From Owenia fusiformis (taxonomy: Eukaryota > Annelida > Polychaeta > Sabellida > Oweniidae), in the NCBI GenBank assembly GCA_903813345.2, contig CAIIXF020000001.1, forward strand, positions 59,909,885-59,973,884: 64,000 nucleotides of DNA, written 5' to 3'. A program made the position numbers and the translations under genes. Below are positions 1-64,000 of this stretch, in pieces. Positions within the stretch are counted from its first letter, which is position 1; every line of letters starts with the position of its first letter. Under the pieces are notes generated by a model that did no database searches, was not told the origin of the DNA, and worked only from the letters and a program-made list of their open reading frames with translations.

Positions 1-1553
1 CAGATTTGAATTTCTGAGAACATGTAGATGATTTTGAAAAAAAATCTAGTCAATGTGAAGCAAGTTGAAACAAGAACACAAATGTGTACAAAATGTCCCC
101 ACCAAGTGGTGATCCCGTGAAATGGTTATCCTGAAAATGAGTAGACAAGACTTTACCAACACAATTTGAGGACGGAAAATCCAAAGTGGCCACCTTAAAA
201 TTTACCCAGAATGCCAAAAATTTAGTCAGTTCTAGATTTTCATACTAAGAACCACCCCTGAAAATTTGAAATTGATCCGTCACACAGTTAACCAGAAAAC
301 ATGTAAACAAGACTTTACAGACAAGATTTCAGGATGGAAAATCCAAAATGGCTGCCTTGACATTTACCCAGAATGTCAAAAAACTAATCTGTTTGTAGAT
401 TTTCATACTAAGAATCATCCCTGAAAATATGAAATTGATCTACCAAACGGTTCACCTGAAAACGGGTAGACAAGACTTTACAGACAAGATTTTAGGACAG
501 AAAATCCAAAATGGCTGCCTTAACATTTACGCAGAATGCAAAAAAAGTAATCAGATGTAGATTTTCATACAAAGAATCATCCCTGAAAATTTGAAATTGA
601 TCTATCAAACTGTTCTCCTAAAAACGCGTAGACAAGACTTTACAGGCAATATTTTAAGACGGAAAATCCAAAATGGCTGCCTTGACATTTACCCAGAATG
701 CAAAAAAACTAATCAGTTCTAGATTTTCATACTAAGAATCATTCCTGAAAATTTGAAATTGATCTACGAAACGGTTCACCTGAAAACGAGTAGACAAGAC
801 TTTACAGACAAGATTTTAGGACGGAAAATCCAAAATGGCTGCCTTGACATTTACCCAGAATGCCAAAAAACTAATGAGATCTAGATTTTTATACTAAGAA
901 TCATCCCTGAAAATTTGAAATTGATCCACCAAACGGTTCACCTGAAAACGCGCAGACAAGACTTCACAGACAAGATTTTAGGACCGAAAAATCCAAAATG
1001 GCCAACAATAAAAAAGTCCTTATGAGTTTTTGCTGATTTCTTTTTACAAAATTATCACATATAACTACTGTTAACAATAAAGTAGGCTTTTACAGCAAAG
1101 TACATCTGAAATTATTTATAAAGCTACTAAATAGTTAAAGTATGAAAACTCAAAAACACCATTCAATATGATACAAAGTATTATCGCGCGCTAACTTTTC
1201 TTAAGACATTCAAAATGGCTGACATGACTGAGCTAGCAGGTCCAAAACCTAATCAGATCTAGAATGAAGTGAGCTGAACAAGATGTTAAAGTTTTAAAAG
1301 CAACTGTGAAGCAGTTTTTCTTAAAGTTTGCAGACAAGGATTTTAGCATTTGACTTCAAAATGGCCGACAGGAAGTAGGTATCGAGTTAATTTTTTTTCA
1401 TCCACATCTGTATGCACTCATAAGTTATCCCTGAAAATTTGAAGGTGATATCTGTAGCGGTTTTGGAGAAAACTGCCGGACGTACGGACAGACAGACGGA
1501 CAGACGGACGCGCCTAGGCCGACAATATGGCCCCACACTATGTGGTGGGGACA
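1..1553. repeat. Interspersed repeat with ~162-bp tandem core and terminal hairpin
   Basis: A motif like CCAAAATGGCTGCC recurs near 181, 343, 505, 667, 828 and 993, giving a unit of about 162 bp in five to six copies. The right end (about 1529-1553) is a hairpin, CCCCACA-CTA-TGTGGTGGGG. A related inverted end, TGTCCCCACCAAGTGG, lies near 93, so 92-1553 looks like one inserted element. Bases 1-55 match 1612-1667 directly, which suggests that this element interrupted an older repeat. No coding capacity is visible. The family name is unknown to me; the style resembles repeats common in bivalve genomes, which is an inference. Confidence 0.75.
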
Positions 1554-1830
1554 TAAAAAGACCTTTTTGACCTTGAGAAGGTCATTGAAGGTCAAATGTC
1601 AAATCTAAAGTCAGATTTGAACTTCTGAGAACATGTAGATGATTTAGAAAAAAATTGAAGTCAGTCTAAACAGTATTTGTTAAGTTATAGGAAGTTGTAA
1701 GAAATTGTTACAGACGCCAACCGCCGGACGCCAACCGCCGGACGCCAACCGCCAGACGCCAACCGCCGTCGCAAAAAAAACGGAGACCATAACAATATGT
1801 CACCACTTTTGGTGGTGACATAATAAGATC
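1554..1830. repeat. Second repeat copy with 14-bp minisatellite and terminal hairpin
   Basis: The segment resumes the sequence seen at 1-55. It contains four near-identical copies of GGACGCCAACCGCC (about 1711-1768) and ends in the hairpin ATGTCACCAC-TTTT-GGTGGTGACAT (about 1796-1822). The terminal hairpin resembles the end of the preceding element, so both probably belong to one superfamily. Confidence 0.6.
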
Positions 1831-2985
1831 AGAAAATTACATCAATGACACCTGATTTTTATCAACGATATTTACTTCAAATAAAGCAAAACATACACTA
1901 CAGTACACTATACTACAGGGTCAACTGGTAAAACTGAAAAGATTTGAGAACTCAAAATTGGTCTTACTCAATGTCTTAAGAATGTTGAGTAAGACCAAAG
2001 TTGAGTGCATGGATAAAGCATCAAATGTTTTGAATTTTGAAAAAAAAACATGGAAAAATAAACAATCAATAATTGAATTTATATTCTTGTTACCTGTAAA
2101 GATTCTTGAGGATCCCCCTCCTCACCACCTCCTTTCACTCTGAAAGATATCATATGTGTGTTTATTCGGGTGTACAAGGATATCAAATGTAAATAGATTT
2201 ATCCCATGGTAAGAAGGATATAGATCGAATATCACATGAAGATATTTGATATGTGGATCAAGATATCATATTTCAGCAAAAAATCCCCAAACCATCAAAT
2301 ATCACTTTGAAACCATTGAATATCACTTTTTAAAAAAAATTTTAATATGTTTTTTTTCAATTTTTTTCACTGATGATAATTTCCCATGGGATAAACGGAC
2401 AATCCTATGATTTTTCAAACATATCATTTATATCCACACATGGATATCGATATCTTCACTCACTTGCTGCAATCACTCGTGAAGTTATCAATATCCACTC
2501 ATGGATATAATTGATATTTTTTCAAAACCATAGGATATTCCTATGATATTATTCATTCAGGGGAATCATGTCTTCAGAGAAAATGTTGAAAGGGTATACT
2601 GTATTTAAAGGGAAAATATATGTTCAAGGAACACAGACAATGGAAATATACTATAGAATAATACACAAGAGACATCTATGCATGTGAAAAGTGCAAGGAA
2701 ACATGATAATAGTGAGGCATTGGTGTACATCTTGGGAAGATAGGATCGTGTACAGGGGAAAAAGGTACATGGAAAATGCATAAGGAATGTACAATGTAAT
2801 GCGCTTGTTTATGGAAATGCTCTGAAAACATAAAACATGATTTGAATAATAATTTCTATATGGGGTCAAGTTCTTACAGGGGAACTCTGAAAGTGAGCAA
2901 TAAATTAAAATATCACACTTCTTCAGCCTCACTTTAAAATACAAGTTTGGCAGATCTGGTTTTACTGAATAAAATAGAAACTTAC
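1831..2985. other. Intronic or intergenic stretch rich in GATATC-like palindromes
   Basis: No exon was recognised. 2150-2560 is a cluster of short self-complementary ATATCC/GGATAT words, partly arranged as inverted repeats around the pair CTTCACTCAC and CTCGTGAAG. The next exons expected for EIF2B2 (residues after about 90) were looked for here on the minus strand and not found, so they probably lie left of the window. Confidence 0.4.
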
Positions 2986-5900
2986 CCAGCATATTCTTCC
3001 CTTATGATCTTTAACACTGAAAATTAAATGATACAGATATGATAACATAAAAATTGTAAGACAAATTGCCAAAAAGTAGGTCTCATAGAGCTACCGTTCA
3101 ATTGGACAAAAAGATGATTATCAAAGAGTAGTAATAAATCACACTGAATAAATACTATTCAAACATAACCACGCTATATCAGAATCTCTTAACCAATCAG
3201 AATGCAGCATTGTCATTCTCAAAAGATGAACCATTATTCATTATGCAGGCCCGTAGCCAGAATTTTCCAAGGGGGGTTCACTTTTCCAAAAAATTCTAGT
3301 GGGGGGTTCACTTTGACAAATTTGGCCAAAAATCACTCAAAAAATAGTCAGAATGATGAAAAACTGCATGATTTCGAAAGAAATTTTGGCCAGGGGGGGG
3401 GAGTTCGCCCAAACCCCCCGAGGCGAACCCCCCGAACCCCCCCTGGCTATGGGCCTGTTATGTAATCTGCATCTGTGAATCTTTGTATCGTTATGTATTG
3501 TGACATAACATCTGGGAATGGCGAAAATAAAAGCAAGTTGGTTACTTCATGGACCTCAATCTACAATTCTCTGAACAATGCTTTAATTTATATGTTTGAA
3601 TCCGAATAAATCATGATAAGCCATTCAATATGGTGAAATCTTACACTGATTTTACAGAATGTCAGTACTACTGTGAGTAAACATCTAAAGTTTTACAGAG
3701 ACACATCAATGGCAGAAAAGGAAGTGGGAGTTTCATTCATGAATGGGGAACCGGATGTACCATTAGAATGCACCAGCAACCCAATTAAAGGTTGCATATA
3801 AAGAAAGAACATGGTTTCAACTATTTTTAAAAGGCTATGTTGCTGATCAATTCTGGAGTGTAGCAACATATGTTTGTATTAAGTAATTAAAATTAAGTAA
3901 TTAAAATCTAATAATGTCCTTTCCTCAAAAAACTTTTTCAACATTTGTTTGGCTGGAATATCATTTACACCCTATAAGTGGACTACAATATGGAAAGTTT
4001 GACTTATTCGTCGAGTTAAAAATCTAAAAGCATACACTTAACTTATACACTTATAACTATAAGATACTGAGTAACAAAATAAGTAAAAGTTCATGTAAGT
4101 CAATACTGTACCTCTTCTGACCATGTTTCCTGTGGCAGACTCAGTAGGTACCTCTTGCGCCAGAATCCTTCCTTCCCTTTTTACGAGATCAATCAATTCG
4201 CTAAAAGGCAAGTACAGAGATGTTATTAACTGGAACTTCTGGAAGGGATGTGAAGTTTATTTCATAGGTACTTCATGAGATTTGCCACGGGCCATGGAAT
4301 GATATCTTAAGGCTCCAAAAACTGCTATGAATTTGTAAATCAATTGTTGTAACCATGGATATAATGACGTCACAGTTAGAAAATAATGGACTTTACAAAT
4401 TCGTAACTTTACGAAGTTTCTGTTAATGGCCCCCTGGAAGATAAATGATATATACCCTAATAATGCTGATTATGATAATGCAGAATGTTGGCAGTACACA
4501 CACACACATGGTTACATATTAATTATTTAATTTTCTAATTCTTAACGTTAATATTTATTTATCTAAATCTTGATGCTTGATTAAAGCAAGTGTATTATTG
4601 AGATCTAAATGCTAAATTAATATTAAATTGAATTATTAATTAATTAATTTATTTATCTAAATCTTGAATTATTGAATTATTTACACATCCTAAAATATAT
4701 TGTGATTGTAAAATTATACTTACTGCTTCCATATTTAATGAGTCAGACATTTTCGTGAAAAACAACCTACCCAGCATTGCTCCACTTTGTGTTGCCAACA
4801 ATCTTTCTCAGAAACTGCACAGTGCCACAGGCCACATCATAGGACCCTTTAAATTTCCTGAAATTCAAATAAAAAATTCTGTTAAGCTAAAAAAAAAACT
4901 CCAACTAGATTTATAAAAGACAATAAAAATTAAATGTGACGCTGCTCCACAAACCCCCAACTCCCATTACCATAATGACCATAACTTTTTCATTTTGAAA
5001 CTATATGTCATGACAGTTACAGGATATGTTATTGAAATGTCATTCTATATTATTGAAATGTCATTCTACAATCTGTAGCAATTTCATCTTGCAACAGGTA
5101 AATCTATTGAAGTTAGAGCATTTGTATCTTTACTTTCTGGACACCCTGTAGTTGTCTTTCAAGGGTACTTTTAGATTTTCTTCTAAAGTTTACAATTGTA
5201 ATATTATCTACTTCTAAAAGCAATTATATATACATTTCTTTCTTTAAAATACATACAACGTAATTATAGTTTAGTCAAAAATATCCCTAAAAATAAACAA
5301 ACTTAACTAAAGTATAGGTATAGTATACTGGTATATGCTCATCCCAATATAGAATAAAATGCAGTAAACATGAAGTATTAAAAATAGCAAGTTGAAATAA
5401 ATTTTACAAGAAGCAGATTATCCAATCCAGTGCCAATGAGTAAATCTTGTAAAACCAACTTTCCTTATAAAATTAATTAAAAATACATACATGTCAACTT
5501 TATACAAGGAAGATGTTGATCTACAGAGTATAAAAATATGACGTCATAATATATATGTTTAGTAAAGGAGAAATTCTTCTCACATTGAAATGTTTACCAT
5601 GCATTGTCATTTGTCCTATACAGGCCAGGTACAGGGTGAGCCACAAAAAGGTAACCCAAACAAAACTTAATAACTCAGTCATCCAGTATAGGTTTTAATC
5701 ATGTTTGGTCAATGTTTTTTCATTCTAATAAGTTTCATTGGTTTATTTCCAATGGTTACGATTTTATGGCCATTTTACAAAACATGCTCCAAATGCCAAA
5801 ACATACCAAAATCATCCAATACGAACCCCCTGAATTTTACCTTTGTGGCTATTTCATAGAAAATATGTATATTAACAACACTAGATGCACCAGCGAGTTT

Positions 5901-6328
5901 AAACAAGAGATTAGAAAGGAAATGATAGCCATTACACAAGATATCTGTAAGCGTGTAGTCAGAAAACTTCAACCGATGCGTTCATGTTTGCCTACAAAGA
6001 CAAGACAGCTTGCCATAAAATGGTGACCATTTGCAATACACTAATGAAAGTTAATTGAATGAAAGAACATTGAATAAGGTTCAATTGTGCCAAATACGGC
6101 TTCAAACCCATGCTGGACAACTGAGTTATTAAGATTTGTTTGGGTTACCTTTTTTAGCTCACCGTGTAGTGTAGAAGTTACAATTCTGAGTTTTAAATAA
6201 TATAACAAACTAATGTTCAAATAATTTGTAAAAGATAAGGATTCTAAGTACAGAAAAATCACATACTCATGTTTTAAGTCATTTGTGAGGGTGTCTCTCC
6301 GTTCAGTCACTTCTTGATCTCCGGGCAT
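2986..6328 (-). CDS. EIF2B2: Translation initiation factor eIF2B subunit beta, first four coding exons
   Basis: eIF2B beta is a regulatory-core subunit of eIF2B, the guanine-nucleotide exchange factor for eIF2, and helps sense phosphorylated eIF2alpha. Coding exons on the minus strand are 6267-6328, 4771-4857, 4112-4200 and 2986-3016, all with GT-AG boundaries and compatible phases. The joined product starts MPGDQEV and contains KWSNAGELIDLVKREGR and then GNMVRRVLKIIREEY. These match the human pattern HRWSNAGELMELIRREG and GNMVRRVLKIIREEY in order. The N-terminus is shorter than in human. The rest of the protein, including the Rossmann-like half, is not in the window. Intron 1 contains a TIR element (5635-6163); the intron after exon 3 contains a MITE (3246-3457). 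SEC61G lies head-to-head on the other strand. Confidence 0.9.
3246..3457. mobile_element. Short foldback MITE, CAGGCCCGTAGCCAG termini
   Basis: Termini CAGGCCCGTAGCCAG and CTGGCTATGGGCCTG are inverted repeats, with G-run and C-run sub-ends. TTATG flanks both sides (3241-3245 and 3458-3462), consistent with a 5-bp target duplication. The interior has no transposase. Related elements lie at 59265-59483 and, more diverged, 34920-35146. Confidence 0.8.
5635..6163. mobile_element. Non-autonomous TIR element in EIF2B2 intron 1
   Basis: The ends are inverted copies over at least 50 bp: GGTGAGCCACAAAAAGGTAA at the left, and the complement of GGTGAGCTAAAAAAGGTAAC at the right. Similarity continues through a shared AACTCAGT segment. 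No transposase is visible, and the short ORFs across it are not conserved. It lies 100 bp from EIF2B2 exon 1. The class is not determined. Confidence 0.7.
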
Positions 6329-6337
6329 ACTTTGGTC

Positions 6338-6729
6338 TCAACAATCAATTATGCAAATCTGAAAGAAAACTGTCACATAGAACATGCTCAACTATAATAG
6401 TAAAATGAGGTTGAAAGCCAATGTTCTTAGTTCTTACCAATTTGTGAATTAAACCTTTTTCATCCAGGATTATTGTCTGATTGTTGTTTAAATCTGAACT
6501 GACTTTTTCTAAAGCTGTCTCCAATATTTGCACTATAATACATCAATTAGGTCACAGTGGGATATGGGGTGGTGTGTATTTATTCATAAGGTATGAATGG
6601 CTTGTGTGCATGCTTGGATTCCACTAATTATGTAGTAACATAATGTGATCAGGATTTAATTAGTTCTGCTCCTATAAACTTACTCGATTCTTGGCTAGAA
6701 GTAATCTGATCTGGAACACCGTGAACCAT
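6338..6729 (-). CDS. Putative spliced upstream ORF (53 codons) of EIF2B2
   Basis: Three segments join with GT-AG boundaries and matching phase: 6684-6729 (starting at an ATG at 6727-6729), 6438-6532, and 6338-6358. They encode a 53-residue peptide beginning MVHGVPDQITSSQES, with a charged, helix-like middle (LEKVSSDLNNNQ). The stop TGA (6338-6340) is followed by nine bases and then the EIF2B2 start codon. The AG acceptor at 6359-6360 would place this reading frame and EIF2B2 exon 1 in one exon. I do not recognise the peptide. It could be a translated upstream ORF, a small protein from a bicistronic mRNA, or chance open sequence in 5' UTR exons. Splicing is inferred from consensus sites only. 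Confidence 0.4.
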
Positions 6730-7104
6730 TTGAAAAAAAGCTGGCCGGCATGTTATGAATTCATTAAATATTTTAAAAATCGCCAGAAAAAATATCATAA
6801 ATAAAAATGGAACTAGCTGGGCTCCTTGATGAGATATTGCATGATTTGGTCAGGATTTCGCCTAAAATTAAAACAAACGGCTCCAAGAAAAATGGATGAA
6901 ATGTCATTATGTTTGACATTAGTAAGTGGCTGTAAATTCCAAGTTAGCGATCCAGAAGTTGTGAACTAACACATTGATCACTTCATGTGTGTTTTGGATT
7001 TTTTGGTGAGGTAATAAAACCTGTGGAAAAATCACGAACATTTGATTTCAAATTTTATGATTACAATTATGACCTGTATACAGCTTATCTTGTTCCAACA
7101 CCAT

Positions 7105-7740
7105 CCGAAATTTAACGGCGTTAGGTACGCATATATTTCTTACCTCTATCGACTCTTAACACCAAAAGAAATGTTCTCCCCAAGCCAGAAAAGACGCGGC
7201 TGTCTCAAATTGCAGTAATATACACTTCAATCTTAAAATCGACCAGTATTCTTATACTTATTTAAAAATGTCTGCCATGAACATTTCATCCAGTGCCTTC
7301 ATTTCAATCTCTTTTTTCCCCGAGAACAGTATCCTTCAAACTTGAGAAATAAGTTCACTCAATTAATACGGAATCAAGTCAAGCAACATTGATAAATCGT
7401 TAACGATGTATTTGAATGATTTCACTGGAAATTGATGTTGTATTTGACGTGTTGTTAGGTATAATGCAAGGAAATTCCCTTGGCTGATCGGTGTCAGCCA
7501 ACGCCGAGTGTTTTCTTCATTTATTTATTACTATGTGTCGTGTAAGTTAAAATAATCCGAAAGTGACTTCATCAAATTCATGGATGACATTTTGGAAAAC
7601 CGGTCGATTTGAAGTTTGAAGAGTTTATTGCTGCGATTTGAGACAGCCGCAACTTTTCTGCCTTTAGAAGAATGTTTCTTGTGATGTTAAGAATCAATAG
7701 AGGTAAGAAATATGTGCGTAGCTATCGCCAATAAATTTCA
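7105..7740. repeat. Inverted duplication with a splice donor in each arm, between EIF2B2 and SEC61G
   Basis: The minus strand of about 7105-7300 and the plus strand of about 7555-7740 share roughly 80% identity. The shared landmarks are TGGTCGATTT, ATTTGAGACAGCCGC, and the donor context ATAGAG followed by GTAAGAAATAT. The donors point outward: toward EIF2B2 (donor at 7142-7143, minus) and toward SEC61G (donor at 7703-7704, plus). They may be 5' UTR first exons of the two divergent genes. The spacer plus right arm (7330-7740) has a partial copy at about 32430-32740, so the unit is also a dispersed repeat. Confidence 0.6.
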
Positions 7741-8469
7741 ACTTTTGAAAAATAACATGCGCTTCAATACATCCCCGCAAGACTAGAACGTAGGATAGTC
7801 TTGGAACGAGATAATATACAGCCACATGACTCACATCCGGCAGAGTAAAAAACATGCTGGGATTTATCTTTGGATGAAGGCCACGATATAGTGGCCTTAG
7901 ATCTAGAAGAAGGTAAGTCGAAACATGGGCTTTCAATAGAATGCCCATGGACGAAACAAATAGCCATACTCGGGGACATAAGACATGTCAGATAGGAAAT
8001 GAGGCCCTAGACAAGGTCTAACGTTGTTGGACTAGACTATCACCCGCTTATAAATGCCTATGATAGTATCATCTTCTAGCCTAGATCTATTATCACCCAC
8101 ACACAGAACATATTCGTATTTTAAGTATTATTTCATGAAAACCACAACAAAATAGTATTATATTCTTCAATACTTACATATATTATGTCTGTTGCATATG
8201 AGTTTATTACTAAAACGTATACAATCTATTGATTGTCCAGTAAAACCAGAAAAGATGTGAGAAATATTTTTTTAAGATTTTTGTGTAAATTCACTGCTGA
8301 CTGATGTAATCGTAGAAAGCAGGCATAAATACAAAAATCACCTTTAACTGTAAGTAAATCTTTCAAAAATATGCCAATATTTTTTGTTTAATTAAAATCC
8401 TCCCAAATGAGTTCGTAAAACATATTCAAAAATACCGACCAATCAAAACTCTCCATTTATTCATTTCTA

Positions 8470-8546
8470 TTCGACTTCCTTTTTGAAAAAATCCACGCCA
8501 GCAAAATAATATCCTAGATTTGTAGCAGTTTGGACGAAACAACAAG
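8470..8546 (+). promoter_or_regulatory. Possible 5' UTR exon of SEC61G
   Basis: A non-coding stretch ends in AACAAG followed by GTAATA, an acceptable donor upstream of the SEC61G coding exons. The start of the exon is not determinable. The donor at 7703 is an alternative first exon. Transcript data would decide between them. Confidence 0.3.
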
Positions 8547-9655
8547 GTAATACACATCTAAATTTATTTTAGCTGTTAATATAAACATCCTTCATACTGA
8601 AACCTGTACAAGGAGCTAGTTTAGCATAATTTATTTTAGTTATTTTGTCTTGAATATGGTGTTTGAATATCAACACAATTTTCCCAAATTTTATTTTTGT
8701 GACGTGGACATGCGATTTTATTTAGATTTTATTTTATTCAGGGATAAAATACAGATTTCAAGTTATGTGATCTTAATTATTCATTTAGATTGTTCATTTT
8801 ATTTTACACCCAGAGAAAGCAATTCAAATATTAAAGTTTTACTTGAATGTTTCTGTGCATGGTCTTGGTCTTTCAGGAAGTACCAATCTGGATGTGAATG
8901 ATAACACCAGAAGGCTGAATAAATCACGATTGAAATTTTAAGACTTATTTTTTGTTATGATCTTGGAATTCGCTGATCAGTTGGGTTTTCGCTACCGTAG
9001 GTAACAAAAGAACAGGGGTGTCGGACCATATTCAATAAGAGGGGTGTCTGGCCTGGCAAGTGATTGCGTGGTTGAATGTAGCGCATGGGGGGATCCAAGG
9101 GCATGCTCCAACGGGGAAAATTTTGTCATCGAAGACATTATTTGGTGCAGTATGAGCATTTTAAGGAGTATGAATAGTTCTGATAAAGACCGCATTTTTG
9201 AAGTTTCACAGGATTCTCATCCAACCATTGGGTTTCTCCAATATACCTCTGTTTATACCTCCATGTTTATTTCCTCTAAAGATTGAAGGTTTCCATGTTT
9301 AATTCCTCTAGAAGACTTATAAAATGCAATTCATGTGCTCCTCTAAACTTCAGGTCCATGTCAAATTCCTCTGGAGCCTGCTGAGTTTCTTTGGTTTATG
9401 CCCAAAGCCAAATTAGCTGTGCTGCGCATACCTAACCAAATTATTACGAGTGAATCCTCCAGGATTCTCTCCAAAAAAATTGTTTAAAATATTTTTAAAA
9501 CCTCAAATTTGCCATTTCAAAAGTTTTCATAACATTGGAATTCACATAATATTAACATCAATGTGACAGATGTTACCAGAGAAGTCCAATCTCAAATCAA
9601 ACAAGATGTGCCATAATAAAATCGAATCTGACCTATTTTCTCTGTTTCAGTCACC

Positions 9656-11597
<1,942 letters not shown>

Positions 11598-14500
11598 CAG
11601 AACACAGTATAACATGACATTGTACTATAGACATTCTGAAACAGACAACATGAATAGAAACTTATATTTATAAATGCAATGATGCATAAGTACAAGGAGA
11701 CAAGTGACCCAAGATGTAGTATATTTCACAAGTGTAATACTAGTATGACATATCTGGTAGCAATAGTTTGGAGATGAAACTGAAGGACAATGTTCATTTG
11801 TTTCTTACTTATAGGAAGATCCCATTGCACGTTATATTGTTGTAAAACAAGATATTGAATAATGAGACAATGTACAGATAATAAGCCAGTACATTGAGAA
11901 TCAGTACTTTGGCTATTGAGTCAGTACATTGAATGTTGAATCAATACATTGAATGTTGAATCAGTACATTGAGTACTGATTCAATATAGTGTTTACCCCT
12001 GGTGACTGGCATGGATATAAGCCAGGTTTCACTTGCTATCAATGTGTATTGATCCATACACATATATCAGTCAATTTTACCATAGATCTTCATATCAATC
12101 ATGTTTTAGTTTTGCTATTTGATGACTACTTTCAATATGCTAGTAATGCAATGTAATGTCCATGTATTGTGTCAAATTAAATATATTATATTATACATTT
12201 ACGTATTGTATTCTTTTTTATTAATGTTTAGAAGATAAGTGTCTCGCAAATGTGTTTATATTTTCAACAACTACCAAAAGAGGGCATAAACTGTGCTGTT
12301 TAAAATAGCAGAAGAATTCTATAAATATGACCAAAAATTAAAAACTTCTGTCACTGGTAAAACATTGGCAAATAGAAAATAAATGGTGTTTTTGTAAAAT
12401 GACAAATAATCAGTGAAAATTCATTATAGTAAAGTTTATAAAATGAAAAACATAAACCACTGTGCCTCTCACTGCAATTGAAAGTATTTAAAATTGTTAC
12501 CGGTATATTTCTGTTGGACTAGTTTTTATCGCAATTTGAAAAAAGTTGTCTTGTTATTATCTGTGAAAGCAGTTGTGAACTTTTTGTCTAGAGAGCATGT
12601 AGTTAATATAAGCAAGCATCAAGTCTATATTTCGGTACAATCAATGAATGTCTGTAATTTTACAAGAGCTGATATTGAGTGCTATTGATTTGTCTGGGTC
12701 ACCATATACAAAAATGTCAACAAGATGTTGTTTTGTTAAGTGAAGCATTGTCATGTCTCACTATACAGAGTTCATGGATGTTCTCCAGGGGACATTATAT
12801 AGGGGCAGTCATGTTACAATGACATGCATCTAATCTTCATTATTTTACAATTTGAAGCTTTGCTCATGTATTTCAACATTTAAACAATCTTTTATCAACT
12901 CCCATATAAAATGGCATAAAATCTACTACAATTACTCAATGCAAAGAATAACATAGACTCACTGAGAATTCATCTTTACAATTATTTATTATTGAAAAAT
13001 GTCATTATGACACTATGGAAATGCAAATTGTCTTGTGTATAATAAAATCCAATTTATATTCAAGTAATAAAAGGAAAATCAATTTATTATTTATAAGCAT
13101 CAATCTCTAAAAGCTCTCAAGATCAATTACAAATTCCTTCGTTAATAATTTATTGGAATATAATATCCGGGGATATCCCCTATTGTGTTTTAGTTGCAAT
13201 AAACTGAAGGGTTTTTAATAAATGGAGACATTGTATATGTTTATACAGACTGCTCAAGAAAATTGTTTCCCATGGCATAGAAGGCATCTAAAATCCCACT
13301 TAGTACTGTGTATAATGTCTAGCATAATGCAACAATCGGGAACAAATATTATTCTTCAGAATTATGCGGTGACAATGGCCAACAATGATGACTCCTCCAA
13401 GGCATTAGATATTGACATTTCATTACTTATTTTGCTTGATTGAAATGTACTGGTTAATTTAATTGTAATTGTGTTGCTGAAATGAATTTATCGCACATGT
13501 TTTTGGTGGTCTCACATGCATATGACAGCAATTGGATGTTGCCCTCTTGAAAATCACATTTCACTGTTGAGACATAATTTCACCTGTCAAAAAAATTAAA
13601 TATAGGTGAAATTAGAATTTGCCCCACTGTTGATAAAAGAACTAGGGTGCATTTTATTAACATTTTGTTTGATTGTAATTTTAGGCTATCAGTTCAAAAT
13701 AATTCAATAACTTCAAATTCAACTCCAGGGCATTAAAAACTGTGATATAAAACAATAGAATTGTACTCAATCAATTACATTGTAGTCTAGCCATTATACA
13801 ATGCTTAAGTGTTGTAATTTTGCCATTACATGTTCTGAAGATGTTTTAATGTCTCTATGAGGCATGACTATGAGGCATTGGCACGTATTACACAATCTAT
13901 ATCTGCATTCTACACCTTTGTTTAACTCTTATCAATAATTGATGAGGTCTTGTGTGGTTGGTTATTCACTTATCAATAAAGCATTTTAAGCTGTTGTTCT
14001 AAGTGCAGATACAGTATATTGATATATCAGGTAAAGCTTATATAAACGCTTTCAAAATTAACATACGGGGAAATTGAACCATTTTATTCTAGGAGGTAAT
14101 CTGCTAGCAACCTTAGCATAATTCTATAAGACGTAAGGCATTTAGCTTCAAAGCCATTGGCAACATATTCAATGTCATAATTTATAACAATTGTAATGTA
14201 AGAATTGGAGCTTTTCCGGATTGTGTTTAACAGGCTTAAAGTATAATGGAAAGTGTCGCTTTGTGATATTGAGACAGGAAGGGGATTAACTAGGAGAAAA
14301 TGGAGGCCAAGGCGAAGTTTTTTCCACTCTCCTATTACGGTACATTTACTTGGATAAGGTAAACACATTCTGTTGATGGTACTAAGACCACTCCATGGAC
14401 GATTAAACATTCACCAAACGGGCACCTGACAAATTGCCCGGAGTCTGTAAGTGAGGAATTTGATGCCATTACTTCCGGAGTACTATATTAAAGAACATAA

Positions 14501-14668
14501 AAAACGATAAAAAGGGTTCCAGACGAATAAAACAGAAAAACGTTCAACTCTATAGAGTACATTAAAAACAATACAAAATAACACAGAACATAATAATGAT
14601 TTTGGAGTTAAAATGATCGTGAATGATGGAATACCTTCGTGCAAATCAGATGTAAATAATCCGTGACA
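11598..14668. other. SEC61G 3' UTR and gene-poor intergenic sequence
   Basis: 11884-11990 holds a short tandem of 'ATTGAATGTTGAATCAGTAC'-like words. After the possible polyadenylation signal near 12176 no exon, RNA gene or clear mobile element was recognised. The sequence is AT-rich. The promoter of the ORF at 14669 should lie in the last few hundred bases, but no TATA box is evident. Confidence 0.4.
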
Positions 14669-15832
14669 ATGACTATGGGAGAAATTGTTGACAATGCAGG
14701 GATATTTGCCGGATCCCCATCGTTCAGTCAGCAATCGGATGATTCGAGTAGTTTACGAAGTGCGTTGACCTCCCCTGTAAACAACCAAAAGGGTGAAACC
14801 AAAGTCAACCAACAAAAACCAAAGACAGCCAAGAAACGTGTAACATTCCCTGTGGATGATGCCGATCTCTGTGCCATAAGAGAAATCCCAAGACATTCGG
14901 ACTCACCGTTATCCGAAGAGCTGGAACCCTGTGATCCTGATAGACTTCTTGAAGAAATGGGCTCGATGAAAGTCACCGATTCGTTCAGTAAGGGAAAATA
15001 TGGATTCTCTAAATCAAGTGGTAGAACGCTGGATTTAGTGTCTCAGATAACTGGAATAACATCGTTTGGGAATTTTAATAGAAATGCCAATAAAAATAAC
15101 AGACATATAGGATCTATTCAAAACTCAATGAAACAATCATTATACAAAGGAGATGGGAGGACCGGCGTAATGCATTCTAAATACACCGATCCTACCAGTG
15201 AAAGAACTAAAAGGCGTGACAAAAGGAGTCACGGTCATAGAAGGGTGAAATCTGCAGACGATGTAGATACCCTTAAAACAAAGACTCACAAAATTGTGGA
15301 GAGGAAATTATCAAGTGCCAAACCTAATGGAAATGGACGAGCGGATGGTGCTAAATCACGCGTTCACCAAGTCTCAAAGGATCAAAGAGTTAAATTTTTA
15401 GGAGATACCAACAACATTGCAAGATCACCATCATTGACGATATCGCGTACTAAGGACACTATAAGTCTAGACCTAAAGGGTCTCCATACGGGGGAGCCAT
15501 TATTGCAGTCTTCAAGAGTCATGCAAAGTCCTTATAATTATAGACAAAGTGCCACTGCCAATCGGAATTCACAATTTTTTACTAAGCCATCTGAACCCAG
15601 TGTAGGACTTGAAACCAGTGGCAAAACGGTTGGTCCACAGACAAAAGTAGAGCCTAACTTTAGTAGAATTGGTGGCGAATCTAAAGTTACCAATAGTAAA
15701 ACACAACGGTATTACGCATGGCATATGGCTAATCAAATGTCAGGGAGCCCGTTACCAGAGCTTGAGACACCCTGTATTTCGCCAATGTGGTCTGTGAAAA
15801 ACAACAATGTTCCAGAGACGACATCTACATAA
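14669..15832 (+). CDS. Intronless disordered protein with two RVxF (PP1-docking-type) motifs
   Basis: A single exon encodes 387 residues from the ATG at 14669; an upstream in-frame GTG at 14663 is not needed. I recognise no globular domain. The protein is rich in Ser, Lys, Arg and Asn, which suggests intrinsic disorder. Two RVxF-type motifs are visible: KKRVTF at residues 55-60, after a basic run and before an acidic stretch, and QRVKF with RVKF at 240-243. Such motifs dock regulatory proteins on the catalytic subunit of protein phosphatase 1 in many families. There is also a basic cluster (RTKRRDKRSHGHRRVKS, around residue 180) that could act as a nuclear signal. A role as a PP1 regulator is an inference. 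It converges with the gene at 17191-18313. Confidence 0.75.
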   Translation: MTMGEIVDNAGIFAGSPSFSQQSDDSSSLRSALTSPVNNQKGETKVNQQKPKTAKKRVTFPVDDADLCAIREIPRHSDSPLSEELEPCDPDRLLEEMGSMKVTDSFSKGKYGFSKSSGRTLDLVSQITGITSFGNFNRNANKNNRHIGSIQNSMKQSLYKGDGRTGVMHSKYTDPTSERTKRRDKRSHGHRRVKSADDVDTLKTKTHKIVERKLSSAKPNGNGRADGAKSRVHQVSKDQRVKFLGDTNNIARSPSLTISRTKDTISLDLKGLHTGEPLLQSSRVMQSPYNYRQSATANRNSQFFTKPSEPSVGLETSGKTVGPQTKVEPNFSRIGGESKVTNSKTQRYYAWHMANQMSGSPLPELETPCISPMWSVKNNNVPETTST

Positions 15833-17190
15833 TGTCACTGAAGTATCATTATGGATTTTCGTGCCATTTAAAAAAACGATCAATGGTCGTTTACTTACGC
15901 AGTTGTTTACACTATTTCAAGTTTCTTCATCTTATATTATCTTCATCTTATATATGTATGAGACAAACATTCTAAATTGGTAAATCACCCATCAAAATAT
16001 CACCTAAGATTATATGTAGTCCGTCGTGTAACAAGTAGAAACCGTAGTATAATACAATATGCACTAGACATATACTGTTACTATTCAGCATCAAGGTGAA
16101 TGGTAAAACTTTGCCAATTTAGAGAATATTTTGCCAATTATGCACAAGTTTAACAAAATCTCCTTAATGTTCTTTTCTTCAATGAATTTCGGAGGGCGTT
16201 ATTTGACAGTTTCACTGTTAGACTTTTGTTGAATGAGAGTCCTGGAATTAGGGTACAGGCAAAAATTAAACAGTAATCTAAATCTCATCACGCTGCGATT
16301 CCATATTTGCAATTGCCAATTGTGTTATTTTGGTTCACGGTGAGCAGCAGAATATCCATTTTTAGAAAAATCATATGGAATAGAGAATTTGTGAACTATT
16401 CAAACTATTGTCTCACGTTATCTTAGTTGCAGCCCATGATAGATTTCGATTGAAGAAGTTTTGCATCTATTCATTTCAAAAGAAACCAATTTGATTTTTG
16501 TGAAATTAAAATAGGCAAATTCATTTTCCACGTGATTTTTAGTAACTTGGTATCCTGTATTTGGTTTGTAGCGACATCACCGCTGGATTACAATAGGATA
16601 ACGGAGGAAAAGTTGACTTGAGAAAAAGAATACGTTTGAAATTAAGTCAATGAATATTCCTACAGTAGCTACTTGGAACTATCTTGGGGCCAGTTTTGCC
16701 TGTGTAATCCAATGGGGACATTCGTTTCCCTTCCATACTTTTGGAGGGTAGTGTATTCTAACATAGAATATGGTTTGCCTGCACTTTTCACGAATTTGAG
16801 TCTCATTTCGAAAGCAACCTCAGCGGTTGTCTCGTACGATATAGTAAACGAGTAACGTACATGAATATTGTAAAAGAAAATCGTAGTCTAGGAATCGAAA
16901 ATTAGGAGCTTGCATGCATGGGTTACCTTTTTTCTATATTTATTTTTATAATCAGAACATAATTTAAATTTTTGCTCTATTAATCATGGATTTAGCATCA
17001 CTCATGCTTATAGAAAACAAGTTCGATTTTTTTAGAATACAAACAATGTCCATTTCCTGTCAAAAGGGCTGTTTTCAATGGTAGTAGAATAATTGCATGT
17101 ACATCAGCATATGATTATGTTGATCAATAAAATAAAGTTATTTATTTATAAATTATATCGTGTTTTATGTACACCATTGTCATATATTGC
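15833..17190 (+). other. 3' UTR and convergent intergenic region
   Basis: This lies between the stop codons of two convergent genes. Overlapping AATAAA signals on the plus strand lie at about 17123-17136, and TTTATT (AATAAA on the minus strand) occurs at about 17139-17146. The two transcripts may therefore end very close together or overlap. No other gene was seen. Confidence 0.45.
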
Positions 17191-18313
17191 TTAGTCACGA
17201 GTCAGTTTTTTACCCTTTATATAAGATTGTTTACTGATGATTCTCTTTCTCCTCGCAGATTCTGCCGCATAACTCCCTCCACAAGTGGGTTTTCTGCACC
17301 ATTTCCCATCCTCTTCAGATGTTACTCTCAAATGACGTTTCTCATTTGACGCTTTTTGGATTTTCTTAGTTGCCCTTGCGATCTTAGTTTTGTTTTCATG
17401 CTCTTGTTGTTCAATGGAATCGTGTCTAGCTTTTTTAATGTCCATTGTTAAGAGTTTGCGCTTCTCATCTGCTCTGTAATAGGCTTTCGCCTCTTGGTCC
17501 ATTCTCCATTCATAGTCTCGAAGCTGACCTGAATATAAAGATGTGTTTTTTGTAAAAGTGTCATCCTTTGATTCTCTCATGTGGGACTTTGAGTCCTCAA
17601 AAATGAAATTATGTGGGAAACAATACATTTATAACAGCAGGGACAAATTAATGTAGTTATAGTTTCTATGTCATAGGCTATATGCATATGAACTTACTCT
17701 CAAGATTGTATTTTTCCCTTGCTAGCTTGAGTTGTAACTTTTTCAATTCTGCTTCTGACATGCTTTCAGTGTCGAGTTCTGATTTTCCTCCAGCCGCTAA
17801 TCGTTTGAGCGATGCTTTTTCTTGTAGTAAACTCTCTCTTAATCCCGCTATCTGTTTCTCCAAAGCCTCGTTGTACTCTCTCTGGCACTCGTACCTACAA
17901 TTGTCATAAAAAAGTGACAACCGGCAGCTCCACCACGTCAGAGCGATATATAAATTTAGTGAAGTATAGTGTGGATTTTTTTTATCAGCAAGCATAGCAA
18001 TAATAGCCTGCATTAAATTACTGTTCCCAGGTCAAATATACGTCCTCTCCAAGGCTGAAAGGGCGATGATACACATAGGATCTATGATTACGAGTGTTGG
18101 ACATGCGTCAATATTTATACCATCGATCACTTACCTCGTTTTCCATTCATTTTCCTCATTCATGACTGATTTGTCGCGTTTCTCCAACTCAGCAAAAGTT
18201 AGTTTCCATTCTCCAATTGACTCACATAGCATTCCCATCATATCCTCTTCGCACTTTATACGTTGCTTCATCTCAGTCGCTGGATCGAAATTAATTTTTC
18301 TATTTACCGCCAT
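17191..18313 (-). CDS. Coiled-coil protein, 237 aa, three exons
   Basis: Exons are 18135-18313, 17698-17894 and 17191-17528 on the minus strand. They total 714 nt, exactly 238 codons with the stop, and all boundaries are GT-AG with matching phases. The protein starts MAVNRKINFDPATEMKQR and is almost entirely charged heptad-like sequence (for example LEKQIAGLRESLLQEKASLK), as expected for a long coiled coil. The C-terminus is basic (RRKRIISKQSYIKGKK). I do not recognise the family with certainty; it resembles small CCDC-type proteins of cilia or centrosomes only in general character. Minus-strand polyadenylation signals lie just past the stop. Confidence 0.85.
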
Positions 18314-19460
18314 TTTATCAGGACGTATAGAACGTACGTCCTTGTACTTGTTAGCTAAGGATTAATCGGCGTTAAAGCCGCTACGTTTAACATTTGTTGT
18401 GGCCGTGATGTCATAATAATTAAGTGGGTGCGATTGTGATGTCACACAACAATTAAGTCTAAGACCTATGACTTGCAAAATTCTAGACATTACTTTTTCA
18501 TTTTAACAAGAACCTGGTCCATGATTTCAAGTATACGAAAGTTTCTTCTGAACTATGTCAGTAACTAAAAGGGCGAAGTAGATTGAAATGCGATAATGTT
18601 AAAACGACATATCCCAGTAATTTTCAAATAGCGAAAACTCATGCGGTCCATCATTTTCAGCGTAAGTTTGGTCACCAAAATTTGGTTTCTTCCAAATTGG
18701 GTTTTTAGATCTCATCTTTTATATTGAATTGATGCAATAAAAATGAAAAAAGATCATTTTCTCAAAACATGAGTCAGATATTTTGAAAGAAGATAGGGTC
18801 TTACTCTTAATCCATGTTCTTTGAAGAGTCGAATTAATAATTTTATTATCCGGGGTAGGTAGTAATTTATGGTCAGAAAATACTCATGGTCAAACATCAT
18901 GCCATAACATACCTGGTCCTTTGCTGATCAAACGATATCTTATTGAAATCATGCCGTGCGTCTGATAAACAGATCTTGATAATATTTGAAAATATCACTG
19001 GCTGTTATCATACAGATAACACAATAATCATGAATTATAACACGTAAAATTACAGCTGTCTCGGTTTACTCAATTCTCTAGCCAATAACACCTAAATATT
19101 GTACATCCTGGGTGCATTGTCAAGATAATTTCAACATATGGTGATTCCCAATGTTAACATTTTCCCTTCACCTCCTTTGGGAGACAATGGGATATAGTTG
19201 ATGTGGCTTGTAATTGTGCAACCAACAGACCAATGGATTTTGTTGTTGGTGAGTCCATGTGATATCACAATACAATATGTTAGGCCCATCAATCATATCC
19301 TATTGGCTATCAGAGATTACTCTCTGCCAGTAATCACACATTCAGAAGCCTATTGTCCGCCATACTATTTTGAGACTTCATTTGCATTGGTCGATTGATA
19401 TTGTACAAAAAGATTATTATTTGAACAGCCAATAACATCTTCCATTTATATATATTTCAC
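18314..19460. other. Intergenic region
   Basis: This is the upstream region of the coiled-coil gene and the downstream region of the first MsrB gene. A minus-strand AATAAA (TTTATT at 19463-19468) lies about 60 bases past the MsrB stop codon. I see no other exon or repeat. Confidence 0.4.
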
Positions 19461-19527
19461 ACTTTATTATATTTCACCATTACACTAAATGTCAAAAGAT
19501 ATATTTTATCATTTAATCATTAGTGTC

Positions 19528-22500
19528 TTAATTGTCTTCAATTTCTTGTTCAGTGTCAGTTTTGGGACTGGCCTCAAATGTCAGAGCAACACCATTGATA
19601 CAGTATCTGTGTCCTGTTGGTGGGGGACCATCATCGAACCTGTGCCCAAGGTGAGCACCACACTGAAACACAACAAAATAACACACTTCATCATGTAGTT
19701 TTTCTGAACAGTTTCTGCTTGAATATAAATTATATTATACGAGGGGGGATTCATAAGTAGTGGGACAAATGCTATGACTTCACTTATATCAACCAGATTT
19801 TATTCAAACTTGGAACACAGAACCACAAACATGTGACAATCATTGTGTGAAAAGTTACACCCAACTTCAGTAAAGTGAGAGTTCCAATCATGATGTCACA
19901 ACAGGATCCACGGAGCACATTGTTTGTCACTAATTGCTAGTTAAACATACAAGTCTCAACTGATATTCAGGACGTGATCTAATCCGTGACTTCTAGCGAG
20001 TCCTTTTGTGGAGCACATCAATTCTGTGCAAGACTATTGATTCCTTATCCTTCTGGTGCAATCTCACTCTTTCTCAGTATTCGCCTTGACAATCAATGCA
20101 TTTTTAGCATCTCCTCAACCATTCTAGGTATGCACCCTCAAAACCATATTTTCCAAGCTTGGTCATCTCGGCTCTCACAGCATATTTCAGTTCTAGTTCA
20201 CCTATATGCTGTAGATTTTTTTACTTCTTCTTTCCCATAGACTTCGAATAATCCTCTATAGGTCTCTAATACTGAAAACTTCTTCAAAGCATTAAATTTA
20301 ATCACAGCACGGATGTTTATACGTGATTCTTGCTTTTTCATTGCTATTTTAATCAAATTTTGCTCCATCCAAGAGGGACTGAAAATGGCAGTGTCCTGGT
20401 GTCACTGCTTTGTATGACATCACAATAGCATGATGATGTAATATATGTTATAGTTGTCATGACTACAAGGCTTGAGACAATATGAAACCAAATATTTGAA
20501 AATAATTGTCATTTTGAGATATTTATGAGCACATTTATGTTGATCAAGCCCTTCATTTTTTAACTGCTCCGTTAACCCCTACTTTTGGTTACCATAGCAA
20601 CCGTTGTTGCTAGGGAACAAAATGAATTAAATTGAAATTTCACCAAACAATGCCTTACATCCTAGTCCATCCATGTGCCAAATTTGGTTGAGATATGTAC
20701 ACAGGGACTTGCTGCCTCAGAAAAGTCCCACTACTTATGAATCCCCCTCGTAGATGCTTCTTTAAAGGAATTAGATGGAATAGATGTTCCCCCTAGAATC
20801 CTCATTTTCTGAACAAAATTGAGATATCTCATCATAAGGGGTTGTTATAGATGATTTCATATGCAAAATGACCAAATTCATTAGAATTGAAAAATGTGAC
20901 ATCTCAATCATGCATGTAATTTAAAGGGAGACATTCTAATTTAGTTCAAAATATCCATAATTATATTATTTAACCAAACAGCAACCTTTATGATTTTCTA
21001 CTTCCAAATGTATACTTTACCATTCATCAAAATATTGGTCTTGACCTTCATAAAAAGAAGAATCTGACCTCGACACATTCCAAAATGAACATAATTCGAA
21101 CTTGCCAATATACAACCATCAAGGGGTACCCAGACTGATAAAAGATAATGTCTCTAAATTAAAGGGACTTAGTCTTAATAAGTGATCCTAAAATATACCA
21201 AAGTTTAAAATGAATTCAGAATGACCCATAACTTGCACTATTGATAGACTCTCAAATTTACTTTTCCATAAATATTAGAGCTTGAAAAAAATGTTCAGAT
21301 AGTTTGTAAATCAATTTCCTTTTTGAAATTATAAGAAGTGCAAACACCCTTATACAATTGATTTAAACCTATCATCACATTTACAAGGTGAGCATTTTTT
21401 CAAGCCGAGATATCATCAGGAAAATGATTTGTGTCAATGTCTATAGATGGCGTAAATTGCAGGCTGTTCTTTAAAATGGATAATTCTTACTCTTTTGCAA
21501 AAAGTTTCAGTATTGGATCTGGTACGACGATGATTCACATGCACAACAAGCTCAACATTATCAGTATTATCCAAGGGACATTTGAGAGGTTCGTAGAACG
21601 AGGGCCAACCAGATCTGCTATCAAACTTTGCTTCAGAGCTGCAAAGAAATGGTAATAGAGCTCACTTGTAATGCAGATAATAATAAATATCATCCCTTAC
21701 CCTTCTACATCGAGTTTCAATATTGGTTCTGCCAAAATGCATATGCTTTATCAGCTCTACGTTATCACTGCCATCTATAGGACATTTGAGGGATTCATAG
21801 AAGGATGGCCATCCAGTTCCACTATTGAACTTTGTTTCAGAGCTACAATAGAATGTGAACAGAACACCTTTGTAGATCTGCAAATATTGTTTTTGATTAT
21901 ACGATAATAGTAAACTATATACTGGTAACATAATGGCCTCGCAAATCACAATCAGCAATCATTTCTCAGGCTTGCTACTACAAGATAAATTACCAAAGAT
22001 AGAACATATCATAAATAAGTATAAAACATCAACAAAATCGTTCAACTAGTTTACACTGGACTTACGGAATATTATAATGATAATATGATAATGATAATAC
22101 CAGACAGTATTTCCTAACATTTTGAGATTTTTTGCCAGATTGCTAACTACAGTAAAACCTGTCCATCCAATTCATCCCCTCTTTGTGGATGCCTTTTTGA
22201 CATCATTTTTTAATCTCCCATTTTAGACTTCCAAAACGAGAACACATGCTTTTGTGAACACATTTGGTGAGTCACAGTGTTGTTTGTTCAGAATGACAGG
22301 TTTTACTGTACCTCAAAATAAAAAGATGACATATGAATTTTACCCGAACAATTCTAGATCACAGCAAACACACTTGTAGGTGCCATCCTCATGTACGTCT
22401 AAAAGCTCACTTGTGAATGACTGAAATGTTGAACATATTTAGCAATTTTAGCTGCATGGAAACATACACTAATATTGTCTGGTGAAATACAGTATAACAT

Positions 22501-23202
22501 ATTATGTGATGCAAATCTAATTTACACAACAGTGATACAGGCTGAAAGCATTTGGATTATGATGATCTACTGTAGCATTCACAGGGTTTCAATTTTTGAA
22601 AAAATGTGAGCTCTATTGACTTAAAAATGAAATTTGATTCAAAACTATCGACATAAGAAAGAGACACATTTTGAGAGTTTGAATCTTTACTTAGAAATTC
22701 GAAAACATAAAGAACAGTCCATATTAGATAGATCCATTATAAATGCAAATACATGTATTGGAGTTGTGGTTTCTTTTGACATAAGAGTCAAGGGAAAAAA
22801 TATGAGACCAGAGAAAGTGTTCAGATTGAGAGGTGTTCGCATGAAGGAGAGATTTTGGTTTAACTTTCCAATAAACATTTAATTGAATTTTAGATCAGTT
22901 TGGGATTATTCAATAAAAATAATATTTACATTGTTATGAAGCTGGTTGTGAACACTGTGGTTGCAAGTTCAAAAAACAAGTACAATAATTAATGTAGTTA
23001 AGAAAACCAAGTGCTTCAGATAGCTTCCTAACTAATGCTTGAAATACACTGCATAATTCAATTCTCACACGTTCTGTTCCTCTTAGCCTGGTCACCCTGT
23101 ATTGCTCCTCAGTTAGTCTTTCCTTCCATTCCTCACGAGTTAGGTTAACCCTATCATCTGGCCCCAATGCTCCACAGCAAGACAGGAAGACCAAGCACAA
23201 CC
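19528..23202 (-). CDS. MSRB: Peptide methionine-R-sulfoxide reductase, secreted, paralogue A
   Basis: MsrB enzymes reduce the R-epimer of methionine sulfoxide in proteins. Minus-strand exons are 23069-23202 (hydrophobic segment [12 protein letters not shown], then [16 protein letters not shown]), 22344-22420 (zinc CxxC as CVCC), 21701-21842 (GTGWPSFY, second CxxC started by CRR), and 19528-19662 ([20 protein letters not shown], then the catalytic Cys in RYCINGVAL). The catalytic codon is TGT, not a Sec TGA. All four zinc cysteines are present. The protein ends EIEDN. The first exon with the start codon and the beginning of the signal peptide was not located; the exon at 23202 begins after an AG acceptor in phase 1. 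A second version of exon 3 lies at 21491-21638, and a mariner lies in the last intron. Confidence 0.9.
19740..20750 (-). mobile_element. Decayed mariner-type transposon in MsrB-A last intron
   Basis: Perfectly placed termini, CGAGGGGGGATTCATAAGTA and its inverted partner ending CCCCCTCG, are flanked by TA on both sides (19738-19739 and 20751-20752), as for Tc1/mariner insertions. The minus strand keeps a degenerate helix-turn-helix-like start ([13 protein letters not shown], then [11 protein letters not shown]) interrupted by stops. At 1011 bp it is shorter than an intact mariner and cannot encode a working transposase. Confidence 0.85.
21491..21638 (-). CDS. MSRB: Alternative exon 3 of MsrB paralogue A, apparently mutually exclusive
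   Basis: On the minus strand this exon lies 62 bases downstream of exon 3 (21701-21842). It has its own AG acceptor (TTTGCAG) and GTAAGA donor. It encodes [20 protein letters not shown] and ends FCKR, so the WPSF motif and the zinc CxxC are kept. It is 148 nt against 142 nt, two codons longer, in the loop before the CxxC. Both versions start in phase 2 and end in phase 0, so including both would shift the frame. The 62-nt intron between them is probably too short for efficient splicing. Both points favour mutually exclusive use; expression is not shown by the sequence. Confidence 0.75.
22150..22308. mobile_element. 159-bp pogo/Tigger-like MITE
   Basis: The TIRs CAGTAAAACCTGTC and GACAGGTTTTACTG are flanked by TA on both sides (22148-22149 and 22309-22310). 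It has no coding capacity and lies in an MsrB-A intron. Single-ended fragments of the same family appear near 24317 and 37530. Confidence 0.8.
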
Positions 23203-24662
23203 CTATATAAATTACACAATTCAGTTAGTGAATTAATATTGAAGAATGAGGGTTCTCCAATGTGAGCTTTTAAATATAAGGTTTACCCTAAGCAGCAAGG
23301 AGTCAAATCTTCCCAATGCTGTGAAATGATTTTCTTCAGAATACTAAAAGTTCCCATCCCCTGAGACCACGTATATATCTCCTAAAGGATAAACCCTATA
23401 TCTAAAACCTGGGAACCATTTACTAATGTTTGTTTATCTTAGCTAAAAACAGCAATGGTGTAAATGATTTTTGCCACACTTTATAGAAGAAATTATTTAT
23501 CAATAAATTAAAAAAACCTGGAATCTGGAAAATTATCTCTGGCATGAGGGTTGAGGAAACATATTTATCCCATACTTGGACGTGTTATAGGTACATAAAG
23601 CCGGTTTGTAAAAACTTATATTTTCATCAGCGGGCAGATATAGCTTTACGTCCCGCTCCGAGCGGGCAGATATAGTATATCTGCCCGCTACGTCATAATC
23701 GCCGCTCGCATATTTGTTCATAATTTGTAACATTCGCGTAATGACTGTAAACGACAATGGAGAAAACACAGATAATCGGGATCTGTTTGATGGTTTAAAA
23801 AGGGAAGGAACATCCACTTAATCAATCAGAAATTCGAGAAAATAAATGTGGGAATATTTGAAAGAACGGGAAAATCGGCCACGGCGAAGAAAACAAAACT
23901 GGACGTGAATATTCTAAAATATTTCCACGATTGAACAATGAGTACCGGATGACCAAGATTGGTATGGGATAAACATATTATCCTATAGTTGGTTCAGGAT
24001 ATTGGGATTATCCCTTGGCCAATATAATATATTTTCCCTCGGGACCTGCGGCCCTCGGGCAAATATATTATATTTGCCTTGGGATAATCCCAATATCCTG
24101 AACCTCATATAGGATAATCTCTATATATCCCACCCCAGTAGATATTACTTCCACACCCCAATGTTGTCTCAGGGAAACCTGCCTAAGTATGGCATAAATA
24201 AATACAACACATTGTCATGCATGCATAAATGTTGCTTCTTTATGTTTTTTAAATGTTGCTTGTGCCTTCTGATCATGACTCTGGTATTGGATTTCCTAAA
24301 GGGCATTTGCATTATATACAGTAAAACCTGTACTATGAAAACCTCTCTATTCTAATGTTTTAGTTGCTATGCTTTCCATGTTATAAAACAGGAAATGTGA
24401 GCACCTGGTCATAAAAACTTAAATGCACTTTACAAACTCACAGACATCCAAGGAGCTCTTATCTGGGTTTTAAGATTGATTTTTAATTTTTATTGCATCT
24501 GCTAAATATATGATGCTTTTTTAAAAATAATTTCAGCATACAGCATACTTTTACTGTATTAACTTCAAGCTAAGACATTGTGTATGATAAAACAACACAA
24601 AATTTTATTTCCACTCCAAAAACTGACATATCCAATGGCAATGGTTCATTTAATAAGAGCTA
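23203..24662. other. MsrB A/B intergenic region with palindromic repeats
   Basis: 23662-23688 is a nearly perfect palindrome with GCGGGCAGATATA arms, inside a segment with several CGGGCAGATATA words. 23964-24133 is a longer hairpin element listed separately. The first coding exon of MsrB-A is expected in this interval or further upstream but was not identified. A minus-strand AATAAA for MsrB-B lies at 24604-24609. Confidence 0.45.
23964..24133. repeat. Long imperfect hairpin (foldback element)
   Basis: The arms read TGGGATAAACATATTATCCTATA... and, inverted, TATAGGATAATCTCTATATATCCCA. A nearly perfect inner part (GGTTCAGGATATTGGGATTA and its complement) closes on a short GC-rich loop around 24043-24052. 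Related words (GGATATC, CCAAGG) recur near 2150-2560 and 59584-59716. Confidence 0.75.
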
Positions 24663-26720
24663 CTATTGTTCAAGATCTTCAAGTTCATTTTCTGGTGCCT
24701 CTGTGAAGTTTAGGGCTACACTATTGATACAGTATCTCAATCCAGTTGGTGGTGGGCCATCATCAAATACATGACCAAGGTGGGCATCACACTAAAACAG
24801 GAGATGGAACAAATATACAGTATGTCTATATTTACATATTTACTTATTTTAAATATTCAATATTTAGTCAAAGCTATAGTATATTATAATCCCTATTCAA
24901 TCCACAAAATTACTGTACATTATGTCCAAAAATATGGTTCTGAAAAGATTTTTCATTAAAGATTTCTTTTGAAAAGATGAGTTTAAGGTTGGATGGATTA
25001 TCATATATTGGATGGATTATCATATATTATTTTTAACTTGAAAGGTGAAATATCTTCTCTTCTTAATAACTTTAAAATCATATAATTATCAATGAATGAA
25101 TGATATAATCCATAACATATCATAACTTTGGATCATTATTGCTCCAAAAGAATGTGGGAACTATTTATTTGCTCTGCTGGTTATTTTACCAGTTGTAGCT
25201 AACTGGTGGTGAAAATAATAACCAAGTACATGTACTGGCATTTGGTAAATATACTGTACTTCTTCAAAAAAGGTTGTCCATTTAAACTGACCTACTTTAG
25301 ATATTCAACAAATGTGCAGATGTACTTTTACTTTGGAAAAGTCTCCATTCACCATTGATTGACTACAAGACAGTGAAAACACAATTTCCAATCATCTTAA
25401 ATGAGGCCAAAGATCACACAATGTAATATGGGTTGTGAGTGAATAGTAAAGATTTTGATTACCGTGATGCATTTTGCTTCATGAAAAATCCGATCTGGCC
25501 TTTCTACAGGAATGAGTTTGACATTAGGCTGGTTATCATCAGGGCACACTATAGGAGCCCAGAAGGCTGGCCATCCACTATTACTGTTATATTTTGTCTC
25601 GGAGCTGAAACAGGTTTCAACATAGAAATCTTGATACTAATGCAACATTTTGCAAAGAGAGGGTTTGTCCCAGGTGGTAGGATTTTGCATAGTATTTCAT
25701 CCCAGGAGTAAAGACTTTTGAAATGAATATGTTCCCACTCCCAGTAATTAGAATCATAACTTTATTTGAACAGCTATTATTCCTCACAAGGGCCAATGGC
25801 CTACATGTAGGTTGTGAAAAGGTCACAAGGTTTCTTCCAGGGAAGGCAATCCGTGAGTCTTACAGCCAAGTTTTCTTTTTATCATAACTTTGAATTGTGC
25901 TGACTAAATGCCAAGTGTTCACCATTTTATTAATACCTTTTCACCAAGAAAATTTCAATTAAAATACTATAAAATATTAAAAATTATAAATAATACCTAA
26001 ACAAAGGAGTGTCACAACCGATACAGTGGTAGACCCCTTCTTTCTTGTGCCAGTAGTACTTGTTATAGAATGACTATAATTAAATGTAATGAGAAAATCA
26101 GATAGGCAGTTTCACTTTTCCAACTCAAATTCTCATCTTCTCTTAATAATCTTTTCTGATCACTCTATATTCATGTGAAATTCTCACCATCGTGTCATTT
26201 TTGATATCATATATCAATAGAAGAAAATAAACTTCTCCGAGCCATCTTTTCTTATCACATGTACATGTATCAATAATGTTAAATTCTTAGGAGTCTCTCT
26301 ATGTCAAGTTTTTTGATCACTAATTGCTAATGAAAAAAAGCTCATCATATTTATGCCACATTTACAAGCGATTTAATAACTGTCAAATTCTATCCCTCTC
26401 TGTGATATCTTCTGATCACCCTGTATTAATGCTGACAATTTGTTTTCTGGTTACCCAACATTTATCATGAAAAATTCATCTTCAGTGTGTCACAATTTCT
26501 GGTCAACCAGTACTGATAATAGCTAAAAATGTTACACTCTATGTCCTATCTTATCTAGTAACCCTGTATAAATAGTCTGAACATCTCACCCTCTCTGTGC
26601 CACCCTTTCTGGTTATCCTAAACTGTGCCGGAGTTAGGCGTTCCTTCCATTCTTCTTCAGTTAGTTCCAGTTTATCTGGCCTGTTGCCTAGCGACAGTTG
26701 TGCAAGCACCAAACAAAGGC
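24663..26720 (-). CDS. MSRB: Peptide methionine-R-sulfoxide reductase, secreted, paralogue B
   Basis: Minus-strand exons are 26590-26720, 25997-26073, 25463-25604 and 24663-24791. Exons 2 and 3 are exactly 77 and 142 nt, as in paralogues A and C. The order is a hydrophobic segment ([10 protein letters not shown]), the [18 protein letters not shown] region, zinc pair [12 protein letters not shown] in place of the usual GWPSF, zinc pair formed by CIT-C across the exon 3/4 junction, [17 protein letters not shown], and the catalytic Cys in RYCINSVAL (TGT codon). The stop is at 24663-24665. The start-codon exon is not identified. An in-frame ATG at 26743-26745 lies inside the polypyrimidine tract and is probably intronic. 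The WPAFW change and longer acidic tail suggest diverged substrate preference, which is an inference. Confidence 0.9.
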
Positions 26721-27953
26721 CTGAAATAAAATTAAATATAAGCATTCTGCAATAATATATTAAATGTTTGTGTGAAAAAGTAAGTTAGTTCCTTTGTTAG
26801 TAAGGGGTTTTGAATTTGATCCACACTCTAGGGCGGACTGACTTTTTCACATCAGTCCTCAGCAAAGGATTTCATCTAGTGTTTTCATTTATAAAATATT
26901 TTGCAGACTCTTTTCAACATGTTAATAAATCTACATCCATTATTTAGTTTTAGTACAATAAAAATTTATCTGTTCACAATTCAATACTATACATGTAGAT
27001 TTTAAGTGAGCTTATTTCTATGTGAATTTAAATGTTGCTATTTGTACACTCTGATCTGTATTTTCTGTATTGCAACTGATATATCAAGGTAAAGGAACAA
27101 AATGGCCACCATGTAATTTATCCAGCATGCCCAAAACCTAATCAGATCTTCGGATTTGTCTCCTTTTGAATATCGAAGTTGAATGAATAAGGCGTTTTCC
27201 TGGAATTTTGATGACCAGATTTATGTGACACCACTCATCGCCATGTATTCCCAGCTGCACAAGACAATGATAGCACCTTTTCAGTGTGATAAAAAATAGA
27301 ACAATTCACATAAATTGATTATTAATAAATTAATTTTTCTACTTACAATCTCCATATTCAAGATCCTATTATCTCAAACTGCAAACTGTGTCCCAATCTT
27401 GATAATACTTTTTCAAATCTTATATTTAATTGGCAAAAGTACTCCAAAGCAGTGTTTTGCCTTACCATGGTGAGATAAACTATTTATTATTTTCAGCATG
27501 GTCACTCACAATATCTGCAGTATTTCCACTGTTACTCAATTTGCTCATTCTTAAATGTTTAATGTTCTACAGCACTTGACATTAGGGCTTTATTAAATGA
27601 TAGCTAATCTACTTCCTGGTGAAAATAACTGAACATATTTGATGTGTATTATGCATTTCCAAAATATATTTTTTAAAAATACTGCACTTAATTATTAAAC
27701 CATATTTTTGTGATATTTGAAAAATAAACAATTGTGGACTATGTCGTGTCAACCAAATATATAATAAGACTATCTAATATCTTTCAAATATAGTCCAAAT
27801 AAATGTATAGTTTCCTGATAAATGTTTGTGTTATATCATATTTGATAAATTTGCTTCAAGTCTCTGAACCCCCTCCAGTCTATTTCACCCCCAGAGGTGT
27901 CCTGTGTGGGGGACACAAGGACTTGTAGCAAGACTGACTATGTGTGGTTATTC

Positions 27954-30373
27954 TTATTGTTCTGGTTCATTGGGAGTCGAAGGTGTTTTCTCAAAGTCCA
28001 ATGAAGCACTGTTGATGCAGTATCGCTTCCCTGTTGGTGGTGGCCCATCATTAAACACATGGCCGAGATGAGCATTACACTGAAAATTACAAAGTAAAGA
28101 TTGAATTAATTACAAGAAAAGATTATTCATCAAGCCCATATGACCAGTTAGCCAGGATTCATTATCTTTACCTACTCATATCAAGAACCCAAATGCACTT
28201 TCTTTGTAAATCGTAATTCAATTTTCAAAATTTATTCATTATTTATTTATTTGTTTACTTAATCATTTATTTATTTATTTATTTATCTATTCATTTATTA
28301 TTTAGAGGAGGAAATACCCAGAATTTATAGATGAACCCATCTGTGTGTAAAGATGACCATAGAATCAATTTAAATGGAGAAAGGTTCATTTATCAATTCT
28401 TGGAAAATGCCTCCTCTTTATTCACGTAAAATAATATGCAGCATGTCAAGAATGAAAGATGTTTTATAAGTAAAGAACTATTTTGATTTACAAGACTTAC
28501 AGGATTTTTCCTATTTTATACCTAGGTTTTAAAATGTTGTCAGATGTTAATATGTAAAGCTACCTTTTTACATGTGACTTCAGTTCTAATCAAGCCATGT
28601 GAAGTATCCTCAATTAAATTTACATTATCGGTATTGTCCACGGGGCATTTCGTTGGCTCAAAGAATGAGGGCCACCCGCTTCCGCTGTCATATTTACTTG
28701 CCGAACTGAAAAATTAATCATTAGGAGATTGAGACAGATATGAACATAACTGAATTGAGGGTGCATACAGTCATTGATGCAGGAAAATATCAATAAGACA
28801 ATGAGGTTAATTTCCACCAGAAATCGACAGAACAAAATATACAATTACTGAGATAAGGTGGACTATTCATTATTCTAATAATAAAAATATGTCAATTCTG
28901 AGCAAAATTTTGCTGGAATTGATCAAAATTTAACTCTGTGGCTGAAGGCCAATTCTATTCATCCACCACACTTACAGAATCCTGGGAGCAGTGATACATG
29001 TACTCAATGTAGACTCGTATTAAAATATTCCACTGAATTTTGTTTGAAAGGTGGATATGTAAGGACAGGTGCAAAAAGAGAAGGACTGCAAAATCTGATG
29101 AAGTATTTAGGATTGTGAAATCAATTTGAGACGATCGAAAAGTTTTAACACATGTAGTACATACTAAACATTGTACATTTCAAGGAACATTTCTTTTAGG
29201 AATAGGCAATTCTCAATTTCCAGCAACAGTGAGCCAATTCTCAATTTTCCAGCAACAGTTAGCCAATTCTCTAATATGATGGGTAAGGTTTCTATTGATA
29301 CAACAAATGTAGAATTATGACTAATAAGAGACTCCTGTCTTATGCTTTACCTGAACAGCTTTGTTCCACAGCAGACACATTCATAGACACCATCTTCATG
29401 ATTTTTATAATATTCTCCAGTAAAGGGCTGAAATGAAAAAAACACCATCAGTTATTTTATTCTCCAGTCAAAAAACTGCATCCCTTGAAAAATGTTCCTG
29501 GGAATTCAAAGTCACACTTTTACACTAACCGAAATAAAATTGATGAAATTTTGTATCGCTTTTGCTATTTATCGGTCTAAATCAGTGTTCTGGCGAGTCT
29601 AGTATGTCATTGAATGATACAGATACCATCACTTGTGAGGTATAACTTATATTCAACCATTAGAAACACATTTTCTTTGCGTATTTCGAAGCAATTAGCT
29701 ACTGATTAATGCTTTAGTTTAGGGGCAATCTGCGCGAGGTTCAATTTTTTGGTTCAGTTTCTTGCGCATGCGCATTCTCCATGATCTTGTGATCGCATTT
29801 GACCAATAGAAAATTGTTTGAATCGGGTCTTCAGCTAGCGGCCAATCGTAAGACTTGTACTGATTACTTGGATATCAAGTATTGAATAACTATTTGTCCT
29901 ATCACATGCTTCGTACTTTTTCGATCAGAAATCAACTTCCGAGAAAGAAAATTTTATTTCTTTTAGAAATAGAATTTCCTTCAATTAGTGGATTCACGAA
30001 GTGATTTACGAAATTCAAATTGCGTCTCAAAAACGTAATTATTTTTAAATTTACATCCACCCAATCTTGATTTACGTCCTCTCCATTGAAGGACGCCGTT
30101 AATGAAATCTCTGATTGATAAATGAAAATTTGTGCCAAAAATTAACCTGATCGTGGCATTTATTTGGAAGTTCGAAGAAAAATCAATGGTCCACTTTTTC
30201 TATTCACCCTGTACATACAAATCTCATAAAGAATCTCACCCTTTCTGTGCCTTTCTGATGTGTGATGTAGTACTCTTCCGGTGTTAGACGTTCTTTCCAT
30301 TCGGCATTTGTAAGTATGAGTCTGTCGTCAGCACCCAGCGCTAAGCAGCATGGAATGAACAACAAACACAATC
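27954..30373 (-). CDS. MSRB: Peptide methionine-R-sulfoxide reductase, secreted, paralogue C
   Basis: Minus-strand exons are 30240-30373, 29351-29427, 28564-28705 and 27954-28079; sizes and phases are the same as in paralogues A and B. The visible parts are a hydrophobic segment ([13 protein letters not shown]), [39 protein letters not shown] (the most canonical exon 2 of the three), [15 protein letters not shown], the second zinc pair [21 protein letters not shown], and catalytic Cys in RYCINSASL (TGC codon). The product ends TPNEPEQ. The hydrophobic start implies secretion or the ER lumen. The first exon, encoding the initiator Met, was not found; a TATA-containing candidate promoter lies at 35368-35440. 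Confidence 0.9.
28245..28312. repeat. TTTA-type microsatellite
   Basis: Imperfect TTTA/TTTG/TTCA tetranucleotide run in the last intron of MsrB paralogue C. Confidence 0.8.
29205..29278. repeat. Short tandem repeat of about 31 bp
   Basis: Words like GCCAATTCTCAATTTTCCAG recur two and a half times in an intron of MsrB paralogue C. Confidence 0.6.
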
Positions 30374-32429
30374 CTGTATAATTAAAATAGAAATTTGCAC
30401 TAAGATTCAAAGCAGTCAAAATAATTCTGGAAAATATTTGGTTTTTAATTTTTGAAGATGAAAACAATGACATCATTAAAAACAGTTAGTGAAATTGTGG
30501 TAGCAAATACTAGACACTAAACTATATTAGATTGATCAACTTGTTGGCACTAAAGTCTATTTACTTTGAACCACTGTAACAATTTATTGACATTTTCTAA
30601 GGCACTTATGTATTAGAATTGTAACTTAACCCATGTTCCCCATGCTTAATAATATAAACACTGGCCCTTCAGGAAGACCAGTTTTGTACTAATAGAGCTA
30701 CCCAGAATAAATGTAGTTTTCAAATCAAATCAACAAATACACATGTACATGTATATGTTAAATCAAAGATCTACTTCCTACATTAAGACAGAAATCAGAG
30801 GCAAAGCCAGGATCAAAACATGTGTGAAGCAAAATCATATATGTGAGATAAAACTTTGCAGGGTGGAGAGAAAACTACCATAGACCCCTCCCATTCACAG
30901 AATAAAAACATCCACATAGCTAAAGGCTAATAAGCCATTTTCTTACACAAAGAACATGGGTTTGCGTAAAAAACAGGTGGCTGGGTAACATATACATAAT
31001 CCGAGAATTTTAGAGATCATTGGACATACGATGAGATTGACAACAATCAACAACAATTGAGCTGTTAGAGAAGAGATTTGGATGTTTACGAGGTGAGCCT
31101 GTATTTTTTTACATTAGCGATACAGTGACTTTGGGGGGGATTTAAATCTTCCTGGGCCTGTGCACAGAACACTGTCACTGTGTGAAAAACTATAAATCAC
31201 TGAAAACATTCATACCGGGTATTTAATTATTCTAGGTTCAATAATTTCTCTGCAGTGTTAATTATTGGGCGATAATAGGTGACACTAAGGTTATGTTATA
31301 TAAACATGACCTTTCGGTTGTTAAATAATCATATAAATACCTGTATATGTATATATAGATTTTTGATGATTCTTTATCTGTTTTATGTTACTAGTTGTTC
31401 TTGGTTTTAGTGCGGGAATACCTCGAAATATCACTTTTATCGCAAATATCCTCCGAAATATCGTTGCTGACATTTTACTCGCTAGATGTCGCACCAAATG
31501 AGGTCAAGGTCGGTGAATTCGTCCACACATTTATTTTTTTCAACTATTTGTTGAGTTTTACTGATTATTTGGAAAGATATTAAATCCTCTTGGCTTTGAC
31601 AAAAAGTCTATGTTCCGGGTGAGTATTCTACCTCATTACATGAAGCGAACGACGTCGATGATGGTGTAAATATGTAGAACTGTGAAGTCATCAATCAAGG
31701 CTTCGTTCGCGAACGAGTGAAACCGAAAGCGAAACATAAACAGCTGACAGTGACAAGAATCTTTCTTGGGAAATCTCGTACCTCCCAAAGGTAGCTTTCG
31801 CTGTCAATAGGAGGTATTTCTTAATAAAAATTCTGATATCTGTACTGACAACATAAAATCACAGAGATCTCGAAAGATTTACCTCTCCATATGGAGAATG
31901 TACCGCTCTCCGTCTAGACTATATCCTATTTATGATTATATTCAGACTATAAGGCACCTATGTTAAAGTTCGGTAATATGAAATATTTGTTTACATAGGA
32001 AGTGCTATTCAAAATGGCCGATTGGTAAAATTAATTTGCAAATTTGTTCTTCAAATAGCTTTATTTCCACTTGACAATATGCTGTGTTACTTTTAATGGC
32101 ATTTAATTGTACCTTACTATTTAATTGAAATTTTGTAATGTTTATTTTATTGAAGAAATGGTTCCGCTAATTGATAATTTTGTGCAAAAAATTTCACTGC
32201 AATTTCCACAGGAAAGTAGTACATCATAACAGACTGACTTCTAGTCAGTCTGTTGGATACATACTAGCTCTCCGTCCATAGAATAACATAACAATAGGCC
32301 TACCATAGCATTGAAATGTCTGGCATCAGAGGCCATGACCATTTCAATACATCTGTAGTGCAGTGTGTACCTTTCTATATCTCTTCCTTCCTAGTTCCAT
32401 ACATGCAGGGAACATGACAAGCTTGGGAA
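30374..32429. other. Intergenic or 5' intron sequence upstream of MsrB-C
   Basis: No protein-coding exon was recognised. Some consensus-like donors exist: plus strand near 31092 (TTTACGAG then GTGAGC) and minus strand near 31886 (ATGGAGAG then GTAAAT). They could be UTR exons, but nothing confirms this. A small hairpin (CAGACTGACT-TCT-AGTCAGTCTG) lies near 32230-32253. Confidence 0.3.
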
Positions 32430-32740
32430 ATCAGTCTACTCAATTGTATGGAATCAAGTCAAGCAACTTTGATAAATCGAGAGTGTTATAAACACAACGA
32501 TGTAATTGCATGATTTCACTTAGAGTATCTGACGTGTTGTTATTGAAAATGCGAGGAAATTCCCGCAGATGATCAGAGACAGCCAAAGTTGAATCTTTAC
32601 AATCCAATTTATATTACTACAATATGTAAATTAAAATAGTCATTCGATGGTCAATTTAATCCATTGTGTTAATGGATGACATTTTGAAATACTGGTTGAT
32701 TTAAAGTTTGAAGTATGAATTACTGCGATTTGAGACGGAC
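32430..32740. repeat. Partial copy of the 7330-7740 dispersed repeat
   Basis: It shares GGAATCAAGTCAAGCAAC, then GACGTGTTGTTA, GGATGACATTTTG and TACTGCGATTTGAGAC, in the same order as 7330-7650. It stops before the splice-donor part. This shows that the intergenic EIF2B2/SEC61G block includes a mobile or duplicated sequence. Confidence 0.65.
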
Positions 32741-32865
32741 ATCAATATTTGTGTTTCCACCTCCCCCTCTAAGGTTCAGGATGTTAAAAATATTGATCAC
32801 TTTGAATGCATGGTCTTATTCACCACACTGAGGGGATTTCAAATAGACTGGTACTGGACAAACTT

Positions 32866-34125
32866 CACGGTGCCCATGTCAAGCTGCGCGCCTACTTAGG
32901 CGCGCAGTTTGTTTCGATCACAAACTGCGTGCCTAAGAACATTGGATCATTTAAGTTGGAGTCTGTATTTTGAAACGTTATTTAAAGACATTTATCCTGC
33001 ATTGTTTTCTTGTTCAATGCGTTCATTCTGTGGCGAATATACGAATCTTGCAAATACTAGCAAAAACTGTGTGCAAATGAATCTTAGTTTTAAAACATAA
33101 GCAGATTAATGGCATTTTCGTCACTGATTTAATGGGAATTTATACGTAAATCGATCTAGCACTTTAAACATAAATGACAAATACTTTAGACTCGTTTTAT
33201 ATTTAATTCCTTACACATTTATAATGTTTAATTCAAAATATTTCGAAATGAAACAGATAATCAGGAGATTAAAAAGAAATAAACCACAAACTGCGCGCCT
33301 ATTTTAGCCAGAAATTACAATCTGTGCGCATACACTATTAAAACTACATATTATCATTGGAATTTCTACAGAGGTACGTGTAGGTGTTTTCGATGTGGCT
33401 TTGGAAATTTTGCTTTATCGTCAGATTTTATGAGATTTTCATATTGAAAGTCAAAATGTATAATAGAAGTGACAATTAAGTTGGGAACGAAAAAAACATT
33501 TATTTTCAGATCACCATCTTGGTGGATGGACTCTCATAGTGTTTCAATTATGGGGTTCTACTATTAGACACATATGTGCCTTGTATGGCGCTTATGTTTT
33601 CTAATCTTTTACAAAACAAGCTTGGATAGGCAAGCAGTTTTGAAATATTAGGCACGCAGTTTGGGAAATACATGTGAATATAGGCGCGCAGTTTGACAAG
33701 AAAAATGTTTAAATCACGTTTATGGTGTATTATCGTTTTGAACACAAACTTTGCTGTTTTAATCAGGTGGAGTGATCCTATATATTTTAGCATACACAGA
33801 CACAATGGCTGAATAAACGGCAAATGACGATAAAAAGACATAGATATAACTTTACACTGTAAATTTTGAACACAGAAGTTACTTAAGACCCTTATATTGA
33901 GATAACTAGGTTGACATCGGGAAAAACATTGAGTACTATGAGTAAATTAAGTTCATCTTCACAGAATGATACTATCTTTAGAACGAGACTAACCTTGTAT
34001 TTATCGTATTTTGGCTCTTTTTGGGAGTCGTGTCCTCCCCGTCTCACATTTTGAAATATGCGCGCAGTTTGTCAGAGTTTCAAACTGCGTGCCTAGTAGG
34101 CACGCTGCTTGACATGGGCATCGTG
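32866..34125. mobile_element. 1260-bp non-autonomous TIR element with subterminal GCGCGCAGTTTG motifs
   Basis: The ends are inverted repeats of about 47 bp, starting CACGGTGCCCATGTCAAGC at the left and CACGATGCCCATGTCAAGC on the complement at the right. AACTT flanks both sides (32861-32865 and 34126-34130), a 5-bp target duplication. Further copies of the GGCGCGCAGTTTG word, in both orientations, lie near 33287, 33652, 33681 and 34062. This is the layout of transposase-binding subterminal repeats. No transposase ORF is visible. The superfamily is not assigned. Confidence 0.85.
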
Positions 34126-34919
34126 AACTTATGCAAGACAAACATATTAAGTCATGCATGTCTAAATTAACAATAAATGAGATAGTATGATGTAAACGTA
34201 AACCAATCATAAATCAGAATGCACAAGTGGCAACATTTAAAAGCACATAAAAGAATCCAGAAAATACCTTTACATTTCTGGTATGTGTGACATGTATATC
34301 TAAATGTAAGCATTCTGTGCTAAATGGTGGTGAAAAGAAAAATACAGACCCAGCTGTACAGTTAAAGTGGCTGTCAACCCCATTGCTGTTACTCCTTAGT
34401 TATTCTTTGACCCGAGCTTATCCTGGAAAATCAGATAGAATCTATGGTGTGGATGGGAGTTTCAATGATAAGTTAATTGCATACAGACATAGACAACATT
34501 GATCATTTAAACTGTGATGAACTTGAATAAATGCTAATTGAATACTTATTCATGCCAAAGTCATTTTTGAAATCATTTTGCATTATCAAGTGCTTGCAAT
34601 TCGGTTACAAATAGCCTGCAGTGCATGTGATAAGTTGAGCTTATTTGTTACTAAGTATTGTATTGACAACAAACTGGTTGATCTGTAAAAATACAGCTTT
34701 TTAATATGTGCCTAAAAACTATTCATGATGTTTATATATTTTTCCAGGTCCTGTCTAGAGTGATGGGTGACATCTTATAGTATGAGATCATGAGGTAATA
34801 ATAGTTTATTTCATGGTTAAGGGATATTGCAATAGAAATAGAATACAGCAGCACCACACTTTTCCATATAAATAGAGAAGCCTTAAGTAATTGTTAATTG
34901 ATTCATAATTATAAATTAC

Positions 34920-35146
34920 ATGGGCGTAGCCAGCTTTAGTCAGGGGGAGCGCGATCGCCAAAACAGTTCTGTTTTCTTTTGTTTTGAATTTTACAAAAAT
35001 TGATGCAACTTCCTTCAAAACTGAACTAGAAGCTTCAAATAGATTTAGCATTTTAAAGCTCTTTCTTCTTGTATCTCATGGTTCTAGTTTTATTTTATTG
35101 GTTATTTGAGGGGGGGGTCCAATCGCACCCCCCTGGCTACGCCTAT
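34920..35146. mobile_element. Foldback MITE related to 3246-3457
   Basis: The ends ATGGGCGTAGCCAG and CTGGCTACGCCTAT are inverted, followed by G-rich and C-rich sub-ends. It resembles the GGCCCGTAGCCAG family but is more diverged. No clean target duplication was found. Confidence 0.65.
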
Positions 35147-35367
35147 GAATTATGATTATATAACTTTATATGACAGAATAATTTAAATGCAAAAAATGTC
35201 ATAATAAGCTCATTTATATGTTTGGTAATTTATGAATTTTCACTGACAACATTTCTCCTAGATCCTCAAAGGATAAAAGTCTTGAAATAACATGTTCGGT
35301 TAAGATCCTGCTAACAAGTATACAGTGTAGAACAGAGACTTCTTTAAAGTTGAATTGAATTACTTAC

Positions 35368-35440
35368 CCACCTTATCTTCCAATCAATGAAGATTCAAAG
35401 CTGCAGTTGCCTTTCAACCTCAGTGCTGTGTATATTTATA
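35368..35440 (-). promoter_or_regulatory. Candidate TATA promoter and 5' UTR exon, minus strand
   Basis: On the minus strand, TATAAATATA (35431-35440) is followed about 25-35 bases later by CACTGAGG. A donor, GGTGG followed by GTAAGTA, leaves exon end 35368. There is no ATG in the exon. It could be the transcription start of MsrB-C, with a 5-kb first intron, or the start of an unrecognised transcript. Confidence 0.35.
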
Positions 35441-36091
35441 AACTTAGTTTACTGTATCTTGTATTTCTTGTATTGATGCTTGAGGCCTGTCAATTGCAAT
35501 AAATGTCATGAGTTAAATAATGAGACAGGTTGTGATCTCGATCTGTAAGTAATATTCTAACTTGGAATTATATATATAGTCTTTAAATGTTACTCTCGAG
35601 AAGTTGTGAAGGCCAACTTTTAGAGATCGGGTGTTTAATAGTGTTTGGTGTCTATTTTATATTGTTACACTTTTGGAGCCTTTACCAGTAATTTACCCTA
35701 TGGTGACATTTTGTAATGTTGTTGCCTTGTTTATTTATATGTGATTACTGCTTTAGTTTATTTCTAAAATGGGGAAGTACTATAAAATCTGATCTATTAT
35801 CAGGTTTTACTAAAATGTTAGAAATGCATCAGATAGTGTTCATATTTCTGTATGTTCATAAATCAGCACATTTGTTGCAGGATTGGTTGGTAGCACAAAT
35901 AGTGTTCCAAATATAGAGGTGTTCCAATAGACAGGTTTTGCAGAACAAACACATAGAACTTTCTTAATGGTCCAGATGTAACAAAATCAATGTATCACAA
36001 TAACATGTTCTTTTAGTGTGTGGTAGAAGAGGGACAAAATGGCATATGTTTAAGTAAAACATCTTTATATTGTATTTCACTTTGCTTTCAG

Positions 36092-39000
36092 ACTGATTCT
36101 CCCTAAGTAGCAAACATGTCTGATGAAGTTAAAGAAGTTGAGAAAAGACCACTAAGTGGTGAAGCTTGTGAAACAAATATCACTAAGAAGCCAAGAACTG
36201 AAACAAATGGAAAACTCAATGACAACAGGTAGATTTGATTCATTGATGCTATTTGAGCTATTGACCTACCAATATTACGGTACAGTATAGAAAACAAGAA
36301 AACAACCAGAGTCTGAATGTAATTCTTAAAATGGGTTTAGCAGGATGATTTTTTAAATGTGTGTACATAACACTAATATACATTACATATAAACGGCAAC
36401 ATATAAAGGTTCTACATCTAATCACTCAATGCATGCTGTCTTAGAAAAAAACATAATAGAAGACCACTATATTTTCTGATTGTAGATGCGTATACCTGGA
36501 CTATAATGCAACAACCCCTCTTGATGTTGAAGTGCTGCATACCATTAGCAACACCCTACAGCATGCATGGGGGAATCCTAGTAGTAAAAGTAAACCAGGT
36601 AAAGGTCAAGGTAAAAGATCAAGGTCAAAGGTCATTTGACAAAGAATCACGACATCAAATCTGACTATTAAACCTGAAAATAAAAATTGGACGATACAAA
36701 TCAGTTTATTCAAAACAAAGGAGCGTATCAGAACATATTGATTTACAAAAATGTCAGTAACTTCATGTACATTAAATAGTGGAGGAAATTAGGCTAGAGG
36801 CAGTAGAGGGGCCACTTTAATTTGTTCAGGGTATAATGATTCAAACAAAATCAAAGGATTTTTTTTAGGTGTGACACCTGCACATAAATATGAGATGTTT
36901 GCTGATTTGTATAATTGCAAAATGTTAAGAAAATGGAAATTATTGAGACGGATAGCAATGTATCGTCACCAAATATCTAAACTGCATTGGTATATGTGGG
37001 TTTGACTTTTGGTATCAAATGAAAACAATCAATATTGTACTTTATTTCCTATTTGTGAGTGATTTCTGATGTTCCATTGATGACATTTCTAAATGTAGGC
37101 ATTGAGGCAGCTAAGGCAGTGGCTGTTGCTAGGCAACAAGTGTCAGAAATGATTCAGGCAATACCAAATGGTAAGTCAGCATATATCATGTACATCATCA
37201 TCATATATCTCATGTACATTTAGGTTAAGATGCAGAAATAGCATTGAACAAGGGATATTCCCTCTTCCAATACTATTGCTGAAACAAAATTTTGACATTT
37301 TTTCTTCACTTACTCTCAACTCATCTTGTTTTTTAACATAAACAAATCTGGTACTTTTCTGAAATAGAAAATAAGTAATATTCTGGTGTTGAAATTCTGC
37401 TTCGCCTAAATGCATGCTTACAAAGTTGCTTTCAGATGTTTATCTACCTATATTTCTTTTATTACTTTCAGACATTGTGTTTACATCTGGAGGAACTGAG
37501 GTTAGTATGTTTTATAATGTATACACAGTATATGAACAGTAAAACCTGTCTAATCCAAACACTACAGCGATCAGCCAAAAGTGTTTATTCCATAATTATA
37601 GGATTCAATGGGAGATAGAAAAATTCGAAATTGGTAAACCATCTGTCTTCAGAAATTTTATAACCTGAAATACTTATGGTAAATGTACTTACTTTGGAAA
37701 GGTAGCAGGCCTTATAAAGCCAAGAATAGACTGGAAAAAGAAAAGACTTCAACCTTCAGGAAGCATACATTTTATATTGTTAGTACCTCAGTGTAAATAC
37801 TCGCATCTGATTGGTAAATTAGCGGTCAACATTTTTGCCTGTACCTCACCTGTGCATCATGGGATATCATATTATTGACCGCGTATGTTACTGTACTACA
37901 CTTGTGAATTATGGGGAATATGACGTCACAATGTTTACAGAAAACAAAATTGAAGACGGACATTTTGTAAACGTTGATGAAAGTGATATTTTGACTTTGC
38001 TAGACGGCATATAGCAAAAATACAAATAGAAACGCAAAATTAACATTAATTTACTACAGAGAGTCTAGCTACCACTGTCTTCTGATTTTCTTAACAAATT
38101 ATTGCTGGCGTGGTTCGGAGAAAAGATTGTGAAATGAAGCCATGATTGATGACTGTCGTCTATATGTGTATTATTAGTTTCTTCTGACTAACAAAACAAT
38201 TGTAGACCTCTCCATTCGGTCAACCGTCAAAATCATATACCTCGACTGTAAACCTTGAAACTACTGTTGACCTCGACCTTCGGTCTCTGTCAACAGTAGT
38301 TTCTCGGTTTACAGTCTCGGTATACAATTTTGCCGGTTGACCTCTGGAGAGGTCAAAAATTGTATATTGTTTCTTCCAGTCTAACAACTTGGTGTTGCAT
38401 ACTGCATTGAAACACTTCCAGAAAACATACTTTTTATATTGTTTCTTCCAGTCTAACAACTTGGTGTTGCATACTGCATTGAAACACTTCCAGAAAACTT
38501 ACATTTTATATTGTTTCTTCCAGTCTAACAACTTGGTGTTGCATACTGCATTGAAACACTTCCAGAAAACATACATTTATATTGTTTCTTCCAGTCTAAC
38601 AACTTGGTGTTGCATACTGCATTGAAACACTTCCAGAAAACATACATTTTATATTGTTTCTTCCAGTCTAACAACTTGGTGCTGCATACTGCATTGAAAC
38701 ACTTCCAGAAAACATACATTTTATATTGTTTCTTCCAGTCTAACAACTTGGTGTTGCATACTGCATTGAGACACTTCCAGAAAACTTACATTTTATATTG
38801 TTTCTTCCAGTCTAACAACTTGGTGTTGCATACTGCATTGAAACACTTCCAGAAAACATACATTTTATATTGGTTTCTTCCAGTCTAACAACTTGGTGCT
38901 GCATACTGCATTGAAACACTTCCAGAAAACATACATTTTATATTGTTTCTTCCAGTCTAACAACTTGGTGTTGCATACTGCATTGAAACACTTCCAGAAA

Positions 39001-42000
39001 ACATACATTTTATATTGTTTCTTCCAGTCTAACAACTTGGTGTTGCATACTGCATGGAAACACTTCCAGAAAACATACATTTTATATTGTTTCTTCCAGT
39101 CTAACAACTTGGTGTTGCATACTGCATTGAAACACTTCCAGAAAACATACATTTTATATTGTTTCTTCCAGTCTAACAACTTGGTGTTGCATACTGCATT
39201 GAAACACTTCCAGAAAACATACATTTTATATTGTTTCTTCCAGTCTAACAACTTGGTGTTGCATACTGCATTGAAACACTTCCAGAAAACATACATTTTA
39301 TATTGTTTCTTCCAGTCTAACAACTTGGTGTTGCATACTGCATTGAAACACTTCCAGAAAACATACATTTTATATTGTTTCTTCCAGTCTAACAACTTGG
39401 TGTTGCATACTGCATTGAAACACTTCCAGAAAACATACATTTTATATTGTTTCTTCCAGTCTAACAACTTGGTGTTGCATACTGCATTGAAACACTTCCA
39501 GAAAACATACATTTTATATTGTTTCTTCCAGTCTAACAACTTGGTGTTGCATACTGCATTGAAACACTTCCAGAAAACATACATTTTATATTGTTTCTTC
39601 CAGTCTAACAACTTGGTGTTGCATACTGCATTGAAACACTTCCAGAAAACATACATTTTATATTGTTTCTTCCAGTCTAACAACTTGGTGTTGCATACTG
39701 CATTGAAACACTTCCAGAAAACATACATTTTATATTGTTTCTTCCAGTCTAACAACTTGGTGTTGCATACTGCATTGAAACACTTCCAGAAAACATACAT
39801 TTTATATTGTTTCTTCCAGTCTAACAACTTGGTGTTGCATACTGCATTGAAACACTTCCAGAAAACACATTTTATATTGTTTCTTCCAGTCTAACAACTT
39901 AGTGTTGCATACTGCATTGAAACACTTCCAGAAAACATACATTTTATATTGTTTCTTCCAGTCTAACAACTTGGTGTTGCATACTGCATTGAAACACTTC
40001 CAGAAAACATACATTTTATATTGTTTCTTCCAGTCTAACAACTTGGTGTTGCATACTGCATTGAAACACTTCCAGAAAACATACATTTTATATTGTTTCT
40101 TCCAGTCTAACAACTTGGTGTTGCATACTGCATTGAAACACTTCCAGAAAACATACATTTTATATTGTTTCTTCCAGTCTAACAACTTGGTGCTGCATAC
40201 TGCATTGAAACACTTCCAGAAAACATACATTTTATATTGTTTCTTCCAGTCTAACAACTTGGTGTTGCATACTGCATTGAAACACTTCCAGAAAACATAC
40301 ATTTTATATTGTTTCTTCCAGTCTAACAACTTGGTGCTGCATACTGCATTGAAACACTTCCAGAAAACATACATTTTATATTGTTTCTTCCAGTCTAACA
40401 ACTTGGTGTTGCATACTGCATTGAAACACTTCCAGAAAACATACATTTTATATTGTTTCTTCCAGTCTAACAACTTGGTGTTGCATACTGCATTGAAACA
40501 CTTCCAGAAAACACATTTTATATTGTTTCTTCCAGTCTAACAACTTGGTGTTGCATACTGCATTGAAACACTTCCAGAAAACATACATTTTATATTGTTT
40601 CTTCCAGTCTAACAACTTGGTGTTGCATACTGCATTGAAACACTTCCAGAAAACATACATTTTATATTGTTTCTTCCAGTCTAACAACTTGGTGTTGCAT
40701 ACTGCATTGAAACACTTCCAGAAAACATACATTTTATATTGTTTCTTCCAGTCTAACAACTTGGTGCTGCATACTGCATTGAAACACTTCCAGAAAACAT
40801 ACATTTTATATTGTTTCTTCCAGTCCAACAACTTGGTGTTGTATACTGCATTGAAACACTTCCAGAAAACATACATTTTATATTGTTTCTTCCAGTCTAA
40901 CAACTTGGTGCTGCATACTGCATTGAAACACTTCCAGAAAACATACATTTTATATTGTTTCTTCCAGTCCAACAACTTGGTGTTGCATACTGCATTGAAA
41001 CACTTCCAGAAAACACACCCAGAGTCTTCTGATATGAAGCCCCATTTCATCACCAGTAATATAGAACATGATGCAGTCAAACTTGTACTGGAACATTATA
41101 AGGAAGAATATGAAGCAGGTTTTTAGAGTTTTCTTGTCAACAGCTAACGTGTTAAAATATGGGATTATTTCGAGCCATCATACAGGATGAAGTATAAATA
41201 AATGAAACTAGAAAAGAAGATGTATTATCATAGTCCTCACTTGTTTCTGTAATTAATCATGTGCCAGTGTCATTTAATCATTAAATGGCTCAAGGCAATT
41301 AAGGGGGGATAAGCATTGGCATTCCACAATTCACTTGCGATGTAATCATTTCCAGTGATGTCATAATATGTACCAGTTCCACAATCTACTTCAATGCTGT
41401 CTGCTTTACAGAGGTGACATATGTGTCAGTCTCACACTCCACTTCAATGTATGTTTTTCAGAGGTGACATATGTGCCAGTCTCACACTCTACTTCAATGT
41501 TGTCTGTTTTGCAGAGGTGACATATGTGCCAGTTTCACATTCTACTTCAATGTTGTCTGTTTTGCAGAGGTGACATATGTGCCAGTTTCACATTCTACTT
41601 CAATGTTGTCTGTTTTCCAGAGGTGACATATGTACCAGTCTCACACTCTACTTCAATGTTGTCTGTTTTGCAGATGTGACATATGTGCCAGTTTCACATT
41701 CTACTTTAATGTTGTCTGTTTTCCAGAGGTGACATATGTACCAGTCTCACACTCTACTTCAATGTTGTCTGTTTTGCAGATGTGACATATGTGCCAGTTT
41801 CACACTCTACTTCAATGTTGTCTGTTTTGCAGAGGTGACATTTGTGCCAGTTTCACACTCTACTTCAATGTTGTATGTTTTCCAGAGATGTCCAATGTGC
41901 CAGTCTTACACTCTACTTCAATGCTGTCTGCTTTGCAGAGGTGACATAGGTACCAGTTTCACACTCTATTTCAATGTTGTCTGTTTTGCAGAGGTGACAT

Positions 42001-44807
42001 ATGTGCCAGTTTCACACAACACTGGAGCAGTTGAGGTCCAAGGAGTCCTAGATGCAATAAAGTCCAACACTTGTCTCATTTCCATTATGCTGGCAAACAA
42101 TGAAACTGGAGTTATTCAGGTACACACGTATGATATTTCCACTCATCTATTTCTCTATCAAAATTGGTTTCAAGGTTTTCTTTATGTTAAGGCGTTTAAA
42201 TGTTATAATTAATTGCCTCCAAGACTTGTAAATTACAATATTATTATTTGATGTACATTTGTATTTATAATTTTATTATTAATTAATATATTTTGCAGCC
42301 AGTTCAGGAGATCTGTGAAAGAGTTCGTAGTCTTCCTCAATATTCATCTATTCTCCTCCACACTGATGCTGCTCAGGCTATAGGCAAAATAGAAGTCAGT
42401 GTAAGATCCCTGCCTGTAGACTATCTCACAATTGTTGGTCATAAGGTAGGGAAACTATCTCACAGTTCCTTGGGTTCAACTTATAACATAGATCACTTTT
42501 ATACAAAAATCCCAAACTGATGCAATAATTTGCTTCATAGATGAGCAATATTAACTGCAATTTATTAAGAATCCTTGCAATTATCAAAATGGCTACCTTT
42601 TGTAAATGGTTACATGTACCTCCCAATGCCAGCTAAGTATGCATGGTATTTTTTATTTCCAGTTTTATGGTCCAAGAATAGGAGCATTATATTTTAGGTC
42701 TAGCAAGACGCCAGAGCAAGCGAGTGCTCCTCTCTACCCAATGTTTTTTGGAGGCGGACAAGAGAGAAACTATAGACCAGGGTAAGTCATTGCTAATAGT
42801 AATACATGTACATGTACATGTGTTGAGGTGTCACATCATAGAGCCTTTGATATAATTCAAGGGTCAAACTCTTTTTAGACAAGTTATGTTGTCGACATTA
42901 TTTACATTACTTGTACATCTTTTTGTTAACGAGAGAAATAAATGGAAACATAAAAAACTGTTTTAGAAAAATAAACTCATAGTCTATCAATATATTTCCA
43001 GTGAAAGAAATACTGCCATGGTTTCCTGCCAAAATCTGATTAACCAATATCTGATTATCCAAGTTATCTGGTTATAAGTGTGCCTGTAAAGTAATGACAA
43101 ATTGAAATGATGGACATTGATTGAAAGCTATGTAACACCCTTGTCGCTATATTTACAGCACTGAAAACACAGGCATGATAGCTGGTCTAGGAAAGGTGTG
43201 TACATACATGTATATGTGTTTTTATATATAATTTATAATTGAAATTGGCCAGGAAGAAAACTCTTGTTTTTGGTCAATTTTGTTAATTAACATACTATTT
43301 AATCTGAGGCTTAATATTCCATGAAATTCCTGTCATCTACTAAACTACTCATTCTGATACTCATAGCGTCTTTCTGTTTCACCTGAAATATCTCAGGGCT
43401 GAGAAGAAGTGAGATGTCATGGTTTATCATGATGTAAACTACTACATGTATATCTATTCCATGAAGAAAACAAGAGAGACAAATAATTATCAAGTCAGAT
43501 TTGTAGATGATTTCTTACTCATTTATGTACCTGCAGCTTTTAATCAAAAATCTTGTTCCATTTTCAGGCTTGTTATCTAGTAACAAAAAACCTAGAAAAC
43601 TACGCTAAACACATGAGAGAACTGAGGAGTTATTTTGAATCTAAACTGAGGGTAATTATGATAAAAATTTATATAGTAGCCGGGACAAGTCATACACCTC
43701 TTATTTCCTGATAATGGGGCAATTCTAGCAGTTATTTGAGTGCTTGCTCACATACTGGCTTCTGTACATGAATTTTTACTTATGTATTTCATCTATTTCA
43801 TATAATTTATTAGTTAAAATGAAATAATAAAATCATTTTTGTATGTTTTTTTTCTAGAGTGTATATGGTGAAAGACTTCATATTAATGGAAAGTTTACAG
43901 AAAGTGAGAGGTTGCCAAACACGAGTAATGTTTCCATAGAAGGGATGCATTTGAAAGGTACGGTACAACAGAGATAGCTGACTCATAAGTTTAGATCTCT
44001 TGATTAATTTTGATTCAGAAATCGAAATCGTTGACATTTTAAACATGAAGTTTTACTAGTTGGGGTCCCTTGTTTAAAACATTGAGTCGTGGAAATCATA
44101 CCAGCATCCTACCCCAAAGCTCTAGAAACAAAAGAATTACAAAGTAGGCTACTTTAACTGGTTTTGTATCAAAGACATTATTGTTGATTGTTATTCCCCA
44201 GGTTCTGATGTTCTGAGAAACTGTCAGTGCACGCAAGCCTCAGTTGGAGCAGCCTGTCACTCAGCAACAAAGTAAGCATATATCTGTCAATGAAATCTCT
44301 GTACTGTAGTTAATTCACTAGAGAATAGTACAAGAACTAACTGATGCATGTGATTACTTATATAGTCATACAAACCAAAATAAGGAGAACTTGTCATAAA
44401 ACCACTGAGACGTCAGAAGTGTTCAGAACAGCAAAGGTTAACATTTCAAGGATCTTAAAGAGACTCTTGGGAGAGATTACAAAATTTAGGCTGAGAGAAA
44501 GTGTTCATATTTAAGAGGTGCTCAGATTACAGAGCCGTTTAGGTTACATTTGAGAGATTTTGATGGAGATTTGAAGTTTGAAGACAAATCTATCCCTAGA
44601 CAGGTTGATATTTACAGTTGCAATTATATCATTTATTTTTCTTGCAGATTTTGTGTGTCAAGCATTCTCACAGCAACAGGAATACCAGAACATATTGCTG
44701 CCAATGCAATGAGGTTTAGTATGGGACGTGAAACAACAATGGATGACATTGACACTGTGATTTTTGACATTGTTAAAGCAATTAAGGCTATAGATGCCCA
44801 TTCATGA
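36092..44807 (+). CDS. SCLY: Selenocysteine lyase, complete coding sequence in 13 exons
   Basis: SCLY is a cytosolic PLP enzyme that splits selenocysteine to alanine and selenide for selenium recycling. Exons are 36092-36228 (ATG 36116), 36486-36598, 37099-37170, 37472-37500, 40968-41118, 41992-42119, 42299-42445, 42663-42781, 43159-43195, 43568-43651, 43858-43957, 44202-44271 and 44648-44807. All have GT-AG boundaries and the coding total is 1323 nt, 440 codons plus stop (human 445). Landmarks are [21 protein letters not shown] (PLP phosphate loop, split across exons 4/5), [27 protein letters not shown] (PLP lysine, residue 251), [14 protein letters not shown], and GAACHS (catalytic Cys 383). 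Arrays derived from its own exon edges precede exons 5 and 6 and follow the last exon. The upstream 5' UTR exon was not located. Confidence 0.95.
38205..38354. repeat. Foldback hairpin immediately upstream of the 72-bp array
   Basis: The left arm, starting GACCTCTCCATTCGGTCAAC, pairs with the right arm ending TTGACCTCTGGAGAGGTC. The arms are about 65 bp and the loop is about 17 bases. The hairpin ends at the base where the array begins. Confidence 0.8.
38355..41013 (+). repeat. 72-bp tandem array, 37 copies of SCLY exon 5 acceptor plus exon start
   Basis: The unit joins TTTTATATTGTTTCTTCCAG, a strong 3' splice site, to the first 48 nt of SCLY exon 5 (coding [16 protein letters not shown]). 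Acceptor-like AGs run from 38379 to the authentic one at 40967. The spacing is 72 bp, except for one 71-, one 73- and two 70-bp units; 36 intervals total 2588 bp, which fits. Copies are nearly identical, varying mainly at one GTGTTG/GTGCTG position. The last six decoy acceptors (exon starts 40536, 40608, 40680, 40752, 40824 and 40896) are in frame with exon 5 and contain no stop, so each would add 24 residues per unit. Upstream of the 70-bp unit near 40513 the frame is lost. Confidence 0.97.
41385..42018 (+). repeat. 53-bp tandem array, 12 copies of SCLY exon 6 acceptor plus exon start
   Basis: The unit is TCTGTTTTGCAG followed by AGGTGACATATGTGCCAGTT, the acceptor and start of exon 6. Copies begin near 41407, 41455, 41510, 41563, 41616, 41669, 41721, 41774, 41827, 41880, 41933 and 41986 (the authentic one). 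Because 53 is not a multiple of 3, a read from most decoys meets TGA in the next unit (AGG-TGA). The decoy with exon start 41833, three units (159 nt) upstream, is in frame. It stays open because the next copy has AGATGTCC instead of AGGTGAC. Copies are more diverged than in the 72-bp array. Confidence 0.93.
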
Positions 44808-46660
44808 CACAATAGTTTGATACATTGGACATATTGCTGCCAATGCAATGAGGTTTAGTATGGGACGTGAAACAACAATGGATGACATTGACACTGTGAT
44901 TTTTGACATTGCTCAAGCAATTGAGGCTGTAGATGCCAATTCATGACACGCAATAGTTTGATACATTGAACATATTGCTGCAAATGCTATGAGGTTTAGT
45001 ATGGGACGTGAAACAACAGTGGATGACATTGACACTGTGATTTTTGACATTGCTCAAGCAATTGAGGCTGTAGATGCCAATTCATGACACACAATAATTT
45101 GATACATTGAACATATTGCTGCCAATGCAATGAGGTTTAGTGTGGGACGTGAAACAACAATGGATGACATTGACACTGTGATTTTTGACATTGCTCAAGC
45201 AATTGAGGCTGTAGATGCCAATTCATGACACACAATAATTTGATACATTGAACATATTGCTGCCAATACTATGAGGTTTAGTACATGTAGTATGGGACGT
45301 GAAACAACAATGGATGACATTGACACTGTGATTTTTGACATTGCTCAAGCAATTGAGGCTATAGATGCCCATTCATGACACGCAATAATTTGATACATTG
45401 AACATATTGCTGCCAATGCAATGAGGTTTAGTATGGGACGTGAAACAACAATGGATGACATTGACACTGTGATTTTTGACATTGTTCAAGCAATTTAGGC
45501 TATAGATGCCCATTCATGACACGCAATAGTTTGATACATTGAACATATTGCTGCAAATGCTATGAGGTTTAGTGTGGGACGTGAAACAAACAATGGATGA
45601 CATTGACACTGTGATTTTTGACATTGCTCAAGCAATTGAGGCTGTAGATGCCAATTCATGACACACAATAATTTGATACATTGAACATATTGCTGCCAAT
45701 ACTATGAGGTTTAGTACATGTAGTATGGGACGTGAAACAACAATGGATGACATTGACACTGTGATTTTTGACATTGCTCTAGCAATTGAGGCTGTAGATG
45801 CCCATTCATGACACAAAATAATTTGATGCATTGAACATATTGCTGCCAATGCAATGAGGTTTAGTATGGGACGTGAAACAACAGTGGATGACATTGACAC
45901 TGTGATTTTTGACATTGTTAAAGCAATTAAGGCTATAGATGCCCATTCATGACACAATAGTTTGATACATTGAACATATTGCTGCCAATGCTATGAGGTT
46001 TAGTATGGGACGTGAAACAACAATGGATGACATTGACACTGTGATTTTTGACATTGTTAAAGCAATTAAGGCTATAGATGCCCATTCATGACACAATAGT
46101 TTGATGCATTGAACATATTGCTGCCAATGCTATGAGGTTTAGTATGGGACGTGAAACAACAATGGATGACATTGACACTGTGATTTTTGACATTGCTCTA
46201 GCAATTGAGGCTGTAGATGCCCATTCATGACACACAATAATTTGATACATTGAACATATTGCTGCCAATGGTATGAGGTTTAGCGTGGGACGTGAAACAA
46301 CAATGGAAGACATTGACACTGTGATTTTTGACATTGTTAAAGCAATTGAGGCTGTAGATGCCAATTCATGACACACAATAGTTTGATGCATTGAACATAT
46401 TGCTGCCAATGCTATGAGGTTTAGTATGGGACGTGAAACAACAATGGATGACATTGACACTGTGATTTTTGACATTGTTCAAGCAATTAAGGCTGTAGAT
46501 GCCCATTCATGACACAAAATAGTTTGATGCATTGAACATATTGCTGCCAATGCTATGAGGTTTAGTATGGGACGTGAAACAACAATGGATGACATTGACA
46601 CTGTGATTTTTGACATTGTTAAAGCAATTAAGGCTATTGATGCCCATTCATGATACACAC
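44690..46660 (+). repeat. ~142-bp tandem array, 14 copies of the SCLY terminal exon 3' end
   Basis: The unit runs from GAACATATTGCTGCCAATGC through GATGACATTGACACTGTGAT to the TTCATGACAC stop region and a short tail with TTTGATACATTGA. The core word occurs near 44741 (authentic), 44880, 45023, 45165, 45315, 45455, 45596, 45747, 45889, 46028, 46166, 46307, 46449 and 46588. Extra copies follow the authentic stop codon, so they would lie in the 3' UTR. Most keep the reading frame of the last 38 codons. Copies near 45287 and 45713 share a 9-bp ACATGTAGT insertion, which indicates higher-order duplication. Confidence 0.95.
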
Positions 46661-48046
46661 GAACTTAATACATTGTGATTTTTAAAGGGGACCAGTCATA
46701 GCATTGGTTCCTATATTTAGACATTTGGTATGGCATTGGTCTTATATTTTTTGACATTTGGTATGGCATTTGGTTTGGTAGAGGGGGTGCCATTGCTTAT
46801 TGACACCCTGTATATCGTTTGGTATGGGAACACATCGAAATTTGACAAATTGGTGTGGGAATATATTGAGATACGAGGGTTCAGCCTAGGACCCCTGCTG
46901 AATTTTGTACAAAGTAATCCGCACGGGCTAAGAAAAATTAGCATGATGGGTTCACTCTTGATTTAAAAAGAACATTGAGTATGTGAAAAGATGTATTTTT
47001 CTGACAAAGGGGGCTTGCTGGTATTTGCTGGGTAATGGTGCTGGGGTAAAATGATGAGATGATCTGTTGGAGTGAGAGGAGCAAGGCCATCTTCAGAAAT
47101 AAGTGGAATTGACTAATAAAAAACTTGTAACTAGTTCAAAAATCAAAATATTCTGTTCAATTTAGGGACCCGGTACAAATAGTAATGTTTTGATCAAACC
47201 ATTTCTGTCCATTTAAATGTTATCTTATAAATTGAGAATGTTAACATTTAGATTACCTTATTCACCTAAAAAAGCGCCCCAATGAGCACCCCTTTAATGT
47301 ATGTCTTGGTCATGGTCAGTAACTCAGTATGTAATCCATGATAAAAGTTATTAAGTATTATACGATTTTTGATGACGAATGGAACGAAATTATTGAAGTA
47401 AGATCATTGGGTGTTAATCTTCATTAATAGTTAGTACGATCAGTAGATCACTTCTAATCACTGTGAAATCGAAGGAAGAAAACTGAATGTGTATGTATGT
47501 GGTGTGATTCTTCAGAAAAAAACACCCCATCTGTTAACTCATGAGACCGACCCCTCCGACTACACTAATTTACAGCCTTCGTGTAAACGACCTTATGTAT
47601 ATTATGTTTTATGAGCCTATATTCCATATAAACGGTTTCTGGTGGGATATAAAAATGTTTGCTTGTGTGCTCAAACACAAGAATCAAAGAATAGATCATT
47701 TTAACAATTACTTCCTAAGGTTCCTATGGCCAAAAGTAAAGGGAAAGGTAAAATGTTAAGAATGCAAGAAAACTGACCTAATCTTCTGATTTCATATACA
47801 CAGATATTTTTTATTATTATATAGGTCAAAAATTGACTGTTTTTATAGATACTGTATATAAAGTCAGCGCATTACCAGAGGAACTTATTAACTTAACAAC
47901 TTGAAAGGTCTACACTTCAACATTATATATATTTTTCCTCCTGTTATTGACAATGTACAATGTACATTCAGCTTACTCACTTCGAGAGCCATGTTAGATT
48001 TTGAATCAAAATCCAAATAGCTTTCGCAGGAAGTAACATTCAGCTG

Positions 48047-48048
<2 letters not shown>
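46661..48048. other. Intergenic region downstream of SCLY
   Basis: A short tandem with the word GACATTTGGTATGGCATT lies at about 46718-46777. No exon was recognised, and the small ORFs look like chance. The polyadenylation site of SCLY is not clear; AATAAA near 47114 is one candidate. Confidence 0.35.
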
Positions 48049-48081
<33 letters not shown>

Positions 48082-48276
48082 TAAAAATATTTATTCTCTA
48101 AATTAAAATCAAATACATAATAACACTTGACACTTTAAATAAGTGTATCAGCGTGAAAACATTTAAATATTAACCTGAGTCACATGGAAATGAGAAAAAA
48201 AGACCAATTAAGAATATTTACTCAGTAAAAAGAGAATAAAATTGATAACAATATATAAAATCTACATATATGTTTG

Positions 48277-51200
48277 TCAGTAATTCAGTTCATCATATGT
48301 TGATGTCATATGGATTTTAAAATTCTTTTTAAAACAGTAAATGGAAGGTGATGTTTTCAAAGAAGTTGGCAGATTATTCCAAAGCTGAGCACCTGAATAT
48401 TTTATTGAATGTTGACCTATACTTGTTCTAAATTTTTTCATGTGAAGACAATTTTGGAATCTTGTCTCATGTTCGTGAAATATTAAATTTGGAGTAAAAT
48501 AATTTTCAAATATGTCAAAAGGAAAGCCATCGGGTTTTGTTGTGTATTGATAAAGAAATTTTGCAACTTCAAGCTTATGTATGTCAAAAATATCTAGAAA
48601 ATTGAGTTGTTTAAAAAGAGGTGGACTGTGTGCTAAAAAGTCAGAATTTGTGATTATTCTCACTGCACGTTTTTGTAACAAAAGCAATTTATTCAAAAAG
48701 GTTTTACATGCATTACCCCATATGATGTTGCAATAGTTCAATTGTGATAATATAAGTGAATTATAAATGGTAATCATGGTTTTTGTATTCAATTTATATT
48801 TAATCTTTCCCAGAATACCAATAATTTTTGATATTTTATGTATAACCTTATTTATGTGTTCATTCCATTTTAATTTACAATCAATTGTTACTCCCAGAAA
48901 ATTTGTATGCATTACTCTATTAAGAATATTACCCCCTATTTTTATATTAAAATCTTGATTTTCATCAATATTTAACTTTGATCTTGTAAATAGCATATAA
49001 TTTGTCTTGTCTATATTTAAAGAAAGTTTATTTGATTTGAACCATTCTAATGTCTTTTCCATTTCTAAATTTACATTTCTATATAGATCATGAAGATTTT
49101 TGTTAGAACATAAGATATTTGTATCATCTGCGAAAATAGTAAATTTAAGAATATTTGAAACCTTATGTAAATCATTTATATAAAGAATGAATAAGATGGG
49201 GCCTAAAACAGACCCTTGAGGTACACCACAAGTGATAATATTTTCTTCAGATAGAGTGTTGTTAAAAGAAGTAATGATTTTTCTATCCGATAAATAGCTT
49301 TCGAACCAATTTTTTGCAACATTGCGAATTCCAAAATTATCAAGTTTTTTTAGAAGAATTTCATGATTTACTGTATCGAAGGCTTTCGATAAATCTAAAA
49401 ATATTCCAATAGCATGAGTTGAGCTTTTATCTAAAGATATCCTCACTTCTTCCAAGAAGGAGAGGATTGCCATATAAGTTGAATAATGTTTTCTAAAACC
49501 AAACTGATTTTTGAATAAAAGTTTGTATGTTTCAATGAATGTTATTAATCTATTTTTCATGATCTGTTCTAAGAGTTTAGAAAAGACACTAAGTAGAGAT
49601 ATGGGTCTATAGTTTGAAAATTTTGAAGTGTTTCCTTTTTTAAAAAGTGGGATAACTTTGGCTGTTTTCAACTTAGTGGGAAAAACACCTGTATGGATAG
49701 ATAAGTTTGCTATATGAACAAATGGTAAAAGTAAGTTATTTCTTGCGTGTTTAACTACTATTGGTTTGAATTCATCTAGGCCTGGTGAGCAATCTTTTAA
49801 AACTGACATTAAATTTTCGATTTCATTCTTACTCACAGGAGTAAGTTCTAAAGAAGATTCATTGATTTCCATAAATGTTAAAGGGGACGTTTTTGAACTT
49901 ATCTTTGATGCTAATTTAGGTCCAACATTAGAAAAAAATCTGTTAAAATGATTAGCAATATCTTTTCTATCAGTCAAAGTATCATCTCCATCATAAAATT
50001 TATCTGGAAAAACTGAATCACATTTTTTGCGGTGAAGTAAATCATTTATAACTGACCAAGTATTCTTGATATTATTGCTTGTTTCAGTAAATCTATCACA
50101 AAAATATTTCCTTTCTGCTTTACGGATTAATTTATGGAGTTTGTTTCGAAAAGTTTTGTATTCAGCTTGATTCTGTTTCGTTGGGTGTTTCAAAGTATTT
50201 CGATAAAGTTTATTCTTCTGTTTCACAGATGTTAGTATACCATGTGAGAGCCAAGGCTTAATTGGGTTCTTGTGAATTTTTGTATTTTTGACTTTTACAG
50301 GGAAATGTTCATCATATTTTCTACTAATTTTGTCTGCAAATAAATTATAAGCCACATTTACATCAACCTTTTCATTAATTATACCAGTCCAATCTATATC
50401 TTTCAATGAATCACTAAAATTATTAATTGCACTCAATGGATATTTCCTAAAAGTGATTTGTTTATTTTCACAAACATTTTGATGGTGTGATGTAAGGGCA
50501 AAGATAGGATGGTGATCAGAAATGGGAAATGAAAGAAGACCACTTTTGATTACATTATTTGAATTAGAAAAGATATTATCAATAAGCGTAGCACTTTTTT
50601 CTGTTATTCTGGTAGGTTTAAAAATCAATGGGTTGTAAGATTGGGAGTATAATAGATTAAGAAAATTCAACGTTTGTGCATCACTTTCAGTTTTAAGTAA
50701 ATCAATGTTGAAATCACCCATTATAAAAGAAATTTTATGTTCCCTATCAATTTTAGAAAGTAGACTCTCAAAACTTTCAAGAAAAGATGCCATGTCTGTA
50801 TTTGGTGGTCTATATATTATAGTAATAACCATATTTTTCTCATTTTTTCTAGGAATTTCAATAGATAGTGATTCACATGCTTTATAATCTAATTTGAGGT
50901 CATCCCTATGTTTAAAGTCAATGCCTTTTAAAATATGAAGTGCAACACCACCCCCTGGTCTATCTTTCCTAGAGTTAAAAATACTATTATAATTAGAATC
51001 ATTTTCCTCATAAATAGGCTCTAAGTTTGATGTAAGCCATGTTTCAGTCATACCAATAATTGAAAGATTATTTTTTAACAATTGCAACATATTATGGAAT
51101 TTCCATTGATTTTTAGATACACTCCTCATGTTGATGTGTAACATACTAAGATCATTTGATTTTTGTAAGTGATAGTTAAATTGATCAATATTATTGTAGT

Positions 51201-51414
51201 TGCACTGATTAACTGATTGATTTATTTCAAAATCATGTGCAGTGAGAGGTTCATCCTTCTGTCTATTTTCTAAAGTCAGTGGATTAAAAATAAGACTTTC
51301 ATAATCATTTATTGGAATTAAAGAAGGTGCTAAGTCAAGAAATTCAATTGGTGTTGCCTCATAAAATGGAAACATCTGCCATTTCATAACCTCTATATTT
51401 CTAGACATAACCAA
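48277..51414 (-). CDS. LINE ORF2: AP endonuclease and reverse transcriptase
   Basis: 1045 codons, uninterrupted. The N-terminal endonuclease shows LHINMRSV, GMTETWL, YRPP, MGDFNIDL, TLIDNIF and SDHHPI, covering the expected catalytic Asn, Glu, Asp and His positions. The reverse transcriptase follows with NYRPISLLSVFSKLLE, FLDLSKAFDTVNH, GVPQGSVLGPILFILYINDL and FADDTNIL (the catalytic Asp pair). A C-terminal region contains LGVTIDCKLKWNEHI and a tail ending STYDELNY. The true start may be downstream of the listed ATG, since the endonuclease begins near residue 90. All motifs look intact, so recent activity is plausible. Confidence 0.93.
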   Translation of the reverse strand: MVMSRNIEVMKWQMFPFYEATPIEFLDLAPSLIPINDYESLIFNPLTLENRQKDEPLTAHDFEINQSVNQCNYNNIDQFNYHLQKSNDLSMLHINMRSVSKNQWKFHNMLQLLKNNLSIIGMTETWLTSNLEPIYEENDSNYNSIFNSRKDRPGGGVALHILKGIDFKHRDDLKLDYKACESLSIEIPRKNEKNMVITIIYRPPNTDMASFLESFESLLSKIDREHKISFIMGDFNIDLLKTESDAQTLNFLNLLYSQSYNPLIFKPTRITEKSATLIDNIFSNSNNVIKSGLLSFPISDHHPIFALTSHHQNVCENKQITFRKYPLSAINNFSDSLKDIDWTGIINEKVDVNVAYNLFADKISRKYDEHFPVKVKNTKIHKNPIKPWLSHGILTSVKQKNKLYRNTLKHPTKQNQAEYKTFRNKLHKLIRKAERKYFCDRFTETSNNIKNTWSVINDLLHRKKCDSVFPDKFYDGDDTLTDRKDIANHFNRFFSNVGPKLASKISSKTSPLTFMEINESSLELTPVSKNEIENLMSVLKDCSPGLDEFKPIVVKHARNNLLLPFVHIANLSIHTGVFPTKLKTAKVIPLFKKGNTSKFSNYRPISLLSVFSKLLEQIMKNRLITFIETYKLLFKNQFGFRKHYSTYMAILSFLEEVRISLDKSSTHAIGIFLDLSKAFDTVNHEILLKKLDNFGIRNVAKNWFESYLSDRKIITSFNNTLSEENIITCGVPQGSVLGPILFILYINDLHKVSNILKFTIFADDTNILCSNKNLHDLYRNVNLEMEKTLEWFKSNKLSLNIDKTNYMLFTRSKLNIDENQDFNIKIGGNILNRVMHTNFLGVTIDCKLKWNEHINKVIHKISKIIGILGKIKYKLNTKTMITIYNSLILSQLNYCNIIWGNACKTFLNKLLLLQKRAVRIITNSDFLAHSPPLFKQLNFLDIFDIHKLEVAKFLYQYTTKPDGFPFDIFENYFTPNLIFHEHETRFQNCLHMKKFRTSIGQHSIKYSGAQLWNNLPTSLKTSPSIYCFKKNFKIHMTSTYDELNY

Positions 51415-52675
51415 AATGATAATAGATGCTAAATGAATGAACTGAATTAATTTGATTTGTTCTGCTCAAAACAAAAATGCACCATATTAGGTACATATTC
51501 CAATAAGGCAGGTTTTAAAGAAGTATGAGTAGTTCCACAGTAAATTGGATGGTAAATTATTTTAAGCAATATATCCTGTTTTTTAGCAGACTATGATAAC
51601 AATTTGACATTAAAAACATGTTAAAATATACATTCAACCACCTGAAAATAAAAATGCACATATCATGAAAATGTGTCTAATAATGTTCCTTTCAATGGTA
51701 TTTTACAGTTCTACATTTCTATAATAGTCATTTTAGTAAAATCTCATGGGAGAGTTTCCTTGAAATCAATCAATGTGTGCATGTTCATTTCCGATGAAAG
51801 ACAATCTATCAAATAATGAATACTAATGTATAGCATATGTACAAGTTAATCTTTATTTACAAACAATATTTGCATTCAAACACCTGAAAACAAAAATCAC
51901 CCATTGTAAATTCTAACTGTAATATTTCTTCTAACACAATAGTAGTTTGACAGTTAAGGCATTTCTACCATGTACTCAAGTAAAAAGTCTCAAACAAGAT
52001 TGTGATAAAATCAATCCAGAGAGAAGTTTATCCAAGGGTGTGAAAATAAATGTATTTAATATAAATGTATAAATATGCACTAGATTGGTAAATAAAGTGA
52101 ATCAGTATCAGAAATTATACCAATACAAAAACACTTCATTAATCATGAATCCTAAGTTAAGTGCATAATTAAAAGAGACCAAGTGTATTAGTTTGGTATG
52201 AGAAATGTTTGAGCATGTTGTTTAATCATGCAAAAAAGGACTCAAAATGCAAACATTAAAGTGACGAAGAAAACGAGTGTGCAATTTAAAAAGCTTACAT
52301 CTGATTTGCAAAAAATCAAATTATGCATGTTGATTGATCACGCGAAAATTAATATACATAACGAGATTAAATTGAGTGTCAAATCGTAATCACTTTCAAA
52401 CACATTCTACAACAAGGATTAAAATCCAAAAACTCAATTCAATCCAAACTCGATTTAATCTCAAAGGTTAAAATCTGAAAGAAACTGCATGCACAAACTA
52501 AACTATAACAAAACAGTCATTGTAATACTTAGGAATTAAAAATTGTTTGGCAATTTCTAAAATACATGCTTTTCAAAAGTATAAATAGATTTCAAGCTGA
52601 ATCAGAAATTGTGACTCATCACACCAGAATACCCATATGTGGGGACTGATCATATTCAATTGTAGAATTTGGTAG
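51415..52675 (-). other. Spacer between LINE ORF1 and ORF2
   Basis: About 1.26 kb of AT-rich sequence with no ORF. Words such as CACCTGAAAA(C/T)AAAAAT recur near 51640 and 51880. It may be part of the element or a later insertion. Confidence 0.4.
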
Positions 52676-53884
52676 TTAATTTTTTATTCCACTTGTATTT
52701 ATAATTGCGTTTATTGCGGCTATCAGTTTGTGGGTATGTGGTTTTGGGGGTACACCCCTAGAAAATTTAGTAAGCACGACAATCGCATTTTTGATGTTCT
52801 CATCACAAAGTGCTTTTAATATTGCTTTCCCCGTTCCAAAAAGTCCATCGTCATCATACCCCTCAATGATATTTCCATTTTCCCCAGGTGCTCTGTAAGC
52901 ATATGAATTGTGGGGGGCACGGGCTATTGTGTTAATTGTGTTCAGCTTCGATAGAACTGATGCAGCACCATCCACTGATGTTACTGATGATGCGTGTGCT
53001 TGAACTGTTATCTTATCAGTGTACACAACAGTATGGCTGATATCTTCCTCAGGTATTTTAACATATGAGGCTATCGTGGATGTGAGAGGATTTGAGTTAA
53101 ATTTCATATCTATTTTACTTCCACCTGCGTAGAGGACATCCCGATTTAGAATGATTGTTTTTGGCTCCTGTGATTGACTTTTCATTTCCTTCATTTTCGG
53201 CACCATAGCACTGCGTCTTTCCCTCATTTCATCTGGAAGTTGGTCAGAGACTGATACGCTAGAAGACTTTAAATTCGATACATATTTCATCATAGTCAGT
53301 TTACTCCGCCTGTCCACAAATTTAACCACTATAGGCCTGTTTGAGCTTTGTGAACTCCCAATCGGGTGGGCGACATCAAGTTTTATAGTTCCATTTGGGT
53401 TTTGTTCAGATGCAATCAACTGCGATGGGATTTTCATGTCATTTACCATAACATCTATTATCTTTTGCTCACAGTCATGTATAGCTGGTTTTTTGACATT
53501 ATAGAAAATAGAGTTCATTTTCATTGATCGATACTTTATATCTTCCATTTGTTCAGACATAAATGCCATTTTAGACTCCATTTTTTCGAAACGACCTTCC
53601 AAAATACCAACATAGTCTTTAAGATGTTCATTTTCTGACTTAAGAGAGGTAATAGTCTTACTTACATCATCCACTGAATCTTCAATCCAGGATATTGATT
53701 CTTTAACATTCGAGATTGACTCCTTGTTATTTGTCACAATTTCCTCGATATGCTTGACTGTAGTAATTAACGACTTCATATCCATAGTCTCAACATCTAT
53801 TTTAGACTTTTTAGGCTCTGCGTCCGTTTGATTTCCAGGAGAACTGGGAATTCTGTCCCTTTTATTCGCTTTTGATCTTGTCAT
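52676..53884 (-). CDS. LINE ORF1 nucleic-acid-binding protein
   Basis: 402 codons starting MTRSKANKRDRIPSSPGNQ. A basic N-terminus is followed by a long coiled coil (about residues 35-125). Next comes a region with NSIFYNVKK, RPIVVKFVDRRSKLTMM and KTIILNRDVLYAGGSK, which has the character of the RRM-like domain of L1-type ORF1 proteins. The C-terminus is a separate region with YAYRAPGENGNIIEGYDDDG. It acts as an RNA chaperone in related elements; that role is from the family, not from this sequence. It is in the same orientation as ORF2. Confidence 0.8.
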   Translation of the reverse strand: MTRSKANKRDRIPSSPGNQTDAEPKKSKIDVETMDMKSLITTVKHIEEIVTNNKESISNVKESISWIEDSVDDVSKTITSLKSENEHLKDYVGILEGRFEKMESKMAFMSEQMEDIKYRSMKMNSIFYNVKKPAIHDCEQKIIDVMVNDMKIPSQLIASEQNPNGTIKLDVAHPIGSSQSSNRPIVVKFVDRRSKLTMMKYVSNLKSSSVSVSDQLPDEMRERRSAMVPKMKEMKSQSQEPKTIILNRDVLYAGGSKIDMKFNSNPLTSTIASYVKIPEEDISHTVVYTDKITVQAHASSVTSVDGAASVLSKLNTINTIARAPHNSYAYRAPGENGNIIEGYDDDGLFGTGKAILKALCDENIKNAIVVLTKFSRGVPPKPHTHKLIAAINAIINTSGIKN

Positions 53885-53950
53885 ATTGATGTCTGATACA
53901 AGTTGATCAATCCCTAAATTTCAATATGGCTCTTTGTGTGTTCAAAATAT

Positions 53951-54897
53951 CCAAACTTCCTGATCAAATATCTCTTTATATGTAGCAATTTAGTTGTAAT
54001 TGTACAATTGGTTATTATCCATGTATATTCATAGTTGTACTAACAACTTTCCATAGTTTGCACTTATATATTTCTTGCTAAATATCCAATATTATGTGGA
54101 GCAAAATATTTTCACTCTACTTCCATCATGACCTATGACCTTTGACCATTATATGTATACAAATGTCAGCTTGTCATACTTGGTAAGACATATTACTTGT
54201 TTGGCCAATAAACTAAACTTAAACTTATATCATCATCATTGGATTGATCAATTTTACTGATCATTATATCGCGGGTATGTAAGAAAGATGGCAGTGTTGT
54301 AAAATTGCCAGAAAGACAACTGTGGTGTGAGACCTCTGTAGTACAAACAAGCGACGAGTGGATTTCACATTAAATGTTATCAGAGAATATCTAGCCTATT
54401 AGGTGAGAACATTTGATATAGTTGGTTAATATTTTACAGCCTTTGTTAATAGAATTGTTAGCTCTATCATATATACTAATGCTCTAATCAAATTAGACAT
54501 CTTTTCTACCGAGTATCATTCACTTGAAAATTTTTCAGTTTTCAATTTTTATTTTCGACATTTCATAACACTCACACTTCAGTGAGTCACTGTCAACTGC
54601 AATTTGATTTTACATATTTCTTTAGTAAACTTATGAATAATCTAACCTGTAGTTGGCTACAGGATTTCCCAGCATGGGGGACTTCAGTTAGTCTATCTTT
54701 TGTCTGAATAAATTTTCCGTGAATCAGTTCACCTGTTGCCGATACTTGTCAAAAAGTGGCTCATTTTTTTGGACACCCGATATACGATCGTGCCGACATC
54801 TGCGTCGCATTGTAGCCTATTATGCGCAGAATAACTATATTTAAAATTTTTGGTACATTCCAAAATTACACTGGAATAGCCTGACAATGGTAAAGTT
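53951..54897. other. LINE 5' flank and intergenic sequence
   Basis: No gene was recognised. The 5' end of the LINE falls somewhere in the first few hundred bases. The sequence is AT-rich. Confidence 0.3.
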
Positions 54898-55367
54898 AGA
54901 GTCCATTTCACTGCTTCATTTCGTCAGTAGAACGGCAAAAATAAGAAATTGGGAGACCATTGTGCAATAATATATGGAAAAGTATATTCATAATGTACAT
55001 GAATGACATTTGTATATTTCAGATTTTTTAGTTTTTTGTGCAATAAGCCTGTGCCGTCTTGTAATTTGAAGAATTTCAGCCATGTTAATCTTATTGAAAA
55101 TAACATGGCAGAGAAACATCCAAATATAAGAGGCCAATAATGCATTGCTTCGGCCCTTGCTGTGTTTGTAATTAGTTTTGTTTAAAATGATAATAAAAAA
55201 CTTTAAACCTAAACACACTTTATAAGCCAAACTAGAAGCAATCCAAGATATACAAATGTCATTCATGTACATTATGAATAAACTTTTCCATATATTATTG
55301 CACAATGGTCTCCCAATTTCTTATTTTTGCCGTTCTACTGACGAAATGAAGCAGTGAAATGAACTCT
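54898..55367. mobile_element. Foldback element with ~120-bp arms
   Basis: Arms 54898-55018 and 55249-55367 are nearly perfect inverted copies, for example GACCATTGTGCAATAATATA in one and its complement in the other. The outer ends are TAGAGT and ACTCTA, so a TA target duplication is possible. The 230-bp centre has no coding capacity. Confidence 0.85.
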
Positions 55368-57057
55368 AGATACTGTTGTCACAAATGGCCGTCATAACCG
55401 TCGCTTCAACTCTAATCACGTTGGTCCTCGTTTCATGGGACTTTATCTGTGCATGTGTTAAGCTTGTGTGATGATATATTATAATCATGGGCTTGAAAGA
55501 TTGAAAGCCCATGATTATATGAAATCCCAATTTCAGCTCTGTCAACCCTCACACATTAGGCTTGATTGTCACGCATTTGCTGGAAAAATAGAAATCACAT
55601 ATCAATTTAGCGTGAATGATCAAATATCACGCAAATCACGCATTATGTTGATATTTTTAAAATCATTTTTTTTATAAAAGGCTGATATGGTAAAAATCCA
55701 AATGGCGAAAAATAGCGAATGCATTCCGTTCGGTCTTTGCACACGATTTCCGTTTATGTCATGCATTTGGTCCGAAATATATGTTTATATCTAATCACTC
55801 ATTTGTTTCGAAAATATTTATACCTTACCCTACCCTACTGAATTTGAAATAATTTACAAAGACAACGGTAAATGGTAAGATGTGACGATGGACTATGACC
55901 TTGGATGTATTGTATTGGAACATTGGAAAATGACAATGGTAAATAGACGTAGTATCATCAGGACTAAACAATTGTCTCAGACTGGATTCTAGGGGGAGCG
56001 CGCGTGTCTCCGCCACTGATACTACAGGCCAGGGGCCATTCTAAAAACTAACGGGCGATGGCAAATTTCATTAATCTAAAAATATTTCTGAGATTGCTTG
56101 AAAAAATTTGGACATGAAATGTCAAACCGTCAAACTGCAAAGCACCTCATGGCGCTGTAAGCTAAGGTGGTCTGGGGGGACTTGCCCCCTCAAAATTTCT
56201 TTTTTGAAATTAAGACCCGGTACCCTCTCTAGTTCAACAAGTTTAACCTACATGTAGTCATATCTTGTGGCCTGCGACTAGGTTTAACTTCCGTGCATAT
56301 TCCGCCAACCACGCGGAAAATTAAATGGTCTCTTGAAAGCTCAGTATTATCAAAATGGCAATAAGGCTGAAATCATGTCTATAAACTGCCATTGACACAC
56401 TGAACGAATAAGTTCACTTAAGCAAGTCGCGTGTCAGACAAAAATACCCACATTTAACTGTAAATGAATATTTAATGCAAAATGTTACGCGGAATCGTTT
56501 GATGGTAGGTGTTGCACCAGTTGCATCAGTGTGTTGCATTCTGTAGTCTCTCTGTCAAAAAATTACCCTTTGCATTCGTTTGACTTCACTTCTTAAAAGA
56601 GAGCTCCGTCTTCACTCTTTCAAACTAAAATAAACCTGTGAACTCACCGCGCCAATCAGTGTTCGTCGGCCAAATTTGACCGACGTTCTATATATGGTCA
56701 TTCCTTCTGACGTCATCGTTGAGCTCGGAATTGACCAATGACATGCGCATATTTAATTAGCACGCATTTGGCGTATGTTTCTTCAAGCTCGCTGACTGAT
56801 GGAAGAAAGGTCAGCGCGTAGGTCAGAAGTGATTTATTACACAAACTGTCACTGGTACCCATCGTGGGGGCGGGGCTACTAAACTGTAATATGGTCTCTA
56901 CTAGGCAGAGTGTAGTTTAACTAGACTCTGCGTGCAGGGTATCAAAAAATTAATATACATGCCCATTTCTATTGACATTGAGACATATAAAACATATAAC
57001 TGTTTTATATGTCTCTGATTGACAGTGAGTCACCTGACCTTTCATCATTTGTAATAT
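55368..57057. other. Presumed upstream region of the scramblase gene
   Basis: No exon was recognised. A short perfect hairpin lies at about 55483-55516 (ATAATCATGGGCTT and its complement). A CRE-like palindrome TGACGTCA occurs near 56709, and CCAAT words occur in both orientations around 56655 and 56735. A 5' UTR exon of the scramblase gene is expected, because its first coding exon starts after an AG acceptor, but the exon was not identified. Confidence 0.35.
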
Positions 57058-57892
57058 CACAGGCTGGTATCGAAAGATTTGTCCGCTGTGACGGAGCATG
57101 CTATTTTTCATAAAAATACTAAGAATGCTTCACGATTTATTTTTTAACTCATATATGTTTCGTAATATCAAAGATAATTACTTACTCCATGCAATGGATA
57201 TATCATTTGCGTGTAACCTTCACTACTGTTTGAAGTCCAATAACGCTAGGAGTAAAATCTATTGAAAACGGCGCCAGAGTATCAAACTCTAAAATGAACC
57301 ATTCCTTTTTTTTAACTTTTTAATGGCATGATATAGTGACACGATAATATTAACATATATTTTCACCATATCTCTGAATGTATTAATGAGATATTAATGC
57401 ATTGGGTCTTTTTAATTTTTTTATAAAAAATAATATTAATATTTTTTGTCCGCTGTGACGGAGCATTTTCACAGTTCACATTTGCAACTGCTCCATCACA
57501 GCGGACAAAAAAATTAAACATTATTTTTTATAAAAGAATTAAAAAGACCAAATACATCAACATTTCATTTATATCTTCATAGTTATGCTGAAACCATGTG
57601 TAAATATTATCGTGTCACTATATGGTGCCATTAGAAAGTTAAACAAGAAATGGTACATTTTGAAATATGATACTCCGGCGCCATTTTCAATAACTTTTCT
57701 TCCCAGCGTAATTGGACTTCAAACAGAAGTGAAAGTTACCCACAAATGATATATCCATTGCATGGAGTAAGTAATTTTGTATGGTATAACGAAAGATATG
57801 AGTTAAAAAATAAATCGTGAAGTATTCTTAGTGTTTTTATGAAAAATAGCATGCTCCGTCACAGCGGACAAATATTTCTATACCAGCCTGTG
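57058..57892. mobile_element. 835-bp foldback element with ~400-bp arms
   Basis: The ends CACAGGCTGG and CCAGCCTGTG are flanked by AATAT on both sides (57053-57057 and 57893-57897), a 5-bp target duplication. The two arms, about 57058-57470 and 57485-57892, are inverted copies over essentially their whole length. The word GTCCGCTGTGACGGAGCA occurs at the outer and inner ends of each arm, four times in all. No ORF is visible. It ends about 60 bases upstream of the first scramblase coding exon. Confidence 0.92.
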
Positions 57893-57959
57893 AATATGCA
57901 CACAAAGGTGGTAGAGTTCATGTAGGTTGATAAGTGTATATCATGTATTTCAGTAAGAA

Positions 57960-60626
57960 ATGTCTGAACCAATGAAGAACCAGCCAGGGCAGCAGCCCCC
58001 TCCCCCTGCCAACTATGGACAACAGCCACCACCCCAAGGCTATGGACAACCTCCACCCCAGGGCTATGCTCAGGCTCCTCCCCCTTACGGACAACCCCCA
58101 CAAGGATATGGACAACCCCCACAAGGAGGCCAACCCCCACAACAAGGCTATGCTTCACCCCCACAAGGCTATGGTCAGCCTCCTCCACAAGGTTATGGTA
58201 GGTGTCATATTTATTAGCTTGCATGTATGTCATACTGTATTTGTCTTTAATTTGGCTCCACTTAATTTGGCGATTTTTATTTTTGGGCTTATTGGCATCT
58301 ATTTAATTTGGCAGCTTTTCAGTGTCCCCAACATCCTCCTGTCCAACAAAATTCAAAATAATCATTGTAAGTGCTGTTCATGAACAATTTCTTCAATATT
58401 TCTTGTTGTTTATATAAATTTCTTCAATATTTTTGTTTCTGTCAATTTAAACGGCCTGGCCATCTTGGTATCTTTCTTATAACTGGAAATGCACCGAACG
58501 AAAAACATGTCAAATTCCCAAGCGCCGATTTAAACGCTTGTCAAATTAAAGACAAATGTATACAGTATATTATTGATCTGTCAGTCTTAATTTCCCAGGA
58601 TCATTGAAATACCAGCACAGTGATTCATGTAACATGTAACATATATGAATATGATATCATATGATCCTGATGGTCTGTTGTCCATAATTGAGTTTATTAA
58701 CAAAACATTATTCTATCACAGTTCAATTGAACTTGTGGATCAAACACTGATTCCACAAATGATGATTTTCTGTCACTAGTCACAACAGTATAAAGTATAT
58801 ATTGATATCATTCCAGCTTATAGTAATGATGTAAAAGCACAACCTTACATTATGTAATAAGACAAGGATTACATAGATTCCACTCTTTATGTTAATATTT
58901 ATTAGACATATTGCTTGCACAATTATTAATTCACATATAGCTAGGCAAGGTATGTCCGATTCCAGCCAATTCGAACAGAGTATTCACATAATGAACAACA
59001 TGTAAAATATGAGTATCAACAAAGCATTTGTTGTCTGTGGCATCATGCAAAGATTTGACGACATATTTGTGGAATGGTTCAGCACACAATGCACTGAGTC
59101 CAAGGCTTAAATCCTTAAACCATACATTCCAGGTCTTTATATTGCATATTAATACATACAGTCCTGTCTTCCAGGTCAGCCACAGTATGGTGTACAGCCA
59201 GGAGGTTATGCAGGCCAGCCAGGTCAGCCAGGTAAACATTTGATATACACATTGGCAAAGATTGCAGGCCCGTAGCCAGGGGGGGTTCGCAGGGTTCGGG
59301 CGAACCCCCCCCCCCCCCCCCCCGGCCAAAAATTCTTTCTAAATCAGGCAGTTTTTCATCATTTTGAGCACTTTTCAAGTGATTTTAGCCATATTTGGGC
59401 CAAAATTGTCAAATGTGAACCCCCCTGGAAATTTTTGAAAACTGAACCCCCCCCCCCCTTGGCAAATACTGGCTACGGGCCTGTGCAACAATCTATCTTT
59501 GATACAACATGGGAAATATATTGATTCATTTTGAAGAATAAGAATGACCTCATCAAGGAATTAATGTTTTTATTGAAAAATACAGGTTATTTAATGGGAG
59601 GGATGAAATATGAATTTATTTCGAGGGAAAATATGATATTGGCCAAGGAAAAATCATGTTGACCAAGGGCGATTCAAGGAAAAATTCATATTCCATCATG
59701 ACCATCAATAACCTATTTATTCTATAATAATTTTCTAAATCTTATTTATTTTTGCTGATACAGGATCCAATACAGGATCCAATATGGGATTTTGGCTGAT
59801 ATGGGATCCGATTCAGGATTTTTTGAATATCAATTCTATTCCTGTTATTATCCCGGGGAAAACATGTTATTATGGAATAATCTATATAAACATTGAAGGC
59901 AGTATTGCAATATTATAGAAGAACAATGTTAAGCTCTTAAATGCCACATGGTCAAAGACTGAACAGGTACACAAAGAAATATATATTTGTATTATTTTCA
60001 GGTTTACTAAATCATTTTGAATTGATTGATATGTTGTACATGTAGGTGTGCCTCCTATGGGTGGTGCCCCTGGGGGAGTTCAGTGGATGGCACGCCCAGA
60101 GGGACTCCCAGGCTGTCCCCCAGGACTAGAGTACCTCACCCAGATAGATCAGATCCTTGTACACCAGCAAGTAGAACTATTAGAAAGTAAGTACATGTAC
60201 ATTCTATTTCACATATCAACACATGAATAATCTATAATTGTTGCCTGCTCCAAGAAATAATTGAAGACTAACCAAAATTACGATATGGAGGAGAGGTCAT
60301 CGCCTCATTATGGAATATGAAACATGATAGGCTAACTTCAGTGAATTCTTGGTAATTAATAACGTTTTAACAGACATTGAAATATTGACCCGGTCCCGGC
60401 CCCTAACTGTTTGGAAGATAAAAACATATAGCACTGATCTATGATGTATGATACGATACTTTTTAATTCAGTGATGACTGGGTTTGAGACTCAGAATAAA
60501 TACCAGGTGAAGAACTCTTTGGGACAGCAGGTCTATTTTGCTAATGAGGAGAGTGATATGTGTATGAGACAATGCTGTGGACCTCAGAGAGGGTTTACCA
60601 TGCACATAACAGACAACCTGGGTCAG
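57960..60626 (+). CDS. PLSCR: Phospholipid scramblase, 5' four coding exons (partial)
   Basis: Scramblases of this family move phospholipids across the plasma membrane bilayer in a calcium-dependent way. Coding exons are 57960-58197, 59175-59231, 60046-60186 and 60472-60626, all with GT-AG boundaries and matching phase. The N-terminus is a proline-rich region with repeated QGYGQPP blocks (possible WW/SH3 ligands). It is followed by [38 protein letters not shown] and a cysteine cluster CMRQCCGP, the position that is palmitoylated in mammalian PLSCR1, then [10 protein letters not shown]. The remaining exons (beta-barrel end and C-terminal helix) are not in the window. The last exon here is followed by four decayed copies of its own 3' end and donor. 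Confidence 0.93.
59265..59483. mobile_element. Foldback MITE, second copy of the CAGGCCCGTAGCCAG family
   Basis: The ends CAGGCCCGTAGCCAG and CTGGCTACGGGCCTG are perfect inverted repeats with long G and C runs inside. It lies in a scramblase intron. Its interior is homologous to 3246-3457 (for example AAAAATTCT and the GTTCGC words), but inverted. No clear target duplication was seen. Confidence 0.8.
59584..59716. repeat. Imperfect hairpin repeat
   Basis: GGTTATTTAATGGGAGGGATGAAATATGAA pairs imperfectly with TTCATATTCCATCATGACC and then AATAACC. The internal words TTGGCCAAGG and TTGACCAAGG recall the hairpin at 23964-24133. It is followed by a short ACAGGATCCAAT tandem near 59761-59785. Confidence 0.5.
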
Positions 60627-61078
60627 GTAAGGAACAGTGATCTACTTTGCTAATGAGGAGAGTGATATGTGTATGAGACAGTGCTGTTGACCTCAGAGAG
60701 GGTTTACCATGCACATAGCAGACAACCTGGGTCAGGTAAGGAACAGCAGGTCTACTATTTGCTGAGTAGAGTGATATGTGTATGAGACAATGCTGTGGAC
60801 CTCAGAGAGGGTTTACCATGCACATAACAGACAACCTGGGTCAGGTAAGAGATAGCAGGTTTACTTTGCTAATGTGGAGAGTGATATGTGTATGAGACAG
60901 TGTTGTGGACCTCAGAGATGGTTTACCATGCACATAACAGACAATCTGGGTCAGGTAAGGAACAGTGATCTACTTTGCTAATGAGGAGAGTGATATGTGT
61001 ATGAGACAATGCTGTGAACCTCAGAGATGGTTTACCATGCACTTAACAGACAACTTGGGTCAGGTAAGGAACAGCAGG
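60518..61078 (+). repeat. ~109-bp tandem array, five copies of a scramblase exon end plus 5' splice site
   Basis: The unit starts TCTATTTTGCTAATGAGGAG, continues through ATGCTGTGGACCTCAGAGAG and ends CTGGGTCAG followed by GTAAGGAACAG. Donor-like GT sites follow exon ends at 60626 (authentic), 60735, 60844, 60954 and 61063, a spacing of 109-110 bp. Read-through past the authentic donor meets TAA within ten codons, so decoy donors would truncate the protein. The copies carry substitutions and small indels; the donors themselves are conserved. A LINE fragment begins immediately after the last copy. Confidence 0.93.
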
Positions 61079-61082
61079 TCTA

Positions 61083-64000
61083 CTTTTTTATTTTTTTATT
61101 TATTTCATTAAAACATGATAACATTTTTACATATTCGTGGTCGTGACACCTACATAGGTATATAATTGACCACATTTAAAATCATTATTCTAAAATTTTC
61201 AAGTGCTTGAAAGTTTAACACAACATGACACTGGGTGAACCATAATTTGTCTCATGAGTTAAAAACATTGGTAAAAAATAATGTACAATAAAGAGGATGG
61301 AATTACCTTACGTTTGCAGAACATCAAAATCAGTATTTTGAAAATGTGTCATCTTTAAAAAGACGTTTTCGTTTATAAATATTATTGGTAAGTTTAATAG
61401 TATTAGGAATTTTATTCCAGATAATTTCACCTTGTACTTTAAAACTGTATCTTAAATAATTGGTTTTGAATTTTGTTACATGAACTTGTTCATTCTGTCT
61501 AGTGTTGTGTTGATGAACACTATTGTTTTTTCCAAAGAAGTCAATAAAAATGTCACTTGGAAAAGAATCGGGTCTGTTAATACATTTGTAAGTTAGTTGT
61601 AGAATATTAAGGTCATATATGTCAGTAAATTTTAGAATTTTGAATTGTTTAAAGAATGGCCCGGTATGTTCTCTATTTCTGCTGTAAGTAATAATTCTTA
61701 AAAAACGTTTTTGTAGTTGAAATATTGAATTCGTTGCAGTTTTGCCTGCATTTCCACAAGCACATATACAGTATTGAATTTGAGAATATATAAGTGAATA
61801 GTAAATTGATAAAAGTGTTTTTGTATTTAGTTTATGTCTACTTTTAAATAGTATCCCGATAATTTTTGATATTTTAAGCGATATTTTTTTATATGTTCCT
61901 TCCAGTTTAAATCCTCATCAATAATTATCCCTAAGAAGTTGAATGATTGTACTCTCTCTACTAAATTATTTCTTATTTTGATCTCAATATTTTGTGGAAC
62001 TTTATGTTTGCAGGTTGTATATATCATAAAGGACGATTCTCGGTTTGGAGAACGAAGTTCATCAATCTAAGTGAGCATTATCCCTGCTTCGGACAAATTT
62101 GATATTTTTACATAATATAGATTTGAATGTCTTCTTTTGAATAGTCATAATTTAATTTGGGTAATATTTCTAGATTTTTCGCAAAAAAAATATTAGCGCA
62201 GTACACTGATGAACTTCTTTCCCCAAATAGAGACTTGTATTTTATTGAATCGGTCTAATTGAGTGTTATCCCTGCTTCAGACCAATTTGTTATTTTTACA
62301 TCTTGTAGATTTAAATGTCCTCTTTTGAATATTCATAGTTTAATTTGGGTAATATTTTTATATTTTTCATGAAAAAAATTATTAGCCCAGGAGACTGTTC
62401 TCCAAACCGAGAATCGTCCTTTTGTCTTCTGTACGTTTAGAGATAGCTTATTAGCGCAAAACCAATCATCAATTTTATACAGTTCACAATTTAATTTAGT
62501 TATCAGATTATTTATGTTCTTATCAGAATACAAGATGTTTGTATCATCTGCAAAAACTACATATTTTAACAAAGAACTTGAACATATAATGTCATTGATA
62601 TATATTATAAACAAAATAGGACCTAAGGTAGTGCCTTGTGGAACTCCACATGTGATTGATTGTTCCTGAGATTTAATATTATTATCACCATATACAGTAC
62701 ATGTACAGTAAATTGTTTTCGATTATTTAGATAACTTCTAAACCAATCATTAGCTTTTCCTCTAATACCATAAAAATTGAGTTTAGATAATAAAATGTCA
62801 TGATTAACAGTATCATAATGCTTTACTGAGGTCCAAGAATATGCCAATAGAGAACTGTTTATCATCTAATGCTTTACGCAAATTTTCTAAAAAAGAAAGT
62901 ATAGCCAAGTAAGTGGATCTATTTTTTCTAAAGCCAAATTGATTACGACACAAAAGTTTGAATTTTTCAAAAAAATCTGTAAGTCTATGAGCCATTACTT
63001 TTTCAATTATTTTTGAAAAAATAGATACTAAAGAAATAGGTCTATAGTTACTGAAGAATTGTTTTGTACCTTTTTTATATAATGAAATTACCTTGGCAAC
63101 TTTCAAATCATCTGGAAAGATGCCAGTTTTAAAAGATAGTTGAGTTAGGAATACAAGAGGTTTTGCAAGGATGGCACTACTATTTTTGATAACTATAGGC
63201 TTTATATCATCATTACCAGCAGATTTATCTTTCAAATTATCTAAAATTGATTTTATTTCATCAAAAGTGACATGTCGTAGATATAAACTTTGGCTTAAAG
63301 AATTAGACATTTTCTTCAAATAATGTTGAAATGTTTTATGAGAATTAGGTATGTTTTTAGCCAAATTATTTCCAACATTGACAAAATAATCATTAAAACC
63401 ATTAGCTATTTCTTTGGGATTAGTAAATGTTTTATTATTGTGTATAAATTTATCAGGTGATATTTGCAATTTCTTTCCTCTGTTTAATATTTCATTAATG
63501 TGTGTCCAGGTGTCTTTTATATTACCAGATGATTGTTCAAATTTATATCTGTAATGAAGTTTTTCTGCATGTCGAATAGTTTGCCTTAGAATGCGTTTAT
63601 ACTTTTTGTAAGATTCAAGCTTATCTTGTGTAGAGTGCTTTAAATAGTTAATGTAAAGTTTATTTTTAAATTTTATAGAGGTCAAAATTCCTTCTGTCAG
63701 CCAAGGTTTTTTATTGTTGTAGTAATATTTAATATATTTAGTAGTTACCGGGAAGCATTCATTATAGAGACTTTGAATTTTTTCGATAAAATATGCATAG
63801 CCTAAATTAACATCATCAAATTCATATAGCTGGGAAAAGTCAAGTTCAGAAAGGCGTGATTTAAAGGTAATATGATTTTTGTTTTTCATTTGGCGAAAAG
63901 AAATGCGTTTACTCACTACTTTTACTAGGTAAGTCAGTCGTTACATATATAGGAAAGTGGTCAGATATATCAGTTAAAATTATACCGGATTGACTGGCCT
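61083..64000 (-). pseudogene. Decayed LINE copy, runs off the right edge
   Basis: The minus strand carries reverse-transcriptase sequence related to the element at 48049-53950. 62813-63916 has FSNYRPISLVSIFSKIIEKV and FLDLSKAL before a frame break. It continues at 62623-62865 (YDTVNHDILLSKL) and 62333-62614 (VVFADDTNILYSDKN), and then at 61827-62027. The 3' end is an AT-rich tract at 61083-61110. A frameshift near 62815-62835, another near 62615 and an inserted 389-bp element (62031-62419) break it, so it cannot be active. It lies in the scramblase intron after the last exon seen. Confidence 0.88.
62031..62419. mobile_element. 389-bp TIR element nested in the LINE copy
   Basis: The termini are GGACGATTCTCGGTTTGGAG and its inverted partner ending CCGAGAATCGTCC, about 23 bp. 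Inside are two direct repeats of roughly 165 bp, each with TTATCCCTGCTTC(A/G)GAC and TAATTTGGGTAATATTT words. The insertion separates SLNVQKT from MIYTTCKHK in the LINE reading frame. No transposase is present. Confidence 0.85.

Follow-up and report, generated by a model that had tools for sequence, protein, structure and literature searches.

The DNA analysed here is a stretch of 64,000 nucleotides from the polychaete annelid Owenia fusiformis (hereafter the window; contig CAIIXF020000001.1 of assembly GCA_903813345.2, positions 59,909,885 to 59,973,884, forward strand). Its plus strand carries an intact SCLY gene with a coding span of 13 exons (36116..44807), encoding 440 amino acids, in which all 12 introns are bounded by GT and AG. 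From end to end, the translation of this model agrees at 100% identity with P0001, an annotated protein of Owenia fusiformis; no other Owenia SCLY record occurs among the best 120 of 7997 matches. Solved selenocysteine lyases constitute the top two PDB matches of the model, and the alignment runs through the residues GGTE-SNN. Both the agreement with the annotated protein and this alignment uphold the start of exon 5 (40968..41118, plus strand) at 40968, a position on which an earlier reading of the DNA from sequence alone (the sequence-only reading) had staked its proposal, naming any other start as grounds for rejecting it. The window also contains part of a phospholipid scramblase gene on the same strand, of which the fourth visible exon (60472..60626) is of interest here.

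The acceptor of SCLY exon 5 is embedded in a tandem array (A1, 38359..41015, plus strand) with a 72-bp unit composed of the 24 nt at the end of intron 4 and the first 48 nt of exon 5. The true exon consists of copy 37 and 103 nt beyond the array, and copies 1-36 are decoys with acceptors from 38380 to 40896. TRF analysis of the window returned 72 bp x 37.0 copies with 98% matches at 38359-41015, in agreement with the positions of 37 acceptors, the first at 38380 and the last, belonging to the real exon 5, at 40968. The spacing between acceptors is 72 bp in 32 of the 36 intervals, the remainder measuring 70, 70, 71 and 73 bp. Counting the true copy, identity with the true site extends over the final 14 intron bases in 36 of the 37 copies and over the final 20 in 34 copies. 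The interval singled out by the sequence-only reading (38355-41118) corresponds to A1 plus the remainder of exon 5, and its description of 37 copies of an exon-edge unit, with the true exon last and near-identical acceptors kept throughout, is borne out by these results. Matches to a 22-nt A1 acceptor word with up to 3 mismatches number 36 in the window, with a mean of 0.00 in 100 shuffles. When a 446-bp piece of A1 was compared with the Owenia genome, only this locus was matched (7 matches, one candidate stretch scored), and no second copy of the A1 locus was found with this query in the one haploid assembly searched. A 168-bp inverted repeat (38196..38363) adjoins the first A1 copy with its right arm; inverted repeats were considered as a common trigger of the arrays described here and rejected, since the tested flanks of the other three arrays of the window at exon edges hold none of 14 nt or more.

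These three further arrays had gone unmentioned in the earlier reading. A 53-bp x 12.4 array (A2, 41366..42017, plus strand) covers the acceptor of SCLY exon 6 (41992..42119, plus strand) and presents 12 AG acceptors, of which the last, at 41992, is the true one; use of its decoys would lead to an early stop in 10 of 11 cases, decoy 9 (41833) staying open. A 141-bp x 13.9 array (A3, 44688..46659, plus strand) repeats the 3′ portion of the final SCLY exon together with the stop codon and the bases that follow it, such that copy 1 is coding and 13 copies lie downstream, in what is predicted to be 3′ UTR, AATAAA or ATTAAA being encountered for the first time after the SCLY stop at 47115. The last of them (A4, 60524..61086, plus strand; 109 bp x 5.1) lies at the donor of the scramblase exon, with five donors of which the first, at exon end 60626, is true and the other four would all lead to stops. 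One more large array, the fifth of the window (130-1002, 162-bp unit), has no known exon tied to it, and its copies recur nearby. The title of the earlier reading presented the exon 5 array as unique, but several such arrays exist in the window and the genome, and the class has been described in amphioxus.

Beyond the window, the scramblase intron in which the A4 decoys lie contains 8 further donor copies, including a 79 bp x 6.6 array (L011). A neighbouring scramblase paralog (L028) carries a 110 bp x 18.6 array with 19 donors, the first true, and two other paralogs (L029 and L030) possess the same exon without an array. An unselected stretch of the same chromosome yielded an 81 bp x 8 array (L020) with 8 donors, again with the first true, in a gene that, among named proteins, finds its best matches in calcium channel alpha-2/delta subunits (CACNA2D). 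When the fragment of this gene is spliced at the first donor, its 109 residues align in full with its best three matches, at 86-87%, and use of the 7 decoy donors would lead to a stop; within its length limits, a protein search with this fragment returned a sole Owenia match (47%), which is a different protein. Another array (L009, 40-bp unit), whose minus strand shows 10 donor words, was treated as a candidate without a named gene, left out of the gene count.

The strength of the competing acceptors was assessed with a simple matrix built from the 13 acceptors of the SCLY and scramblase genes that lie outside the arrays. None of the 36 A1 decoys scores below the true acceptor; in A2 the same holds for 5 of the 11 decoys on rounded scores, and in A4 3 of the 4 decoy donors are identical to the true donor over nine bases. 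Local strength therefore cannot select the last A1 copy, in line with the equal acceptor strength put forward by the sequence-only reading, which was also correct in stating that the last six decoys are in frame without stops. Use of decoys 31-36 would add 24-144 residues to SCLY, and use of decoys 1-30 would lead to a premature stop. The rule invoked in the same reading, by which splicing favours the first good AG after a branch point, should be unable to decide among the 37 copies, because each of them brings its own candidate branch region and AG.

The annotated Owenia proteins of the array genes (P0001, P0172 and the partial record P0122) cross the true edges without any decoy peptide, and in annotated SCLY exon 4 is joined to A1 copy 37 with no added intron at the array. 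Judged from these annotated proteins the decoys are likely to be silent, and the annotated SCLY protein could be the dominant one of several products or the choice of a gene finder. In the Owenia genome report (PMC9977687), splice junctions from RNA-seq were used together with gene prediction to build the annotation, 31,678 of whose 31,903 transcripts had RNA-seq support; P0001 presumably derives from this published annotation.

The internal structure of the arrays bears on how they evolve. The 36 full units of A1 fall into 11 unit types, and they include 10 identical units in a row, a length that most shuffles fail to reach (P = 0.014). The string of unit types contains the block I-DDDE-E twice, 8-9 units apart, and this repeated block, together with the long identical run, points to multi-unit exchange within the array. 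Identical units are central and private variants are found mostly in the outer copies; the identical centre and the long run accord with the earlier suggestion of very recent expansion or ongoing homogenisation. The coding copy of A3 shows 98.6% identity to copy 9 and 94.3% to copy 2, and border copies 1 and 14 share variants that have been lost in many inner copies. Homogenisation inside the cluster, with the borders excluded, is thus observed in both A1 and A3. Variants in the A3 decoys comprise 12 nonsynonymous and 4 synonymous changes, with 3.9:1 expected in the absence of constraint, showing that these decoys are under no coding constraint.

The array of the scramblase paralog L028 offers a view of exchange between genes. 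Its decoys are mosaics of the window scramblase gene and of the L028 exon itself: in their distal 36 nt they agree with the window gene at 34 of 36 positions and with their own exon at 23 of 36, and in their proximal 66 nt with their own exon at 62 of 66 and with the window gene at 55 of 66. Seven distal sites set the window gene apart from three paralogs that agree among themselves, and the decoys carry the window-gene base at 6 of them; of four proximal sites at which L028 stands alone, the decoys share its base at 3. Two of those three L028-type proximal sites make up the Gln-to-Gly codon change of the L028 protein. On the simplest reading of these sequences, the L028 array would have originated in the window gene, or in one closely related to it, and later undergone exchange, in either direction, with the L028 exon, amounting to an apparent passage of an array between scramblase paralogs.

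Taken together, the data are probably best explained if A1 is a mirage-type minisatellite, multiplied by unequal exchange, whose 36 intronic copies are silent through exon definition. Unequal exchange would multiply the 72-bp unit straddling the edge between intron 4 and exon 5, with gene conversion presumably forming part of the same engine, and the acceptor closest upstream of the exon 5 donor would be the one that the spliceosome pairs with it, so that the decoys would be ignored. The true copy is the last one in the acceptor arrays A1 and A2 and the first one in the donor arrays A4, L028 and L020, and in all five the true site is the nearest to the other end of its exon. Since the sites themselves are equal, the choice among them must reside outside the repeated unit; the layout fits exon definition, is the opposite of pairing over the shortest intron, and supports the mechanism without proving it. 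Survivorship predicts the same layout, given that only arrays with ignored outer copies would persist. Leakage would be low at most and would be expected first at decoys 34-36, because these yield the shortest exons (223-367 nt) and are in frame. The same three decoys would likewise form exons of definable size, an observation that counts against exon definition, and the donor of exon 5 (CAG/GTTTTT), the weakest of 15 donors scored (5.3 vs 8.0-11.3), is awkward for it.

Among the three explanations offered by the sequence-only reading for how correct splicing is achieved, dominance of the last copy through the downstream exon is the nearest to the one favoured here, and the other two fare less well. 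In a tolerated isoform family, decoys 31-36 would be used appreciably, giving SCLY forms with 24-144 extra residues after GGTE, as could be expected of acceptors that are open, in frame and no weaker in score than the true one. We regard this as unlikely, given that P0001 lacks any insert and stands in a cluster of one member, that stops would result from 30 of the 36 decoys, and that the added residues would fall between GGTE and SNN, in a conserved stretch where they would probably be harmful. Recursive or stepwise splicing through the A1 copies could in principle account for many acceptors inside one 3.5-kb intron, but it is scarcely credible here: the best plus-strand donor match in the 72-bp unit agrees with 4 of 9 consensus positions, and in all 37 copies the AG is followed by TCTAAC or TCCAAC and not by GT. 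The A1 acceptors, having no directly adjoining donor, were accordingly not assigned to the class of recursive splice sites, nor the units, with an acceptor but no plausible donor, to that of mutually exclusive exon clusters. Intron gain by tandem duplication was also set aside, as annotated SCLY has no new intron between copies.

It might further be proposed that the arrays have a selected function, by raising fidelity, slowing splicing or regulating SCLY output, or that exon edges are favoured targets of amplification. Each of the four arrays A1 to A4 touches an exon edge, and the chance that a randomly placed unit would span one, computed in array-collapsed genes, is 0.238 for 72 bp, 0.167 for 53 bp, 0.481 for 141 bp (stop included) and 0.216 for 109 bp, the product of the four (~0.004) being a post hoc figure. 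In an unselected sample of 14 10-kb stretches from the same chromosome, 11 arrays with units of 30-300 bp, at least 4 copies and 80% matches were identified, and at least one of them (L020) lies at a clear exon edge; the DNA was read by eye around 5 of the 11 (L014, L016, L020, L025 and L026). Donor-like words were seen on the minus strand in L015 (77 bp), and acceptor-like words on the minus strand in L016; both may be further cases, so 1/11 is a minimum. By rough estimate this fraction is about the random expectation for a genome that bears genes, and it lends no support to exon-edge targeting. A survey of myosin-head exons revealed no run with a period below 300 bp (94 matches, 65 of 210 candidates scored), although it is insensitive to short units, and a survey of the VWA family proved unusable, whole-domain exons and kb-scale duplications dominating its 156 matches (150 of 685 candidates scored). 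With the A3 decoys free of coding constraint as well, a selected function or edge targeting appears quite improbable, and it looks as though Owenia is rich in local tandem arrays generally, exon edges being struck among the rest. That A1 is instead an assembly artefact, shorter or absent in the animal, we consider very improbable. Near-identical tandem copies are a known hazard, and the available text on amphioxus reports one mirage misassembled in a draft (PMC3087553), but private variants and indels are spread over the A1 copies, arrays of a similar kind occur again at loci unrelated to this one, and the accessible part of the Owenia genome report gives a PacBio read N50 of 25.75-30.75 kb (PMC9977687), to be compared with a 2.66-kb array, the assembly of the window being presumably the published PacBio one.

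A mirage minisatellite read through exon definition would have consequences beyond SCLY. With 37 near-identical acceptors in one intron, A1 constitutes a natural test case for the factors, other than the site itself, by which a splice site is selected, and the donor arrays provide the mirror test. If arrays do exchange with the coding edge, they are a source of exon change, and where repeats are masked or removed, exon-edge arrays put gene annotation at risk. It is a tentative extension, and one we consider less likely than not, that mirages occur genome-wide in Owenia, with decoys that feed amino-acid changes into exons by gene conversion, pass between paralogs and are kept quiet by exon definition. 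No report of such repeats in Owenia or another annelid was found in the open-licence literature; if these arrays are true mirages, the phenomenon is not a cephalochordate peculiarity.

Known systems resemble the Owenia arrays to different degrees. In the model of Rogers, in which introns are gained by tandem duplication of segments carrying AGGT (cited in PMC3087553, with a potato case in PMC4974935), a tandem duplication carrying splice-site sequence likewise arises inside a gene, but, as far as the accessible text of these sources goes, it differs from Owenia, where no new intron is formed between copies and the decoys are confined to a pre-existing intron or to sequence beyond the stop codon. 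Tandem repeats in human segmental duplications (PMC2812944) also lie near exons and differ between paralogs; as described in the accessible sections of that report, they change gene structure, whereas the annotated structure in Owenia is unchanged. The closest counterparts are the amphioxus mirages, repeats over exon-intron boundaries in Adh3, the globins BflGb6 and BflGb9, PGBD5 and TnC, for which the available portions of the reports describe normal mRNA (PMC3087553, PMC3902484). As there described, both sets comprise acceptor- or donor-side tandem repeats with units from tens to ~160 bp and splice signals in many copies, homogenised inside clusters with border copies left out. In A1, A2, A4, L028 and L020 the unit spans an exon-intron boundary and the authentic exon is a border copy with the others on the intron side, and A3 spans the coding end instead. 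Within the same portions of text, the Owenia arrays differ in occurring in an annelid rather than a cephalochordate, in reaching 37 copies as opposed to 3-7 (an amphioxus figure given without Adh3), in the presence of three arrays in one gene, one of them at the coding end without a splice site, and in the evidence that an array has passed between paralogs and exchanged sequence with a coding exon. Mirages were thus already known from amphioxus, and A1 is a very large annelid case, to which the present analysis adds exchange between decoys and the coding exon and an apparent passage between paralogs.

Two further repeats, one at a known exon edge and one near a possible one, involve splice-donor-like sequence. 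Within SCLY, a 13-bp microrepeat present in three copies (window 36597-36634) begins at the exon 2 donor, CAG|GTAAAGGTCAAGGTAAAAG, and is perhaps a very small exon-edge array of the mirage type. Outside the window, on the minus strand of L009 (positions 953-1405; C1, the window's contig, near 59.891 Mb), a 40-bp array of 11.3 copies carries 10 AG|GTRAGTAT words in 40-bp steps downstream of a short putative exon. A 168-bp inverted repeat (window 38196-38363), which might be a dispersed foldback element, adjoins the start of A1, the 72-bp array of SCLY exon 5 acceptors.

Two tandem repeats also recur at several places. By eye, a 162-bp repeat is alike at three places inside approximately 100 kb (window 130-1002, L009 1644-2651 and L011 9435-9957), and a distinct 135-bp repeat, its likeness likewise judged by eye, is found in four stretches (L008, L015, L017 and L024). 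The window contains two LINE-type reverse-transcriptase ORFs, both on the minus strand (48277-51414 and 62813-63916), the second of which lies inside the scramblase intron, between A4, the 109-bp donor array, and its continuation in L011. SCLY also shares the window with a gene for methionine sulfoxide reductase B (SelR domain), one exon of which is located on the minus strand at 29347-29430.

Elsewhere in the genome, among 94 myosin-head matches obtained with 65 of 210 candidates scored, 12 consecutive ones, all covering one region of the head (profile positions ~18-84), occupy G000:C9:37986009-37994334 at spacings of 326-1941 bp. This row resembles a cluster of alternative exons in a myosin heavy chain gene.

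Follow-up and report, generated by a model that had tools for sequence, protein, structure and literature searches.

Short pieces of two Owenia fusiformis genes, each including an exon boundary or the coding end, are repeated in tandem in the window (the whole 64,000-nucleotide stretch analysed here), and similar arrays recur at exon edges elsewhere in the genome. These arrays are probably minisatellites of the type known from amphioxus as mirages, formed by local tandem duplication and growth and tolerated through exon-proximal splicing. Tandem Repeats Finder (TRF), followed by a copy-by-copy listing of all four arrays, bore out the units of 72, 53, ~142 and ~109 bp given in the original prediction, with 141 bp measured for the third, and likewise their position astride two acceptors and the coding end of a selenocysteine lyase (SCLY) gene and one donor of a scramblase gene. 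The arrays and associated features are as follows.

37782..38362, no strand assigned: transposon-like insertion of 581 bp with a 9-bp target duplication, TATATTGTT, inside the first 72-bp copy
38359..41015, + strand: 72-bp array, 37.0 copies (TRF, 98% match); unit comprises the 3' splice site and 48 bp of an SCLY exon start
40968..41118, + strand: functional SCLY exon, beginning with the last 72-bp copy (translation, and alignment to 3a9x over the junction)
41366..42017, + strand: 53-bp array, 12.4 copies (TRF, 88% match); unit comprises the acceptor and 26 bp of the following SCLY exon
41992..42119, + strand: functional SCLY exon, beginning with the last 53-bp copy (translation and 3a9x alignment)
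44648..44807, + strand: last SCLY coding exon, stop TGA at 44805-44807 (translation and 3a9x alignment; missed by the exon finder at its final setting)
44688..46659, + strand: 141-bp array, 13.9 copies (TRF, 92% match); unit comprises the C-terminal coding end, the stop codon and the start of the 3'UTR
60472..60626, + strand: scramblase exon with its donor in the first 109-bp copy (Pfam Scramblase, E 1.3e-19; exon finder score 16.5)
60524..61086, + strand: 109-bp array, 5.1 copies (TRF, 88% match); unit comprises 103 bp of exon and the donor GTAAGG of the scramblase gene

A splice boundary lies inside three of the four arrays and the coding end inside the fourth. According to the reading frame, the acceptor in use is the final copy in both the 72-bp and the 53-bp array (exon starts 40968 and 41992), and the donor in use is the initial 109-bp copy (exon end 60626). 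The 141-bp array begins 40 bp inside the last SCLY exon and continues beyond the stop codon; it repeats no splice site, and the reading frame includes its first copy only. Eleven joined exons encode a 364-residue SCLY, and its alignment to rat SCLY (3a9x, E 4.5e-116) crosses both affected acceptor junctions and reaches residue 361 of 364. For the scramblase gene the Pfam match spans the entire exon, and the support lies on the exon side of the junction only. All 36 decoy acceptors of the 72-bp array retain AG, with a mean score equal to that of the used site, and the four recognised decoy donors of the 109-bp array are intact as well, with an in-frame stop ahead of every one. TRF also reports two further arrays in the window with units of 40-350 bp, at 119-1002 and 9915-10362, to which no gene is assigned.

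The 53-bp and 141-bp arrays are of single-locus origin, each being found at one place in a genome search. Among the matches to the 72-bp array listed at other places, with 40 of 789 candidates scored, none extends beyond that part of the query which holds the insertion end. The right end of the 581-bp insertion matches at least 40 other places at 94-99% identity, and its left flank is, by eye, similar to the 72-bp repeat unit. A transposon origin of the arrays was rejected, since two of them are confined to single loci and the transposon-like piece was itself inserted into the first 72-bp copy.

The recurrence of edge arrays was assessed in a 300-kb sample of 30 loci fetched regardless of arrays; L026 and L027 came from the random picks among them. 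For the curated test 22 gene bodies were kept, eight loci to which no gene could be assigned with confidence (L013, L020-L025 and L029) being left out. Of the 46 TRF arrays, 21 lay outside the gene bodies used and were set aside; the remaining 25 became 24 when two were merged in L027. Of these 24, ten cross an exon edge, 12 lie in introns and two in exons, and 10/356 predicted edges lie in an array (2.8%, 95% CI 1.5-5.1%); in the 270 kb sampled first, arrays account for 8.5% of the sequence. The suggestion that the lineage commonly carries edge arrays throughout its genome is supported by this sample, picked regardless of arrays, in which 10 of the 22 non-exonic gene-body arrays span an edge.

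The sampled genes with an array at an edge include those for eIF4A3 (two arrays), SMARCA5, CHD4, DDX3, DDX18 and an NRAMP-like protein. Alignments to solved relatives cross the repeated junctions of both arrays in eIF4A3 (L012, E 1.1e-213), and the repeated junction in SMARCA5 (L015, E 9e-182), DDX18 (L018, E 9.8e-91), DDX3X (L006, E 7.3e-71) and NRAMP2 (L027, E 1.5e-61). In CHD4 (L003, E 8.3e-140) the alignment starts 5 residues inside the edge exon. Three assignments are weaker or of another kind: in L002 a Helicase_C match over a hand-joined junction (E 0.00095) falls below the Pfam cut-off and the PDB match misses the edge exon; in L026 the edge exon rests on the exon finder, with a Pfam LRR_9 match entering it by only some 8 residues; and in L009 it rests on the exon finder, Pfam giving no family.

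The edges themselves are predictions of an exon finder built for this analysis, for which SCLY and helicase exons served as the training set before a stage of self-training. In the last round counted it scored 192 exons above 8, compared with 33 on reversed sequence. On SCLY, which is in the training set, the final setting recovered 10 of the 11 exons at scores of at least 6 and missed the last, and on copies of the 53-bp array the finder placed four spurious exons (scores 3.0-6.0). Automatic overlap counted 14 of 41 arrays as edge cases. Curation then rejected two arrays in L005 (an orphan open frame), L012 112-1329 (an apparently dispersed repeat), L013 (on inspection), L017 7454-7972 (starting 50 bp past the presumed true donor) and L023 (transposon-like by eye). 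Two were added on inspection: L012 9383-9598, whose exon score of 7.9 is just below the cut and whose eIF4A3 homology is clear, and L027 7301-7955, which TRF had split and ended before the used copy. L008 2376-3433, which begins 4 bp past a donor, was classed as intronic. A scan of family matches listed no tandem partial exons, among which those with short exonic parts would escape it.

Tandem repetition in the window is certainly beyond chance, and the edge location of its arrays only weakly so. It had been argued that chance overlap with exon edges would be rare; in the exon-dense genes sampled, a random unit would in fact meet an edge some 24-27% of the time. The chances for the three SCLY arrays are 0.37, 0.29 and 0.61, giving 0.064 for all three, and are high because the gene body, collapsed to one unit per array, is only ~4 kb and exon-dense. 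These figures favour the reading that the location is not special at all, with abundant arrays, dense exons and the noticing of the overlaps accounting for what is seen, as does an uncurated test on the highest-scoring exons (8/41 against 4.8 expected, P 0.10). We regard this reading as possible though rather unlikely. Against it, the comparison with random placement gives an excess for all non-exonic arrays in the curated sample (10/22 observed, 5.3-5.9 expected; 1.7-1.9-fold, P 0.02-0.04), and a larger one for arrays of at least three copies, a cut chosen post hoc with the data already seen (10/16 against 4.0-4.3; 2.3-2.5-fold, P 0.0014-0.0028). The mean distance from an array to the nearest edge is 83 bp, where 216 bp is expected (P 0.002). 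With the test confined to the helicase loci, L026 and L027 being left out, the excess loses significance (8/19 against 4.8-5.3, P 0.07-0.12). The same excess and proximity can be read as a sign that the arrays owe their start or their growth to the exon edges, for instance by way of R-loops, transcriptional pausing or repair close to splice junctions, and edge arrays are also more homogeneous than intronic ones (median copy identity 95% versus 88%, P 0.024) and less often short, with fewer than three copies in 0/10 and 6/12 respectively (P 0.015). What counts against seeding is that the edge may fall anywhere within the unit, implying that the breaks are not at the junction: among the 13 edge arrays of window and sample there is no preferred breakpoint position relative to the junction, and the exonic fraction of the unit (mean 0.56) is compatible with a uniform distribution (KS P 0.40, n=13). 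Nor is the preference for acceptors (nine) over donors (four) significant (P 0.27), and the excess, besides lacking significance in the helicase loci, could stem from missed exons or from insertions that remove intron-interior arrays. On balance we think seeding directed by splice junctions possible but unlikely; there is a modest excess at edges.

The 13 edge arrays contain 100 recognised decoy sites, and 98 of them keep GT or AG, a proportion to be read in the light of a recognition rule (at least 16 of 22 matching bases for acceptors, at least 15 of 20 for donors) that favours intact sites, so that decayed decoys are under-counted. Use of a decoy would introduce a stop codon in 83 of the 98 and leave 15 in frame; position must therefore govern correct splicing, and the reading frame suggests that the exon-proximal site is chosen. 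Protein alignments show the reading frame to fit normal splicing in eIF4A3, SMARCA5, NRAMP2, SCLY, DDX3X and DDX18. It is conceivable that the repeated sites are functional, for instance by varying protein length or by triggering mRNA decay through regulated splicing, as their intactness, scores mostly like that of the used site and the 15 in-frame decoys might suggest. We consider this very unlikely: young, homogenised copies would be expected to be intact, and neither the genes that carry arrays nor the repeat units are related to one another. Divergence in 86 decoy copies from 12 arrays (L027 giving none and L002 one) is about equal in the exonic (172/4330, 4.0%) and the intronic parts (103/2292, 4.5%), which is what non-coding decoys should show. 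The core splice dinucleotides have changed less, in 2/172 compared with about 4% at other positions, which also speaks for function, but the copies share ancestry and are not independent, and we do not claim constraint. An assembly artefact, with copies collapsed or expanded, is more improbable still. Although 37 copies at 98% identity are hard to assemble and their true number is uncertain, the 72-bp array has 11 distinct unit sequences in 36 copies, and arrays recur at many loci with differing divergence.

The preferred explanation, duplication with tolerance through splicing, would run as follows. A gene segment of some 50-140 bp, without a preferred boundary, would be duplicated in tandem at any point along a gene body, and the array would then grow, probably by unequal exchange. 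Exonic arrays would persist only when the frame is kept; those of the test, in L007, have periods divisible by 3 throughout (81 and 54/63/108/189), and the units of edge arrays include 53, 109, 94, 91, 112, 82, 137 and 55 bp. Intronic and edge arrays would survive because the additional copies land on the non-coding side. The spliceosome would take the site that adjoins the uninterrupted exon, namely the last acceptor or the first donor, and in a coding-end array the first stop would be used. This neutral account leaves the modest edge excess unaccounted for, and a uniform process does not predict the higher homogeneity and copy number of edge arrays. A stronger proposal draws on this homogeneity of the edge arrays as a group and on the finding that each of the ten in the sample exceeds 3 copies: exon neighbourhoods would actively promote array growth in this lineage, perhaps a few percent of edges would be affected, and accurate expression would need an unusually strict exon-proximal rule. 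This proposal seems to us doubtful.

Near-identical, equally strong splice sites beside a known functional one amount to a natural experiment on spliceosome choice, for which exon definition predicts that the copy adjoining the exon body is taken. Should the sampled rate (2.8%, CI 1.5-5.1%) hold, such loci would be very numerous in the Owenia genome. Edge arrays are possible raw material for intron gain, and they mislead gene annotation and short-read estimates of copy number.

Several known phenomena resemble these arrays in part. Intron gain by tandem duplication containing splice signals has reportedly been described by Rogers and by Gao and Lynch (2009), and Zhuo et al. (2007) is said to concern new alternatively spliced human introns from tandem arrays, which, on its title alone, would share with Owenia the presence of splice sites within tandem arrays. 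The potato RdRp gene contains a tandem copy of an intron-exon structure (PMC4974935), and intragenic duplication including splice signals is common to both cases. As far as the part of that account used here goes, the process yields a new intron, whereas Owenia needs none, the frame being intact, the exon order old and the copies many; in the genes aligned we found no new intron from duplicated splice signals, and the protein is continuous through ordinary exons at the exon-proximal boundary. Minisatellite expansion also changes gene structure in human segmental-duplication genes, as it does here, but according to the material drawn on from that report the units (about 30 bp), copy number (about 4) and setting in recent paralogues differ (PMC2812944).

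The closest likeness is to the mirages of amphioxus. The original prediction knew of no named system, and a literature search on Owenia and minisatellites found no paper; tandem repeats spanning exon-intron boundaries do however bear this name in Adh3, the BflGb6 and BflGb9 globins, PGBD5 and TnC (PMC3087553, PMC3902484). In the portions of these two papers used here, they are minisatellite-like duplications at 5' and 3' boundaries, with units of 10 to about 160 bp that consist of the host gene's own sequence and keep AG/GT in many, not all, copies; they occur in single cephalochordate genes, with regular splicing by RT-PCR and haplotype differences. As in amphioxus, the Owenia unit crosses an exon-intron boundary (three window and ten sample arrays), repeats acceptors or donors with unrelated units in each gene, and mostly keeps the splice dinucleotides. 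Unlike the mirages, as far as those portions describe them, the Owenia arrays occupy 10 of 356 sampled edges, reach up to 37 copies in the window and also occur at a coding end; the amphioxus cases have RT-PCR and haplotype support, and those of Owenia are known from the DNA of one assembly. Boundary-spanning minisatellites as a kind are thus already known, and what Owenia adds is an apparently non-cephalochordate host genome, an estimate of frequency, and large numbers of decoys next to a known functional site.

Copy-by-copy listing confirms the four exon-edge arrays of the original prediction at the places it gave them. Their units are composed as follows.

38359–41015, 72-bp unit, SCLY gene: 24 bp of intron end, including the 3′ splice site, and 48 bp of exon
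41366–42017, 53-bp unit, SCLY gene: 27 bp of intron end and 26 bp of the next exon
44688–46659, 141-bp unit, SCLY gene: begins 40 bp inside the last exon; C-terminal codons, stop codon and first bases of the 3′UTR
60524–61086, 109-bp unit, scramblase gene: 103 bp of exon and 6 bp containing the donor

The 11 joined exons of the SCLY gene give an uninterrupted 364-residue selenocysteine lyase, which aligns with rat SCLY (3a9x) at E 4.5e-116. In the 72-bp array (37 copies) and in the 53-bp array the last copy alone runs on into the exon, the reading frame is kept by the first copy only of the 141-bp array, and in the 109-bp array the exon's own acceptor precedes the first copy only. A genome search places the 53-bp and 141-bp arrays at one site each. 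The 72-bp array has, in its first copy, a transposon-like insertion of 581 bp that left a target duplication of 9 bp; among the candidates scored, the part of this array at the insertion end was alone matched elsewhere in the genome.

Other elements and duplications occur in the window. Open frames downstream of the 109-bp array resemble reverse transcriptase, as judged by eye. The reverse strand at 48277–51465 and 52676–53920 holds a long open non-LTR retrotransposon frame with endonuclease and RVT_1 domains and, upstream of it, a frame with a UPF0029 domain (E 3.8e-9), which is probably unusual for such an element. Two similar predicted exons (EEWKERLT...) at 23069–23202 and 26590–26746 (reverse strand), which presumably resemble the beginning of methionine sulfoxide reductase B, are perhaps a local duplicate.

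Recurrence was assessed in 30 sampled 10-kb stretches of the same genome (designated L001, L002 and so on, with local coordinates): 18 random picks each centred on a helicase-domain exon, nine random positions and three added later, array content playing no part in the choice of any. Arrays with units of 40–350 bp and a TRF score of at least 150 numbered 41 in the first 27 stretches, covering 8.5% of bases, and 46 in all 30. Exons were predicted with a purpose-written finder that learned from SCLY and helicase exons before self-training. In its last counted round 192 exons passed a score of 8, compared with 33 when the sequence was reversed; at its final setting it recovered 10 of the 11 SCLY exons at a score of at least 6, missing the last, SCLY being within the training set. 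Alignments to solved relatives span the repeated junction in eIF4A3 (two edge arrays), SMARCA5, NRAMP, DDX3X and DDX18, and that for CHD4 starts five residues inside the edge exon. Pfam support for the edge assignment in L002 is weak, and the assignments in L026 and L009 are based on exon-finder predictions, which score 23.4 and 12.1, respectively.

The test set comprised 22 gene bodies spanning 139 kb, in which 178 exons (356 edges) were predicted, and held 10 edge, 12 intronic and two wholly exonic arrays. Ten of the 356 predicted edges lie within arrays, and the suggestion that such events are common in this lineage is supported as recurrence within this genome. The accompanying premise that chance would rarely place arrays at edges does not hold, the per-array chance being about a quarter. 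When each array was collapsed to one unit and placed at random within the same gene, excluding exon interiors, 5.3 edge arrays were expected against the 10 observed (P 0.019; repeat run 0.021), or 5.9 with a laxer exon list (P 0.042), and the mean distance from array to edge was 83 bp against 216 bp expected (P 0.002). Arrays of at least three copies, a cut chosen post hoc, lie at edges in 10 of 16 cases (4.0–4.3 expected, P 0.0014–0.0028), and those of the helicase loci alone in 8 of 19 (4.8–5.3 expected, P 0.07–0.12). Uncurated automatic overlap for the 41 arrays gave 14 against 6.4 expected at exon score 8 (P 0.002), 10 against 5.5 at score 10 (P 0.03) and 8 against 4.8 at score 12 (P 0.10). 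The excess of arrays at exon edges is probably real but modest.

Copies in edge arrays have a median identity of 95%, compared with 88% in intronic arrays (P 0.024), and none of the 10 edge arrays has fewer than three copies, compared with 6 of the 12 intronic arrays (P 0.015). Neither difference is predicted by a uniform process. Faster loss from intron interiors, acting alone, would make edge arrays the older class. On these data array growth may be favoured near exons, a tentative reading to which we give rather low credence. The other explanation offered originally, seeding directed by the junction itself, is possible but unproven; the exonic fraction of the unit ranges from 0.24 to 0.94 (mean 0.56) with no departure from uniform, and an edge lying anywhere within the unit speaks against breakage at the junction itself.

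Decoys, the extra splice-site copies, were recognised by similarity to the used site (at least 16/22 or 15/20 bases), a rule that favours intact sites; 98 of the 100 found in 13 arrays keep their AG or GT. Mean decoy scores are within 0.4 of the used site, or above it, in 12 of the 13 arrays, the exception being L002 (6.0 against 8.9). Use of the 98 intact decoys is predicted to introduce a stop in 83 cases and to keep the frame in 15. The open frame runs through the exon-proximal copy, so that the cell must in effect choose its site by position. Under exon definition an acceptor would pair with a donor across the exon body and the nearest copy would win, and from the sequence we infer that the exon-proximal copy may be chosen in this way. 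Exonic and intronic parts of 86 decoy copies (12 arrays) diverge to a similar extent, by 4.0% and 4.5%, and decoys thus behave like non-coding DNA. The periods of the two wholly exonic arrays in the test, both from L007, are divisible by three, the pattern expected from purifying selection on frame.

Several repeats beyond the edge arrays were observed in the sampled stretches. Long in-frame arrays whose TRF units are multiples of three lie within coding exons of a RIG-I-like gene, named by eye (L007, 816–1113 and 1339–2284), and in an orphan frame (L005, 1473–3656). A 76-bp × 14 array (L008, 2376–3433) starts 4 bp after a donor whose GT is not repeated, in a gene with a CTE_SPB4 Pfam domain that we take to be DDX31-like. 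Similar-looking minisatellites of 145–162 bp (window 119–1002 and 9915–10362; L001 9524–10000; L012 112–1329; L017 1–732; L021 7585–8058) share, in units compared by eye, a AAAATGGC-like motif in either orientation, and are apparently a dispersed repeat family separate from the exon-edge arrays. Two consecutive, near-identical 164-bp exons (VKGLQWLVSLYNN...LADEMGLGKT) of a SMARCA4-like gene, named by eye (L011, 654–817 and 1337–1500), could be mutually exclusive, and two exons predicted towards the end of a CHD4-like gene (L003, 178–353 and 3172–3299) share a AEKDRPLPPLLARVN stretch.

A 2007 paper, by its title, reportedly derives human introns from tandem arrays. The original prediction knew of no named system for arrays of this type, yet the mirages of amphioxus are of the same kind. 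Passages of PMC3087553 describe tandem repeats at exon–intron boundaries, found in amphioxus Adh3 and named mirages (originally described in Adh by Canestro et al. 2002, as cited there), and report globin mirages with 150–160-bp units on acceptor and donor sides, haplotypes differing in unit number (6 and 3) and regular splicing by RT-PCR; mirages are there proposed as a source of new introns. Excerpts of PMC3902484 give 60- and 108-bp examples in lancelet PGBD5 and name Adh and TnC as others. Related cases, in portions of the respective papers, are a duplicated intron–exon structure in potato (PMC4974935) and minisatellites inside an intron of earthworm metallothionein genes (PMC12783039). 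Among the papers listed in our open-licence searches, none was seen to report exon-edge arrays of many copies from a host other than amphioxus. The Owenia arrays thus appear to be mirages, a known kind, found here apparently outside the cephalochordates and with an estimate of their frequency.
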